Source: Macrocystis pyrifera (Eukaryota > Sar > Phaeophyceae > Laminariales > Laminariaceae). Taken from it: a stretch of 64,000 nt of DNA. The position numbers and the translations under genes are program-made. Each line of letters begins with the position of its first letter. Positions within the stretch are counted from its first letter, which is position 1. Below are positions 1 through 64,000 of the stretch, piece by piece. The DNA is taken from contig JASSKH010000016.1 in the NCBI GenBank assembly GCA_031763025.1, positions 5,876,054 through 5,940,053 on the forward strand, read 5' to 3'. Below the pieces are notes generated by a model. It had not been told where the DNA came from and searched no databases. It saw only the letters and a program-made list of their open reading frames with translations.

Positions 1-464
1 TGTGGACTTGAACCCTAGTTATAATAGTTGGCTTACGTTGCCACCCAACTACTGTAGCACTTACAGGTATATCTGGCGTACGTCGCCTGCCAAGTCACAG
101 CCCTACGTATAGACAATATTTTTCAAGGCCAAACGTTGGGTCGAGTTCCCAAGCATCATCGGCGTACTGGATTCGGAGCGGCGAGGTTCCGCGTCCTTGA
201 GACACTTGAGTCGGCCAAATCAACGAGGGGCGGGGCATAGTTGACGAACGCAGGACGGAAATGGCAGACAAAGTAGCAAGGTACCAGGCGGACTAGCAGG
301 GAGAACCTGGCTATGTTACTCGTACCACAAACTGCTGCCGCTACCTGGAGGGTGCTTCGCGCTTTGGTTTGCCTGTTATATTCCCTTGGTTCTTAGTCTT
401 ACTCTGCTTACAAGTAGTGGCGTTTTGTTCTCTTTCTTTTTTTTCCAGCTCGTTTTTTTCAAGT
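1..464. other. Intergenic, nothing recognised
   Basis: No coding signal, RNA gene or repeat stands out. The last 100 bases are T-rich and lead into the tandem duplication that follows. Confidence 0.5.
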
Positions 465-751
465 GTCTGCCATATCCCCTGCGGGGGGCACGACAGTTTT
501 TTCTTCCACTTTTTCTTTTTTTTCTTTCGATTTGTCTTCTTTGCTTTGGTTTTTCTTAGTTTTCGTTCGTTTCCCTATTGCATAGAATGTGTATATCGTG
601 CCTGTCGTGTCTGCCATATCCCCTGCGGGGGGCACGACAGTTTTTTCTTCCACTTTTTCTTTTTTTCTTTCGATTTGTCTTCTTTGCTTTGGTTTTTCTT
701 AGTTTTCGTTCGTTTCCCTATTGCATAGAATGTGTATATCGTGCCTGTCGT
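465..751. repeat. Tandem duplication, two 144-bp units
   Basis: Two almost identical units (465-608 and 609-751) each begin GTCTGCCATATCCCCTGCGG, pass through a T-rich tract and end at a GTGCCTGTCGT stretch. The T-rich strand is open in several frames, giving Phe/Ser-rich or Lys-rich peptides that follow from base composition and not from a gene. The near identity of the units indicates a recent duplication. Confidence 0.85.
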
Positions 752-859
752 ATCCAGTATGAACATGGCATTGCATTGTCTATTGTGCTTACTGCATCCG
801 TGGCAACGTAGTATCTCTGTGGCGTAGCTTTGTGACCACAGAACTTGTGCTTGTATTTC

Positions 860-955
860 TCTAGGATTGAAGAATCTGCACGGACACTGGTTGTGCTGGA
901 TGTCGACGGGTAGAAAGAACGGTTTAATGTGAAGAACTCACACACAGAGAGAAAC
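860..955 (-). repeat. Short dispersed repeat (CGACATCCAGCA type), copy 1
   Basis: The minus strand carries CCGTCGACATCCAGCACAAC followed by CAGTGTCCGTGC. The same block appears at 17723-17840, 22195-22245 and 27130-27175 on the plus strand. It is not coding. Boundaries are approximate. Confidence 0.55.
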
Positions 956-983
956 ATTTCATGACAAGTGCACAACTTTTTTT

Positions 984-3139
984 GAGCAGTGGCCAAAATC
1001 GGGTACCAGGTATACTCGACGCCTTTGTGGCCAAAATCGGGTCCCTTTACTGTTTCAGTGACCGCGACGGCCCCAGGACGCCATTTCATTGGCCAACGCC
1101 GGCCTCCACCCGATGCTGGCCACATTTGCGCCGGGTATGCCCGATTGTGGCTTCTTGCCCCCCAAGAGGTACCCGATTGTGGTACCCATCAACTCGAAAA
1201 TTGCCAGACTTCGACCACAACGACCAACCACCCACCTCGGGGTCCATGCCTCTATGCTTCTCGTCTCGACGAAGACGGGCAATAACCATCTGCGTGATGT
1301 CCATGATTAGGTTCATTCTAGACTAGTTCATTCGTTCTCTCATTCGCTTTCTCTCTGCTGTATAGTGCTGTTGTACCAACCACACACAAACCACCGCTCT
1401 CCCCCACTCCCTCTCATCTCCTATCTCAGACCAAAGTTAGTACAGCCCTCTTTCCCCTTCTCCCGAACCAAAAGCAACCTAAGCACAGCAGTAGTGGTAG
1501 TGACAGATCATGGGCGACTCTATCAACTTCGTGACAAATAAATTGTTACTGTCCAGACACAAAGAGTGGGCATTGCTATGCAACATCTCTTCTTCCTATT
1601 TCCGGCCACGATGGATGTAAGGCAGGGTGTGTCCCACCCTATTTTCAGTACAATGTAATTTTCTTATTTGCGTCCGACCCTCGAGCCTGAAATTTTCGAC
1701 AGTCAATCTCGTACGGGTAAGTAAGTGCTGTCGCGTACTTTGAACTGCTGTAGTCGCCATGCATCTTTCTGACACGCACCGGGTTTTGTTTGGCGCTGTA
1801 CATAGGCAGTATACGTATCTGGAATAAAAACTTTCGTATACGCAACAGGTACTGATATGTTGGAGGACGACGGACGAACCACTCGTTCGTACGAGGGGTA
1901 TGATATGATGAGTCAATTTTGTTGGGAAGGTAAGGTTGCGCATCGTATCGTCAACTATTTTGCAGTGTACCAGAGTTAGTTGCGGTGAAAACGAGGTCGG
2001 CTCGCATACGCACAACTCCAAAGGTCGAGCGGGTTCCGCTGCACACCCAGTACCAGTCATTTCGGGTCTTCATACTCCGGGGATACTTGCAGATACTATT
2101 TTATATATTTTTTCCAACTTTTAAGTACTACAGGTAACTCAGCTGGGGATTTTGCAAAAATAGTTGACGATACGCAACATTAACTTCCTATTAATAACAA
2201 AATGACTCGTGTATCATATGAATACCCCTCGTACGAACGAGTAGTTTGTCCGTCGTCGTCCAACATCTCGGTACCTGTTGTTCGAAAGTTTTTATTCCAG
2301 ATACGTATGCTGTATACTGCCTAAAACACCAAACAAAAACCCGGCGCGTGCGTGTCAAAAAGATGCATGATGAATGCAGAGTAGTACGCGACAGCACTTA
2401 CGTACCCGTACGAGATTGACTGTTAAGAATTTCAGGCTCGAGGGTCGGAAAACAAGAAAATTATATTTTTTGTGCTGAAGATAGGGTGGGACACACTCTG
2501 CCTTACATCCATCGTGACCAGAAATAGGAAGAAGAGATGTTGCATAGCAATGCCCACTCTTTGTGCCTGGATAATAACACTTGATTTGTCACGAAGTTGA
2601 TAGCGTCCCCCATGATCTGTCACTATACTACTACTGCTGTGCATAGGTTGCTTTTGGTTCGGGACAAGGGGAGAGAGGGCTGTGCTAACTTTGGTCTGAG
2701 ATAGGGAGATGAGAGGGAGGGAGGGAGGGAGAGCGGTGGTTTGTGTGTGGTTGGTACAACAACACTCTACAGCAGAGAGAGAGCGAATGAGAGAACGAAT
2801 AAACTAGTCTAGAATGAACCTAATCATGGACATCACGCAGATGGTTATTGCCCGTCTTCGCCGAGACGAGAGGCATAAAGGCATGAACCCCGAGGTGGGT
2901 GGTTGGTCGTTGTGGTCGAATAGTCTGGCCATTTTCGGGTAGGTGGGTACCATAATCGGGTACCTCTTGGGGGTAAGTATCCAAAATAGCGCATACCCGG
3001 CGCAAACGTGGCCAGCATCGGGTGGAGGCCGGCGTTGGCCAATGAAATGGCATCCTGGGGCCGTCGCGGTCACTGAAATAGAAAGATACCCGATTTTGGC
3101 TGCAACGGAATCGGGTATACCCGATTTTGGCCACTGCTC
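984..3139. mobile_element. Large foldback (inverted-repeat) element 1
   Basis: The element starts GAGCAGTGGCCAAAATCGGG and ends with the reverse complement of that sequence at 3139. The left arm (about 984-1965) and right arm (about 2154-3139) are inverted copies of roughly 1 kb. Between them is a spacer of about 190 bp. Smaller palindromes (GGGTATACCCGAT) repeat inside the ends. No transposase is visible, and open frames in the arms (for example 961-1326 and the matching minus frames at 2804-3280) mirror each other, so they are composition artefacts. It looks like a non-autonomous foldback DNA element. I see no clear target-site duplication. Confidence 0.8.
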
Positions 3140-3175
3140 TACTTTTTTCATGATGCCCTCAACCAATCGTATGTA

Positions 3176-3513
3176 GCCGGCGTCCCCGGTGGCTTGGTAG
3201 GTGGTCCGCGTGCTTATCAAGATCAATTTCGTGGGTGCAAGTCTCACCGAGTGCATGCTCGTAGGGACTTTTTCTTGCATAAAAAATTGATCACCGGAAA
3301 GAGCGAGAGCGTGAGTTAGCTACATTCGATGAAAATCGACGAGCAGTGGGAACGCTGAAACCTATGCGCGATAAAAAAAAGGCACGTACCGGGGGGTAGA
3401 AGGGACGACACCTGTGACCACCGCTTGTCCAGAAGATCGTCGAGGGTAAAACCTCCTACGAGTGGGCTGGAAAGTAAAAGTGATGATGAAAAAAGAAAAA
3501 GAAAAAGAAAAAG
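3176..3513 (+). mobile_element. tRNA-derived SINE, degraded copy
   Basis: The head, from GCCGGCGTCCCCGGTGGCTT onward, resembles the A-box half of a tRNA. GTGGGTGCAAGTCTCACC is a B-box/T-arm with one change from GGTTCGAGTCT. A body of about 250 bp unrelated to tRNA follows, then a (GAAAAA)n tail. A better copy lies inverted at 19582-19923. The copy sits between two foldback elements. Confidence 0.75.
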
Positions 3514-3553
3514 ACCGGTTGCTACCCATTCATGTTAAAGTTATGTTAAAATA

Positions 3554-5170
3554 GAGCAGTGGCCATAATCGGGTATACCCGATGCCTTTGTGGCCAAAAT
3601 GTGGTACCTTCCTATTTCAGTGACCGCGAAGGCCCCAGGACGCTATCTCATTGGTCAACGCCGGCCACCACCCGATGCTGGCCACTTTGGCGCCGGATAG
3701 ACCCGATTTTGGCTGCTTACCCCCCAAGAGGTACCCGATTATTGTTGCCACCTACCCGCAAATGGCCAGACTATTCGACCACTACGACCAACCATCACCT
3801 TGGGGCTCGTGCCTCTCGTCCAGACGAAGACGGGCAAAAACCATCTGCGTGATGTCCATGATTAGGTTCATTCTAGACTTCGTGTAACTTGTAATTCATT
3901 CGCTTTCTCTCTGCTGCAGTGCCGAACCAACCTCACACAAACCACCGCTCTCCCTCCCTCTCCTCTCCAATCCAAGACAAAAAATTAGCGCAGCCCTCTC
4001 TCTCCCCTTCTCCCGAACCAAAAGCAACCTAAGCACAGCATTAGTGGTAGTGAAGGATCATGAGCAACGCTACCAACTTCGTGACAAATAGAGTGGGCAT
4101 TGCTATGCAGCATCTCTTCTTATTTCTGGCCGCAGAAGTGTATATATACCACGCTATTTTCAGTATCAAAATGTAATTTTCTTATTTTCGCAGCATTAGT
4201 TCGTCTGTCATCGTCCAACATTTCAGTACCAGCCACCTGTTGCCTCGCGGGACATATTCTTCGTGTTGTTCCCGAGGCTTCATCTGTCTCATGATGACCG
4301 TACCGTGTCGCCACGATAATTTTCTCGACCTTGTACGTACGAAACGCACACGACACATTTTACTGGTATACGTACGAAATGTTTGTATTTCAGATACGTA
4401 TACTGCCCAAAGCACCGAACAAAGCCCGACTCGTGCGTGCCAAAAGATGCGTGATGATTACAACGCGACGAATTTGACTGCTGAGAATAATCTTTTTCAG
4501 GTTCGAGGGCTGGACGAAATAAGAAAATGACACTTTCGGTACTGAAAATAGCGTGGTATACACCCCGTCTTACACAAGAGTTCCAGCGTGCGGCCAGAAA
4601 TAAGAAGAGATGCTGCACAGCAATGCCCACTTTATTTGTCACGAAGATGGTAGCGTTGCTCATGATCCGTCACTACTACTAATGCTGTGCTTAGGTTGCT
4701 TTTGGTTCGGGAGAAGGGGAGAGAGGGCTGCGCTAAATTTGGTCTGGAATAGGAGAGGAGAGGGAGGGAGAGCGGTGGTTTGTGTGAGGTTGGTTCGGCA
4801 CTGCAGCAGAGAGAAAGCGAATGAATTACAAGTTACACGAAGTCTAGAATGAACCTAATCATGGACATCACGCAGATGGTTTTTGCCCGTCTTCGTCTGG
4901 ACGAGAGGCACGAGCCCCAAGGTGATGGTTGGTCGTAGTGGTCGAATAGTCTGGCCATTTGCGGGTAGGTGGCAACAATAATCGGGTACCTCTTGGGGGG
5001 TAAGCAGCCAAAATCGGGTCTATCCGGCGCCAAAGTGGCCAGCATCGGGTGGTGGCCGGCGTTGACCAATGAGATAGCGTCCTGGGGCCTTCGCGGTCAC
5101 TGAAATAGGAAGGTACCAGATTTTAGCCACAAAGGCATCGGGTATACCCGTACCCGATTTTGGCCACTGC
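3554..5170. mobile_element. Large foldback element 2, same family
   Basis: This second member has the same termini (GAGCAGTGGCC / GGCCACTGC), the same TTCATTCTAGACT and ACCACCGCTCTCC blocks inside the arms, and a loop region related to that of element 1. The arms are about 650-700 bp. Frames at 3559-3887 and their mirror at 4833-5069 encode identical peptides on opposite strands, which proves the inverted repeat and shows those frames are not genes. Confidence 0.8.
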
Positions 5171-6301
5171 ACCTGTACGTGGTGATGTTAGAGTTCTACT
5201 GTTGTTGCCGTGAGTACTTACTTGACAGGCATTATAATTGTCGATGACAAATAGATGCAGATAACTGTTTCATCGTGCCCCAACCGTACGTGTTTACCTG
5301 TACACGAACAAATACAGAAAAGCTGTTTCCAACTTATACTAATAGTGATGCTCTTCGTTTTATGGCCTTTCTGCATTATTGACGCTGTTTTTGACACGCA
5401 GGTATATATTTCTGAAGCTGAAGTAGTTATTTATATTGTAGTATATAATAGTTGTAGTTGTATTAATAGCAATAGTAGCCCATGGTACCGAGTGCATGCT
5501 GCTTCTATAAATGCCCAATAGCAATAGTAGTATATGTACTATTAATATAAGTAGTAGGTACAGTCGTAGTCGTTGTGGTGTCCACTATTGCTGTTGTTGC
5601 TGTTGTTGCCGTCTCTGCATGCTTCTTCTACCTGGCCAATAGCATAAATGCCCTCAACCGTATATAAAACGTAGCCTGTGCATTTACAAAACCTTGATTT
5701 TAATAGTGGTTGTAGCAATACCAGGTACCAGGTAGTATTTTGTAGCGTGCATGCTGCTTGTACCTTTAATACAGCAGTACATCTATGTGCGTAGTAGTGT
5801 GTATTAAGAGTAACAGCAATATAGTAATGCCCCCAACCCATCCGACCGCTTGCATGCTACGTTGCCGTTGTATGAAACTTAGTACTATTGTAGCAGTCGT
5901 GGTAATAGTACTCGTATGAATAGTACAGGAGGTAGTACTATCAATAGTGTAGTATTCATTCATGTTGCTTCTACCTGTACCTGTACCAGCAGTACAGTAG
6001 TAATGCCCCAACCCATGGTACCGCGTGGTTATTTGACCTATTTGATCACTGTTTTACCTTGAGGTTGTATGTAGTGTATGAGCGATTGGTGATGCTCTAT
6101 TAATAGCAGTATTACTTAGTAGAACTCCTGGTAGTTAGTCGTAGGAGTAGCGTACCGTACCAGGTAGTATCTTGTACCAGGTAGAGTGCATGTTCCTTCT
6201 ACCTGTACTACATTTGCGTGGTAGTAGTGGTTTACAGTAACAGTATAGTACTATAGTCAACCCATCGTACCGCGTGCATGTAGTAGTGTAGTAATTCACT
6301 T
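5171..6301. repeat. GTA/TAGTAG-rich low-complexity tract
   Basis: About 1.1 kb is dominated by TAGTAG, GTTGTAGT and TACCAGGTA motifs with loosely repeated blocks (for example the CGTGCATG and CCAACCCA clusters). I see no coding gene. Tyr/Thr-rich minus-strand frames come from the triplet composition. Confidence 0.6.
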
Positions 6302-6412
6302 TTACGGGGGACCCTAGTAAATACCTGGTAGGACCAAATATTGTTAGTAAAAACAAGTAAATGTATAGGTTTTTGTGTGAACCGTAGGCCCTACTTTCTA
6401 TGGCCCCCCGTA
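6302..6412. mobile_element. MITE of about 110 bp (GGGGGACC family), copy 1
   Basis: Inverted termini TTACGGGGGACC / GGCCCCCCGTAG enclose a conserved core TATAGGTTTTTGTGTG. Three more copies occur at 34867-34971, 42326-42428 and 42769-42873; the last three are flanked by TA dinucleotides. Its size, inverted ends and TA target fit a Tc1/mariner-type MITE. Confidence 0.75.
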
Positions 6413-7080
6413 GTATGTATTACTACTCTTTCCTTCGAGCAATACGCTAACGGCTACCCCATGGCTCACGTTTCCGCCAAGAGCAGCTACCTGAACTACT
6501 GACTGTCGGTGTTAACTACTGCTGTGACTCCCTTCCGCCTTGCGACGCCCTGGATTTCAAGTTACTTACACCCCGAAGGGGAACCTTGTACGAGTACCTT
6601 GTATGCTATAGTTAGTCAACAGAGTCCTTGACGGCTTCCCGTCAAGCGGCAACTTTTGACTCGTCAAGGACTTCTAGACTTGATGTACTGCTTTTGTCTA
6701 TGATACGTAGTCCTTGACTGCTTCCCTTCAAGGTATGGTTTTGACTCGTCAAGGCCTTCTTAGAGTGTATTTTCCGAATAGTATTTCTGTTTATTATGAA
6801 GGATTTTCGTCGGGAAGATAATCATAATCGGAAGCCTTCCGACATGCGCATAATCGGAGACCAAATTGTTAGTACAAAAATAAAATAGTACCGGAAAGAG
6901 AGGTAATCATTTATTTTCCGAATTCGGGGAGACGGAATGCACTTTCTTTATCCAAGGGTCGATGGTGCACTTCGGTAAAAAAGGAAAATCAGACTTTAGT
7001 TACGATCCCTAATGCGGGGAAACGAAACGGGCGCGAAACTCACAGCTGACATGCTTTTCTAGTTTTTTATAAATATATAT
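6413..7080. repeat. Intergenic with a diverged CTTGACG/CGTCAAG repeat
   Basis: GTCCTTGACGGCTTCCCGTCAAG with a following TTTTGACTCGTCAAGG (about 6625-6665) recurs in altered form at about 6708-6755. The rest holds no gene or element that I recognise. Confidence 0.4.
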
Positions 7081-7660
7081 ATATATGTATGCAAGCGACA
7101 GAGACAGGCCAGTACGAGTAGAACGGCAACAACAAACAGCAGCGTGCCGCTGCCAGCCGCTATCGCATGATATTGGCAAGCTGGAGCATCATACGCACAC
7201 GCTACCAGTAGTAGCACAGCAGCTAGCAGCAGCAGCAGCAACACGCAGCGGAAGCAGCAGCAGGATAAGCAGCAGACTGCTGCTTTAACCTGCAGCAGTA
7301 GCAACACGGCAAAGAGGAGAGCGGCTTCTTCCCACTTATTTCGAGTATGAGTTGCTGCGGCTAAGTAGTGGTGCGCTCAATAGCAGCCTGCTGGCGCCAC
7401 CGCGCCCGAGCATTACGCTCCATGCACGCCGCCCGGAGCCCAGCTTGGATACTTGGCAAATAGGCGCTCCCACCGCCGTGCTGCTACTCTGCTGCTGTGC
7501 TGCAGCTTCTGCTGCTGCTGCTACTGCGTTACAGTCGACACATTTGTTTGTTTTCGGGCGTGTTTTTGCACGCTGTTCGTGTTTTAGTGTTCTTGACGGA
7601 TTGACCCGCATGAGACCCTCATTTCAAACAAGGAATTACATATAAAACACGCGCGTTCGG
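7081..7660. repeat. CAG/CTG and AT microsatellite region
   Basis: An (AT)n run at about 7072-7086 is followed by CAG/CTG-rich sequence (7200-7290, 7480-7530). Ala/Gln/Leu-rich frames on both strands (7059-7307, 7336-7645) reflect the triplet repeats. No gene can be supported. Confidence 0.6.
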
Positions 7661-8577
7661 CTAACATTTTTTTTTTTTTTTTTTTTGAAAAATCCGGTAA
7701 AAATGGGGTAGACGAGACGTATTTAGAACTATATACTTAGATCTCACTCTCTGAGCGTGCTTGGTTGGTACATCTATGGCCTCTCAGAGCTCCCACTTGG
7801 AAAATCGCCTCCTGTTATTTCTTGCCTGACCTTTCCAGCGGGTCTTTGTTTTCTCCATTCTCTTCGTACTTTCAGTCCTTCTTTCCCTTTTTCTTCTTCA
7901 GGTGCGTGTGCGTGCGTGTACTCCGAGGACGGCGCCGCGGGCGAACCCGGCACCGTCGCGGATGTCAGCGGGCGCTGGCGGGTAGACGCGGAGTTGCAAG
8001 GAGCGCGGTCGCCGCTTTCGTGCCTAGGCATCGCGTGTGCCTCGAGGCACGAGGGATGCATCAATAGGCTCTGTCTGGCCTCCATTTGTGATTTTTGATA
8101 GAGTACGTACGAGTATTTGAGGGTCGTTTCGTGATAGTAAGATAATTTTCAAGCGGTGCTTATTTTAGCGACCGGGCTGAAAATTAAACCCAGTCTGAGC
8201 ACCAACATTGCGGGCGACGGGGCTCACTGTGGAAGAGAGGGACGAAAGCTTTACCCGGACCGAATCGGTGGCGAGATGGTCGCGAGAGGGGCGGGCGGCG
8301 TACGAGGCTGAGAGAGAAGCTCTACTGTTTGATTTTTTCTTTTTTTCTTTTCTTCTTTTGGACCACCGGTGTAAGGTGTTCCAATCAGGTAGTAAATTAA
8401 TACACGAAAGGGGACGGGGATTTTCTTTCGGTCAGATTTTTCCGGTTTCATTTTCATTGTTTTTGATGTGCTGCTGTGCCATGCTGTGCTTTATATTTCG
8501 TACATAACGAGTACAGATACAGAGCATATCGTAGAAGAAAATAAGTACCCTACCTGGGGTATGTACGTACGTACGAC

Positions 8578-8622
8578 ATGCGAGCGAGCGTAGCGGAAAA
8601 CCGCTCGCGACGCGAAGCGTAT
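8578..8622. repeat. GC hairpin between blocks of unit A
   Basis: GAGCGAGCGTAGCGGAAAAC faces CCGCTCGCGACGCGAAGCG as an imperfect inverted repeat. A matching module lies at 9722-9766 in unit B. Confidence 0.6.
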
Positions 8623-8769
8623 GTGACGTCCGAGCTGTTTTCGCCTGAAGCATGGCGGCGGGACTCTTGGCATTATCAACTCGCCAGTTTGCAACTACAG
8701 TCATGAAAAAAAACAATATTCAATCATGGACCTCTGTCCGCATCGCATGATTTCATGTACTTTTCCTTC

Positions 8770-8818
8770 CTGAGCGAGCGTAGCGGGCGGCGTAGGCCGC
8801 CCGCGGAGCGAAGCGCCT
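8770..8818. repeat. GC hairpin at end of unit A
   Basis: GCGGGCGGC, the loop GTAG, and GCCGCCCGC form a perfect 9-bp stem, flanked by CGAGCGTA and AGCGAAGCG, which extend it imperfectly. The same module recurs at 9918-9967. Confidence 0.75.
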
Positions 8819-8820
8819 TG

Positions 8821-9970
8821 TAGAACAACTTACTTAGATCTCGATCTCTGAGCGTGCTCGGTTCGTACATCCCTGGCCTCTCAGAGCTCCCACTTGGGTA
8901 TCGCCTCCTTTTTGTTTGCCGGACCTTTCCAGCGGGTCTTTGGTTTCTCTATTCTTCTTTGCACTTTCGGTCCTTCTTTCCTTTTTTCTTCTTTCGTTTC
9001 GTATGCGTGCGTGTACTCCGAGCGGTTCCGCGGGCGAGCGCGGCACCGTCGCGGGTGTCAGCGGGTGCTGGCGGGTAGAGGGGGGGTTGCAAGGAGCGCG
9101 GTCGCCGTTTTCGTGGCTAGGCGTCGCGTGTGCCTCGAGACACGAGGGAAGCATGAATAGACTCTGTCTGGCCTCCTGGTGCGGTTCCGGTTATCCTGTG
9201 TACGAGTATATAAGGGTCGTTTTGATGAGCAAAATAAAATTCAAGTGGTGCTTATTTTTGCGACGAAACAAAAAATAACAGTGAGAGTGGGGCAGTCAGA
9301 GCACCAACACTGCGAGCTGGTGAACGAGGTCCACGGTGAGCACCGGGCTTCACGCGAAGCGGGCGACGGGGCTCACTGTGGAAGAGAGGGAGGAAAGCTT
9401 TACGCGAACTGGATCAGTGGCGAGATGGTCGCGAGAGGGGCGGGCGGCGTACGAGGCTGAGAGAGAAGCTCTGCTGTTTTTTTTTTTTTTTTTTTCTTTT
9501 TGAGCGGTGTAAGGTGGTCCAAAATCAGGCAGGAAATTATTACACGAGAGGAGACGGGGATGTTTTTTCTTTCCGAATTTTTCGGTTTCATTTTCATTGT
9601 TTTTGGGGTGCTGCTGTATCGTGTGGCTGTGTGCTTTATCTTTCGTACATACGTGTACCAACATAGAGCATAATATGTATCGAAAGAAGAAAATCCTACC
9701 TGGGGTATGTACGTACGTACGACATGTGAGCGAGCGTAGCGGAAACCGCCCGCAACGAGAAGCGTATGTGGCGTCCGAGCTGTTTTCTCCTGAAGCATGG
9801 CGGCGGGACTCTTGGCATTATCAACTCGCCAGTTTCCAACTACGATCAATCATGAGAAAAAACCGTATTCAATCATGGACCTCTGTCCGCTTCGCATAAT
9901 TTGATGCACTTTTCCTTCCTGAGCGAGCGTAGCGGGCGGCGTAGGCCGCCCGCGGAGCGAAGCGCCTTGT
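8821..9970. repeat. 1.1-kb tandem repeat, unit B
   Basis: This diverged copy of unit A contains extra sequence around 9270-9360. Both units end with the same GC-rich hairpin. Half-copies of the GACGTATT / ACGCAGCTTGC palindromic repeat (see 16735-16930) lie at about 7712-7724 and 9976-10010, so the duplicated block may sit inside a copy of that repeat. Confidence 0.8.
9918..9967. repeat. GC hairpin at end of unit B
   Basis: Sequence nearly identical to the hairpin at 8770-8818, with the same 9-bp stem and GTAG loop. Confidence 0.75.
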
Positions 9971-10019
9971 ATACATTACGCAGCTTGCAAAGTTGAGTAT
10001 CAACTATTAATATTAATAC

Positions 10020-11215
10020 TTAGACCTATGCCAATGGAAACGCGAAGTCCAGCAAGTTTCCTTTCAAAAATATTGCTTAAAAAAAACAGCCGAAAATATC
10101 CTCGTACCGCCGCTGTTGGAAAAAAGGAAACAAAAAGTTTGATATTTTCTTCTTTTTTTCCAAATAACGGCAGCAGGCGGCGCAATTTGTTTTCTCTCGT
10201 TGCAAATTGTCAACACGCTGATAAAAATCAGCTCGTGCGACGATAGATGCTCGATCTCGATATAGACTCAGCCCACGGCCAACCCGCTTGGTGTCGGGCA
10301 ATGCTAACGAGTATAGATGACGGCATCGAAGATAGAAAGTGAATACATACTCTAGGGCGCGAGCGCTTGCCGGCGGCGTCCTGCGGTATCCTCCCAAACC
10401 TGTAAAAAAGGCTTTTTTTTTGCCATTCGAGACGGATCGAGAAATTTCGTCTTCTGTTTGGTGCACATCAGCGGCTACTTGTTTTTTTATCGTACGCCTG
10501 GCCAGCGCCCGCCACACGTCACTGGCCATTGTGTGAAGACGGTGACCCAAGGGTGGGTCGGAGCCCCTAACGAGCGCACTCCGTTCAGAATTCATGAAGC
10601 AATCGTTGGTTTTGTCGATCGATGTCTGTCGAGGACTCGGAAACTCGCCGCTTCGAACCAAACATCCGCCTGAGCTTTTCCCAGGTCCCCTTGCAATCTG
10701 GGAGAAAGGATCTTGAGATTGGTAGGCTGTTCAGGTATTTTGGTTCCTGTTGGCATCAAGGTACGGGCGAAGACCCAACCCAACCCCTGACTCTAACCCT
10801 AACCCTAACCCTGACCCACACCGCAGCCAAAACGGGTCGAAACTGGCCATAAACGCGGCTGCGCCGCGTTTGCATCGAACCAGGAAATTTCGCAATCGCG
10901 GACGACGATTCCGAAGTGCAGACCGCGCTACGCAATTTTCGAGTAAAAAAAAACCCTAAAGATCCTTTCCCCCAGATTGCTAAACCGAATTTTTCTCAAG
11001 CCGATCTTGGCCCAACATCGACCCCAGATTGCTTTTTTCGGGCTTTTCCAAAAATTGGGAACTTTTTTTTTTTCTAAACGTGCCCATAGGAAGCGTGTTC
11101 TAAAATTTTTGGGCGGGTATCTTTGGAATTCAAATTTTAATCGATACTTCGGTTTCACATTGGCATGCGTCTTTATCAGTCGAACTCGCAGCTGACGTAT
11201 TTCATATTTCATAAT
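10020..11215. repeat. Dispersed repeat R10, copy 1
   Basis: Blocks GACCTATGCCAATGGAAACG, GAGACGGATCGAGAAATT, GTACGCCTGGCCAGCGCCCG and CGAGCGCACTCCGTTCAG recur in the same order at 11310-12690. Parts recur inverted at 17230-17420 and 19965-20175. The stretch 10566-10660 resembles a fibre-gene intron/exon junction at about 37055-37145. The longest frame (10077-10661 minus) has no family features. Confidence 0.7.
10790..10818. repeat. Short interstitial telomeric repeat
   Basis: Four to five CCCTAA-type hexamers, some mutated, lie inside repeat R10. The C-rich strand is on top. Confidence 0.7.
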
Positions 11216-11309
11216 TTTATAAAAAATATAAAAATCTTCGAGGATCTTTTTGTCATCATCTATTTTTTGATTCGGAGTTGCAATCTGCCCAAAACAATGA
11301 AGTAAAAGG

Positions 11310-12681
11310 ACCTGACCTATGCCAATGGAAACGCCAAGTCCAAACGTTTTCTTTCAAAAATAGTGCTTAAAAAAAGCAGGCAAAAATATCCTCGTACCGC
11401 CGTTGTGGGAAAAAAAGCAGGGCTTTTCGCGGGTCAGGTCAAACCTCACGGGTCGGGTCGGGTCGGGTCATTCGGGTCAGCTGACCCGACCCGCGAAAAT
11501 TTTGAGGTGTGTTGACTTGACTCGAATCCACCCGCGAGATTTTGAAAGCCTTTTGACCCGACCCGAGCCGACCCGTGAGATTCGAGAATCTCTCGACCCT
11601 AGCCGACCCGACCCGCGACAATTCAAAACCTTCTGACCTGACCCGATCCGACCGGACCCGCCACTTTCGGATTGACCCGTGAGACACGGGTTTCATGCGG
11701 GTCGGGTCACTTTGACCCGCGAGACCATTTTTCTTGGCCCGCAGGTTCGACCTGCGGATCCGGCCCGTGGGCCGACAGCTCAAAAACAATTTAATATTCA
11801 TTTTTATGCCCAGCATCGATATGTGGCCTGGCTGTAGTGGGTATGGATGGATGCGGGCATGCGTACATAGATTTGGTGGTGTTTTAATGTTTGAATAAGA
11901 TACCAAAGGGGTACTATTGAGTATTTGTACGAAATAAGCCTTTGAGTAAGAGAGCGGGAAGTGTTCTAAGTGTCGGATTCGCGGGCCGGATGCGCGGGTG
12001 CGACCCGCGGATCAGCAGAAAACAACTTGCGGGTCACGCTGGCCCGACTCGCGAGTGACCCGTTTTTCACGGTTCATGACCTGATCCGACTCGTGAGCTT
12101 TTCATGACCTCTTGACCCGACCCGGCCCGACCCGTGAGATTTGAAAAACTCTTGACCCGACCTGACCCGATCCGAGAGATTTGAAAAGTTCTTGACCCGA
12201 CCCGACCCGACCTGTAAGTTTTTGAACACTTTCTGACCCGACCAGACCCGACCCGGCCCGTGACATTTTGAACACCCCGTGACCCGACACGCGGGTCGGG
12301 TCATGACCCGAGAAAAGCCCTTAATAAAAGGGAAAAAAATGTTCTTGGCCAATCGATTGGAGACGGATCGAGAAATTTTGTCTTCTGTTTTGTGCACATC
12401 AGCGGCTATTTGTTTTTTATCGTACGCCTGGCCAGCGCCCGTCACGCGTCACTGGCCATTGTGTGAAGACGGTTACGCTAGGGTGGGTCGGAGCCCCTAA
12501 CGAGCGCACTCCGTTCAGAATTCATGACGCAATCGTTGGTTTTGTCGGTCGATGTCTGTCGAGGACTCGGAATCTCGCCGCTTAGATCGGCCCGAGTTTT
12601 TCTGAAGCCGATCTTGGCCCAACATCGGCCTCAGATTTGCTTCTTTCGGGCTTTTCCAAAAGTTGGGAACTTTTTTTTTTC
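11310..12681. repeat. Dispersed repeat R10, copy 2, interrupted
   Basis: The left part (11310-11416) and right part (12320-12681) match copy 1 and are separated by a GGGTC-rich foldback element. The right part again contains the CGAGCGCACTCCGTTCAG junction and GATGTCTGTCGAGGACTCGG. Confidence 0.7.
11417..12319. mobile_element. GGGTC-pentamer foldback element
   Basis: The ends are AGGGCTTTTCGCGGGTCA (left) and TGACCCGAGAAAAGCCCT (right). The interior holds GGGTC/GACCC pentamer arrays in opposite orientations, with GGGTCAGCTGACCC as one palindromic centre, plus repeated TGAGATTTTGAA-type spacers. It interrupts repeat R10. No coding content. Confidence 0.7.
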
Positions 12682-13477
12682 TAAGGCCGTTTCCTATGCG
12701 GTTCGATTTCGAGCTTCAGATTTGTATTTTTCGATCTCAAAATCGAATGACCCTACTTATGCAGTCCGATTATGCAAAATCCGACCGGAATTTTTTCGAT
12801 TTGAGAATCCGATGACCCAAGTCGTCGGATTTTGGCCCAAAATCCGACGACCCTGAGTCATCAGATTTCGAGATCGAAAAATGGCATGCTCTCTAAATTC
12901 AAGATGTTATCCACGACAGCAAACAGCAGCAGAACGATCGATGAGTTGGATGGTGATACAGCTACAGCTGTATAGCGACGTTGCTTCGCGCCCGACGCGC
13001 GGACGGCGCGTCCCTCCGTGGCCAGACTAGAGTCGGCTGGCGCGGGCTCGGGCCTAGAGACCAAGAGAAGAGCACTCGGCACGCGCCTCTCCGTGGATAC
13101 GTACTCGTAGAGACTACACCGCAGCTGTACAGCAGCAGCAGCAGCAGCAGTCAAGTCACAAAATCCAACACAAAATACCAAGACAGGTTGACTCTAGCGC
13201 ACTCGCCACACCTCTTCGCCACCAGACTAGAGGCAGTCAGGGTGGGCTCGGACGCTTGGGTCCTACGCGCAGGGCAGCGCACCCAGCGCGTCTCTTCGCG
13301 GCGCCAAATCACAAAAACAGCAGTTGGTCTTGGGGTTTTTGCTCGAATCTCTACACGCACAATAAATCTGATTTTTCCGCATAGGAAGGCCCTTTCGATT
13401 TGTCAAGCTCGTATCTGAAAATGCCATCGGGTCAAAATCTGAAGCTCAAAAATCGAACCGCATAGGAAACGGCCTTA
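12682..13477. mobile_element. Foldback element with AGGCCGTTTCC termini
   Basis: TAAGGCCGTTTCCTATGCGG at the left faces its exact reverse complement at 13458-13477, extended by GTTCGAT...TTCAGAT. TA flanks fit a TA target. The internal part (about 12890-13410) includes a CAG run and GCGCGCC-rich blocks. A truncated, re-invaded copy lies at 13968-15161. Confidence 0.8.
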
Positions 13478-13967
13478 CATGGTCAATCAATATGTTGATG
13501 GCATAGATAGTGCTACTTTCCGATATCTGCCACGTATTGATTGGGTCGAAAAATGTTCACAGCAGTATTCTAAGCGGGAGACCGTCAACCTTCGCCCCCA
13601 TTGTACATATTTTCACACTTTCCGCGCATTCAAACCAATAATTTCACGCCAGCGCAATGAAGTAATACACGACACGGCAATTTTAGGCGGCTTGTGTATC
13701 GAATTAATGATAGAAACTATTCGTACTCACTCGTCGTTTCGGCACAGCAGTACTGCACATTATCCTCCACTTGAATTTCAATCTTTGTGGCACTGAAATA
13801 TGGAGAAAAAACTTCAAAAATATGGCCGACCCGGCTACCCGGCAAAAACACGGGTACCCGGGTACCCGGTCGTCAAAATGGCATTACCCGGCGGGTAGGG
13901 TAGGGTCCGGGCTCCAAAATTTGGCGGGTACCCGTTTTGGGCGGGTACCCGCAGGGTCCAACCTCTA
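13478..13967. other. Intergenic, with GGGTACC-rich end
   Basis: The first 330 bases are unremarkable. 13830-13960 is built of CGGGTACC/GGGTACCCG pieces, another palindromic pentamer/octamer array. No gene supported. Confidence 0.45.
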
Positions 13968-14121
13968 GCTCGGACGCTTGGGTCCTACGCGCAGGTCAGC
14001 GCACCCAGCGCGTCTCTTCGCGGCGCCAAATCACAAAAACAGCAGTTGGTCTCGGCGTTTGCCCGAATCTCTACACGCACAATAAATCTGATTTTTCCGC
14101 ATAGGAAGACCCTTTCGATTT

Positions 14122-14183
14122 TATAAATTTTGAAATACGTCAGCTGTGAGTTCGGCTGATTAAATAGTTGATACTCAACTTTG
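14122..14183 (-). mobile_element. 62-bp mobile unit with 14-bp target duplication
   Basis: The insert runs from TATAAATTTTGAAATACGTC to TAGTTGATACTCAACTTTG. It is flanked on both sides by GACCCTTTCGATTT (14108-14121 and 14184-14197), which occurs once in the uninterrupted copy at about 13390. The same unit is found singly or in palindromes at 11165-11215, 16735-16930 and 21278-21800. Confidence 0.75.
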
Positions 14184-14211
14184 GACCCTTTCGATTTGTC
14201 AAGCTCATATT

Positions 14212-15088
14212 TTATAAATTTTTGCTCAGGCCAGATCTTATGCAATTTTTTTTGAGGTGATTATATGGCTGTTTACGGAGGCTTCGGGGTATCTGGTCCC
14301 GTTTCTGATCAGATTTTATCAAAATCACGTCTTATGGGGCCTGTTTGGTGGAAAAAATGTTCCTCCGAGATTTTATCACTCATGAATTTCCAGGAAGTGA
14401 TTTTTTTTGACAGCCTTTTCTGATCAACTCTGAAAGTGATAAAATTTGCTTTTGCACAAGACCTCGGAGGCATTGTACAATTTTGTATAGGTTACAGACA
14501 GGGCTCATGATGGGTCACGACGCTACATGCTTGGTTACTCTTGTACACAGCTGGGCTCCAGCACTTGTGCATCGGCCACTACGGAGAGAGAGGGCATCAA
14601 TACCTTGGCCACCATCGCGTCCCTTGCGGCCGCCCAACTGCAGCTGCTCTAGGCAAAACAACTTTGGAGACGAATAGGACGAGACTACAGCAGTATCGAA
14701 ACAATCTAACGTTCTTCTTTTCTGACTAAGACGGCCGCAAGCAGCTCACGCTCCGCGAGAGCGAGAGCTCCTTGCTGGTCCAGCGACCCCTTACGCAGCT
14801 CCCCAGGAGGTTCCACGTTCCGTTCCTTCCTTGGAGGAGCTGGTGGTGAAGGTTGATCGCCCAACCCGGCGTGAACGACTCGTTCGTGTCGTGGTCCACG
14901 TACGTAGAGTTCAAGGAAACTTCAAGATCTCGGTTCTGTTCTTTTTTTTTTTTATTCTCCCATGAAATAAAACCAAAAACACCATAATAAGACGGCACAT
15001 GGCGCACCGATCTGGTGTGGATTTTTGCCGCAGGAAAATCCGACTTCCTGCCTTTTTCAATCACTCAAAAAATATTGCATAATAAGAT
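14212..15088. mobile_element. Nested foldback element (GGCCAGATCTTATGCA ends)
   Basis: GGCCAGATCTTATGCAATTT near 14230 is mirrored by TTGCATAATAAGATCTGGCC at about 15073-15092. CTCATAT appears on both sides of the insert and once in the intact relative, so it is the probable 7-bp target duplication. The minus-strand frame 14726-15064 has no recognisable domain. Confidence 0.65.
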
Positions 15089-15360
15089 CTGGCCTCATAT
15101 CTGAAAATGCCATCGGGTCAAAATCTGAAGCTCAAAAATCGAACCGCATAGGAAACGGCCAAAAAAGCGTGTTCTAAGTTTTTTCGGCGGGTATCTTCGG
15201 AATTCAAACTTTTTATTGATACTTCGCTTTCTCATTCATTGGCACAGGCTGGTAATTATTTTCTGTCTTCGGGAACACCAAAAATGGAAACCTTGATGCC
15301 TGTCCGTCAAGGGTAGGTCAAGGGGGAAAGAGTGCTGTCAACCCTCATTGCAAAATAAAC

Positions 15361-16215
15361 TCACGAGTCTCCGTAGTGGTTGTGCTGGGTGTCCGAGATC
15401 AAAATGCTCCGCGCCTGCCTGGTCAGATAAATTATGCGTAGGTCGATCCCCGCCCTCTCCGCCTCCTCCGCGACCACCCTAAAGTCAACGTATTGCAGGG
15501 TCTTGTCCGGCCCGTTGAAGTTGGGGTACGACATCATGCCAGCCTTAAACCTGCAGGTGCCGAAGCTCGCCATGATCGCCTTCCCTTCCGGGAGACCGTC
15601 CGGGTAGCGTGCCAAGGTCTGCATCTCCTTGCGAAGCCCCTCGCGGGAAGTCTTGTACGCGTAGACGTTCTTGGCGTTGGTCATGCTCGGGTACAGCACG
15701 TCCGCTAGGATGCACATCTTGGGGCAGGGCCCCAGCTCCTTCCTGCACAGCTTGTCGAGGACGTCCGCGACGTAGTGGTGCCCGGTCCCCTCAAGCCCCA
15801 CGAGAAAGACCAGGCGCATCTTCGAGCTGAAGGCTCTCTTCTGGAGCGCGCCAGCCTCGAACTTGGGCTCGAAGACCTCCAGCCTTCCGCTTGTCAACGG
15901 TGTCGCTGAAACCAGCACAGCATCATCGTGACTTCTGGAAGGGGTGTTCCAGTTGTTCCCGTCAGGATAGTGCTGCAACGAAACTGGTTGGTCGTGCTGC
16001 TTCCGGGGCTCCCTCAAAAAGGGCCAAGATGAGGTGGGCGGCCCGACCATGAACAAACACAACAAGCAGCTGAGCAGAGCAGCGGCTCCCAAGGCCGCCA
16101 GCGCTGCACATGTGGATTTCGAACGCATGTCCGTGCGACCTCGCCTCCGCCTATTGCCAGGCAGGGCTGCGTCTGTCTCTGCGTCTGCCTCTGCGTCTGC
16201 CTCTGCGTCTGCCAC
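15361..16215 (-). CDS. Sulfotransferase-like type II membrane protein, first exon
   Basis: The 284-residue minus-strand frame begins with an acidic Ala/Asp/Glu repeat (residues 2-16), then a basic patch (RRRR, 22-25) and a hydrophobic signal-anchor at about 36-57. A stem region is followed by a nucleotide-binding-like loop at about 135-148 (LVFLVGLEGTGHHY). That pattern of RLVFLVG-x-EGTGHH is seen in P-loop sulfotransferases and related Golgi enzymes, so a lumenal group-transfer role is inferred. The C-terminal part includes RIIYLTRQARSILIS, typical of the PAPS-binding region. The frame stops just after GACTC-GTGAGT, a near-perfect 5' splice site, so the stop is probably inside an intron and the rest of the enzyme is in exons I could not find in the transposon-filled DNA downstream. 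The family name is moderately sure; the substrate is unknown. Confidence 0.65.
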   Translation of the reverse strand: MADAEADAEADAETDAALPGNRRRRGRTDMRSKSTCAALAALGAAALLSCLLCLFMVGPPTSSWPFLREPRKQHDQPVSLQHYPDGNNWNTPSRSHDDAVLVSATPLTSGRLEVFEPKFEAGALQKRAFSSKMRLVFLVGLEGTGHHYVADVLDKLCRKELGPCPKMCILADVLYPSMTNAKNVYAYKTSREGLRKEMQTLARYPDGLPEGKAIMASFGTCRFKAGMMSYPNFNGPDKTLQYVDFRVVAEEAERAGIDLRIIYLTRQARSILISDTQHNHYGDS

Positions 16216-16734
16216 CCTTGTCTACGCCCTTGCCTCGTCTCCCTCCCTCTCGATCTCACAGCAGTCTCCCTCTCGATCTCCCACTCTCACTGCTGCTGTG
16301 TCTTCGTCTATTTACCTCCACACTCCTGTTGTACACTCCTGTACTTCTCTGAACCTCTTGCTGTATATTTTGTATGGCCAGCTAGCCTGTCGGGCAGGAA
16401 GAATCCGAGAGCGGAAAGGCACGCCAGGAGGCGAGGAGGGGGCACGGGATACCACTGCCACGCAGCTCAAGCTCAGGGTCGATAGTTTCACGATAGGCTG
16501 TGGTGCTATACTACCGCCTACTGCTGACAAGGTACCACATAGCAAACACGCAACTACCATTACACAAACAAGAGCAAGCGCCGCCGCGTCCTGTGATATG
16601 ATTGGCCAAAGTAGGTGGGAAAAAATCCATATGTACGTAGAAAATTTGAATTTCGAAATACCCGACACAATTTGATTGAAGGTACACACGAGCACGATTC
16701 TTTAAAAAATCGAAAGTTATTATACTCGTAGTTT
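16216..16734. other. Upstream flank of the sulfotransferase-like gene
   Basis: CTCCCTCTCGATCTC repeats lie just upstream of the minus-strand start (16230-16290). No TATA box is obvious. The frames here are shadows or composition artefacts. Confidence 0.4.
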
Positions 16735-16930
16735 TTATAAATTTTGAAATACGTCAGCTGTGAGTTCGACTGATTAAATAGTTGATACCTGGTACTCAAC
16801 TCGTATTCTATTGTAAAATTAGGTAAAAATGGAATATAGACGAGGCGTATTACGCAGCTTGCAAAGTTGAGTATCAACTATTTAATCAGTCGAACTCACA
16901 GCTGACGTATTTCAAAAATTTATAAAAAAT
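16735..16930. mobile_element. Palindromic copy of the 62-bp unit
   Basis: One unit in minus orientation (16735-16800) and one in plus (16855-16930) face each other around TAAAATTAGGTAAAAATGGA and GACGAGGCGTATTACGCAGC. Ends are TTTATAAATTTTGAAATACG on both sides. The left arm carries an inserted CCTGGTA. Confidence 0.7.
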
Positions 16931-17483
16931 TATTGTGATAAACCGAGCGCGTGTATTCTATATGTGATTCCTTGTCAAAGATATAGGCCAGCGGCTCCCC
17001 TGGATGCTGCCCGGGTCAACAGGACAATTTTAACTACGAGTAATCATTCTGCGCACTGATACTATATAACCCGAACAAGGGATATTGATATGATGTTGCA
17101 ACATGTTGAAACCTTTGCATTTCACAAATATTTATAGATTGATTGAATGTTGTTGATTTGGTTCTAAGTGTGAATAATTCTTTCGGAGATGAGCTGCTGC
17201 TGTTTTTGCTACTGCTGTCGTAGTTATAGAACCCGGACAAAACAATAATTCTGGGGCCAATTTTGGGCCAAGATCGGCTACAGCAAATTGAAAATTGAGG
17301 CGGATGCTGTCGAAGCGGCGAAATCCCGAATTCTCGACACAAGACATCGATCGACAAAACACGACTTCGTCACGAATTCTGAACTGAGTGCGCTCGCTAG
17401 GGGCTCCAACCCGCTCTAGGTCACCGTGTTAAAACGATGGTCGGTGATGTACATTATTGTCATTTTTCGCGACATGCCGTGGC
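16931..17483. repeat. Intergenic with an inverted R10 fragment
   Basis: 17230-17420 on the minus strand matches the R10 block with the GTTCAGAATTCGTGACG junction. The rest has nothing I recognise. Confidence 0.5.
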
Positions 17484-17642
17484 ATGCCGTGGCACGACCT
17501 GCGGCAAAACTTCCACGGCATACCACGGAATCTTCCACGGACCCCCACGGTATACCATGGGACCCTAACCCTAACCCTAACCCTAACCCTAACCCCAACC
17601 CTAATGCCGTGGAAGGTTTTGCCGCAGGTCGTGCCACGGCAT
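17484..17642. repeat. Telomeric repeat array inside a hairpin
   Basis: Left arm 17484-17521 and right arm 17604-17642 are inverted copies of about 38 bases (ATGCCGTGGCACGACCTGCG and complement), differing by one base insertion. Between them are CCACGG palindromes and seven CCCTAA hexamers (17563-17604, one mutated to CCCCAA). Confidence 0.85.
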
Positions 17643-18573
17643 GCCGCGCGAAAAAAAGACAATACTGTACATCCCTGGTGATAAGTGTCGGGCGCTGGCC
17701 AGGCGTATGATATGTGTGTGTGTGTTCTTCAAACCGTTCTTCTACTCGTCGACATCCAGCAAGCCCAGTGTCCGTGCTGATTCTTCACCCTAGAAAGATA
17801 CGAGCTCTGTGGTCACAGACTGCGACACAGAGATAACACACCGTAATGCATTAATAGCCTACCTGGTACGCAATACCATGCCTTCGCACTAGGTGCGGCC
17901 GACACAACATACATACATACGCCAGCAACCAAAATACACCATAAAGAAAGAGAAGCAACGGAAAAACCAAACCGAAAAAGAACAAGAAAAAGAAAAAGAA
18001 AAGGAGAAGAATCCCAAATAAATAAATAAAATGGGAAGCCAAAGCTCAGACACATACATACTTTACCCCGAGCATGAGCCAATAGGGACGTGCAAGGGGA
18101 AACATACGAGAAGGAAAAAGGGGACTATGCATCCCGGTGAACACTTAACTAAGTAAAAAGAGCAATAGTGAGTGGGCAAAAATACGCTCGTCACCCACCC
18201 ACTATGTAGTACTTCTTTCATAAGGATATTTAAGAAGGGAAAAATCAAAATGCATACCGAACGGCCGCAGCAGTTGGCGGTACGAGTAGCAAAGAAAAGT
18301 CCAACATATTAGTCGGCCTGGTACCTTGCTACCCTATCTGCGGTCTCTCTGCTACTCTCTTCTGCCGCGGTTTCCCTTCTACTCCCCCTGTTCCCCCCCC
18401 TGCCCCATACACTTGTACGGTGTTCCTTCTATACCCCTCCTGCTGTTACCCCTCCCCCCATTCCCTCTAACACTACCTGCAGCGGATGCACGGCGCTGTC
18501 TACTCAGCTTTGCCTCAGCCTCGTGCCACCTGCCCATGAACTGATGTTCAGCTGCTTCGAGGATTCCCCGGTA
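17643..18573. other. Intergenic; contains CGACATCCAGCA repeat copy 2
   Basis: 17723-17840 carries the dispersed block also seen at 860-955, 22195 and 27130. Lys- and Phe-rich frames at 17813-18082 come from an A-rich tract. 18370-18500 is C-rich. No gene supported. Confidence 0.45.
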
Positions 18574-19581
18574 TCACTTTCCCGTCTGTTTTGCTGCAGT
18601 GGGCCACAGTGCGGTCCCAACTCCAAAGACTAAGGGGGAGTCTTCCGTTGATCCCTCGGTGGCTTTGAACACTCTAAGGTCCTTAGCAATGGCCCTAGGC
18701 CAAGTCTTGGGCTGCCCGCCTGGTTTCGGGCTCCCCCCACCAGCGATCGTCCCGAACATCAACCGACTGGGCAATCGCCCCTCGTGTTGCCGCACCACAG
18801 CCCCCGCAAAGAAGAGTCGCCGTTTACGGATGGTCGTTTCGATTCTTTCGCATCGTGTTATCCTGAGCGCCTTCGCATACGAGAGGGTGGTGTGGTCGGT
18901 GCGTAGTCGGCGCTGGAAAAACCAATGACTCGCAGAAGGACTTCGTGGTGGGCTGATCGAAGCTTGGCGAAGTGGTCCGCATTGAGGGTCCACGTCACGC
19001 AACCGTACAGCAAGGTCTCAATCACCTCGGCCTTCAGCATCCGGACTTTCAGACTAACTAAGCGGTGCGTTCGTCCTATCGTACAGTTCCGGACCATACC
19101 GTTTGAGGCATGCCCGCATCAGACGGATTCGTCGCTCGATTTCGAAGGAGAGTAAGTAGGTCAGCGTTCTCGTGGATAATGCCTCCTAGGTACAAAAACT
19201 GGGTCGTCTGTTTATACTTTTGGCCTGCAGCTTCGATCGCGAGCGGTGAGGTGGTAAACGTCTGATCCGGTATTCGTAGGAGCATCGTCTCTGTCTTCTT
19301 CTCGGATACCGTGAGACTGCTTCGAAGACAGTCACGATGACTGTCATCATTCTTGCAAGGCCTTCCGCCGACTTCGAGACTATTCCTGCATCGTCTGCAT
19401 ACAACATGCCCCACACAGCCCTTTCTTTGCACTCATGCCAACGGTTCCTCTTTTCCGACAACCCTGTCCTCTTCGAGATGAACCAAATCCCTTACGATGC
19501 ATTCGTCTTTGCTGAGGCGTACCAGCACGATGTGTATCGCAGCGGCGAAGAACACGTTGAACAGCAGTAACGGCGATAGTA
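18574..19581 (-). pseudogene. Non-LTR retrotransposon RT relic (LINE)
   Basis: Minus-strand frames joined by at least three frame changes carry reverse-transcriptase landmarks in order: SPLLLFNVFFAAAIH (about 19583-19540), the catalytic LYADDAGIVSKS (in 19186-19461), FLYLGGIIHENADL (in 19076-19432), a thumb-like RMLKAEVIETLLYGC (18858-19097), and a downstream basic region (18574-19002). This is the 3' two-thirds of a LINE RT protein, inactive because of the frameshifts. It is a different family from the poly(C)-tailed LINE at 28.4 and 54.1 kb. The minus-strand SINE abuts its truncated 5' side. Confidence 0.8.
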
Positions 19582-19923
19582 CGATATATATATATATTTA
19601 TTTTTTTTCATCATCACTTTTACTTTCCAGCCCACTTGTAGGAGGTTTTACCCTCGACGATCTTCTGGACAAGCCGTGGTCACAGGTGTCATCCCTTCTC
19701 CCCCCCGGTACGTGCCTTTAGTTTTTATCGCGCATAGGGTTCAGCATTCCCACTGCTCGTCGATTTTCATCGAATGTACAGCTAACTCACGCTCTCGCGC
19801 TTTCCGCTAATCAATTTTATGCAAGAAAAAGTCCCTACGAGCGTGCATTCGGTGAGACTCGAACCCACGAAATTGATCTTGACAGGCTCGCGGACCACCT
19901 ATCAAGCCACCGGGGATGCCGGC
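19582..19923 (-). mobile_element. tRNA-derived SINE, well-preserved copy
   Basis: Read on the minus strand, GCCGGCATCCCCGGTGGCTT starts the head. GTGGGTTCGAGTCTCACC forms a canonical T-arm with intact B box. A body of about 250 bp and a tail ending GATGATGAAAAAAAATAAAT plus (AT)n follow. It is about 340 bp and clearly related to 3176-3513. The first half of the head does not fold into a convincing full tRNA, so I call a SINE and not a tRNA gene. Confidence 0.8.
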
Positions 19924-21270
19924 TTAGATTAATTGGGAGCTATTAATAGTTTGCGAACAACAGAAGCCATAATTTCTCGATCCGTCTCCAATCGCAAAAA
20001 AAAAAACAGCTTTTTGCGAGAATACCCTAGGACTCCGCCGGCAAGCCCTCGCGCCCCAGACCATGGATCCATAAGGTGTCTTCGAGCCCGTTATGTATAC
20101 TCGTCGGCCTTGCCCGACACCAAGCGGGTTGGGCGTGGGATGAGTCTATGTCGAGATCGAAGGTCTATGTGATGCGGAGACCGCTCTAGGGTAGTGGTAA
20201 GGGTAGTGGTAAGGGACGCAGGTGGTTCTGGCAGCTGGAAAAGCAGTGCTTCGCTTCTTCTGATTTAGATCTTCTTATTGATGGCGAGAGCTGAGGAGGT
20301 GCTCTGGTAGAGAAGTGAGAGGTAGGGGGGCGGGACTCGACGCCCAGATATACTCGTCCCACCCCACGCCACAAGCTCTCCTAAATTCCTCTTATCTGAT
20401 GTACGCCTACAGAGAACTTTCCTATGGCTACCAATCGTTCTTCTGCTAATTTAAGAACTTCTCACTTCGTAGTCCTATCTGCGTCAAGGAACATTACTCT
20501 CGTCTAACGGGCTATCCGCCCTAGGGAACATTCCTAAAAGAACGTTACTCTCGACTAACGGAATATCCGCCGGGTTAATCCATTCTTTGGATTATTCTCG
20601 TACTCGTGAGACTACAAGACTGCAACGTATTATCTATATCTATAGCCCATGAATACTCTACTCATATCACATCTATCGTCGTACGAACTGATATCTATAC
20701 GTATGAGCGTGTTGGCGATTTGCACTGAGGCAAAACAGATTGCAGCCGTTTGGAAAAATCAAACAGAATAATCGAACATTTTTCGGCGGTACCTGGTACG
20801 AGAAATATTACCAGCTGTTTCTTGAGAAAGGAATATTTTTGTAAGAATTTTTTCAGGTCGCACCACTTTGTGCTGCCCAAGAAAGCAAAAAAGTGGGTTC
20901 GACGTTGCTGTGCACCTCGTATGGCAGCAGATGGAAACCAATGTTGGTCCACCAGGTTCCCAAGATGTGAAGATCCAACCAAAAAAGGCCCTGAGGTGGT
21001 GAGTACAATAAATGATACGGTTGCCCAAACTTCTTCCGTACGTGTAAAAAAACTCGCTTTTTTTCTCGTGCCTCGATTAAAAAAAAACATACTATGCATA
21101 TTTTCCCGCGTTTTTTTGTTGTCCATGGTTCCACTAAATAATAATAAATACATGCCCTACTGTAGGTTTTTTTACTTGTGTACAAGAACGATACGTGAAA
21201 TTTGTACGTATGTATGAGATATACCTGGTCCTCCTGCGTCGTACGAGAACGATACGTACAAAATATATAT
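19924..21270. other. Intergenic; R10 fragment, otherwise unassigned
   Basis: 19965-20175 is an inverted match to 10255-10450 (GAGACGGATCGAGAAATT and GACACCAAGCGGGTTGG blocks). 20470-20580 has a short tandem pair around GTTACTCTCGACTAACGG. Overlapping frames at 20695-21217 on both strands show no domain. Confidence 0.45.
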
Positions 21271-21850
21271 ATATATATATTTATAAATTTTGAAATACGT
21301 CAGCTGTGAGTTCGACTGATTAAATAGTTGATACTCAACTTTGCAAGCTGCGTAATACGCCTCGTCTATATTCCATTTTTACCTAATTTTACAATTATTG
21401 TGATAAACCGAGCTTTATAATTCCTTGTGTCAAAAGATATAGGCCATTTTTTTTAATATTTAAAAAATTATATAAATATATATATACGAGGCGTATTACG
21501 CAGCTTGCAAAGTTGATATAATTTTTTTTTTATAATTTTTTTGAAATACGTCAGCTGTGAGTTCGACTGATGATTAAATAGTTGAACTTATATCAACTAT
21601 TTAATCAGGAGTATCAACTATTTAATCAATCAGTCGAACTTATCAACACTATTTAATCAGTCGAACTCACAGCTGACGTATTTCAAAATTTCTAAAATAA
21701 ATTTCAAATAAATTTCGAAATACGTCAGTTAGCTGTGAGTTCGACTGATGATTAAAAAAAAGTTCAGTTGACACTCAACCTTGCAAGCTGCGTAATACGT
21801 CTCGTCTATATTCCATTTTTACCGAATTTTACAAGCATATTGTGATAAAC
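21271..21850. mobile_element. Cluster of nested 62-bp units
   Basis: At least five full or partial units (GAAATACGTCAGCTGTGAGT and complement, ACGCAGCTTGCAAAGTTG) lie in both orientations, interleaved with TTTATAAATT tracts. The order suggests repeated insertion of the unit into itself. Confidence 0.75.
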
Positions 21851-22518
21851 CGAACGCGCGTATTTTATATATATTTTCCTTGTTTGTAATATTTTACCGG
21901 TACTGCAGATTTTTTCACCACGCACACCCATCGGGCCCATAGATAGATGCGCACTGCTACAGTAGCAGTAACTGCTACTGCTACAGCCTACCACATATTA
22001 TATCGATATACTTCAGCAAGATGATATACGACGTAGAGCCAAAGTGTGGTACCAGGTACACGATAATAATGTGTGGTCTTTTATTTGTTTTTTCGCGATT
22101 TTTTTCGATATATTATATATACCAGTACCTGGTATATGTTCTCCTGCTGCTGCATCTGTGTCTGGGTGTTCTATGTTCTCCCTGCCCGTCGTACCCGTCG
22201 ACATCCAGCACAACAAGCAAGCAGTGTCCGTCACGAAACTATGGCAACAAAGAGACTACAGCAGTACAGCAGACAGCAGTATTATTCATGTGCGTTGTAC
22301 GTTGTACATCGGTAGTACAACATTTGGAAATTCTGAGAAAAAAACAGATAGTTGTACTCGTGGCAACACCGGTGTCTGTCGCGATCCATCCATCCACGGA
22401 TCCTGATTCATACCGATTTAAATATGGGAAGGAACCTGCCTCCTCCCCGGGTTGAAAACGTCAAATAAAGGGATGGATCTATCTGCCGCAGCTCGCACGG
22501 TTGGAAACCCTACAACCC
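21851..22518. other. Upstream flank of the fibre gene
   Basis: Contains GGTACCAGGTAC and AGTACCTGGTAT palindromes at about 22047 and 22123, and CGACATCCAGCA repeat copy 3 at about 22195. Short frames give no recognisable protein. Confidence 0.4.
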
Positions 22519-22527
22519 TATATAAAA
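22519..22527 (+). promoter_or_regulatory. Candidate TATA box of the fibre gene
   Basis: TATATAAAA lies about 100 bases before the chosen ATG at 22626. Transcription starting roughly 30 bases downstream would make that ATG the first one in the message. TATA boxes are not universal in these organisms, so this is a positional guess. Confidence 0.4.
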
Positions 22528-22625
22528 CCCGCAGACAATGTGCTAGATATATATTGTTACGTCGCGACACGATATCGCGCAACCGGCTATTTATTTATCG
22601 TCTACTGCCCGCTTATATCCGTGCG

Positions 22626-22880
22626 ATGAAGTCCAAGACGATGAAAAGCTCGAGCACTGCAAGCTGTTGCTTGCAGTGCCGAATCGTAATTCTGGCCCTC
22701 GCTGTCGCGGCCAACGGGGTGCTGGTTGAGGCACTCAGGACCGTCCTGGATCCCAACGGGTTGCCGTTGCTTCAGCCAGCTCAAAGTTCTCCAGGAGGGC
22801 TACATGACGATGGCAGCTGCAAAGATACGACGACGACTCGAGCGTGGGGAGGATTCCGCCGTGTCGACTTGGTTTACCTC
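22626..22880 (+). CDS. Fibre gene exon 1: signal peptide
   Basis: The 85-codon exon starts at ATG 22626 (a second in-frame ATG lies five codons on). A basic/polar n-region leads into a hydrophobic core CRIVILALAVAANGVLVEA (about residues 18-36), a good secretory signal. It ends at the donor CTC-GTGAGA, phase 0. An earlier in-frame ATG at 22473 lies before the TATA-like site and is not preferred. Confidence 0.6.
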
Positions 22881-25800
22881 GTGAGAAATGGGTCTATTAT
22901 GTGCCGGTACGAGTTATCGCAATGATGACCCGGCCAGAAGAGGAGCCGAAAAGCTGAAGAGCGGCCACGCTAGGATAGTGCTGTCATCATGGCACAATTA
23001 ATGTATTATTACTGTGATTATTATAGTAGTGGTATACCTGGTAGGATCTAAAATTGTACATACATGTACTTCGTGTGCACTTATCGTATGATACTGACGC
23101 ACATCACGCAGTGGGTTCGGGGGCCGTGGAACATGTTTCTGTTGAGCATAAGATACAAGTACATCGTGTACGCCACCTGTCAACATAGCCAATACTTTTG
23201 TTGAACACAAGCTACAACAACAGGATACCGGTACAGTTTATAGTAACAGTATCATTATACGCTACCTTTTTCATGGCAATACCATGCTCACATTCCAAAC
23301 CTGATACGCGCTCTGCCTTCTCGTGCAGGGAAGCTTTGCAGTGCAGCATTCGTCGACTGCGATCAAGTGGCAGCCATCATTAGCTCCCAGGTAACGACGA
23401 TAAGTGAGCCTTGTATGAGCCAGATCATGGCTTGCTCAGCTTTTAAATTGATCGAGGGCTGCAGTAAAAAAAAATACCAACATGAAGCTGTTCACACTAC
23501 AATACAAAAGCCTTACGAAACTCGGAAGAAAGCCTGCACACACCCTTGAGTACACCCAGAGAACATGAGCGTTGACAAGGGGTGCGTACAAGAGGTAAGT
23601 ACATTGATTATTGGAACAAAACGGTGTTCGATCTTAGGAGATATGATACAGTAGCCTCGCTCTTTTTGGTGCGTTGGGTAAAGGGTAAAAGGTAACATTC
23701 TCGCTTTGCGTCTTTTCAGTCGCTTCATCTGCCTCCCTCGGTTTTGACCGCCATTTGTCGCGTGATTTTTTTTAAGATCTACGGCAGACGTTCACCACAT
23801 CCGAGGACAGCTAGCGGGGGCGTTACTGGAGGCGCCTGGCGGCAAAACCGATGGTGATAGGACGGCACCTCTGCTTTTGCTTGGTGGACACGTATGCGCC
23901 CTCTCCCTGAAAAAAAAAGAGAAACAACTGCAAAGCTCGGATTGGTTTACGCTACGAGAGCCTTACGCGTGGGAGTCTGATCTGGACGTCGCAGGTTTTG
24001 TGTTGCCGCGGTGGATGTGGGACGCCGTGGGTGGTGAGACGGTGAGCATGACCGTTGGGGTCCCGAGGGTATGCAGCAAACGCTGTGTACGTCGTACGGC
24101 TGGTAGAGGCCATGGTATTGCCCACCACCTTCAAGCCCTCTTGGCATTGCAGGTGGCCACTCCACCCTCCCTACACATTGTGGGCGTAAAAAAGTTGTTG
24201 TGGAGAAATTGCAACAATGTAGCACACTGTTGGGCGCGGCTGTTAGCACCTCGTGGGGCTTGCTAAGTTGTTCAATGTCTCCACAAAGACTATTTTACGC
24301 CCACAGTGTGCAATAGGGGGGTCCCGACCACCGTTGACGCTAGATATCGGTCGGCTCTACACTCTAGTTATGGTTCTGGTCTCGAACATCATCTACAGAA
24401 ACGTTCGGTCAGGCATTTTTTCTTTATTGATGGGACTCGTGACGTGCCAACTCCGCTGAACGTTAGCATGACATGGACACATATTACTCTGGACGGAAAT
24501 ATAATATAATGCCACTAGAGGCACACATAAAAATCAAACAAAACTACAATTTACAACGCTCTCTCTACATATGCACGCAGTCTCGGCCTGCAATATGCTC
24601 GCGCCGTGTGTGCAACGCCGACCTTCGGATAAAACAAAACCGCTTGAAACTGCAGGGGGGTGGTGCGTTGCTAATCCACCCCAACACTTCATCGCCGGAA
24701 GAGCAAGGCGCACCTGGGCATGAAGCAAGGGGACCCTCCCGATCACACAACGCTTCGAATTTCTCCGAACCATTCGTGCAAGTCGCGTTGTGGGGAGACG
24801 GAGAGTTCCATCCCTTCTTGAGGGCGACGTCGACAGGTCTATCGCTTGAAGGAGGGCCCGGAAGAGTCGAAAAGGGGGGGGATAACCGGAAAGCGATCAG
24901 CACCGAAAAGGGAGATCTGGAAATATCTCCGGCAGCCGGTGAGGAGCAGCGGCTGTACACGTTTCAGTGGCGTGATACTCACCCTTCTCATGTTGTACTC
25001 CGTCTCGAAAGGGATGCGTGGTCAATAGCCAAATGACTAAGGCAGGCAGCAAATGAGTACGCGCCCCCTCCGAGCTCCCCGCCCCCCTCTCCCCCCGCCA
25101 TTGCATGTAGAATGGAAACCGCGTGGTGGGGTATAGGAGGGTGAGGCGCACCGCTCCGAAACACCAGGTGTCGAGGAGTGTTGCGGGACTCAATCGTAAC
25201 CTAGCCTCCTCCTCCTGCAACTGACTTACCACTCTCCCTTCTGAATGGACCTCTACAAATTTAGTGCAACTCTTTCTTACCGTGCAGCGCCCGTGATGCA
25301 ACAACACTGACAATCGACGCCGAGCACTGATTTACCCTACGAGCCTTCAGTAGTAAGAGTTATGGCCCGAACACGCGCCCCCGCAACGCACGGGAACAAC
25401 GCCGGCCTTGTGTCTCAATCAAGGCCTTCGTCGGTAGCAGCAGTAGTATCAGTAGTAGGAGCTTAAGTAGGACCAGTAGTAGTGATAGTAGTAGTAGCGG
25501 TAGTAGTAGCAGTAGCAGCAGTAGTAGCAGTAGTAGTGACAGTAGCACAGCAGCAGTAGTAGTAGTGATGCCTGAAAACGTATCCCGACAACAAACATGA
25601 AGCAGCGCTGACATTTTATTTTGCCCTAGGCCTGCTTTCAGTGGCATCAGTAGTGATGCGTGATGACGCAGAGCAACAGAACGAACGTGAGCACAACTGC
25701 CAGCATTTGTTTGTTGATGCCCCCAGGCCTGCACCTGCTTTCGGGGACCGAGCAAGGCAGCGACGTGCGGATAGAGACGAGAGGGAAATGGGGCGGGGTC

Positions 25801-28800
25801 TACCTTAACTCCGACGTGCTGCATTGGACGTCCAGCTCGAACTTTGCCAATTCTCCAGCAACCTTCCCAGTAGAAGAAAGTTCTACGATCGGGGGGGGCT
25901 TAGATGTGCCAGCGCGTAACAGAAAGGGAGGGGAGGCGGCTGTCGGAGAGGGAGCGCGACAAGGACCGGCAGCAGAGCACGAGGAGGCCTCTTTCAGAAT
26001 AGATGAGGACACGCTGGAGGCGAGAGGGCTGACCACGGTGAAGCTTGGCGCTGGCCGCTCGTTCGATTTGAATGTTGTCGGGGGACGCGAAGGGGGAGGG
26101 ACGGCCGAGACGAACGGGGGTGCTGTGAGAGGCGACTTGAACTCTGTAAACGCCAGCGCTGGAGCCGTGAACGTGCAGGTGAACACATGCTCATGTCGAT
26201 GAGACGTAGCACAACCAGTGATAGGGGGTTGTTCAAGGTTCGCTAAACGAGACATCGGGGTGGAGGACAGAGTAGAATATGGTCGTGTTTTTATTCAGTG
26301 GTATGCTAGGTGACAGGGAACGCCTATTAATAGCTGGCGTCTTGTTCACATCGGTGTACGATATCGGATGGGAATGGCAGCGTCACACCGGGTAGAAAGC
26401 AGGACCATACCATGGACATGCCCCTACGTACGCGATCTTGGACGTTGGTTGGGCCGTACCCGCCAACCGCACCGCGGAAAGCACTGCACGAAAAAATAAT
26501 TTTTCCCGTCTGCGTAGCGACAGGCCGTGGATGTTTGACTTTGTAAAAATTGAACCGAAACTGTAGTATAGCATTGTTTGTGTACCTTTTCCCGTTGACC
26601 CTGGTTGCCTGGAGCATATCAAAGCCTTGTACCTATAGAGACCTGCCTGCGCTTTCAGCTTGCACAAAGCCACCGCCCGCCTGCATCTCTCGCTCTCCCG
26701 TCTAACTCACGCAGGCGTTGGATCGCGTGCTCGTTTCCGGGGCTAACGGGGCGAGAGTAACGTCTGCAACAGGAGACGTGTGCCTAGACGCGAGCGATGG
26801 AATTTCTTCTATTCGTCTTTCGGGTACCGACATTCAAGGTGCAGCTCCAATGATAACATTCATCGCAGGGCTTGTGCCGGAGCTGGGAGCCCGAGCTTCT
26901 ATTAATAGTGGAACACCGGACACCACAACTGGACTTAGTGGAGCGGAGGACCTCCGCGTATTGGGCATTTTTGAGGATGCTGCGGGTGGATACCTAAACC
27001 TGACGGGTACATCAGCTGCAATCGGAGGGCCTGGAGACGTCTCAGTTAAAGCAGGCAACGAGGTACTGGCACGGTAGGAGTTTTCCAGAATAGCGAAACG
27101 TTGCGCTCCTTTGAGGCTGAGGACGTCTTCCACCCATCGACATCCATCCAAAACACCCAGTGTCCGTGCTGATATTCACGCCCCTACTGCATGAGTAGAT
27201 TGTTTCAGTACATGGTATTAATAGCAGCATGTTTTGCTGGCATTACTGCTGTGCGAATAGTACCGCGTCGCCCTGCAAGGTGTGGTCGGATTTACACCTG
27301 GCGCCTCAGCCACGGTGTTTATCCCCCAGCAAGTGAGATACGGTAAGCCTCACGTGGGTTCTAACACACCGCCCCCAAGCGTTTTGCAGACCCCCCTCTG
27401 ACCAATGAATTGCCGATCGAAGACCAGTATACGTACCTTGGCGTAGAGATATCAAAATACTGCTCTTGGGATAGACAACATGAGAGTGTTTGCGAAAGAA
27501 CCGATTAAGGTTGGGTCGAGAACCACAGGCTATTCACCAAACCAAAACAGAATCGGGTTTGAAAGTGATTGCGAGAATCCAAAGCGATCATTTCGGTTTT
27601 GAACTGGAAATAACATTCTAGGAAAATGGAATACAGCAACAAATGACAAATAACGAAATAAAAATACGAAAAATGGAACACCAACGGCTTCGTGCGAGAT
27701 GCTGCTTGCTGCTGCTGCTGCTGCTGCTGCATGGCTCGCTGCGTGTGTGTGTGCTCTGTGCTCTATGGCAGCCATGCGAAGAGTGCCAATCGATGCGACC
27801 GAAGCTCGTTGTGCAGTTCGTGCGTAGGCGTGCTGTGTGTGGGTGTGCGTGTGGTGCGGTAACACGCGCCAGAGCCCTGAGTACCGCTACTGTGTTGCCG
27901 CATCAAGAACAAGCAGCACAGCAGAGCAACAACTTCCGAAGCAGTCCACAGCGCACAGGGCGCCGTCAACGATGTTGACGCCGCATCCTGCCAGCCCTCC
28001 GCCGCATATGGGCGCATGACTTTGCCGGTCTTCGCGAGGGCCTCGCGTTGATACGGCCTCGCCAAATGGGCCGTGCGCTCGGTTAGATAGCTTGGTGGTG
28101 TGAGGCAACCCATGTATCATGCCTCCCTCCTCGTGCTGGGCTACGCTGTGCGTGTGAGCACGTGACGTAGATGTTTATGATTTCTTGCCAAATACGATGT
28201 TTCATTCGCCCGGGGCATCTCAGGGTTGTCCTGGCCAATGAAGCTATGATCATAATCGAAACCCAAGAAGCCAAACCCAACCCGAAAATTTTATGAAGAT
28301 ATGGCCCATATGAGCCGATTTTGGGTCCTTATTTTGGGAAGTTGATTATTTTTTGGGATCGGGAGAATAGAAATACGCCAAACCCAATTATAATCGGAAC
28401 TTCGCAAACACCATTCAAGAGTAGTTGGAAAGGGTAAATCACACGTAGGCCAGATGGATGCGGTCCTGACAGACTCGCACCTTGACACTAGGATCAAGAT
28501 ATGTTTCTTCATGAATGTGATGGTACCAAAGCTAGAATATGCAGGAGAACTATGGGAAGTGAGCGCCAAGTCCGTAAAACAAGAGAAACCGTACAGATGA
28601 CAGCAGAAAAAAATACCAAGATGCTCAAGTACGACTAGTAATACAGTATTGAGAGCAGAACTGGGAACGTACCCACTCAAAGCAAATAAAGACATGAGAA
28701 AGTTGAAGTGACAATATAATGTAAGGAACGTGCCAAAAAAGAGGTTGCCAACCATAGTCGATGGAGAAAGTAACAAAAGGGCGAGCTGGAATAAGGTAGC

Positions 28801-30164
28801 GTAGTTGACAAAGTATGGAAAGATATAGGAGGAAACCAAGAAGAGGTGGTGTCCGCCGGAAAAAAGTCTGGGAGGTGCAAGGCAAAAGTAGAAGGAAGGA
28901 TAGAAACAGGGGAAAGGCTAGCGCTAAGAAACGAGGTGAAATCGGAGATACACTTGAGAGATAAACGGGGGATTAGGCTTAGGGATAGGAATGAAAACGT
29001 ATTTGCACGACCCAATGAACTTCGCGAAAACCCTGAAACTGCGCGTTCGTGTGGGTGACCTGGACCTGCCAGAAAGAACAAAGTGGTATACCAGTAGCCG
29101 GGAGGAGGAGGAAGTAGATGCACAGATGTGCCCGTGTGGCAAAGCAATAGAGAGTAGAACTCACATAGTAGAAGAATGTGAAATATACAAGAAAGAACGG
29201 GATGTGTTTGAAGAGGAAATGAGGGAAACAGAGGAATGTGACATGGAGGAGTTTGGTACACTAGATAGCAGCGAGAAAACGGTCGCTATCCTACGAGATA
29301 GATGGTGGCCGCAGGCGGTGAAACAGGAAGGGGAGAAGATTAGCAAAAAAAAATGTAATATATGGAAACAACGTATTGAGCGACCATACTTTAGAAGTGT
29401 GTCTCTATAAGGAGTAGGAACGGTGCTCCGTCTCGAAAGAGATGCGTGGTCAATGGTCAAATAACTGAGACACACAACAAATGAGTACGCACCCCCCCCC
29501 CCCTGGCCCCTTATATACCTGGTATATATAGGTTGGGTTGGTATCGGTTGACGACGAGGCTGTAAAATACGCCTCTCCCTGCGTGAGCAAGACAGCCAGG
29601 GTGCCGTTTTTTTTTCTGGCGGTTACCACGGCTGGCGGTCAAGTTAGATCATTTTTGTGCGGGGAAAACCCTTGCTCCGCACAAAGGGAATGATAGTATC
29701 ACGTAGTGTGTACATGGTGAGGCCCTCACGAGTCAACTACATGGTAAAGCCATTGCTGTCTCTGGAATGGCCATACCAGAAATTAAATCAATTCATTGAT
29801 GCTGCCATCCATATGCAAGAAAATCCGCCTCCAAAACGGTTCTTAGTAGGATGCAGCTCACCCTTCATGCGACTCGTCCAACACCTCACGGCGCTTCGCG
29901 CTTGGTGCAAGCAATGTCTGCCTGGTCGGTGAAAACCCGACGCGCTCCGTCCCGGCAGTGTAGGATGCGAGGGTCTATGGTCATACGACTACGGCCATGC
30001 ATGATAACGAGTACCCCCCCCCCCCCCCCCCCCAATATATGGAAACAACGTAATGAGCGCCCAATTGTTGGAGGTGTCTCTATTAGGAGTAGGAACGGTG
30101 CTCCGTCTCGAAAGGGATGCGTGGTCAATGGTCAAATGACTAAGGCAAGCAACAAATGAGTACG

Positions 30165-30227
<63 letters not shown>

Positions 30228-33200
30228 CCTGGACAGACCTACCCGACTTAACAGCCTCACCCTCGTTCTGGTCGGCTACCAACTGCACCACACAACAGTT
30301 TATCATCGTACGTACGGTAGGTCGTGTTTCGGATATCAGCAATAAACTGCACCTAAGGGCAATCGTTTTCTTCCCTCGGACATTTGACCTGATGCTGTAC
30401 CCCCCCCCCCCCTAATGAGCGCCCAAATGTTGGAGGTGTTCCTGCTAGGAATAGGAACGGTGCTCTATTTCGAAATTACTGTTTGGTCAACTAAGGCGAA
30501 CAACAAATGAGTCCCCCCCCCCCCCCCCCCGCGCCCCTCCCCCGTATTTTTGTGTAGGTATGCCTACGTGCCAATAACTCTGTTCTGCGTGTCTCCACGG
30601 CAACCGTCGCAATACAATCGCCTACCGTCCTTCTACAATCGTCGCCGCTCTGGGAATCAACCCCAACAATCGAGGGCCGCCCTCCACCTGGGAAACAACA
30701 ATCTTCATCCAGCACTTCTGATGAAGTCGGGGCGCTCCTGAGCTTATCTGGCGGGGCTCTTGCCATGAACGCATCCGCGTCCATCGAATGGGAAACTCCC
30801 GGGGCATTCGCGCGGTTAGTTGGCCGCCGCGACAGCCGCAGTCATGATGATGTTTTCGCGAGCGGGAGAGCCGGGGCGTTCGTAGCTGATGCCGATGTGG
30901 TCGAAATAAGAGCCAGGTTGCCTGCGGGAGTGGTGATTGCTGCAGACGGAGCTGGGGCGGGAGGCATCGCAGGTGATGTCGAGACGGCGGGAAAAAACGC
31001 AGAAAGCTCAACCACCGGAGCCAGACTCGAGGTGAGTTAAGGTCATCATGTTGAGCAATACCAGAAGGCATCAGTGACCTGTTGTCGTGATTAATGTTTA
31101 GTGGCAGCCTCAGTACAGCAAGCAGCTTACGGACGTGGTCAATGCTCAGTAGAGACTGCAGTGCAGCTACATGTGCGCGTCAAAGCAGCGGTGGACCCAT
31201 CTGAACACGATGTAACTGATATAGTATGTACTACCGCGTCATGCAGTCCGGTCGCTTGGACGAAAAACAAAACTTGGCTGTAGGACGGTGGAATAAGCCG
31301 AATAGAGAAGTTTGGCGCGTATATATCTTCCCGGTGCGTCGTTGTACATACGAAAAAAACAAAGACATCGTCAAGAGATTCTGGCCGCTTGTTTGCTATA
31401 TCTGTTGTCCTTGGATATTCTTCCACGTCGACCGCCAAACACACAGGTTTCCGCGGAGGGTGTGTCCATGGGAGGGATTTCAACCACTCTTGCTGCCTCT
31501 CGGCGCCTCACGCTCCGGGCTGGGGGGCAAGAGGGATCAATGGGTCAGAAAGGAAACCCACGGGAGCTGAAGGGAGAAAATGTCCACACAGGGTCGACAG
31601 CCCAACCGGAAGGGAGAGGGGTGTCAACTGTTGAGCTGAGCGACGGTGGGGTCAAGGTAAGTACTATTTGTTAAGGTTCGCAGATATTCACGGTACCTGA
31701 TTCCATAACGCTGTGGGACGTGATTGTAAGTGCGTATGGAGAAAAATGCATTTCAAGCATTGCTTGGCTCTTCGTGTTCGCGCCACCCAAGGCTACATAG
31801 GTGTAGCACAGCTACTTTCACTGTCTTTTCCCCCTGCCATGCATGCGGCTCGAGCTACGTATCAACATCGTGGAAATACGATATCTAAAACCTCAAGCCT
31901 CACATGCTCAGTCCCTCTCGCACGTTCTCCCGCCACCACCGTTTTCTTGCGGGCTCAAGGCCATCGCACCATCGTCGCAGTCTATTGTCCTCCGCGCCGG
32001 AGCTGGCATCGTTCTCGAAGCACCCCAGTTGGCCATATCGCATAATCTCGGTGGGGAAACCGCGAGCGAAGAAATGCCCGGCGGCGGATTTCACCACAAG
32101 ACCAGCGGTGGCAAGACCAGTGGCGGCGATAGCGCCCGCGGTGGTAGCAGTGGCGGCGGCGGCAGCGGCGGCGGCGGGTTATGGTCAGATGGCACAAGCT
32201 TGACAGGAAGAGCTGAACGACGAGTCCTGCTGCAGGCGGGGCCGTCTGATCGCGGGTGAGCGCAAAGTATATATATATATAAGTGGAGCAACAGTTACAA
32301 TATGATAGCAAGGTCTTGCTGCGATAGGTGTGCCCTGTTTTGGCTTTCCATACTACATGTTTCGGCTATCCATACTACATTTCTGACTCACGGGGCGGGG
32401 CTTCCTTGACCGAGGAACTATCCAGATATGCGTGAAACACATACAACATACCAAGTGTTAATAGTGTTTTTGTTTGCTGTAGTGTTCGTGATACACCTTA
32501 TATGTAGACCACGGGGGATTGTTCATCGGATTAACTTTTCACCCTATCTCAAAACCAGGTTTTGGGTGAGGCATAATGCGCCTCCAGCGAGGCGAGGAGC
32601 CTGAAAAACAAACAGGTGCTATATACCCTACGGTAGCGTGCGTCCAACTAGCAGGACTATGTGCCGGCCTGAAAGTCAGCGAGGGGAACAACAAAGGTGG
32701 ACGACTCGGGCTCGTTTGCGATTTTCGGTGTATCGTCTGCCGCGTCGGAGATCGACCGACAAGCTGGTTACAGTTTATCAAAAGTCCGGCGCGGGATCCA
32801 AGTTTATATCCGGTCTTCCCACCACGGCTGCTCCCGTGGACATTAGAGCCGCTTTGAGAAAGCGGTCAACTCGAACTGGATCCTCCCCACAACCGATTTC
32901 CCCTCGTTTCTCTCTCGCACCCCTCTGCCTGACCTTCACACTTTCGTGTCAATCACTAAAAAAAGCAAAACCAAGGAGGATGAGGCCGGGACGAGCCGAA
33001 GCCATATCTCCATAGAGGAAGACCGGATTCGTGTGTGTGTAGGTGGAGCGAAGAAGCTAGCGTTAGCAGCGCCTAGAGCGGAGCCAGAGGCGAAGGCGAC
33101 AGGAGGCAGTGGAGTTGGTGCGGTTATGCCCGGAAATGGTCTCTCCTTAGAGGTGGTTGGCTCGGCCAGTTTATTGTCGACAGAGGTGCGACGCTAAAAT

Positions 33201-34017
33201 TAAGTAAACATCCACCCTGAAACAGTGCTCGCGCGAATGTGTAGACCTCGGCAAATGCACCCTTAGGGTGCACGGTGACCAACTAAGCTGCAACCGTGTA
33301 GCTCTGGCCTTCAGTGCCCCACGGGTTTGCCGTGATGTCAGGCAGAGTTGCACGTGTCGGAAAGAACAAGGCAGGGCCTTGTTCGATCGGAGTTTAAGCA
33401 CTACCACGTCGCAACGAGCGCATATCGTTCCTTTAAGTTTGCTCGTACGAAAAGGTGCCGAAATGTACTCGCAGGCGGGGGTGTGTGTGAACATCGACCT
33501 GTCGTGAGCATACGAAACGAATCCCTGCACAGCAATAAGACGCTTCTTCCAGAGATCGAGCAAACGTTAACTGAGCAGCACTATAGCGGAAACCGAATGC
33601 CCCCGTCGCGTCCCCTTACACCGATCCCTCAACCAGGACCTGGAACTTCGGGCGCAGGAAGTACTGCTATCCTCCTCCAACCAGACCACAGTGTACTCTC
33701 CGGGCGGAATACTTTTGGCGGGCTCCCCCGTCCTCGACAGTGGTGCAGCCGACAGCTCAAAGCTGAGGGCTGCTCGGGTGGGGCTCAGGAAGCAAGAGGG
33801 TCACATACTTTTGGCGCCGGGGGTGGGGGCGGGAGTGGGGATCGGCCCGGTTTTCTCATCACGAGACCTGTTGGCGCCAGTAGGTCGGTCCGGAAGGGGG
33901 GGGGGGGGCACTCATGCCATGCATGGTCGTGCACGTACGATTAGTAGACTCTCGTATCTCTACAATGCCGGCACGGAGTATGTTGGGCTTTCACCGGTCA
34001 AGCAGACATTGCTTTCA

Positions 34018-34111
<94 letters not shown>

Positions 34112-37100
34112 TACATCCCCGTTGATTGTCTAGTAACGCATTCCAGGGTATAGCCAATCCAGGCGTGTGTTTTGTTGTGGTGTGTGTTTCGTTCTTGTCT
34201 GCCATCGCTACCGGAAGAGGCGAAGGCGCGCCCAAAAAAAAAGGCAGTCTGTAGAGCACGGTAGAACGAGGCGCCCATGCCAAGTAGGTTGCACACGCGA
34301 ATACTTCTGTAGGTGTCGCACCATTGTATTGGTCCTTTTCTCCCGGTCTACTCCCTGCCCAAATCGTTTCATCCTGCTAGACACAACCGGATTCCTCCTT
34401 CCACGCCCCCGTGCAGGTTCTGTACCGAGCTTGCTTTACGTGACCAACGCTACCCAAGCCGCGAGCCAACAACGTCTTCTTCCGTCTCCGGACGCCCACA
34501 TAACCGTGGGGTCCTCCGGCAACTCGGCCGTCGCAGTGCTCTCGCCCCGGGGGGCGCAATCTGCGGTGCGTTTCGGGTGTACTGGGCTGCCGTACAGTGG
34601 CGGCCTGGCCGTCAGACACCACCTGGACGCGCGTGGTGAGGAGCTCGAAACGTGGGGAGCGCGTTGCAGAAAACAGCAGTCAAGAGACGGCAGTTTACGC
34701 CTGTGACGGGGCGGCGGTCGATAATTTGTGTAGTAGCTTTGGTGCGGCGGACGGCCGTCTTAACTTATTGGAGTAGTTTCAGTGTGGTGGGCGGTAGTCT
34801 AGACTTTCCGTAAATCAGGTACAACGCAAGAGAACAACGCACCCCCTCGGACGAACTTCCGAGCTATTGTGGGGGAAGACAGTAGTCAGGACCAAATATA
34901 CTCAGTGAAAATACTGTAATGTATAGGTTTTCGCGTAAAAAATGGGTTCTGATTACTGTGGACCTCCGCGATAGTGTTTATCGACAACGGGAAGAGTGCA
35001 AACACCAAGCGGTGCGTGCGTCTATGGAAAGTAGCTCGACGACATCTTTCCATAGTCACCGTTTTTCGTTGTTGTGTTGCCCACAATATTTTTTGGGGAA
35101 AATCGTTCAGGATAACCGTCCCAGGGGTGTGTGTGTGCTATCTTGCGTTTTATACTCCTGCGGAATAGTTGAAAAGCCCCAAACACACTATTTTTTTATG
35201 TGATGGACTGCAGTCACAACTTGATAGTCAAAATTTGTTACAGCTATGTTTCAGTGTGGGAGTTCCTAAAGGTGCAATTGAAGACGCCAAAAAATGCCAC
35301 CTCCCTCGCATATTCAATTCGCCGTGCAGTGTGTGAAGGGCGCCGAGTCTTTGTTGGTTGCGGGGAAAAAATGGGAACTCATGAAACCTTCCCCGTTTTG
35401 GCTCGGGATCGACGGCCAGGGAGGGAGAGGGCCTGTTGGACGTTATCACGGGGTATAATTTAGGTGATGCTTGAATGTCCTGGGGAAAATCTTAACGCCC
35501 TCGAACAGATACAGCGGCCGTCTGCAACGACATGCGGTATAACTTGGGCACTCCTTCCATGTGTGTCCTCAGAAAACTCTGTACCCGCGGACAAGCACTC
35601 TGACAGTCCCCAACAAACCTGTCTTCGTCAGAAGACTAGGGGTGACGGTAGCGTTGTGTTGTCGGCCGGCTTGCGAGGCTTGGGGAAAAAAAAAACGGCC
35701 TATTCTGCGTGGTCAACTGGCGTCGACAAGTGTTCGGCTTGAAAAATGGGAAAGCTTTCGGGTGCTCTGCCCTGGGCGTCTCATAAGCCTTTGCTCCGTG
35801 GCTGAACACGAGGCGGCCTCGTGGGTTCTCTTCTTGTTTTGTTTGGGTCGCGAAGTGACACCTTCCCTCTTCGATCCTGCTTGATCCACTCTTCTTTCAA
35901 AGCTCGTGATACGCTTTTGCTGGAGCTTGCCTCCAGCCCCGGCCGCATTGTCGGCGATGCTGCGGGTAGGTGGGGTGTCGGCGCGGTCCCAGAATCGGCG
36001 GAGCTCGCGGCGACCCTTCACGTCTTCGCATTGCCAAAGTTCGCCGAACCTTCCGGGTGAGAGTGAAGATCAGTGTCGGGGGGGAGGGGGAGGGGGGGGT
36101 ACCGTCGACGTTCAAATGTCGTAATAGACACGCGGCATGCAGTACGTTAAGCCCTTTAGGACTAAAACGTCGTTGTGGGGACCAAAACAATTGGAATTAT
36201 AGTCAGGTTTAGGTTCACGTACGGCGCAGTGATGAAAGAGACGTGATAAAAGAGATGAGCCGTGCGAAACGTAATGGCTGACACAGCACCGGGACCGACA
36301 AGGCGTCTCAGAACAGAGTAACAAATCACTCGGAGATAGCCCCATTCAACCATACTGTCCCCGACTGGTCTATCCCGACTAATCTAAGGCGCCGTCAAAA
36401 ATAATCGGTCGCAGGGCGGGGCTGACGTCGATGGAACTTCCAGAACCTGCAACGACATTTCTGATAGAATCGACTGGTGCTGGAGTGGTGCAATTGCTCA
36501 GCGGTGCGGCATCGTCACCGCGAAGCTCCATCGCTAATGCAATCGTGCTGAGTTCGAGACCAGGTGTGATCAGCTAGAAAAGGGGGAAGGGGCAAAGGGG
36601 CTCAGGTGCGTACGCCTTTAGTTTGTGTGGTGGATGGAGCTGTTTTTTGTTTGCGACAATCTTCCGCCTTAGAGTTCCGCGCATTTCGGTGCCGAGCGTG
36701 ATATCCAGCTTCATTGTCGAAAAACTGGTCAACTACGAGCGTGAGCGCGGAGAGGATGAGAGAAAATGTGACACCATTGGTCTCATGACTGCAGGTTTGA
36801 AAAAAAAAAAAAAAAAACGGTTTCGCGCGTCCCCGTGGCCGCGTTTCACCGCATCTCGTGCAGGTGGTAACGAACCGAAAGGCCACAGCCACTGGGTTAT
36901 GTCTCAGGCAGGAGACAAAGCTACAGCCTCGCGACCACCGGAATGGACAGACGCGTTGGCCGATCGCTCCTCGTGGGCCGGAGGGATGACGTTGGCACAC
37001 GTCTCTGGTGAGATGGTTTTACAGATTTATCGCAAAATACTCAAGCTACCCTACCCTTGACGAGCGTGCCCCGTTCAGGTTTCACAACGCAGTCATTGAT

Positions 37101-40100
37101 TTTGACGACCGATGTCAGTCGCAGACCCGGAACCTCGTTGCTGTTATTGTTCTCGCCTGAACTCATCGCCAATAATCGAGTCCGTGGTCACAGGACAAGC
37201 TCCAATGACTCTGGAGGGGTGGAACATTGCCTCAGGGAAAAAGTACTAGGAGGTTGTGAATACCGATGGCAATTGCGCTCAATCCAACAACAACCGAGCG
37301 TGATCTACAGGTCGTAGAGTAGATCGATGTGCGCCTTTCCTTTGGTTTGTGATGTACAGAGGCAGCAGCAGACGCTGCCTCGCGTAGATTCTCCTCCTTT
37401 TCGGCTGCACTGCAGCTAGCTTTACCTTTCACACTTTTTACTTCAGGGCTGGTCACGGGTGAGGAGATCTTCAGACTCTCACCAGTCTGGTCGGGTCGGG
37501 TTGGGTTGGGTTGGGTTGGGTCGGGTCGGGGTCGGGTCGGGTCGGTCGGGTCGGGTCGGGTTGGGTTCGGTTCGGTTCGGTTCGGTTCGGTTCGGTTCGG
37601 TTCGGTTCGGTTCGGTTCGGTTCGGTTCGGTTCGGTTCGGTTCGGTTCGGTTTCGTTCGTTTCGTTCGGTTCGGTTCGGTTCGGTTCGGTTCGGTTCGGT
37701 TCGGTTCGGTTCGGTTCGGTTCGGTTCGGTTCGGTTCGGTTCGGTTCGGTTCGGTTCGGTTCGGTTCGGTTCGGTTCGGTTCGGTTCGGTTCGGTTCGGT
37801 TCGGTTCGGTTCGGTTCGGTTCGGTTCGGTTCGGTTCGGTTCGGTTCGGTTCGGTTTGTTCGTTTCGGTTCGTTTCGGTTCGTTTCGGTTCGGTTCGGTT
37901 CGGTTCGGTTCGGTTCGGTTCGGTTCGGTTCGGTTCGGTTCGGTTCGGTTCGGTTCGGTTCGGGTCGGGTCGGGTCGGGTCGGATGGAGTCGGGTCGGGT
38001 CAGGTGACCCGACCCAAGTCTACCTGAGTCGCGAGTTTTGACCCGAACCGTGAAAAGACCTGGTTTTCTGAGCCAACGCACGACACCGCTGGAAAGAAAC
38101 GTGTGCGGAACGGATTCCGCTGGGCTTTTTCTTTCCGACAAACTATACCTCTCTGATGAACACGAAAAGCGAATTCGATGCACCCTGCTTTAGGGGATGT
38201 CGCCTTCGAAGACAGGTATAGCTCCCAGCAACACCCTGCCGCAGGCTGACATGAGACTATAAGCCCCCCCCCTCATCCGCCGGAACGGTGCTCTATTTCG
38301 AAAAGGAGGCGTGGTCAATGGTCACATGACCAAGGTAAGCAACAAATGAATATGCCCCCCCGTCCCCCCACCCGTCCCCATTCGTCGCTCGTGCTCCGCA
38401 AGGAGGGGGGTCCACTGGCTGGCGATCGGCACTCGGGACGTTGTCACCGAGAGGGGAAGCCGACAGCGAAAAAACTGCCAAAACAAGGCCGCACCTTGCT
38501 CTGAGTTCGAGCGGTCGTCGATCAGGTTTCGGCACCGGCCCTACAGGGGCCAGAGTAACAATCGGTGGCGCCCTGGTGGCGGAACAGGTGTGTTCGTTGG
38601 CCTCACCCGCTCCATTTTTCCATCACTCCAGTTTTGACGCGTGCTATGTAGGATGCGTGTTTCCTCGAAAGAGGGACTACCCGAGAATGCTGGATTCCTA
38701 TTTTTTTGTGTGTTGCAGCGCTCTTCGTGATGCTCCTGTTGGGTTATGTGGGACTGCTGTTCGTCGGGGCTAAGCTTACGAATATGATCAAAATTCAGGT
38801 TTTAGCGGCGAGGTATCTATCGCATGCTCTGCCTCGAGTGAGGGGCATCATGAATGGTTGGTGCACCCCTCTTCCCTGCGTAGCGTGTGCCTGATATCAG
38901 TTTCGAACACCACATAATCGTTAAAAAAATGTCATCACACAGAACGTCATATATAAGCCGACCAGGCTTCTAGGGTTGTGCCTCAGTCTGTCTGAGCGTA
39001 GCTCGTGGGCATGGCTCTAGCTATGATCAAAAGTTCTGACTAAACAAAGTGGTAACCGTACCATGTGCAAAGGGATATTTTCACGCTCGAGAATCCCGCC
39101 GGCCTCCGGAGCTTAAGAGCCCGGAAAACGACGTCCACGTTTTATTTTTCTGGAAAAGGCGAAGGGGGTATGGGTTAGGGGCGCATCTGCAGTATCATAC
39201 CGACACCATTTTCCTGAGGCTCCTCGCTTTGAGGACCGCTCTCTCTTTACAAATCACCCGAAAACGCCCTGCAAGTACAAGAAAAATTGTGCGCTTAACC
39301 CCCGATGAGCAATCCCATGGCCTATGAATATTCTCCTGAAAAACGTTGTAAAAAAAAAACAAAAAAAAACGATATTTGGGAATTTTCTTCCGTCGAGAAG
39401 CCCCATCAGCCAAGACGTATTTCTCGCCCTAAAGTCTGCCACTGTACGAACCCTAAAGCCTGAACCCCTTTCCTAGCACCCGTTGAACGCCGTTGAACGC
39501 GGTTTAGCGTTGTGGCGAATTCAGAGAATTGGAAAAGTGACGGGCCAAAAGTGACGATTATAGCAGACGGCCGCTGCGTGACCTGGGGGATGATACAAAA
39601 CTACGGCAGGGTGTCCCGAGTTTCAAACGCAAGAAGTCTTTCGGCATCTACCCGCACCGCTGCTGGGCGCTCGCTTTGCCCGTAGCAGATGGCTGATGAT
39701 AGCACTCAACGTTATCAACCATTATTTTGGTCGCTCTCGCGGCTTCCCACAGAAGTTATCCCTGAAATCGGGTGTACACGGTGGAAACGCTTACTTGTGG
39801 GTCAGGGCTGGGTCGGTGGCGCACGGATGACGTTCACCGTTTTTTTTTTTTTTCTTGTGTGTGTGTGCCTCCGTTTTCTCCGATATACTTTTCGGTGACG
39901 AGGACAGTCGACAAGGGGGTAGAGCGGGGGCATTCGAGATGAGGACGTTTTCTCTGGACCTCTTTCCTTGTCAGAGGTTGTGAATGCGCGCGGTCAGCTT
40001 GCCCCTCATCCCCCCCCTCCCCCCTTCCCATGCAGCAATGATGAAACGTATTTCCCGCCTGTTCTGGGTTCCATCAGTGCAGTACAGCGCGATTGCCCTT

Positions 40101-43100
40101 GCCCCCTTTCCCCCCCCCTGTGCTTTATTCGTCGTAAAGCACAAAAACATAACAACGCAAGGGGGGGGGGGGGGGAGGAGGTGTATCACGAGTGAAGTGA
40201 TGTTCATCGCCCTGATGCGATTCCCGGCCGGCCCTGCTTTAGGGTGTAGTAGGTGGCACCCTCCTTTCGCTGTTGTTACTCAACGCCCCTTGTCTGGCAT
40301 CCGTGAACGACCGTGTCGCGCCCCCTGAATAGTTGCTCTTCCTCCCCCCCCCCCCCCCTGCAGAACATGGAGAAGTTTGGTATACTAGATAGTAGCGAGA
40401 AAACGATGACTACCCTAGGAGATATGGTGGTGGCTACAGGCAGCTAGACAGGAAGGAGATACGATTAGCAAAAACTTTCTACGTCGCATATAAACACAAC
40501 GTACTGAGTACCCAAATGTTGAAGGTATCCGTATCAGGAGTAGGAACGGTGCTCCGTCTCGAAAGGGATGCGTGGTCAATGGTCAAATGACTAAGGCAAG
40601 CAACAAATGAGTACGCTTTTCCCCCCCCTCCCGTTCCCCCCCTGCCAGGTTCTTGTCTTGTCCGACGAGGGGATGGTCAGGGACATCGATGAGCTCGGCA
40701 ATCAGGGTAGAGATCATGCCATGGAGGCGATGCGCCAGGTGAGCCAGCTAGCGACGCGGGGCTACGATAGGAATAGCACTTCTGGCGAAAATTGTCACTT
40801 TAGACTGGTTGCTAATATGCTCCTCAAAAGCGGAAATACCCAATAAAGCATGCCTTATCGTTGAAATACCATTTGTGTCTTACAAAATTATCCGCGAAAT
40901 TCTCAGGCAGTGGGATTGCCCATCACGGGGTTGCATTTTCAGTTGTTTCTATTTTGGTAAAAAAATATTTTTTTTTTTTTGGGTGAGGCATAGATCTCTC
41001 CTTGAGTGCCGGAGCCACAAAAAATATTTTACGTGCACCCCCGTGTGCCGAAGCACTCGCCGAGCGTCGTTCAGGAGGCGTGTTTTTCACGCGCATTTCT
41101 CCGTAGACGGAGCACTTCAGAGGCAGAACTTGGGAATAAAGGAGGCGTGTTTTTCATACCCATCTCTCTGTAGACGGAACACTTCAGAGGCAGAACTTGG
41201 TGATAAAAGCGGCGATAGCAGCCGTATACGGCCACTGCTCGATTAGGCGATGCTACAAATAGGTGTCCGAGTTTTGCCATGCAAGGCAAGGAGTCGCACG
41301 GCACGGGCGCAACATGATAACATGATCCCGCCCGTACTATCGTAGATGGTTGTTATCAACCAAAGCTACCATTGGCTTTGTCGATATATCTCGGGATCTC
41401 AAAGGGGTAAAATAAAAACTCTACGGAATCAGCGGAAACGCATACGATGAACCCCTTCGACGTATTTCTCGGTCGCTTCGAATATCAGACAAAAAATAAA
41501 CCGATCAACCCTTGGGTGCGTGTTTCCTGTCGCCGCAGATGAACGTGGTGAGCTTTGGCTGGACGAAGGAAGCTTCGGCGTCGTACGGTTTGCGACCTGA
41601 CGTTAGGCAGCTCGGGTTGATCGCTCAACAGGTGAACGCGGTCAAGCGTATGCGCGTATTAGAACCCTCCTAGTCAGATAAAAAAGCGGGACAATCGGGC
41701 CGGACTGTAACGGAAGCACAAGGGGTAACGAACACCATGGGTAGTAACAGTGTCTGCCAGTACCAGTACAGTATACTTAGAAGTCAATACTGAAGGTACC
41801 GACCAATATTTGGCATTTTCGGCATTTGATACTGCGAGTACTGGGCGATAGTCAGTATTTTCGACGCGGTCATACTCCGGGTGCTGCGAGCCTAACAGTA
41901 TACTGGTACTGTCCCAGTATAATGCTCCAGTATACTGGCATCATGCCCAGTACCCAGTATATCGTTACGAACAACGGTAAACACTTACTATTGGGCACTT
42001 CTGTTAGCAGGAAGGGGCACCAATATCGCGCAGCACGCTCACCTTCAACGGGCGCCCATGTCGCTATATTCGTCGAGTTATTTCGTCTTAAGGTTGCCAC
42101 AAGGGGTTTGGCCACAAGCTATATAGCGGTGATCGGCCCCATGTTGGATTTACACAGTTATTTCTACCCAGCTACATCGCGCGAAATAGGGGGCGACCGT
42201 CGACACGTGAGTGAGCTAGACTGCCGAAGGGGGAGAATATACGGGGTGCCTTCTTGGCGCTCGGCGTTCGTTCGTCATCGTTCTCTTGGCACGCTTGCTG
42301 CGGACATCATTGCATTCTGCAATATTACGGGGGACCATAGTAAATGGGACCAAATTTTGTTAGTAAAAATGGGGAAATATATAGGTTTTTGTGTCTACCG
42401 CAGGTCCTATTTACTGTGGTCCTCCGTAATAGCTAGGGTGTCGACCGATGATGATTTAGATGGTTTTACCTAGGATCTAATGTGGAATATCACACCTCCG
42501 TGCGAGAGCGATGCAGTGCACCGCAAGCAACAGAGCCCACGGGATAGGCTTCGGCTCAATGATATTTTCTATATTGTGGTCCCAGCACCATTGAGAGGGA
42601 GGGGGTCAGCCGTAATCCATATATACGTAGCCGGTGGTAAAATATGGCGACACTAATTCCCAGCGCACGCCTACATTAAGCTCTGTGTGGAGAATTTACG
42701 AGGGGCCTCCTTGACACTCGGCATTCGTCACCTCCTTGTTGGCCCGCTTTACTGCGGGAAGTACAGTATTACGGGGAGCCATAGTAAACAGGACCTACGA
42801 TATACACAAAAACCTATATATTCACCTTTTTCTAGTAACAATATTTGGTCCTATTTACCATGGTCCCCCGCAATAGTATCCCTCACTAATCCCGAGTAAT
42901 TTTACCGTAAAAACGTGGGGGGCGGTTCTGAAGACGTTAAGTGGCTATACCTTCCGCACGTCGGACGTATCACGGTCTATCTATAGATCATCTATAGATA
43001 ATGTAGATCCTAAACCTGCCGTTATGAGATGCTCTGCAGGATCTGTGTAGTACAGATCCAACGAAGGAAACACGTCTTACAGCAAATGATGATGCAGATT

Positions 43101-46100
43101 ATACGCTACAGCAGATGATGATGCAGATTATACGGCTCCCACCCGGCAACATGAACTACTGTAGTAGATCATGCAGATCATACAGACCATACATATCAGG
43201 GGGATACCTACCCTGAAAGAGCTAGATCATGAGCTGTAGATGATCTGTCCCACGCGTGAAACGCTCCGCGTGCCCGCCCCAATAAGCTCTTTGTGTGGAA
43301 CACGTCGTGCAGGTGGAGAAGGAGGCCTCGCCATCGTTGGTCTGGCAGGACGCTACCACCGGCAGGAAGGCGGTGTCTTACTCCCGCCTTTTGGCGACGC
43401 TTGTCGCCGCCTTTCAGGTGTGAAGTGGGCGCCTACTACGTAGGCTAGAAATATTTTGTTTAGATTGTTGTTTCCTGAGTGTCGGTTGGAGGGAAAAAAT
43501 GAAGGCGTTCGATATACACCACAACCATTGAGCTGTCTGTCAGCAGCCATTGTGAATATCTGACCAAAGCGCAACCCGGGGTTCGAAAATGAATTGAATC
43601 GAATTCACTTGAATTTAATTAAATTGAATTGGATTGAATCGAGTTGAAATTGATTGGATTGTAGGGTCGGGTCGGGTCGGATCCGGCAAGGGTGACCCCA
43701 ACCGCCGCCAAAGTTTAAAAACCTCCTGGCTCGACGCGACCCGACTCGACCCGACCCGACCCGACCCGACCCGATCGGTGAGATTTAAAAACATTACTCA
43801 CACGTGAAAGAGCCCTAAATACAGACAACAGGCGTCCACCAGTCAGCGTTTGCCAATGATATCCGTTGCTCAGCGATTTGTATGTGCCGTATGTCTAGAC
43901 AAACCTCAAGAACTGTAGAGTAGATAAAATAGCCGAGCCCTGCGCTTGGCCACAACAGGGCGAGAGTTACAGCGGTGGAAAAAAGACACTGTTGTGACCT
44001 GCCGCATTTCCTTTCGCAGAGGTTAAGGTTGCTCGAAGAGGCAAAGGCCGAAAACACAGACAGTTGTCGCGGGTGACAATGCTGTCGAAGGCACGGGGAA
44101 ACACGCCATCCTTTCGCCAGCCATGTTGTAAAGTTCGCCACGAAGGGGCGGGCGCTTGCTTTGGGTCCTTACTATTTTCTGACTGACGGGGGCTCCCCAG
44201 GTGAAGAACCACCCAAAACGTTTTTCAATCTGATTTTTGAGTTTTACAAGTTGTTTTTTTATACCTACGTATCATATAGCCCATGGGATTGTTTACCGGG
44301 GGGCGCGTCCAATATTTACCGAGGAACACTTCATGAGAAGCAAGGAGCACGGATAGCAATTGAAGGAGATAGAGGTTACACAGGAAGGATGTACAGAAGG
44401 GAGCTGGGCTTCGTGCCAAAAAAAATGTCCTTTTTTATTTTCGTTTTCCTTACTTCTTCTCTCGGGGACTGTTTGTAAAACTCATGCCCAGCATATTGTC
44501 AGATGAAAGACGCAAAATTTAATGTTTAATCAGAAGTGGAGTTTTGGTTAAAAACTACGGAGTTCCTCAATCATTTGGAACCTGAGGAAGTTTTTAGGTG
44601 CCCCCTCTGTCGTCGCGCCATGACTCTTTGCGCGAAAATTGATAATGACTCGGGGTAGGGTAGGGGGAGTGTACTCGATAGGAGAGATGTACTCGATCTC
44701 ATGCATGTCCGTAGTTTCTTCGGTCATAGACCCTCTTATCCTTACAATGCCGGGACGGAGCAGGGTAGGGGGGTCACTTTTAAGTCCTTTAATTTGGTTT
44801 TGCCGCGAAAAGTCACCGCTCGGCCGAGTGACTACCCTATTTCTTTTGCAGTCTTTCGCTTTTACGCCTCCTCTTGGGTGTCGCGACATCCATTTCCATG
44901 GGATCGATTGTTGCTACTCTGCGCCAGAGCAAAACATACAGAGTCCAGTTTTCGGAGAGGCACAGAGTAGTAGACCCACTCACCCGAGTGGCCTAAACGC
45001 GGTATTGAAAACATTGGCGGCATCATCATACCCGTCCCTACCATGGCACCAGTCTTGCACCCCTGCTTCGTGTGGAAAAAAGTGACGCCGAGGTTAACTC
45101 TGGCCCCTGCTACAGCTCGATGAGTGAGTGAACCATGCGTGCTTCTGGCGCATGAAGGCTACACCCAATTCTTATGAGGCTCCTATTCTCATGTAAGGAG
45201 CTCTGTTCTGTTCGCCCCGAAAAGATTGACTCAGCGAGAAAAAAAAATGAAACTTTGAGCCCGATGAACTATCCCATGGCCTACAGTAACATATTGAACG
45301 AAGAAAAAAACGTAAAAAAAAAAAACATCAATGGTATTCCGACGATGTTGGGCGTAGTTCCTCGGTTGGGCAGTGCCCCGCCAGTCAGAAAGGAATTGGG
45401 CAAACCGTGTTTCCCCCAGTATTATCGGTGTGGTTGCCATGCGACACTGTGCAGCGTGTGTCAATCACCATAAAGAGACCCAAGAAGCAGAGAATGAAAA
45501 CCCGGCACGAAACAAAGAAACCCCGTGAAAGTATGACACCCCGAACACATTGACGCACAACAATATGCTTCCTGGAAACAAAGCATTAACCCCCCCCCCC
45601 CCCGCCCGTGCGTCTCATCGTAGCAATGCACGCATCTTCTGATCCAATCCGGTACCGTCTACGATAAACCCGTCACGGCAGCACCTCGACCGCCTCGTCA
45701 GCGAGGAACGGAAGGCCTGGGATAACCGACTGGAGGCGGTTGAAAAGGGCTCCGCGTTGGGGGCTGAAAGTTGTCGAAACGCGTCGGATCGCTTGAGGAT
45801 CGTTGAGGCGGCGAAAGAGGCTGGGGTGGAGTTGTCAAAGGTGCGTCCGTTTACAGAGTATCAAAGGACTTCCCTGTGAGTATATGGTATTATATGCAAG
45901 AAGGACGGGCACGAGCGTCGATCTATTGAAAACACGTAACGTGGGCAAGAGCGAAAAAGCACGCCCTGCAGCCTGAAAAGGTGTGACATTTCGTTGGCGT
46001 TAAGGCATTAGTTATTCCGTTGGGCTACTGGCAGCGGGAGGTTGAGCGATCTCCTGCTCAGCCTAAGCCGTAGAACCCCCCCTCCCCCCCCCTCCGTATG

Positions 46101-49100
46101 AAACGGCCGGACACACGGGTCGACGTGCCGCCCAGAACCCATGTTCTGCCGTCGACGCCATTTGTTAAGGTATTACCTGGTAGTCTCTTGGGCTACTGGT
46201 AAAATCTTATCCAATCACCTACCCAAGATACGCAAGCCTTGTAACAGTGGGCCGTTTTGTTGTGGGGTCAGGCGTCATGGTCGACGACAAATAAAGATTT
46301 TGAAGAAGAACCTTGCACCGCGTCGGAAAACAGCTGAGGAGGGTTGCAGCTGGCCTTTCGATGGGTCTACGGGGAAGGCCCGAAATGCTGTGACAAGCCG
46401 ATGGCTAAGATGTACAGGTATATCAGTCAGGGCCAAGACGTGTGAAAAATCTACGCAACCACGCCGTGTTTCATGTGTCTCAACACCTTAATATTCTTAG
46501 TTTCCCCTTGGTTCTCTCCTTCTTCAGGGAAATGTTTTATGCGTGATCAACGTTGAAGTAAGCGCATGCTGCACATTCTTCGGTGGACCAAACGAAATAA
46601 TGAGAGTGTCTACGGCATTACTCGTCTGCCATGTGCTCTAAGGTGCACACTCGAGATCTGGTGGCGCTAGAGGGTCGTCTCTCTGAGCAAGGGGGCCAGC
46701 TTCAGGCGGTGGGGACGGACTTGGCGGCGCTGCAGCGGAACATCGCGGAGGAGAAGGGAGACATCCAGGTGCGGCGGGATGAGATGTAATAAACTGTCGG
46801 GGCCACGATCTGGTACACGCGGGAACGCGTCAACCCCTTCCCTTCGCTGTTAATCGCGTCTCATGGCGCGAGCTTATGATGACATAACGCGAACGAAAAA
46901 TGCGTGACACGGTAGGGGTGCCACTATACATTTATGAAGATTCCCGTTTGAGGAGGTTTCTGTATTCTTTCAAGACCCACGGTCGGTACTTTAAGACCAA
47001 AGGTCGGGTTTTTCTTTAACGACCAACCACACGCTCGAACCCGACGATGAATCCGACGCCCTCTATATTATCAGGAAAGGAACGAATCATATTTGCAGCA
47101 CCAAACGATGTTGGGTACAGTAGTTCCTCAGCCGAGATGCCCCGTCATTTCGGCCGAAAATGTGCTATCCCTGTCGTATAACAGCACCCGCCAACACCGC
47201 GTAGCCACCCTCACACACTGAGCACTTACAGCAGGTTCTACTTACGCGCTTTCGAACGTGTTGAAAGCTCTCTTGACATCGTACTCTATGGGCACTTGGC
47301 TTCTACTAGACCGCGTTGAGAGAGCTCTCGAAGGGTTCTATTAGTTGTTGCGCGGTGCTTGGTCCTGTGGGCGTGTCAGTTGAACGTAGCGTCTGGCCTT
47401 TGCACCCCCCTCCCCTGCGGCGCGTTTTGCGAATGCGCGTTGTAGGAATGGCGTATTGAAGGGAGCAGACGCGAGCAAGAGCTGGAGAGGGAAGTCGTCG
47501 GCCTGAAATCACGCCTTGCGATTCTGGAAGAACGGCGCAAGGATAGCCTTGAAGATAGTAAAATACGCCAAAAGGTAGGTGGGCCCTTTCGGCGGTTGAC
47601 GTGTCAGCGCGAGCGCGCGCGCGCGCGCGCGCGGGGGGGTGTACGGGCGTACTCGTTGTCACGCATGGCGAGCAATCCCACGGAAGGAGTACCCCTTTCA
47701 GGCTCAGTAATATCTGACCAGTTGAGCTCCTCAAGCTAGGCTAGCTGCAATGAGTATACCAGATGTCGTGTATTTTCACAAGTATGATTGTTTTCAAGAC
47801 TACAGTAGTAGCCCATAGAAATGTTGGTCGGGTTGCGAGAACAAACTTACTTCGAAGCCTTGTTTCGGATGATACATTGAGCTTCTCATGTCACGGTCTC
47901 AGATCAAAAGCTTTTCCCTTTGTACAGTGGGATTGCTCTGGCCGTAGCCGTAGGACGCGGGGGACGGGGCGGGTGGGGGGGGAGGTGTACTCATGTCATG
48001 CGTGGCCGTAGTCGTATGACCGTAGACCTTCGCATCCCTACAATGCCGGGGCGGAGCACGTCGGGTTTCCACCGACAAGGCAGCCATTGCTTGCACCAAG
48101 CGTGAAGCACTGTGGGGTGTTGCGCGAGTAGCATGAAGGATGAGCTGCATCTTACTAAAGAACCGCTTTTGAGGCGGACTTGCCATGGATGACAGCTTCG
48201 ACTGAATTGATTTGTTTTCCGGTGTAGCCACTTCCTGAGACAGCAATGGTTATACTATGTATCTGCTTCGTGGGTGTCTTGCTATATACCTGGTACACAC
48301 TACGCATATACGATCATTCTCCTTGTGCGGAGGTAAGGTTCTTCACCCCGCTCAAAGGATCTAACTCGACCGCCAGCCGTGGTCACCGCAAAAAAAGACG
48401 AATAAATGTGAAAAACGGCACCCGGGTTGTCTAGCTCACGCAATGAGCGGCGTGTTTTACGGCGTCGTCGCCAACCAACGCCAGCCCAGCCTGTAGATAT
48501 GTAGGTATAAAAGAGGGAAACGTAGGGGTAGGGGCGTATGAAATTAATTATTTAACGACTCGAGCTTGGTGCGGATGAATTAGTTTAGGCAAAAGAGGGA
48601 AAATATTTGGCGATGGAGGGGTGGGTGATACAATAAACGACGTGTGGTCAACGAAACTGAAGGGCCAACGCGTTGCCGTGCGTAACCATTTCAAGTTTAG
48701 CAGTACCTGCGAATGCGTGGCACCCACCGTACCCGCGAATGCGTCGCGTCCATGGCAGACGGTCCATACAGAAACTACCGTGCAGCGCCGTTCCCGGGAC
48801 AATGCATACAGCAAAGTGCGATGAACCATCTCGTAGTCTGGGTATATCACGAGTACAATTGTGGCGGAAAAGCGCTAAACAAGGCGCTAAACAAGCGCTT
48901 CTCGAACAAGCCTCGTGCAAAGTCCTTGAGGCATCATCGAATCGGCAGAGTCCATCCGCCTGGCGCCATGACGTGTTTGGTCGCTGCTATGGTCCCATTC
49001 GCTTAGAATATGATAATTGTTTACTCCGCGCTATCGAACCGGGAGCTGATGCCTCCTGCATGAAATTTTGGCAGTGAGTATTGCTCTTCACTATCTCAAC

Positions 49101-52038
49101 CTGGAGCCGCCCCTTTCACGAAATGTTGACATTGCTGCTGCTTCTACAAAAGGCACAGGACGAGCAAATACAGGCGCTAAGCCTGAGGATCGGGACGTCC
49201 TACGCCTCGCAATCCAGATGCGATTCGTCGCTCCTGGCCGAGGTGGGCAAACAATCACCGATCATGAACTTGATTGCGCTTGAGTGCGTTTTGAACGAAA
49301 GCCGGAATAATTAAGCCCACAGCTTTGAGGCATTTTTCGTGCTCACGGTTGTTGTGTTTTTTTTTAAATGTTCAAATAACGATATACCGTGACTGTGCAC
49401 GTACGTGCGAAGATGTGGCACTCACTCACCTACCGTCGGAGGGGTCCCCATCGTGAATGATTTCAGTGCTGCAATACGCACGTAGGTAGCGCATGCTCCA
49501 CCGTCTCGTGTTTTCTCATTCAACTTCGTCTCCACGCTACTCGTACGCATTTACAGTATTTCTATTGACGCTTCAGAGGGGAAACGCGAGTTAAGGCGAT
49601 TGCTTCTTCAGTAGAGTTCACCACGACAACGATGGTTGAAGACGCTGTGTACGAGAAAAAAAGGCCCAAATGATGCAAACCAATGGTTGATTGGGTTTGA
49701 TTAACGATGTACTTCTCGGGTTTCAGGGTTAGTTCTATTCGTCTCGTGCACAGTTACAGTAGTGAGCCCCCAACCGTAGTTGTGTCGAGTTGTAGCATCA
49801 GTGGTGAGCTATAAGGTACCTTCGGAGGTACTCATTTAGTGCCCGGACTGAGTAATAAGACAGACGACGCGCGCAATGTACTATAGGGGATGATGCTACA
49901 AGCAAATTCTGAATGACCGAGGGCTCCTCCGTGGAGGAACTACTGTACATCCAGCACCGTTGGAATGATAGTGTAATAAATCGTTTCTTATGCGACGTCT
50001 GCACGCGACGCATGGGATTGCACATCTCGGGGAGGGGGGTTAACCATCCATTTCTTCTCAAAGAGTCAGTCAGGGGTGGGTGAGGCGTGATACACGTACG
50101 TAGTACGGAGTTGCTGAAGGGCGAAGCCTCAAAATGTGTACCAGTACACAGAAGGAGCACCCCCTATGTACCGCTGTAGCATATGCCTCAGGCGCGCTGT
50201 ACACGTGCTCACACTACTAATAGACGGTTGCTTAGCCCGAGGCCCCTGTCGTGTCGTGGCACGCGTCCGCCTCACCTGGGTCTCAAAAGGGTTAACTTAG
50301 AAAAACCCCCTTCGGGATCCCGATATAGCGACCAAAAGCAACGATTGACAACTTTGGCTGGTGTCACCAACCGTCTCATGGTATATAGGAGCAGCGTGAG
50401 TGCCCAGCACTGCGAGAAGGACCGTGCTGTGCCCGTGCCGTACGCACTCTTTGCATTCAACCATTGTAATTCAGACACCAACCACTGTACCAACCCCCCA
50501 ATCACGCAGTGGCCGTTGCTGTAAGCGTCTAGTTTGTATCGTCATTTGTTCGCCCTCCCAAGAGGGACAAATGTGTGTCCCCCCTCCTCCGCGCCCCCGG
50601 TGTGTACCCGACTGTAGGTTGAAGCACTTCGGGCGTCTCAAGGCGAGCTAGAAAGCCGCCTTGCCCCACTCCTCCTTCACCACCAAGCGTTAGCCCGCGA
50701 CGAAGAGGCGAGTTTGTATTGACCGCTGTTGGGTAGAGCGTGTGCCAGTTTCTATTGTTTCGTATGTTTTTTGTGCCACGTTTGGCCCCTTCGGCTTCGT
50801 TCCGCGTTAGCAGGTACGAGTTTTCAGTTCGGAAAAAATCGTCGGATCATCAGCACAACAACCTTCTTCTTGTAACTTACTGCAGTCAAATCGCGGTCAG
50901 CGCTTGGTCGTCCTGTTGCTCTCCTCGGTGCCGTTCGGTGCCACCGCTTTCTCCTGAATTTTCGCTGGTCGAGAGAGCGCACACCAATCGGTAGACCACG
51001 CATGTACCAAGGCTTACAGTAGTATGTGTTAATAGTACACCACATCGACGAATAAGAGCTTTTCCCTCGAGGTTCACACGAAACGCAAGAAAACGAAGCT
51101 ATGCCGAGACTGGCTTAGGACGTACTCTGCCTCACACGATCATCATATAGGGGTTTGCCCGAGAGACGAGCTTCTTACGTGGTGTCGACCTCTGTGCTAC
51201 GATAAAAGTCGCGGCACCCTACGTCTACTTTTAAGGCCCCTTACCCGGCAGGGAACTATATACCGCGCCTACAGTATTAAGTCGATTTCGAGAGACATTG
51301 CAAGCTAAGCCCGACGCCTCATTCTGTCTCGTGCAGCAGTTGGTACGTGTACGACCAATATTTTCGTAAGACACAAATGGGGTTCCAGCGACATTGGATA
51401 CAGCAGTTTCGCCAGTTGAGGAGAGTGTCGCCAGTCCCAGTGAGAGTTCGGCCAAAGACGTGTCAACCCTATTGCAGCACATGTCTGTCGCGTGCTGTAC
51501 CGCACTGCTCAGCAACATGCATGTTGGGTGTATCCCGCGTGGCAGACTCCCACTGACACACAGCAGTTGTTGTCACGATTTTGTGTTTTCAGCCGTCACG
51601 TATGTTGGTTCATGAGGAAAACGCCGTCGACACCCCACCCCGCCCTGCTTACAACTATTTACTTCACCACTGCTCGTGTTGCCCCCCACCCGACCGGTTC
51701 GAACCCCTGCACAGGCCTATTTCCTGGAGGAGGTGGAACGATTAGAAAGCCGTATCATCGAGGCAGAGATTCAACGAGAAAACGATCGCCCCTCTGTAGG
51801 GACAACAACAGCCGCAGCCGCAGATGCTGATGATGCGGCTGGCAGTCTTGACGGGGCTACCCGTGCACTGCTGTTTCCGAAGAATGGTGACCGGCCTAGT
51901 GCCGGGGGCGCGCCGCTGCTTACGGCAGAGATCCGGCAGACGCTTGAAAGACACAAGGATAAAATCAGGGCGGAAGCCGTGGCGTCGCTCCTGAGTCGTC
52001 GAGAGCACTTGGAAGCCCTTAGACAAATGAGTTTGTAA
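22626..52038 (+). CDS. Giant tail-fibre-like membrane protein with S74 chaperone domain
   Basis: Hand-built gene of about 29 exons, about 1,850 residues. Exons: 22626-22880, 23329-23390, 23777-24041, 24656-24938, 25727-26178, 26715-27062, 27261-27332, 30558-31031, 31119-31211, 31447-31656, 31960-32255, 32966-33185, 33658-33883, 34417-34635, 35573-35647, 35903-36056, 36415-36563, 36864-37007, 37079-37242, 38403-38587, 40649-40738, 41539-41631, 43313-43417, 45682-45840, 46643-46768, 47446-47574, 48228-48332, 49153-49242, 51715-52038. All are open between AG and GT and almost all phases match; the joins 13/14 and 19/20 and exons 2, 3, 9 are least sure. Order: signal peptide, beta-rich shaft repeats, S74/ICA domain, coiled coil, one TM helix, coiled tail. 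Inferred role: a trimeric cell-surface or wall-contacting fibre whose C-terminal chaperone drives trimer folding. The only eukaryotic relative I know with ICA plus coiled coil plus TM is MYRF, which lacks the signal peptide and shaft. Confidence 0.75.
23329..24041 (+). CDS. Fibre gene exons 2-3 (tentative)
   Basis: Exon 2 (23329-23390) follows TCTCGTGCAG and ends CCCAG-GTAACG. Exon 3 (23777-24041) follows a T-run acceptor (TTTTTTTTAAG) and ends before GTGAGC. Together they keep frame from exon 1 (phase 0) to exon 4 (phase 0). The translated part GALLEAPGGKTDGD resembles the shaft repeats, but the region is less regular than later exons, so this is a model and not a firm call. Confidence 0.4.
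24174..24310. mobile_element. 137-bp MITE-like inverted repeat
   Basis: CACATTGTGGGCGTAAAA at the left faces TTTTACGCCCACAGTGTG at the right, with TTGTGGAGA / TCTCCACAA further in. It lies in fibre-gene intron 3 and interrupts no exon. Confidence 0.65.
24656..27332 (+). CDS. Fibre gene exons 4-7: beta-rich shaft repeats
   Basis: Exon 4 (24656-24938) begins GGGALLIHPN and contains GLSLEGGPG. Exon 5 (25727-26178) has GSDVRIETRGKWGGVYL. Exon 6 (26715-27062) has DRVLVSGANGARVTSATG and GGYLNLTG. Exon 7 (27261-27332) has GFTPGASATVFIPQQ. The alternating hydrophobic/polar strands with Gly turns are like phage fibre shafts. The phase chain is 0 to 1, 1 to 0, 0 to 0, 0 to 0, each consistent. No cysteine-rich or enzymatic motif is seen. 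Confidence 0.65.
24990..25110 (+). mobile_element. LINE 3'-end fragment with C-rich tail, copy 1
   Basis: CTCCGTCTCGAAAGGGATGC and GCAGCAAATGAGTACGCG are followed by C-rich sequence (25060-25105). It is the last 80 bases or so of the poly(C) LINE family, in intron 4. There is no C tract on its 5' side. Confidence 0.6.
27333..28420. other. Fibre-gene intron 7, first part
   Basis: A (CTG)n run lies at 27709-27731. No exon could be supported between exon 7 and the LINE that follows. Opposite-strand Gln/Ala frames come from the triplets. Confidence 0.45.
28421..29500 (+). pseudogene. Poly(C)-tailed LINE, degraded 5'-truncated copy
   Basis: Conceptual translation from about 28425 gives VGQMDAVLTDSHLDTRIK and VPKLEYAGELWE, the region after the RT palm, then a charged stretch. 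After a frame change (29000-29050) comes RVRVGDLDLPERTKWY and the Cys/His cluster CPCGKAIESRTHIVEEC. The 3' end CAAATGAGTACGCA is followed by 14 C. It matches the better copy at 54133-55244 and has extra stops. It lies in fibre-gene intron 7. The long minus-strand frames here are antisense shadows of it. Confidence 0.8.
29800..30033 (+). mobile_element. SINE-like poly(C) retroposon (family P2), copy 1
   Basis: It runs from CCGCCTCCAAAACGGTTCTT to CATGCATGATAACGAGTAC and then about 17 C. An inverted relative lies at 47972-48187, a truncated one at 33910-34018, and a remnant at 44655-44765. It is too short to code for anything. The terminal GAGTAC plus C run is shared with the LINE family, so the LINE may mobilise it. 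Confidence 0.65.
30034..30225 (+). mobile_element. LINE 3' fragment between two C tracts, copy 3
   Basis: AATATATGGAAACAACGTAA starts directly after the C run of the preceding P2 element. The fragment ends ACAAATGAGTACG, followed by about 62 C (30164-30225). Confidence 0.8.
30399..30537 (+). mobile_element. LINE 3' fragment between two C tracts, copy 4
   Basis: Thirteen or so C precede TAATGAGCGCCCAAATGTTG. The fragment ends ACAAATGAGT and about 20 C follow. The C tract runs into the TATTTTTGTGTAG acceptor of fibre exon 8 at 30558. Confidence 0.8.
30558..33185 (+). CDS. Fibre gene exons 8-12: shaft repeats
   Basis: Exon 8 (30558-31031, 158 codons, phase 0-0) starts VCLRANNSVLRVSTATVA, a fibre-like strand series, and has GAFVADADVVEIRARL. 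Exon 9 (31119-31211) is tentative. Exon 10 (31447-31656) has GISTTLAASRRLTLRAGG. Exon 11 (31960-32255) has SQSIVLRAGAGIVLEAPQ and then a Gly/Ser linker (SSGGGGSGGGG). Exon 12 (32966-33185) has HISIEEDRIRVCVGGAKK and GNGLSLEVVGSASLL. Donors GTGAGT, GTAACT, GTAAGT, GTGAGC and GTGCGA. Between exons 11 and 12 another frame (32638-33015) is open but lacks the shaft pattern. Confidence 0.65.
33658..34635 (+). CDS. Fibre gene exons 13-14: shaft repeats
   Basis: Exon 13 starts after GGGCGCAG at 33658 (EVLLSSSNQTTVYSPGG) and ends either at 33879 (donor GTAGGT, phase 0) or at 33883 (GTCGGT, phase 1). Exon 14 (34417-34635) follows CCCCCGTGCAG and needs phase 1, reading SLLYVTNATQ and AHITVGSSGNSAVAVL. 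Either the weaker donor is used or a small exon between them was missed. The intron holds a P2 retroposon within G tracts. Confidence 0.6.
33895..34109 (-). mobile_element. P2 retroposon fragment flanked by poly(G) on both sides
   Basis: About 14 G (33896-33909), then a 109-bp fragment (CACTCATGCCATGCATGGTC ... GCTTTCAGA), then about 91 G (34019-34109). On the minus strand it is a P2 fragment with C runs at both ends. Gly- and Pro-rich frames across it are homopolymer artefacts. Confidence 0.8.
34867..34971. mobile_element. MITE of about 110 bp (GGGGGACC family), copy 2
   Basis: A diverged member flanked by TA on both sides, with core TGTATAGGTTTTCGCG. Lies in fibre intron 14. Confidence 0.6.
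35573..37242 (+). CDS. Fibre gene exons 15-19: shaft repeats
   Basis: Exon 15 (35573-35647), 16 (35903-36056; LLLELASSPGRIVGDAAG), 17 (36415-36563; TTFLIESTGAGVVQLLSG and IANAIVLSSRPG), 18 (36864-37007; GHSHWVMSQAGDK) and 19 (37079-37242; TTQSLILTTDVSRRPG) chain with phases 1-1, 1-2, 2-1, 1-1, 1-?. Donors GTAGCG, GTGAGA, GTGTGA and GTGAGA. The exon 19 end is not settled because exon 20 needs one carried base while the best donor (GTACTA) gives none. Confidence 0.6.
37484..38012. repeat. Pentamer satellite (GGTTC/GGGTC)n with palindromic end
   Basis: About 70-90 tandem GGTTC units (37560-37960) are framed by GGGTC units, with a GTTTCGTTCGTTTCGTTC interruption near 37650. The right side ends GGGTCAGGTGACCCGACCC. 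All frames stay open on both strands because a 5-bp unit is read as 5 codons per three repeats. It is not a gene. It lies in fibre intron 19. Confidence 0.9.
38265..38380 (+). mobile_element. LINE 3' fragment between two C tracts, copy 5
   Basis: CCCCCCCCC precedes CGGAACGGTGCTCTATTTCG. The fragment ends AACAAATGAATATG followed by C-rich sequence that leads into the acceptor of fibre exon 20. Confidence 0.7.
38403..38587 (+). CDS. Fibre gene exon 20: pre-chaperone G-x-G-T repeat
   Basis: The exon encodes a stretch ending GFGTGPTGARVTIGGALVAEQ, which matches the GIGT-x-x-P-x-A-K-L-x-V-x-G motif found just before S74 chaperone domains in phage and bacterial fibres. It ends phase 0 before GTGTGT and joins the chaperone exon directly. 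The acceptor lies at the end of a C-rich tract; the exact first base (38403 or 38406) is uncertain. Confidence 0.7.
39290..40360. other. Fibre-gene intron 20, partly repetitive
   Basis: Contains A/T and C/G homopolymers and a block around CCCATGGCCTATGAA that recurs near 45270. No exon needed: exons 20 and 21 join directly in the S74 pattern. Frames on both strands are composition artefacts. Confidence 0.4.
40343..40640 (+). mobile_element. LINE 3' fragment between C tracts, copy 6
   Basis: A run of about 15 C (40344-40358) precedes AACATGGAGAAGTTTGGTAT. The fragment includes part of the LINE frame (GAAAACG... GTAGGAACGGTGCTCC) and ends CAAATGAGTACG, then TTTTCCCCCCCC and further C-rich sequence ending at the acceptor of fibre exon 21 (40649). 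Confidence 0.8.
40649..43417 (+). CDS. Fibre gene exons 21-23: S74 / intramolecular chaperone domain
   Basis: Three phase 0-0 exons make about 96 residues. Exon 21 (40649-40738) has LSDEGMVRDIDEL and AMEAMRQ, matching SDERLK-x-DI and the following helix. Exon 22 (41539-41631) has MNVVSFGWTKEAS and QLGLIAQQ, matching R-P-V-x-F-x-W and IGLIAQE. Exon 23 (43313-43417) starts VEKEASPSLVW and has GRKAVSYSRLLATLVAAFQ, matching VEKVFPELV and G-x-KAVDYS-x-L-x-x-LLVEA. The catalytic Ser is present (LSDE), but the residue five on is Val, not Lys. This family folds trimeric beta-fibres; many members then cleave themselves off. Here trimerisation without cleavage is inferred. Confidence 0.85.
42326..42428. 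mobile_element. MITE of about 105 bp (GGGGGACC family), copy 3
   Basis: TTACGGGGGACCATAGTAAA at the left and its near reverse complement (TTTACTGTGGTCCTCCGTAA) at the right, with TA on both sides. Lies in fibre intron 22. Confidence 0.85.
42769..42873. mobile_element. MITE of about 105 bp (GGGGGACC family), copy 4
   Basis: Same termini with TA flanks but inverted relative to copy 3, 340 bp away in the same intron. The core ACACAAAAACCTATATATTC is the complement of that in the other copies. Confidence 0.85.
43650..43790. repeat. GGGTC/GACCC inverted pentamer array
   Basis: GGGTCGGGTCGGGTCGGAT on the left faces CGACCCGACCCGACCC on the right about 60 bp away, in fibre intron 23. Related to the arrays at 11.4 and 37.5 kb. 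It is preceded by an AT-rich GAATTGAAT-type tract (43585-43645). Confidence 0.75.
44655..45060. repeat. P2 remnant plus CACTCGGCCGAGTG repeat, copy 1
   Basis: 44655-44765 resembles the P2 3' half on the minus strand (TTACAATGCCGGGACGGAGC). 44769-45060 matches 52168-52450, including GCTCGGCCGAGTGACTACCC, a CATGG block and GGCATCATCATACCC. In fibre intron 23. No coding. Confidence 0.6.
45682..47574 (+). CDS. Fibre gene exons 24-26: coiled coil
   Basis: Three phase 0-0 exons. Exon 24 (45682-45840) HLDRLVSEERKAWDNRLEAV; exon 25 (46643-46768) LVALEGRLSEQGGQLQAV; exon 26 (47446-47574) ELEREVVGLKSRLAILEERR. About 138 residues with heptad-like Leu/Val/Ile spacing and many charged residues, continuous with the last S74 helix. 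A trimeric stalk between the chaperone and the membrane is the natural reading. Confidence 0.75.
47972..48187 (-). mobile_element. P2 SINE-like retroposon, copy 2
   Basis: On the minus strand it runs from CCATGGCAAGTCCGCCTC through GGTTCTTTAGTAAGATGC to CATGACATGAGTACACCTC and eight C. Lies in fibre intron 26. Confidence 0.65.
48228..48332 (+). CDS. Fibre gene exon 27: transmembrane helix
   Basis: The 35-codon phase 0-0 exon contains AMVILCICFVGVLLYTWYTL, a 19-20 residue hydrophobic helix, followed by a basic residue (LR). Acceptor TTTTCCGGTGTAG and donor GTAAGG are strong. The topology would be N-out, C-in given the signal peptide. Confidence 0.8.
49153..52038 (+). CDS. Fibre gene exons 28-29: cytoplasmic coiled tail and stop
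   Basis: Exon 28 (49153-49242, 30 codons) has AQDEQIQALSLRIGTSYA. Exon 29 (51715-52038) starts AYFLEEVERLESRIIEAEIQ, passes an Ala/Asp-rich linker and ends TLERHKDKIRAEAVASLL ... MSL with TAA at 52036-52038. Both are phase 0. A further possible exon (about 51371-51470, SPVEESVASPSESS frame) lacks matching phase and is left out. Confidence 0.65.
49243..51714. other. Fibre-gene last intron
   Basis: About 2.5 kb with an ACCAATGGTTGATTGGGTTT block at 49680 that recurs at 56605 and 57865. No transposon with clear ends and no additional exon that keeps frame. Confidence 0.4.
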
Positions 52039-52167
52039 CTTTTATTCCTTTGGGATATTTCAGAGGTGATGTTCAATAGATAGTCCTTCACAAGTGACCC
52101 CGCGATAAGAGAAAACATTATATAAGGGGCGTCAAGTTTCTTCTCACCATTGACTGTTGGTACAGCA

Positions 52168-52450
52168 GTAGGGGGTCACTTTCGGTCCTTTCTGTTTCCG
52201 CCGCTAAGGGCCACTCGGCCGAGTGAATACCCTGCTGCTCTGCAGTCTCGAGTTTCTATGCCTCGTGGTTCCGCGGTATGCACCGCCATGGGGTTGTTTT
52301 TTACGCTGTGCCAACAAAACACATTCAAGTCCAAGTTTGAGTTACAGGAGGTTCAGAGTCACTCGGTCGAGTGGCTTGAACTCGGTAGTAAAAATCGTGG
52401 CATCATACCCCCCCCCCCCCTACGGTGGTACCAGTCCATTCTTGCCCGAT
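52168..52450. repeat. CACTCGGCCGAGTG repeat, copy 2
   Basis: Contains CCACTCGGCCGAGTGAATAC and CACTCGGTCGAGTG, both palindromic, and ends GGCATCATACC followed by 14 C. It pairs with 44769-45060. It lies just downstream of the fibre gene stop. Confidence 0.6.
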
Positions 52451-53039
52451 ACTGGCTGTAAGGGGCCGGTGCCAACTCCCATAAGGCATGTTGGTATGTA
52501 CGGGACCTCCAATTCCGATCGTACTATTAAGGGGATCTCTTAGAAGGGGCCACCTACTACTCTATACCAGGTACGTACAACAACACTATATTGCTCAACT
52601 CGATCGACATGAAGCGAGCACGAGAGTGGACTGTAGAGGTTTGGCTATTCGCGAAACCGCTGCATACATACTGAGAAACCATCCTTGGCACGCGCGCTTG
52701 CTTTGTTAGCGGGGCGGGGCGCGGGGTGGGGCTGCCGTGTGCTGCGTTGCATACGATTTTGATGGTTGTCGTGAGGCATGCGATGCTTTGTCCTATACCT
52801 ACCGATGTCTGGGACCATTGTTAGCTGCCTTCTCTCCTTTGTACCCCACTAAACCTGTACTATTAATAGAATCCTATACTGTCTACGTTCGTCTATCCTA
52901 TTGGTATCACTGGGTTTGCCATCCGAAAAATGTGCGGCATGAGCTTGAACGATGCTCACCCAGAAGCGTTAAACATTCCCTGAAAGAAGAAGAAACCCAA
53001 GGTAAAACATGCACCAATCTCGATAATGTAAGCGGGAGG
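52451..53039. other. 3' flank of fibre gene, nothing recognised
   Basis: A GTACGTACC/TACCAGGTAC motif occurs near 52566. No gene or repeat otherwise. Confidence 0.4.
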
Positions 53040-53680
53040 GAGGGTCTGTGCACCTCGACAGTTCATATAATACCTGGTAGATATTTTCGAGGAGGAGGAC
53101 GAGGAGGGGTATCTTCACCACGAGACTTCCTGGAATACCTGGCAGGCGTATTTCAGGAGGGTGGGGGGGGGGTCTGTTCGCCGTGATATTGCAGATATTA
53201 CCCGGCAGGCGTTGTTTCGGAGGGGGGGTCTGTCCACCGCGAGAGTTTATGTAATGCCTGGCAAACATATTTGAAGAGAGGGGGTTGGTCCACCACGAGA
53301 GCTCGTGCATTGCCTGGCAGGCATAGGTCACGAGGGAAGGTCTGTCCACCGTGAGAGCTCATGCAATACCTGGCACTGATTTTTCGGAGGGGGGGAGGTC
53401 GATGGACCACGAGAGCTCTTATAACACAGGCGTGTTTCGGGATGGGGGGTCTGTGCAGCGTGACAGCTCATACCGAATGCCTGGCAGAAATTAGTTTGAG
53501 GGCGGGCTTCGTCCACTTTGGGACCTCTTGTACTGCCTGGTAGACATGTTTCAGGCGGGAGGGGGGGGGGGTGTCTGTCCACCGTGAGAGTTTAAATAAT
53601 ACCTGGCAGGGTTTTTTAGAGGGGGGGGGTTATGCCCACCGCGAGAGCTCATACAACACCTGACAATATTGTTGTTCATG
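53040..53680. repeat. Diverged minisatellite, about 60-bp period, about 10 units
   Basis: Units follow the pattern CTGTCCACCGTGAGAGCTCA, TGCAATACCTGGCAGGC, then ATATTTC and a G run. Unit starts (CCTGGCA/CCTGGTA) fall near 53070, 53138, 53198, 53257, 53313, 53370, 53479, 53536, 53600 and 53658. Pro-rich frames on the minus strand are artefacts of the G runs. Confidence 0.8.
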
Positions 53681-54081
53681 ACTACGCCTGGTACGGGTAG
53701 ACCAAGTGCCTTAAGTACGAAGTCCTCACGACTTGTCCCCGCCAAGCTCCCAAGAAATGGTAAATACTATTAGTACTCTTACGAGTATATACAACATATA
53801 CATGCTACGATGGGGGGGGTGCCTATTATTTTTTGTTCTCTGTCTGAGGCTCTTCACTAAACCTTTATGTACTGCAGTGTATATACATACCATGTATACC
53901 TAAATTATCCTCTAATTCCAAGTATTTTGTCCCCACGACAGGAGTGCAGTCCTTAAGGCCTCAAGGGATTAAGGAGCTCTATAACTCCACCCACAACCTG
54001 ACCTTGAGAAACATGAAAGTACAAGCCGACGAACTTTGCCATGCACGGCCTACAGTAGGTATACGGGGTTTGCCCCGATAA

Positions 54082-54132
<51 letters not shown>

Positions 54133-54137
54133 CGTAC

Positions 54138-54632
54138 TCATTTGTTGCTTGTCTTAGTCATTTGACCATTGACCACGCATCCCTTTCGAGACGGAGCACC
54201 GTTCCTACTCCTAATAGAGACACCTCCAACAATTGTGTGCTCATGACGTTGTTTCCATATATTACACAGAAACTTTTTGCTAATCTTATCCCCTTCCCGT
54301 TTGGCCTCCTGTGGCCACCATCTATCTCCTAGGATAGCGATCGTTTTCTCGCTGCTATTCGTTGTATCAAACACCTCCATGTCACAATCGTCTATTTTCC
54401 TCATCTCCTCTTCGAACACATCCCGTTCTTTCTTGTATATTTCACATTCTTCTACTATGTGAGTTCTACTCTCTATTGCTTTGCCACACGGGCACATCTG
54501 TGCATATACTTCCTCCTCCTCCCGGCTACTGGTGTACCTCTTTGTTCTTTCTGGCAGGTCCAGGTCACCCACACGAAAGCGCAGTTTCAGGGTTTTCGCG
54601 AAGTCCATTGGGTCGTTCAAATACGTTTTCAT
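54138..54632 (-). pseudogene. LINE ORF2-like C-terminal part, second frame with Cys/His cluster
   Basis: Overlapping +1 frame of about 164 residues: KLRFRVGDLDLPERTKRY, then CPCGKAIESRTHIVEEC (C-x-C-x8-H-x4-C), a charged region, and GDRWWPQEAK. The 3' portion of the frame is the conserved terminal sequence repeated across the window. The frame change relative to the first part lies near a GAAAACG run and is shared with the 29-kb copy. Confidence 0.8.
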
Positions 54633-55243
54633 TCCTATCCCTAAGCTTAATCCCCCGTTTGTCTCTCAAGTGTTTCTCCGATTTCACCTCGTTTCTTAGC
54701 GCTGGCATTTCCCCTGTTTCTATCCTTTCTTCTACTTCTGCCTTGTACCTCCCAAACTTCCCGGCGAACATCATCTCTTCTTGGTTTCCCCCTATATCCT
54801 TCCATACTTTCTCAACTACGCCATCCCACCTTATTCCAGCTCGCCCTTTTGATACTTTCTCCCATACAGCTCTATCAACTATGGCTGGCAACCTCTTTTT
54901 TGGAATGTTCCTTACTTTATATTGCCAGTTCAACTTTCTCATGTCTCTATTTGTCTTGAGTGGGCGCATTCCGAGTTCTGCTCTCAATACTGTATTATTA
55001 GTCGTACTTGAGCATCTTAGGAGTTTTTTAGCTGCTGTCATTTGTACTGTTTCCAACTGTTTTATGAGTTTCGCGTTCCCTTCCCATACTTCTCCTGCAT
55101 ATTCTAGCTTTGGTACTATCACATTCATCAAGATACATCTCTTAATCCTAGTGTCAAGGTTCGGGTCTGTTAGGATCGCATCCATCTTGCCTACTTGTGC
55201 CTCACCCTTTCCTATTACTTTTGCTACATGTGTATCCCAAGAT

Positions 55244-55244
<1 letters not shown>
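54565..55244 (-). pseudogene. LINE ORF2-like C-terminal part, first frame
   Basis: After the C tract the frame reads KSWDTHVAKVIGKGEAQVGK, VPKLEYAGEVWEGNAK, TVQMTAAKKLLRCSS and RKLNWQYKVRNIPKK, the region after the RT catalytic domain in LINE proteins of the type with a C-terminal Cys/His cluster. It ends at a TGA about 54565, but the neighbouring frame continues the protein. The catalytic YADD part is missing through 5' truncation. No start codon applies; the polyproline lead-in in the open frame is the C tract. Confidence 0.8.
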
Positions 55245-55334
<90 letters not shown>

Positions 55335-55337
<3 letters not shown>

Positions 55338-55850
55338 TTCCGCAGTTCGCCCGTTTTCGCTGAAAAAAGCGCCCGGGGACGTTTACTAACCACCAGATCG
55401 ATTCCAAATAATATTGCCAAAACTAAATAATATACATTACGTAGCTCAAGTAATTGATTGTTTAGTTTAATCGACCCCAACACCAATTATTATGTACCAG
55501 GTATTCTAGTAGTAGTGTTGGAGCAGTGCGAATTATGTTTTTATTCTCAAGGATATGATATCGAACAGTAGCGTCAAACACAATAAATGACATCCCAGCG
55601 ATTGGTTGAATTCCTCAACTTAATTGACCTTGTAAAGGAGTGCTGTTCCGTTTTGGGGACAAACCAGTCACATTCCAAGTAGTTGGTCGCCAAAACAGGA
55701 CCGTAGTCCTCAAAAGGATCAACTCAGCCGCCAGCCATAAACAATTGTTTTGTCCAAAAACATGCTCTACACGTACCCCTATCGCAGCGCGCCTCTTTCG
55801 TTACTTACATCTTTAGCCCTCACGAAAAGGCCAAAATTCTTATGCCGTCG
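55335..55850. other. Intergenic, nothing recognised
   Basis: AT-rich sequence with one GTACCAGGTA at about 55495. No coding or repeat signal. Confidence 0.4.
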
Positions 55851-56325
55851 GATTTTCAGTCAGCCCAAAACAAATTTCAGCACGTTCGCATGAGCTTTTT
55901 GCCCCGGAAACGTTGGAAATTGATCGTTCTCTTCCCAGAATGTGTCGGATCTCTCTCCAAGACCTATTTCGGGGTGCTTCCCGATTCTCAAGGGGCCCGG
56001 TTGCAAGAAATCACCGTCGGCACTTTTTCGACCCAACTGGGTCAAACACGATCCAAATCCCAGATCGGATAGGAAAAAACGTATTTTTCGATCCGATCCC
56101 CAATCGCAATAACATTCACCCTATTTTGATTGAGAAAGTTTCGCAAGTACTTATTTGCAACGGGCCCCTCGAGAAGCGGGAAACGCCCTCACTCAGACAG
56201 ATCTTGGAGAGAGATCCGACACGTTCTGAAGCGAGGAAGACCAACTTCCAACATTTCCGGGAAAAAAGCTCGTGCGAACGTGCTGAAAGTTGCTTTTCAA
56301 CTCACTGCGGATCCGACGGCGTAAG
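55851..56325. mobile_element. Foldback element with GTCGGAT termini
   Basis: GCCGTCGGATTTTCAGTCAG at the left is mirrored by GCGGATCCGACGGC at the right. Inside, ACGTTCGCATGAGCTTTTTG (left) and AAAAAAGCTCGTGCGAACGT (right), and AGATCTTGGAGAGAGATCCG versus its complement, are also inverted. About 470 bp, non-coding. Confidence 0.7.
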
Positions 56326-56670
56326 AATTGGCCTACTGTAACTCCATCCTTTTTACATCTTCATTCTGAGACTATTCCCAGGGTGGCGGTCGAGTCAAAT
56401 CAAGTTTAGCTCTTTTACTTAGGGTAGTATTGCACTTTTGCAGAAACGTTCATCTGAGTCTAAGTCCAAGTTAATTGTCCCCGAAACGGCACTGCAGTCT
56501 TGAATGTATGTTTATTCCTTTCCACCGCGAGGTGTTTACCACCTATTCGAGAAAATGGTTGAGGTGCACTGTGTACGAGGTGAAGGGAACGACGCTAGGT
56601 AACCAATGGTTGATTGGGTCTGATATGATTGGCTTAGGGTTCGTGTTCGGGTTAGGATTTATATTCGTCT

Positions 56671-57443
56671 TCAGGGTGTGTCTAAACAGAATCGAAATCG
56701 AAAATCGAAAATCGAATTGACAATAAACAAGGCACTGATTGGTCCCTGGTCAAAACACGCTCCCCTTCGTTCCTTAGGTTCCGAAAAAATGAACGATTTA
56801 CAACCCAATGCCAAAATAAAAAAGTTGACGGCTGGGAATCGAAAAGGAAATCGAAAGCACGAACAGCAACAATTCAGCTCGTCCTACTGGTCAGCGCAGC
56901 CACGTCAAAATATCACATCAGGACCACCGTACACAGCATCCAACCCACAGCTAGCACGGCAACACAGCCGCACAGACCCCCAGAAAACAGCCAGCAGGCG
57001 AACCACAATACCAGCCCCGACAGTCTCGGGCCTTTGTTTCCCGGCGTTCGAGCCCGAGCGAACATAGTTTGAGGAAAATTCAGGATGATACACTCGACAA
57101 CGAGGTCGGAAGTTCATTCTCAGTATAACTTCAAGTTTGATCTCGGGGCGTCAACGTTGGACGCGCCACCACCTCCATGGGAGGCCCAATGACCTCCCGG
57201 AATCGAATTGCCGTCGCGCTGGCCTGCTTGTGTGGTGGATCTGTGTTACCGAGCGCTACTTGTAGATTGCCGGCATGTGTACACAGATGCGAACGGCCTA
57301 GCAGGTTGTGCTCTCCGTTGCTTTTCGCCTGGATTTCTATTTTCACTTTTCGATTCTGGTTGGACACCTCGGCAAATTTTTATCGAAATCGAAATTAATT
57401 CGATTTTCGATTGAGCTTTTCGCTTCTGTTTAGACACACCCTC
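56671..57443. mobile_element. 773-bp TIR element (CAGGGTGTGTCTAAACAG)
   Basis: TIRs of 18 or more bases: CAGGGTGTGTCTAAACAGAA at the left and TTCTGTTTAGACACACCCTC at the right. It interrupts a TGATTGGGTCTGAT ... GTGACCCTCA repeat that is intact at about 57860-57960. No transposase is seen; internal frames are not conserved domains. CAGGG termini resemble hAT-type MITEs. Confidence 0.75.
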
Positions 57444-58017
57444 AGTGACCCTCATTTTTTTTCTCGAATAAGTGGTAAGGTCTCCTGTTTCAACTAAATA
57501 TTTGACAAAATAGTTGAGGGTTTGCTGCTGACTCTGTACGAAACGAATACTCCAACGCGGTACAAACTGACCCGAATCTAACATTGTTACAATGAAAGGT
57601 TTAAGGATTCTTCACCTCGAGCTATACATAGCAGTTTACGTCAACTAGACCTATAGCAGTAGCGGCGAAAATGTGGTAAGCTCTATTTCAGCACGAAGGG
57701 TTACAAACTTTAATATTAGTATTATTTTTGCCATCCGACAATGTGCAGCATGAGCTTCAAGCTTCAACGTTGATCACTCAAAACATTCCTGAAATGCCTT
57801 GTTCGAGAAAAAGGTTGAGGTAACCTGTGTGGGAGACCAAAAGGGGCTCATGCTAACAACATGGTTGATTGGGTCTGATTGCCTTGGGGCTAGGTTAGGG
57901 TTGGATATATTCGTCTCGTGCATCCTGCACAGTCGGTGACCCTCAACTGGTATTTTCTTGACAAAGTGGTAGGCCCCCCTCCCCTGCAATAAGAAAGCCA
58001 AACCCTGACCACTAGAA
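57444..58017. other. Intergenic with second copy of the 49.7/56.6-kb repeat
   Basis: 57840-57990 matches 56600-56670 plus 57444-57480, representing the uninterrupted form. Nothing else is recognised. Confidence 0.45.
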
Positions 58018-58565
58018 AATACTGTAGTGTTCTGGCTCTCTGCCGTGGATCATATAATGTAAGTATTGGATTGGATGAGGCCTCCTGCGCCGGGCAGGAG
58101 GTCCCGTCCGGTATTTCCCCCCGCGCCGAGTAAAGTGGCGAATCACAAACTCTGCGCGGGGTTAGTACCTGTAAATGATCTGGGTATACAAGCCCAAGAA
58201 TACTAACCCTACTGCCGGGTGGGTGGGATGGTCTCAAGAAATGGCGCGACCAACTCTACTCCCGAGGTTTCGGGAGCGAAAGGAAGAAGTGACCTCGCTT
58301 CGATACAAATTCCGAGACATTTCGATATAATCAATGGTTCCATTATTTGTGCCAAATGTGAGTCCATGGATTGGATCTCCATTTTACTGTAGTATTCTGG
58401 CTCTCTGCCGTGGATCATTTAATGTAAGTATTGGATTGGATTAGGCCTCCTGCGCCGGCGTATGGTCCCGCCCATACTTCGTTACGCCATCTTTCAGATT
58501 GCCTTTGTTATGTTGACCGCTGGTCCGGGGCAGAACTGTCTCACCCAAACTTTGATCCCCTGACC

Positions 58566-59285
58566 TCAGTCCTTACCCGTACACGCCGCAAAGTCCTTTC
58601 TGAACTCCGGCGACAACGGTAGCTCGCTAGCGTCCGCGTAGCTCTGGCCACGTTTCTTCTTGCTACCCGGCACTTGTCCGCTCGAGGTAGCCCCGATGTA
58701 GTACTTCGCAACTGACTCTGTCTTCCAGCCACCAATTTTCATGATCTCGTCCACCGCCGTCCCGGCGAGGGATTTGCTGAGCGAGCCTCCCACTCGAAAG
58801 GAGTGCATCGTGAAGTGGTTCGGCAGGTCTGCCATTCGCAGATAGCTTTGCAGGTTCGCCGTCATACGGGCCGCGGATAGAGAGAGGCGGCCCCGGCCCC
58901 CTTCTGCCGTAGCAACGGGGAAAAGGTGCCCAGTGCTTAAGTCCCAACCAATCCGCTGGGCGGCTGAGATGTACGCCGTAACTGCCCGAAAGGCGCAAAT
59001 CGCCGGGCAATCCCGGTCCGCTAACACTACCACTGCCTCACTCGAGGCCCGCAGCGTCTTCCCAAACTGGAAGTTGAAGATCAAACCCTTAGACGCTGGG
59101 AGCCTCAAGACGTGTGAACCCATGGTAAAGGAAAGATCGTGACCCCTACGCATCGAATAGAAAGCCAAGAATACAAGGCGGTATCTCGAGTCAGCGAAAT
59201 ACGCTCGGCCAGAGAGCTGGCCACCTGAGCGCGCAACCGCATGTCGTTTAGCAGATCTATGAGCATATGTTCCAGCATCGGCGCG
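58566..59285 (-). CDS. Tyrosine recombinase (C-terminal catalytic part)
   Basis: Reading from about 59285, the frame gives AGTYAHRSAKRHAVARSGGQ, SRYRLVFLAFYSMRRGHDL (catalytic Arg I), TMHSFRVGGSLSKSLAG (H-x-x-R) and GGWKTESVAKYYIG (Trp in place of the second His, then the Tyr nucleophile), ending in a Lys-rich tail. This enzyme integrates the circular cDNA in place of an integrase. Upstream, a different frame (59374-59700) carries a probable N-terminal arm (RCWLTATPDDVFNVLCFLD ... GKRYAAESIRKGFVSKLKI). The two are separated by about 90 bases: either a small intron or a frameshift. Confidence 0.8.
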   Translation of the reverse strand, partial: RADAGTYAHRSAKRHAVARSGGQLSGRAYFADSRYRLVFLAFYSMRRGHDLSFTMGSHVLRLPASKGLIFNFQFGKTLRASSEAVVVLADRDCPAICAFRAVTAYISAAQRIGWDLSTGHLFPVATAEGGRGRLSLSAARMTANLQSYLRMADLPNHFTMHSFRVGGSLSKSLAGTAVDEIMKIGGWKTESVAKYYIGATSSGQVPGSKKKRGQSYADASELPLSPEFRKDFAACTGKD

Positions 59286-59373
59286 GCCTGATTGACCTGA
59301 ACCCCGACCTGCTTCTGTTCCTCAGATACGAAGGTAAGGTGCGAATCTACCAACGGGCTCGAGCACGGATTTC

Positions 59374-59720
59374 CTACCCGGCGGACGCCTCTCCCTGCCC
59401 GCTTTCTTTCATCGCTATTTTCAGCTTCGACACAAAACCTTTTCGAATAGATTCGGCCGCGTACCGTTTACCACACGAAGACCCCGTCAGGCACGCATCG
59501 TCGCCCGCGCGGCCCACCCCGGGGCAAGACGCTTCGTGCACCATCTTGGAGCCTTTTCCTTGCGTGTCAAGGAAGCAGAGGACATTAAAAACATCGTCTG
59601 GGGTAGCTGTTAGCCAACACCGGGACCCCGCCGAAACCACGAGCACAAACGCGTCAAACTCATCGGTCACCCTGCTTTTTCGGACTTGCCCGGGACGCCG
59701 CCAGCACGTGGTGTCGACGT
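59374..59720 (-). CDS. Probable N-terminal arm of the tyrosine recombinase
   Basis: Within the minus frame 59374-60252 only the last 110 residues look like protein: TDEFDAFVLVVSAGSRCW, TPDDVFNVLCFLDTQGKG, a Cys pair, and SCGKRYAAESIRKGFVSKLK, which fits the SAM-like DNA-binding arm of YR enzymes. It ends GCCGG-GTAGGA, a possible donor. The phase does not match the best acceptor exactly, so a frameshift remains possible. The upstream part of the frame is low-complexity shadow of the RNase H end. Confidence 0.6.
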
Positions 59721-60086
59721 GCTTGCATCGTATCAACATCCACCACCACAGGCACCCGCTCCGGATACCGCGGGGCCGGCAATGGTCGAGCCGGCTGAGC
59801 GCCGCACTTCCAGCAGAAATTAAACTGTGCAACGTTTTCTTCATGACACGTCGAGCAAAACGCAAACCGAACCAAGTCCCCGGCCGTTGCCGCCCGACCG
59901 AGAGGTGGCCCACCCTGAAAGTGACTCCCGCCCGTGCGGTTCTGTGTGAACGAGGACACCAAAGAAAAAGGGGGGGAAGGTAAGCCTCGGTGAGCGCTCG
60001 ACGACGCCCGAAACAACGAAATATATTCACGCTACTATGGCATGGCCGCTCGCCCCCGCGCGATAGTAGCTGGAACTTGGGCCCCG

Positions 60087-61124
60087 TCACCTTTTGGTGC
60101 GGAAGTCTAAAGCGTATGCTATCATCCTCCAGCGCGGGTACCGCCAATTTTTGAGTCCACCATCTGGGCTGGGCCACTGAAAGCACCCTTCTGCCGCCAC
60201 CGCGGCCACCTCGACCGACCTCACTGCGGCTAGCTGCACCAAAGGGAACCAATAAGCCTTAACATCCGGCAAAAGGACCACTGCGCGGGCTTCGAATTCC
60301 GCCAAATGTTGCACAATGTGGCCTGCCATGATCGGGGGTGGGAAACAAAACCCGAAAGCCGAGACCCTGGCACCCGGAACGAGGGAAACGTCGTGCGCGA
60401 ACACGTCGGTCCCCGCCGAACCCGCACAGTCGTACTGAGAGAAAAAGGGCAGTGCCTCCCCAGTCAATGGGGAGCACAGCACCGACGCCGTGCATGCCAT
60501 GAGGTCGACGTTAAAGGGGCCCATAGCGTCCCAGACCGCTTGGAACGACGCCGGCGCTATACGGATGATGGCGCCTCGTGACGGCCGCGAAATGGCATCT
60601 GCGACCTCGTTTTCTGCCGCCGGAATCCACTTCAACGATAGCATGAATCCATACGCCACTTGCAACTCGAACAACCGCACCAGTAGCGCGTGCGTCTCGC
60701 GGTTCTTCGCGCGACCACGGTTAAAGGCACCCACCACTGACTGGTTGTCCACGTCTATGAGTACCTGCGCTCGCCGCAACACGTCTGTGTGTCGCGTGCA
60801 GAATTGCCGCAGGAGATGGTAGAGGGCATACATCTCCTTCTGGTTGATATGCTTGGACAACCAATCCGGTGGGAACACCCCCCCCGCGGGGAAGGTGCCC
60901 GAGGCTGTGTTCACAACCCCCCCCCATGCGACAGATGATGCATCCGACGATCCTTTCGTCAAGGCCGCCACGAAGTGTTGCGCCCGCTGCCACGGCCCCT
61001 CTTGCGAGGTAGCCGACAAATTAAGCCACAGCTGGAATTCGCCTAGGAGGTCGGCCCTAGAATCTTGCGTAAGGTCGACCATGCACAGTGCGGACTTCTC
61101 CAGCTCCGTGAGCACAACGAACAT
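60087..61124 (-). CDS. RNase H and methyltransferase-like region of the DIRS-type element
   Basis: In frame with the RT after one stop. RNase H features: NQKEMYALYHLLR (Glu), VLIDVDNQSVVGAFNRG (Asp) and ENEVADAISR (final Asp). Downstream, GPFNVDLMACTASV, FFSQYDCAGSAGTDVFAHDV and FGFCFPPPIMAGHIV resemble the Dam-methyltransferase-like region that follows RNase H in DIRS elements. The role of that region in transposition is not established. The first methionine is not meaningful if readthrough occurs. Confidence 0.8.
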   Translation of the reverse strand: MFVVLTELEKSALCMVDLTQDSRADLLGEFQLWLNLSATSQEGPWQRAQHFVAALTKGSSDASSVAWGGVVNTASGTFPAGGVFPPDWLSKHINQKEMYALYHLLRQFCTRHTDVLRRAQVLIDVDNQSVVGAFNRGRAKNRETHALLVRLFELQVAYGFMLSLKWIPAAENEVADAISRPSRGAIIRIAPASFQAVWDAMGPFNVDLMACTASVLCSPLTGEALPFFSQYDCAGSAGTDVFAHDVSLVPGARVSAFGFCFPPPIMAGHIVQHLAEFEARAVVLLPDVKAYWFPLVQLAAVRSVEVAAVAAEGCFQWPSPDGGLKNWRYPRWRMIAYALDFRTKR

Positions 61125-61133
61125 AGCATGTGT

Positions 61134-62384
61134 CTACAGCGATGCCGGCTGAATCGCCACCGACATGCTCATGCACTTGCCCGCGATACGCTGCAGCGTA
61201 CGGACGGACAGGCCACCCGCGTCTAGGGCTGCGCGCAGCAGCTGCTGCAGCTTATCTAACTTATCTCGAGGAACCCGGAAGGGAGTGGTGTCCGAGTCGC
61301 ACAACATCCCTAGATATTGCTGCAGCCTAGTCGGCCGGAAGTCGCACTTCTTGGCCGACAGGAACTGACCACACAGGAACGACACCAGCATCGCCACGTG
61401 TGTGGCCTCCCCGGCTGCGAGCCATTGTTCCCGCGCCGTCTGCCCGTGGGAGGTGCGGAAATTACTCAACCACGAGTCGTCGAGGTATGCTAAGGCCAGG
61501 ATCCCTTTGGAACGAAGACAGGATGCTTTCGCCTCGCTAAGGGTATGGTAGCACCATGGACTTAAACTGAATCCGAAAGGCAAGACGCACCAGCAATAAT
61601 CAATGCCACCGTACGAGAAGCCAAAGAGCGGCCAAGCGGAGGGGCGCAAAAGGATGTGGTGAAAGGCGGATCGGTCATCCAGCGAAGTCATATAACAACC
61701 TTTCGAAGCGACGCTGGCCACCCGCGCCACCGTATCTATCGAAAAATGGATCTTCTTGCACCGCTTATTTAACGGTCTCGCGTCGTAAATGAAGCACGGT
61801 TTCGTCTCCTCAACCAGTAATGCCATGACTAAGCGGGGCCGCGGCGGCCCACCGGGGGCGCGGACGTCCGCCCATTTGTCAACGCACCCCCGATCCACGA
61901 GGGCTCGTACCTCGTCGTCCACAAACCTGGTGAACCGTGGCGGGATACGGTTGTGGAACACCGCTCCGGGAAAACGGGCGACGTCATACGGACTGGCGCT
62001 CGACGGACCCCGATATTCCCTCAGGAGAAGATCGTGGAGATCCATTCCGTCGCGTATATACGCCACCAGCGTGTCTCGAACCGGGTGCCCGTCGAGGATG
62101 ATGTCGTGCCAGAAGCCTACGTGCCGGAGCACGAACCCCGGCACAAAGTGGTTCCCGTCCCCCCCCGCATTCCATATCGGAGCGTCCCACGGCATACGCC
62201 GTAGGCGACCATGCAAGGGGTCACGAATGACGTCCGCCACGGACGGCCACACTCCCGAGGCGGGCAGGGCCCCCGTGCGCGCCCACTCGCACTCGTCGGT
62301 ATCCAAGGGGGGCGTGGGGAGGAGGACGGACCGCACATGTTCGTGGCGTCGATCGAGGCGACGGAGCCATCCGTCGGCGACCAC
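61134..62384 (-). CDS. Reverse transcriptase of the DIRS-type element
   Basis: About 416 codons. Landmarks: KPCFIYDARPLNKRCKK (fingers), CYMTSLDDRSAFHHILL (D of motif A), VLPFGFSLSPWCYHTL (motif B), ALAYLDDSWLS (catalytic YLDD, motif C), FLSAKKCDFRPTRLQQYLG (motifs D/E). The upstream 150 residues are the linker typical of these elements. The frame ends at an amber TAG (61134-61136), after which the same frame continues directly into the RNase H part, so the two were once, or are still by readthrough, one polyprotein. The start is uncertain; ATG/GTG choices near 62384 are possible. Confidence 0.85.
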   Translation of the reverse strand: MVADGWLRRLDRRHEHVRSVLLPTPPLDTDECEWARTGALPASGVWPSVADVIRDPLHGRLRRMPWDAPIWNAGGDGNHFVPGFVLRHVGFWHDIILDGHPVRDTLVAYIRDGMDLHDLLLREYRGPSSASPYDVARFPGAVFHNRIPPRFTRFVDDEVRALVDRGCVDKWADVRAPGGPPRPRLVMALLVEETKPCFIYDARPLNKRCKKIHFSIDTVARVASVASKGCYMTSLDDRSAFHHILLRPSAWPLFGFSYGGIDYCWCVLPFGFSLSPWCYHTLSEAKASCLRSKGILALAYLDDSWLSNFRTSHGQTAREQWLAAGEATHVAMLVSFLCGQFLSAKKCDFRPTRLQQYLGMLCDSDTTPFRVPRDKLDKLQQLLRAALDAGGLSVRTLQRIAGKCMSMSVAIQPASL

Positions 62385-62870
62385 CTACAGCGCGCCGTGG
62401 GGGAAAGGAGGTGAGGATACTGTTGTAACATCGCGTCGTACGTTAATTCGTATATAGTTTGGGATCAATGAGGCCTCCTGCTGCGACCAGCCGGAGACTC
62501 TCACCCAGGGTTACTACTCCCGCGTTGGTTGTCTGGCAATCAACGCGGCACCTCGTCGCAGAGAGTAGGTACCCCGGTAAAAGAAACACTAACAAAACTG
62601 ATGTCGTTGTCGACGGTACACCTCGCTACCAACGATGGGCGGGCGGGATGGTCTGTTTTTTCCTAGCCCCTTTCTACTTTGTCGTGCTGTTGTAGAGCTG
62701 CGATATCGCTCACGGAGTGATACTCAATCACTGTCTCCCCATACAACAAGGAGGCTTTCCCGAAAAGGGATCCACCCTGCTGGCGTCCCCTCTTTTCTGG
62801 TCCAGATTACTGTTGTAACATCGCGTGGTACGTTAATTCGTATATAGTTTGGGATCAATGAGGCCTCTCT

Positions 62871-64000
62871 CTGCTGCGGCATGAGATCACACCCATACTT
62901 GTTGACCCTTCTTTTATCTCAATGTCGTCGCTCTTTTGATGCGTATCCTTTTTGCGGGTGCCTTCTATTCCTTATTGTCCCCAAACTTGTAGCCTAGTTG
63001 ATTAGGGGTTCTGCTACCGTTGTTGTTGTCCCGTGGGAACGTCGTGTACGATTTTCCAGACCCCTCTGACGGTGATACGCGCTGAGGTATGCGATCGCGA
63101 TGTGATGCACCCGGAACGCGTTTACCTGGTTGTCGGCCCGCAGTGTTGTAGCGTGTCTCCGTGCGGTTCTTCCGGAACTAACATACGCTTATGTCGTGCT
63201 TGAGGGGCGATAAAGGCGGAGCGTTTATGTAGGTGGTCTCCCACACTATATTTTCTCAGATACCGCAGCCCGCCCCCCACCGTAGTTACCATACGCTTTC
63301 GTCTAACGAAGCACGCATAACGTCTGCCACAGTCGGCATGTTTTCTACGTTTCGCTTGGTCCCCGCCCCCTCATCCCATTTGTTCCTCGACTTTCAGATT
63401 TGGGGAAAATGGGAAGGAGAAACCTACTTCTCGGTGCCTCCGTGATAGGGTCATGAGCCATACGCTGGCAGATCCCACCACGCTTGATACGGCACGATGT
63501 ACAATTATGTTTGTTATAGCAAGCAATTACAGGCACCTGAGATACGGTGCACCACTCACTACCGTGGGTTGCGATGTACTTGAAGCTAACGTAGGTTCGA
63601 TGCGACTGTGACCAGACGCATCCGCCGAGAGACATGGCGGACGTAAGGGCAATCAATTGCAACGACACTTCGGATTGACGGTCTATGAATATCAGTAGTA
63701 TGATATATATATACATATATTTATATTCCGTACAGTTTCTACCACGCGGGTACAGACGTGAAACGGTTGTCGATTATATGTGATATAGACTTGATCGGTA
63801 AAAATAAGTGTCACGGATGCAAAATATACTGGTTCGTGCGCTCGCTGTTTTTCTGTGCGTGTGTCAACGTGTTCGCGTATGCGCTCGAGGACTCGCATGC
63901 ATACGACATGTACTTCTTATTTTATATTGTTTTGCCACTATATACCGGTATGTATATTCTAACACTGTGTACATGAAAGTGAGATTACGCCGCGACTCGT
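62871..64000. other. Right end of window, nothing recognised
   Basis: No domain, RNA gene or repeat could be supported. The frame 63758-63976 gives a hydrophobic 72-residue peptide without supporting signals. Confidence 0.4.

Follow-up and report, generated by a model that had tools for sequence, protein, structure and literature searches.

A host gene of the brown alga Macrocystis pyrifera with a predicted phage-fibre-like product and an S74/ICA domain lacking the dyad lysine

The window, a stretch of 64,000 nucleotides of Macrocystis pyrifera DNA, carries on its plus strand what is, judged from homology and splice sites, a real multi-exon gene at 22626-52038. Its 25 exons comprise 5169 nucleotides of coding sequence including the stop codon and encode 1722 amino acids. 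A sequence-only reading had proposed a chain of about 29 exons over 29 kb; gene and span are borne out, while homology and splice sites reduce the exon number. The first model came from a small splice-and-codon gene finder whose training segments were taken from the same window, and was later corrected by homologs. Gene-finder scores are not taken as independent evidence, because the training used 16 peptide segments picked by eye in that window. Exons were placed by tblastn of the homologs P0001 and P0003 against the window, after which the splice sites were read directly. False exons that automatic models had inserted between real exons were dropped after comparison with the homologs.

The protein search with the gene-finder product yielded six matches, all from brown algae and all annotated as 'unnamed protein product': P0001 (Laminaria digitata), P0002 (Pylaiella littoralis), P0003 (Ectocarpus sp. 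4), P0004 (Scytosiphon promiscuus), P0005 (Ectocarpus fasciculatus) and P0006 (Ectocarpus sp. 8). Residues 1210-1660 of P0003, used as query, returned the same six proteins, and a profile search with C-terminal pieces added P0007 (a fragment from Ectocarpus sp. 12) and the ENA proteins P0008 and P0009; this count holds among the about 8000 best candidates scored in each protein search. The product is identical to P0001 at 1086 of 1415 aligned residues (77%) and to the Ectocarpus, Pylaiella and Scytosiphon proteins at 44-49% (687/1397 for P0002, 727/1602 for P0003, 710/1617 for P0004, 542/1149 for P0005 and 631/1369 for P0006), which places the source alga closer to Laminaria than to the sampled Ectocarpales. 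The single Laminaria protein covers 22 of the 25 exons in order, and exons 1, 2 and 25, which lie outside it, are supported by P0003 and P0004. The features of the locus are as follows.

22626-22880, plus strand: exon 1, with a probable signal peptide followed by the conserved ALRTVLD (hydropathy, alignment to P0003 and P0004; outside the partial Laminaria protein)
23329-23390, 23777-24041 and 24656-24938, plus strand: exons 2-4, conserved N-terminal region, fold not assigned (tblastn, exon identities)
25727-26178, 26715-27062, 30558-31031 and 31447-31656, plus strand: exons 5-8, putative beta-rich shaft (tblastn, splice sites, alignment)
31960-32255, 32966-33185, 33637-33883 and 34417-34635, plus strand: exons 9-12, putative beta-rich shaft (tblastn, splice sites, alignment; start of exon 12 also backed by P0009)
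35903-36056, 36415-36563, 36864-37007 and 38403-38587, plus strand: exons 13-16, fibre-neck-like, with GRWGVGAVP..LHVF and GFGTGPTGARVTIGGAL (splice sites, alignment)
40649-40738, 41539-41631 and 43313-43417, plus strand: exons 17-19, Peptidase_S74/ICA domain by profile (PF13884 match, alignments)
45682-45840, 46643-46768, 47446-47574, 49153-49242 and 50618-50707, plus strand: exons 20-24, probable coiled coil (tblastn, splice sites, alignment, crude heptad test)
51715-52038, plus strand: exon 25, helical tail at the C-terminus, with the stop codon (Ectocarpus and Scytosiphon homologs)
48228-48332, plus strand: in-frame cassette within intron 22, resembling a transmembrane (TM) segment, absent from homologs and likely the TM exon of the sequence-only reading (cassette test)
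24995-25053, 29295-29481, 30034-30156, 30415-30475, 38282-38346 and 40417-40607, plus strand, and 54141-54330, minus strand: copies of a LINE-like 3' tail (blastn)

Every intron from 16 to 24 is in phase 0. The junction of exons 24 and 25 (intron 50708-51714) appears to use a non-canonical GC donor (GAG/GCGAGT, exon/intron) and is placed on frame and homology only; joining across it yields ...DEEAYFLE, to be compared with NEEAMFLE in Ectocarpus. The least sure boundaries are the junction of exons 2 and 3 and the points at which exons 9 and 10 begin, where the acceptors are weak.

Several repeats and neighbouring sequences were also observed. Searched by blastn with a single 190-base copy, the window shows the LINE-like 3' tail at seven positions, the query itself included; six of these lie in introns of the gene. 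Intron 6 (27063-30557) is the longest, with 3495 bases, and contains a LINE-like open frame (28958-29407) whose sequence is related to that of frame 54141-54665 on the minus strand; intron 15 holds a 97-copy array of the pentanucleotide GGTTC at 37499-37983, open in several frames. Downstream lies a retrotransposon-like region on the minus strand (58569-62384) with a reverse transcriptase at 61137-62384 (RVT_1, E=3.3e-9); beside it, the minus-strand frame 58569-59321 appears tyrosine recombinase-like by eye and has no Pfam match at E<=0.01. Upstream, an open frame of 286 amino acids at 15364-16221 on the minus strand has by eye the look of a secreted or Golgi sulfotransferase (GLEGTGHHY), also with no Pfam match at E<=0.01. 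The Pfam scan of neighbours covered ten proteins, seven of which are open frames of the window outside the gene.

The highest 19-residue Kyte-Doolittle value of the product, 2.04, lies at its N-terminus, and the next stretch reaches 1.52. The corresponding N-terminal maxima are 2.15 in P0003 and 1.78 in P0006, and are moderate in P0004 from Scytosiphon (1.36 and 1.61); hydrophobic stretches are also present in the shaft of P0004 (1.76) and of P0002, a sequence without N-terminus (1.79). A-L-[RT]-T-V-L-D directly follows the hydrophobic stretch in all four available N-termini and, judged by eye, is a plausible signal-peptidase site. Judged from hydropathy, the signal peptide of the sequence-only reading is probable; the stretch may instead serve as an uncleaved anchor.

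The region that follows displays short conserved strands interrupted by variable inserts, a sequence pattern that weakly suggests the beta-rich shaft repeats claimed earlier. Neither family models nor PDB sequences identify the shaft in the Pfam, PHROGs, NCBIfam and PDB profile searches. The sole family hint is DUF2345, at 18.2 bits with one open frame and 10.7 bits with the full model, below its cut-off of 30.7 bits. With P0001, P0003 and P0004 as queries, NCBIfam gave no match and PHROGs gave one weak match of unassigned function (E 0.016), situated in the coil of P0004. The whole-family profile matched three PDB sequences at E<=10, the best being an unrelated dehydrogenase (E 0.025) and the others tropomyosin and a ribosomal protein, both in the coil. 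AlphaFold monomer models were of low confidence and averaged a pLDDT of 27 for the N-terminus and shaft of P0001 and of 40 for the neck, S74 and coil of P0003, in which one stretch of coil helix averages 78-85. The G-x-G-T motif noticed earlier is present and conserved as GFGTGPTGARVTIGGAL in exon 16. Before the S74 domain stands GFGTGPTGARVTIGGALVAEQ, and further upstream GRWGVGAVP...LHVF and GVGAGVGIGP, all largely conserved; we take these to resemble phage-fibre neck motifs, a likeness not borne out by any family model.

The S74/ICA domain was proposed in the sequence-only reading from motifs over three exons, and SDEGMVRDI, SFGW, GLIAQQ, VEKEASPSLVW and KAVSYSRLLATLVAAF do occur there in the order given. 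The Pfam profile of the spliced protein agrees. Exons 17-19 joined match PF13884 with 32.4 bits (E=1.2e-7), and the full 1722-residue model with 26.5 bits (E=8.1e-6), both above the curated cut-off of 22; the domain spans residues 1328-1392. Among the six homologs, one exceeds the cut-off (25.7 bits) and five fall below it (17.1-20.5 bits), and P0007, a fragment that stops inside the domain, gives no match. The S74 match is not a product of exon choice, because the homologs carry the same motifs contiguously. A profile of seven S74 sequences found one PDB match at E<=10, the ICA domain of MYRF (E=0.66), which is weak alone and points to the expected family. In a tblastn search of 50,697 phage records with the neck-S74 region, three reached E<=1 (E 0.03-0.09), all annotated as tail fibre and representing two phages, as Syn5 is counted twice. 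Profile comparison with one of these tail fibres aligned the S74 region with an E of 1.4e-4 and a probability of 53%. By profile, the protein is assigned to the S74 domain family, and the evidence supports a eukaryotic, brown-algal host gene with a phage-fibre-like product containing an S74/ICA domain. No account of an S74 protein in brown algae turned up in the literature search, to which subscription papers were mostly closed.

The catalytic dyad of the domain was compared with that of known self-cleaving proteins. The available text of PMC8326128 reports that cleavage of mouse MYRF is abolished by S587A or K592A, residues equated with S911 and K916 of endoNF. The dyad stretch of the brown-algal family reads SDEG[ML][VI]RD. 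The serine is kept in 8/8 brown-algal sequences (seven aligned and P0007 read separately), and the position five residues after it holds valine in seven, isoleucine in one and lysine in none; the Macrocystis gene itself retains the serine and has valine. Both phage fibres aligned with these sequences have lysine at this position. As a control, the top 80 of 444 viral loci with similarity to the Syn5 fibre were fetched, and a search pattern that did not require lysine located the S74 motif in 78 of them. Lysine was present in 78/78, and in 76/76 when two loci carrying the exact scan pattern were set aside; the control is narrow, as these loci represent one corner of the family. By the dyad test, the brown-algal protein is classed as not a self-cleaving ICA peptidase, and it appears, as the simplest reading of the absent lysine, that self-cleavage has been lost. 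An arginine stands at +6 from the dyad serine, so that a different cleavage mechanism is conceivable.

After the S74 domain, a coiled coil is probable. The crude heptad score covers 264 residues against a shuffle mean of 217, a value reached by 20 of 200 shuffles; the coil of the sequence-only reading is consistent with the raised score, while the statistic is weak. Pfam lists there a coiled-coil-type family, HMMR_N, below threshold (17.3 vs 30.1 bits). The TM helix and membrane tether of the earlier reading are not supported: exon 22 runs uninterrupted into exon 23 in all five homologs that extend this far (P0001-P0005; P0006 ends earlier), none of the five has a TM segment there, and the sole strong candidate exon sits within intron 22. 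No segment of coil or tail after S74 is among the top four hydrophobic stretches of any sequence examined, and a constitutive TM exon was rejected on its absence from the spanning homologs.

The candidate exon was evaluated by a phase-0 cassette test of introns 19-24, in which 2 of 49 cassettes were TM-like, sharing one acceptor (48228-48332 and a longer variant). The shorter one has 105 bases, is in phase 0 with a hydropathy of 2.17, and its acceptor and donor match many real exons in strength. The same rule found TM-like cassettes elsewhere, namely two in intron 6, one in intron 16 and a further eight when intron 6 was read on its reverse strand. When introns 19-24 were resampled, 30 of 60 sets contained a TM-like cassette, and none contained one with splice sites as strong as those of 48228-48332, a threshold set after the result had been seen. 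The absence of the cassette from five of five homologs and the frequency of TM-like cassettes by chance therefore make a constitutive membrane anchor unlikely.

The preferred explanation, to which a probability of about 0.6 is given, is a secreted, homotrimeric, beta-rich extracellular fibre in which the S74 domain would stay uncut and clamp the shaft permanently to the coiled coil. A membrane-tethered fibre is improbable; in that reading 48228-48332 would supply the TM helix, whether constitutively or through alternative splicing that yields secreted and anchored forms in turn. The cassette is in frame, is hydrophobic and is framed by a strong acceptor and donor unequalled in the resampled sets (post hoc threshold); however, it is missing from every spanning homolog, weaker TM-like cassettes arise by chance in half of the sets, and the gene finder never picked it at any of four exon penalties. 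A chaining by eye of unrelated open segments would be suggested by the richness of the window in long open frames and by the false exons of the first automatic models, but such an artefact is contradicted by the homologs and has next to no chance of being correct: 22 exons align consecutively with a single, contiguous protein of Laminaria, and the remaining three with proteins from Ectocarpus and Scytosiphon.

A recent capture of a viral fibre gene, from a polinton-like or giant virus, was also considered, in place of a host gene. S74 fibre genes are described in the available text of PMC12220804 as widely carried by polinton-like viruses of protists and as ubiquitous in those of most eukaryotic groups, and an endosialidase chaperone is recorded for some Ostreococcus viruses in that of PMC12906663. 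However, the former source names ochrophytes, parabasalids and amoebozoans as exceptions, the polinton-like viruses of ochrophytes being reported without S74; moreover, the gene has 24 introns, related proteins are present in Laminaria, Ectocarpus, Pylaiella and Scytosiphon, and two scans of viral contigs found no relative. Recent insertion was rejected on introns and conservation and is given very little probability, and a viral origin in the ancient past is possible. Still less credit is given to a MYRF-like membrane-bound transcription factor. The order of S74/ICA and coiled coil is that of MYRF, whose ICA domain is the only PDB sequence matching the S74 profile (E 0.66); against this stand a Pfam listing free of DNA-binding families, the missing dyad lysine and homologs without TM after the coil.

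The analysis directly supports the exon chain, its conservation among brown algae, the S74 domain, the conserved fibre-neck motifs and the missing dyad lysine, whereas trimerisation, secretion and role are what we infer. The signal peptide would direct the chain into the ER. The S74 domain would assemble three chains and allow the beta-rich shaft upstream of it to fold into a fibre of three chains, like that of phages. With the dyad lysine gone, the S74 domain would not be released and would remain attached as a permanent clamp between the shaft and a coiled coil of three strands. Once complete, the fibre would reach the cell surface or the wall matrix. A structural or adhesion/recognition role is the least certain step and is proposed tentatively. 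It is equally speculative that a trimeric fibre of viral or phage type was taken over by brown algae as an extracellular fibre of their own, with its self-cleaving S74 domain disabled into a permanent clamp; Macrocystis might also splice in the cassette 48228-48332 as an optional TM exon, converting the secreted into an anchored form.

To our knowledge, S74/ICA domains in eukaryotes belong chiefly to MYRF-type transcription factors and viral fibre genes. If true, the present reading would add a third use, in which the domain permanently trimerises a secreted fibre. Such a protein would be a concrete candidate for a component of the brown-algal surface with a structural or adhesion/recognition role, and would offer a natural test of whether the two functions of ICA, chaperoning and cleavage, are separable.

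Among eukaryotic systems, the beta-gamma-delta sarcoglycan complex forms an extracellular beta-helix from three chains, according to the available part of PMC12750041. Its resemblance to the brown-algal fibre is a structural analogy only; membership was rejected, as the family is not listed by Pfam for P0001-P0004 (E<=10) or for the window model (E<=1) and has no PDB sequence match. The S74 fibres of polinton-like viruses, as far as PMC12220804 was available, are likewise long fibre-like S74 proteins in eukaryotic genomes. Those genes are viral, often with a C-terminal S74 and known binding repeats, whereas the brown-algal gene is an intron-rich host gene in which those Pfam repeats are absent.

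MYRF/MrfA shares with the brown-algal protein as predicted a eukaryotic S74/ICA domain, a beta-helical stalk before it and a coiled coil after it, by the available text of PMC8326128. In contrast to MYRF/MrfA, the brown-algal protein has a probable N-terminal signal peptide, no TM in spanning homologs and no dyad lysine, and an Ndt80-type DNA-binding domain is not in the Pfam listing for the window model (E<=1) or for P0001-P0004 (E<=10). The earlier contrast with MYRF over its DNA-binding domain is thereby upheld, and MYRF membership was rejected on these grounds (no Ndt80-type domain, dyad lysine or homolog TM). A survey of membrane-bound regulators, PMC13294678, mentions from fish, sponge and Amoebozoa seven proteins of Ndt80 type that carry a chaperone-of-endosialidase domain; its main text contains none of the terms stramenopile, brown alga and Ectocarpus.

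A likeness in plan also exists to phage S74 tail fibres and tailspikes such as the Syn5 tail fiber and endosialidase NF. As predicted for the brown-algal protein, a beta-rich fibre precedes the S74 domain in these, the dyad serine is shared, and a trimer is expected. The G-x-G-T neck motifs are presumably a further likeness, and the brown-algal protein is inferred to work like a phage-type trimeric fibre. Self-cleaving tailspikes and MYRF have the dyad lysine in common, and the brown-algal protein is without it, a point absent from the sequence-only reading. Unlike phage fibres, it also has a probable signal peptide and is encoded by 25 exons in a eukaryote. While phage S74 fibres end at or near the S74 domain, that of the brown-algal protein is internal, with about 300 residues beyond it.
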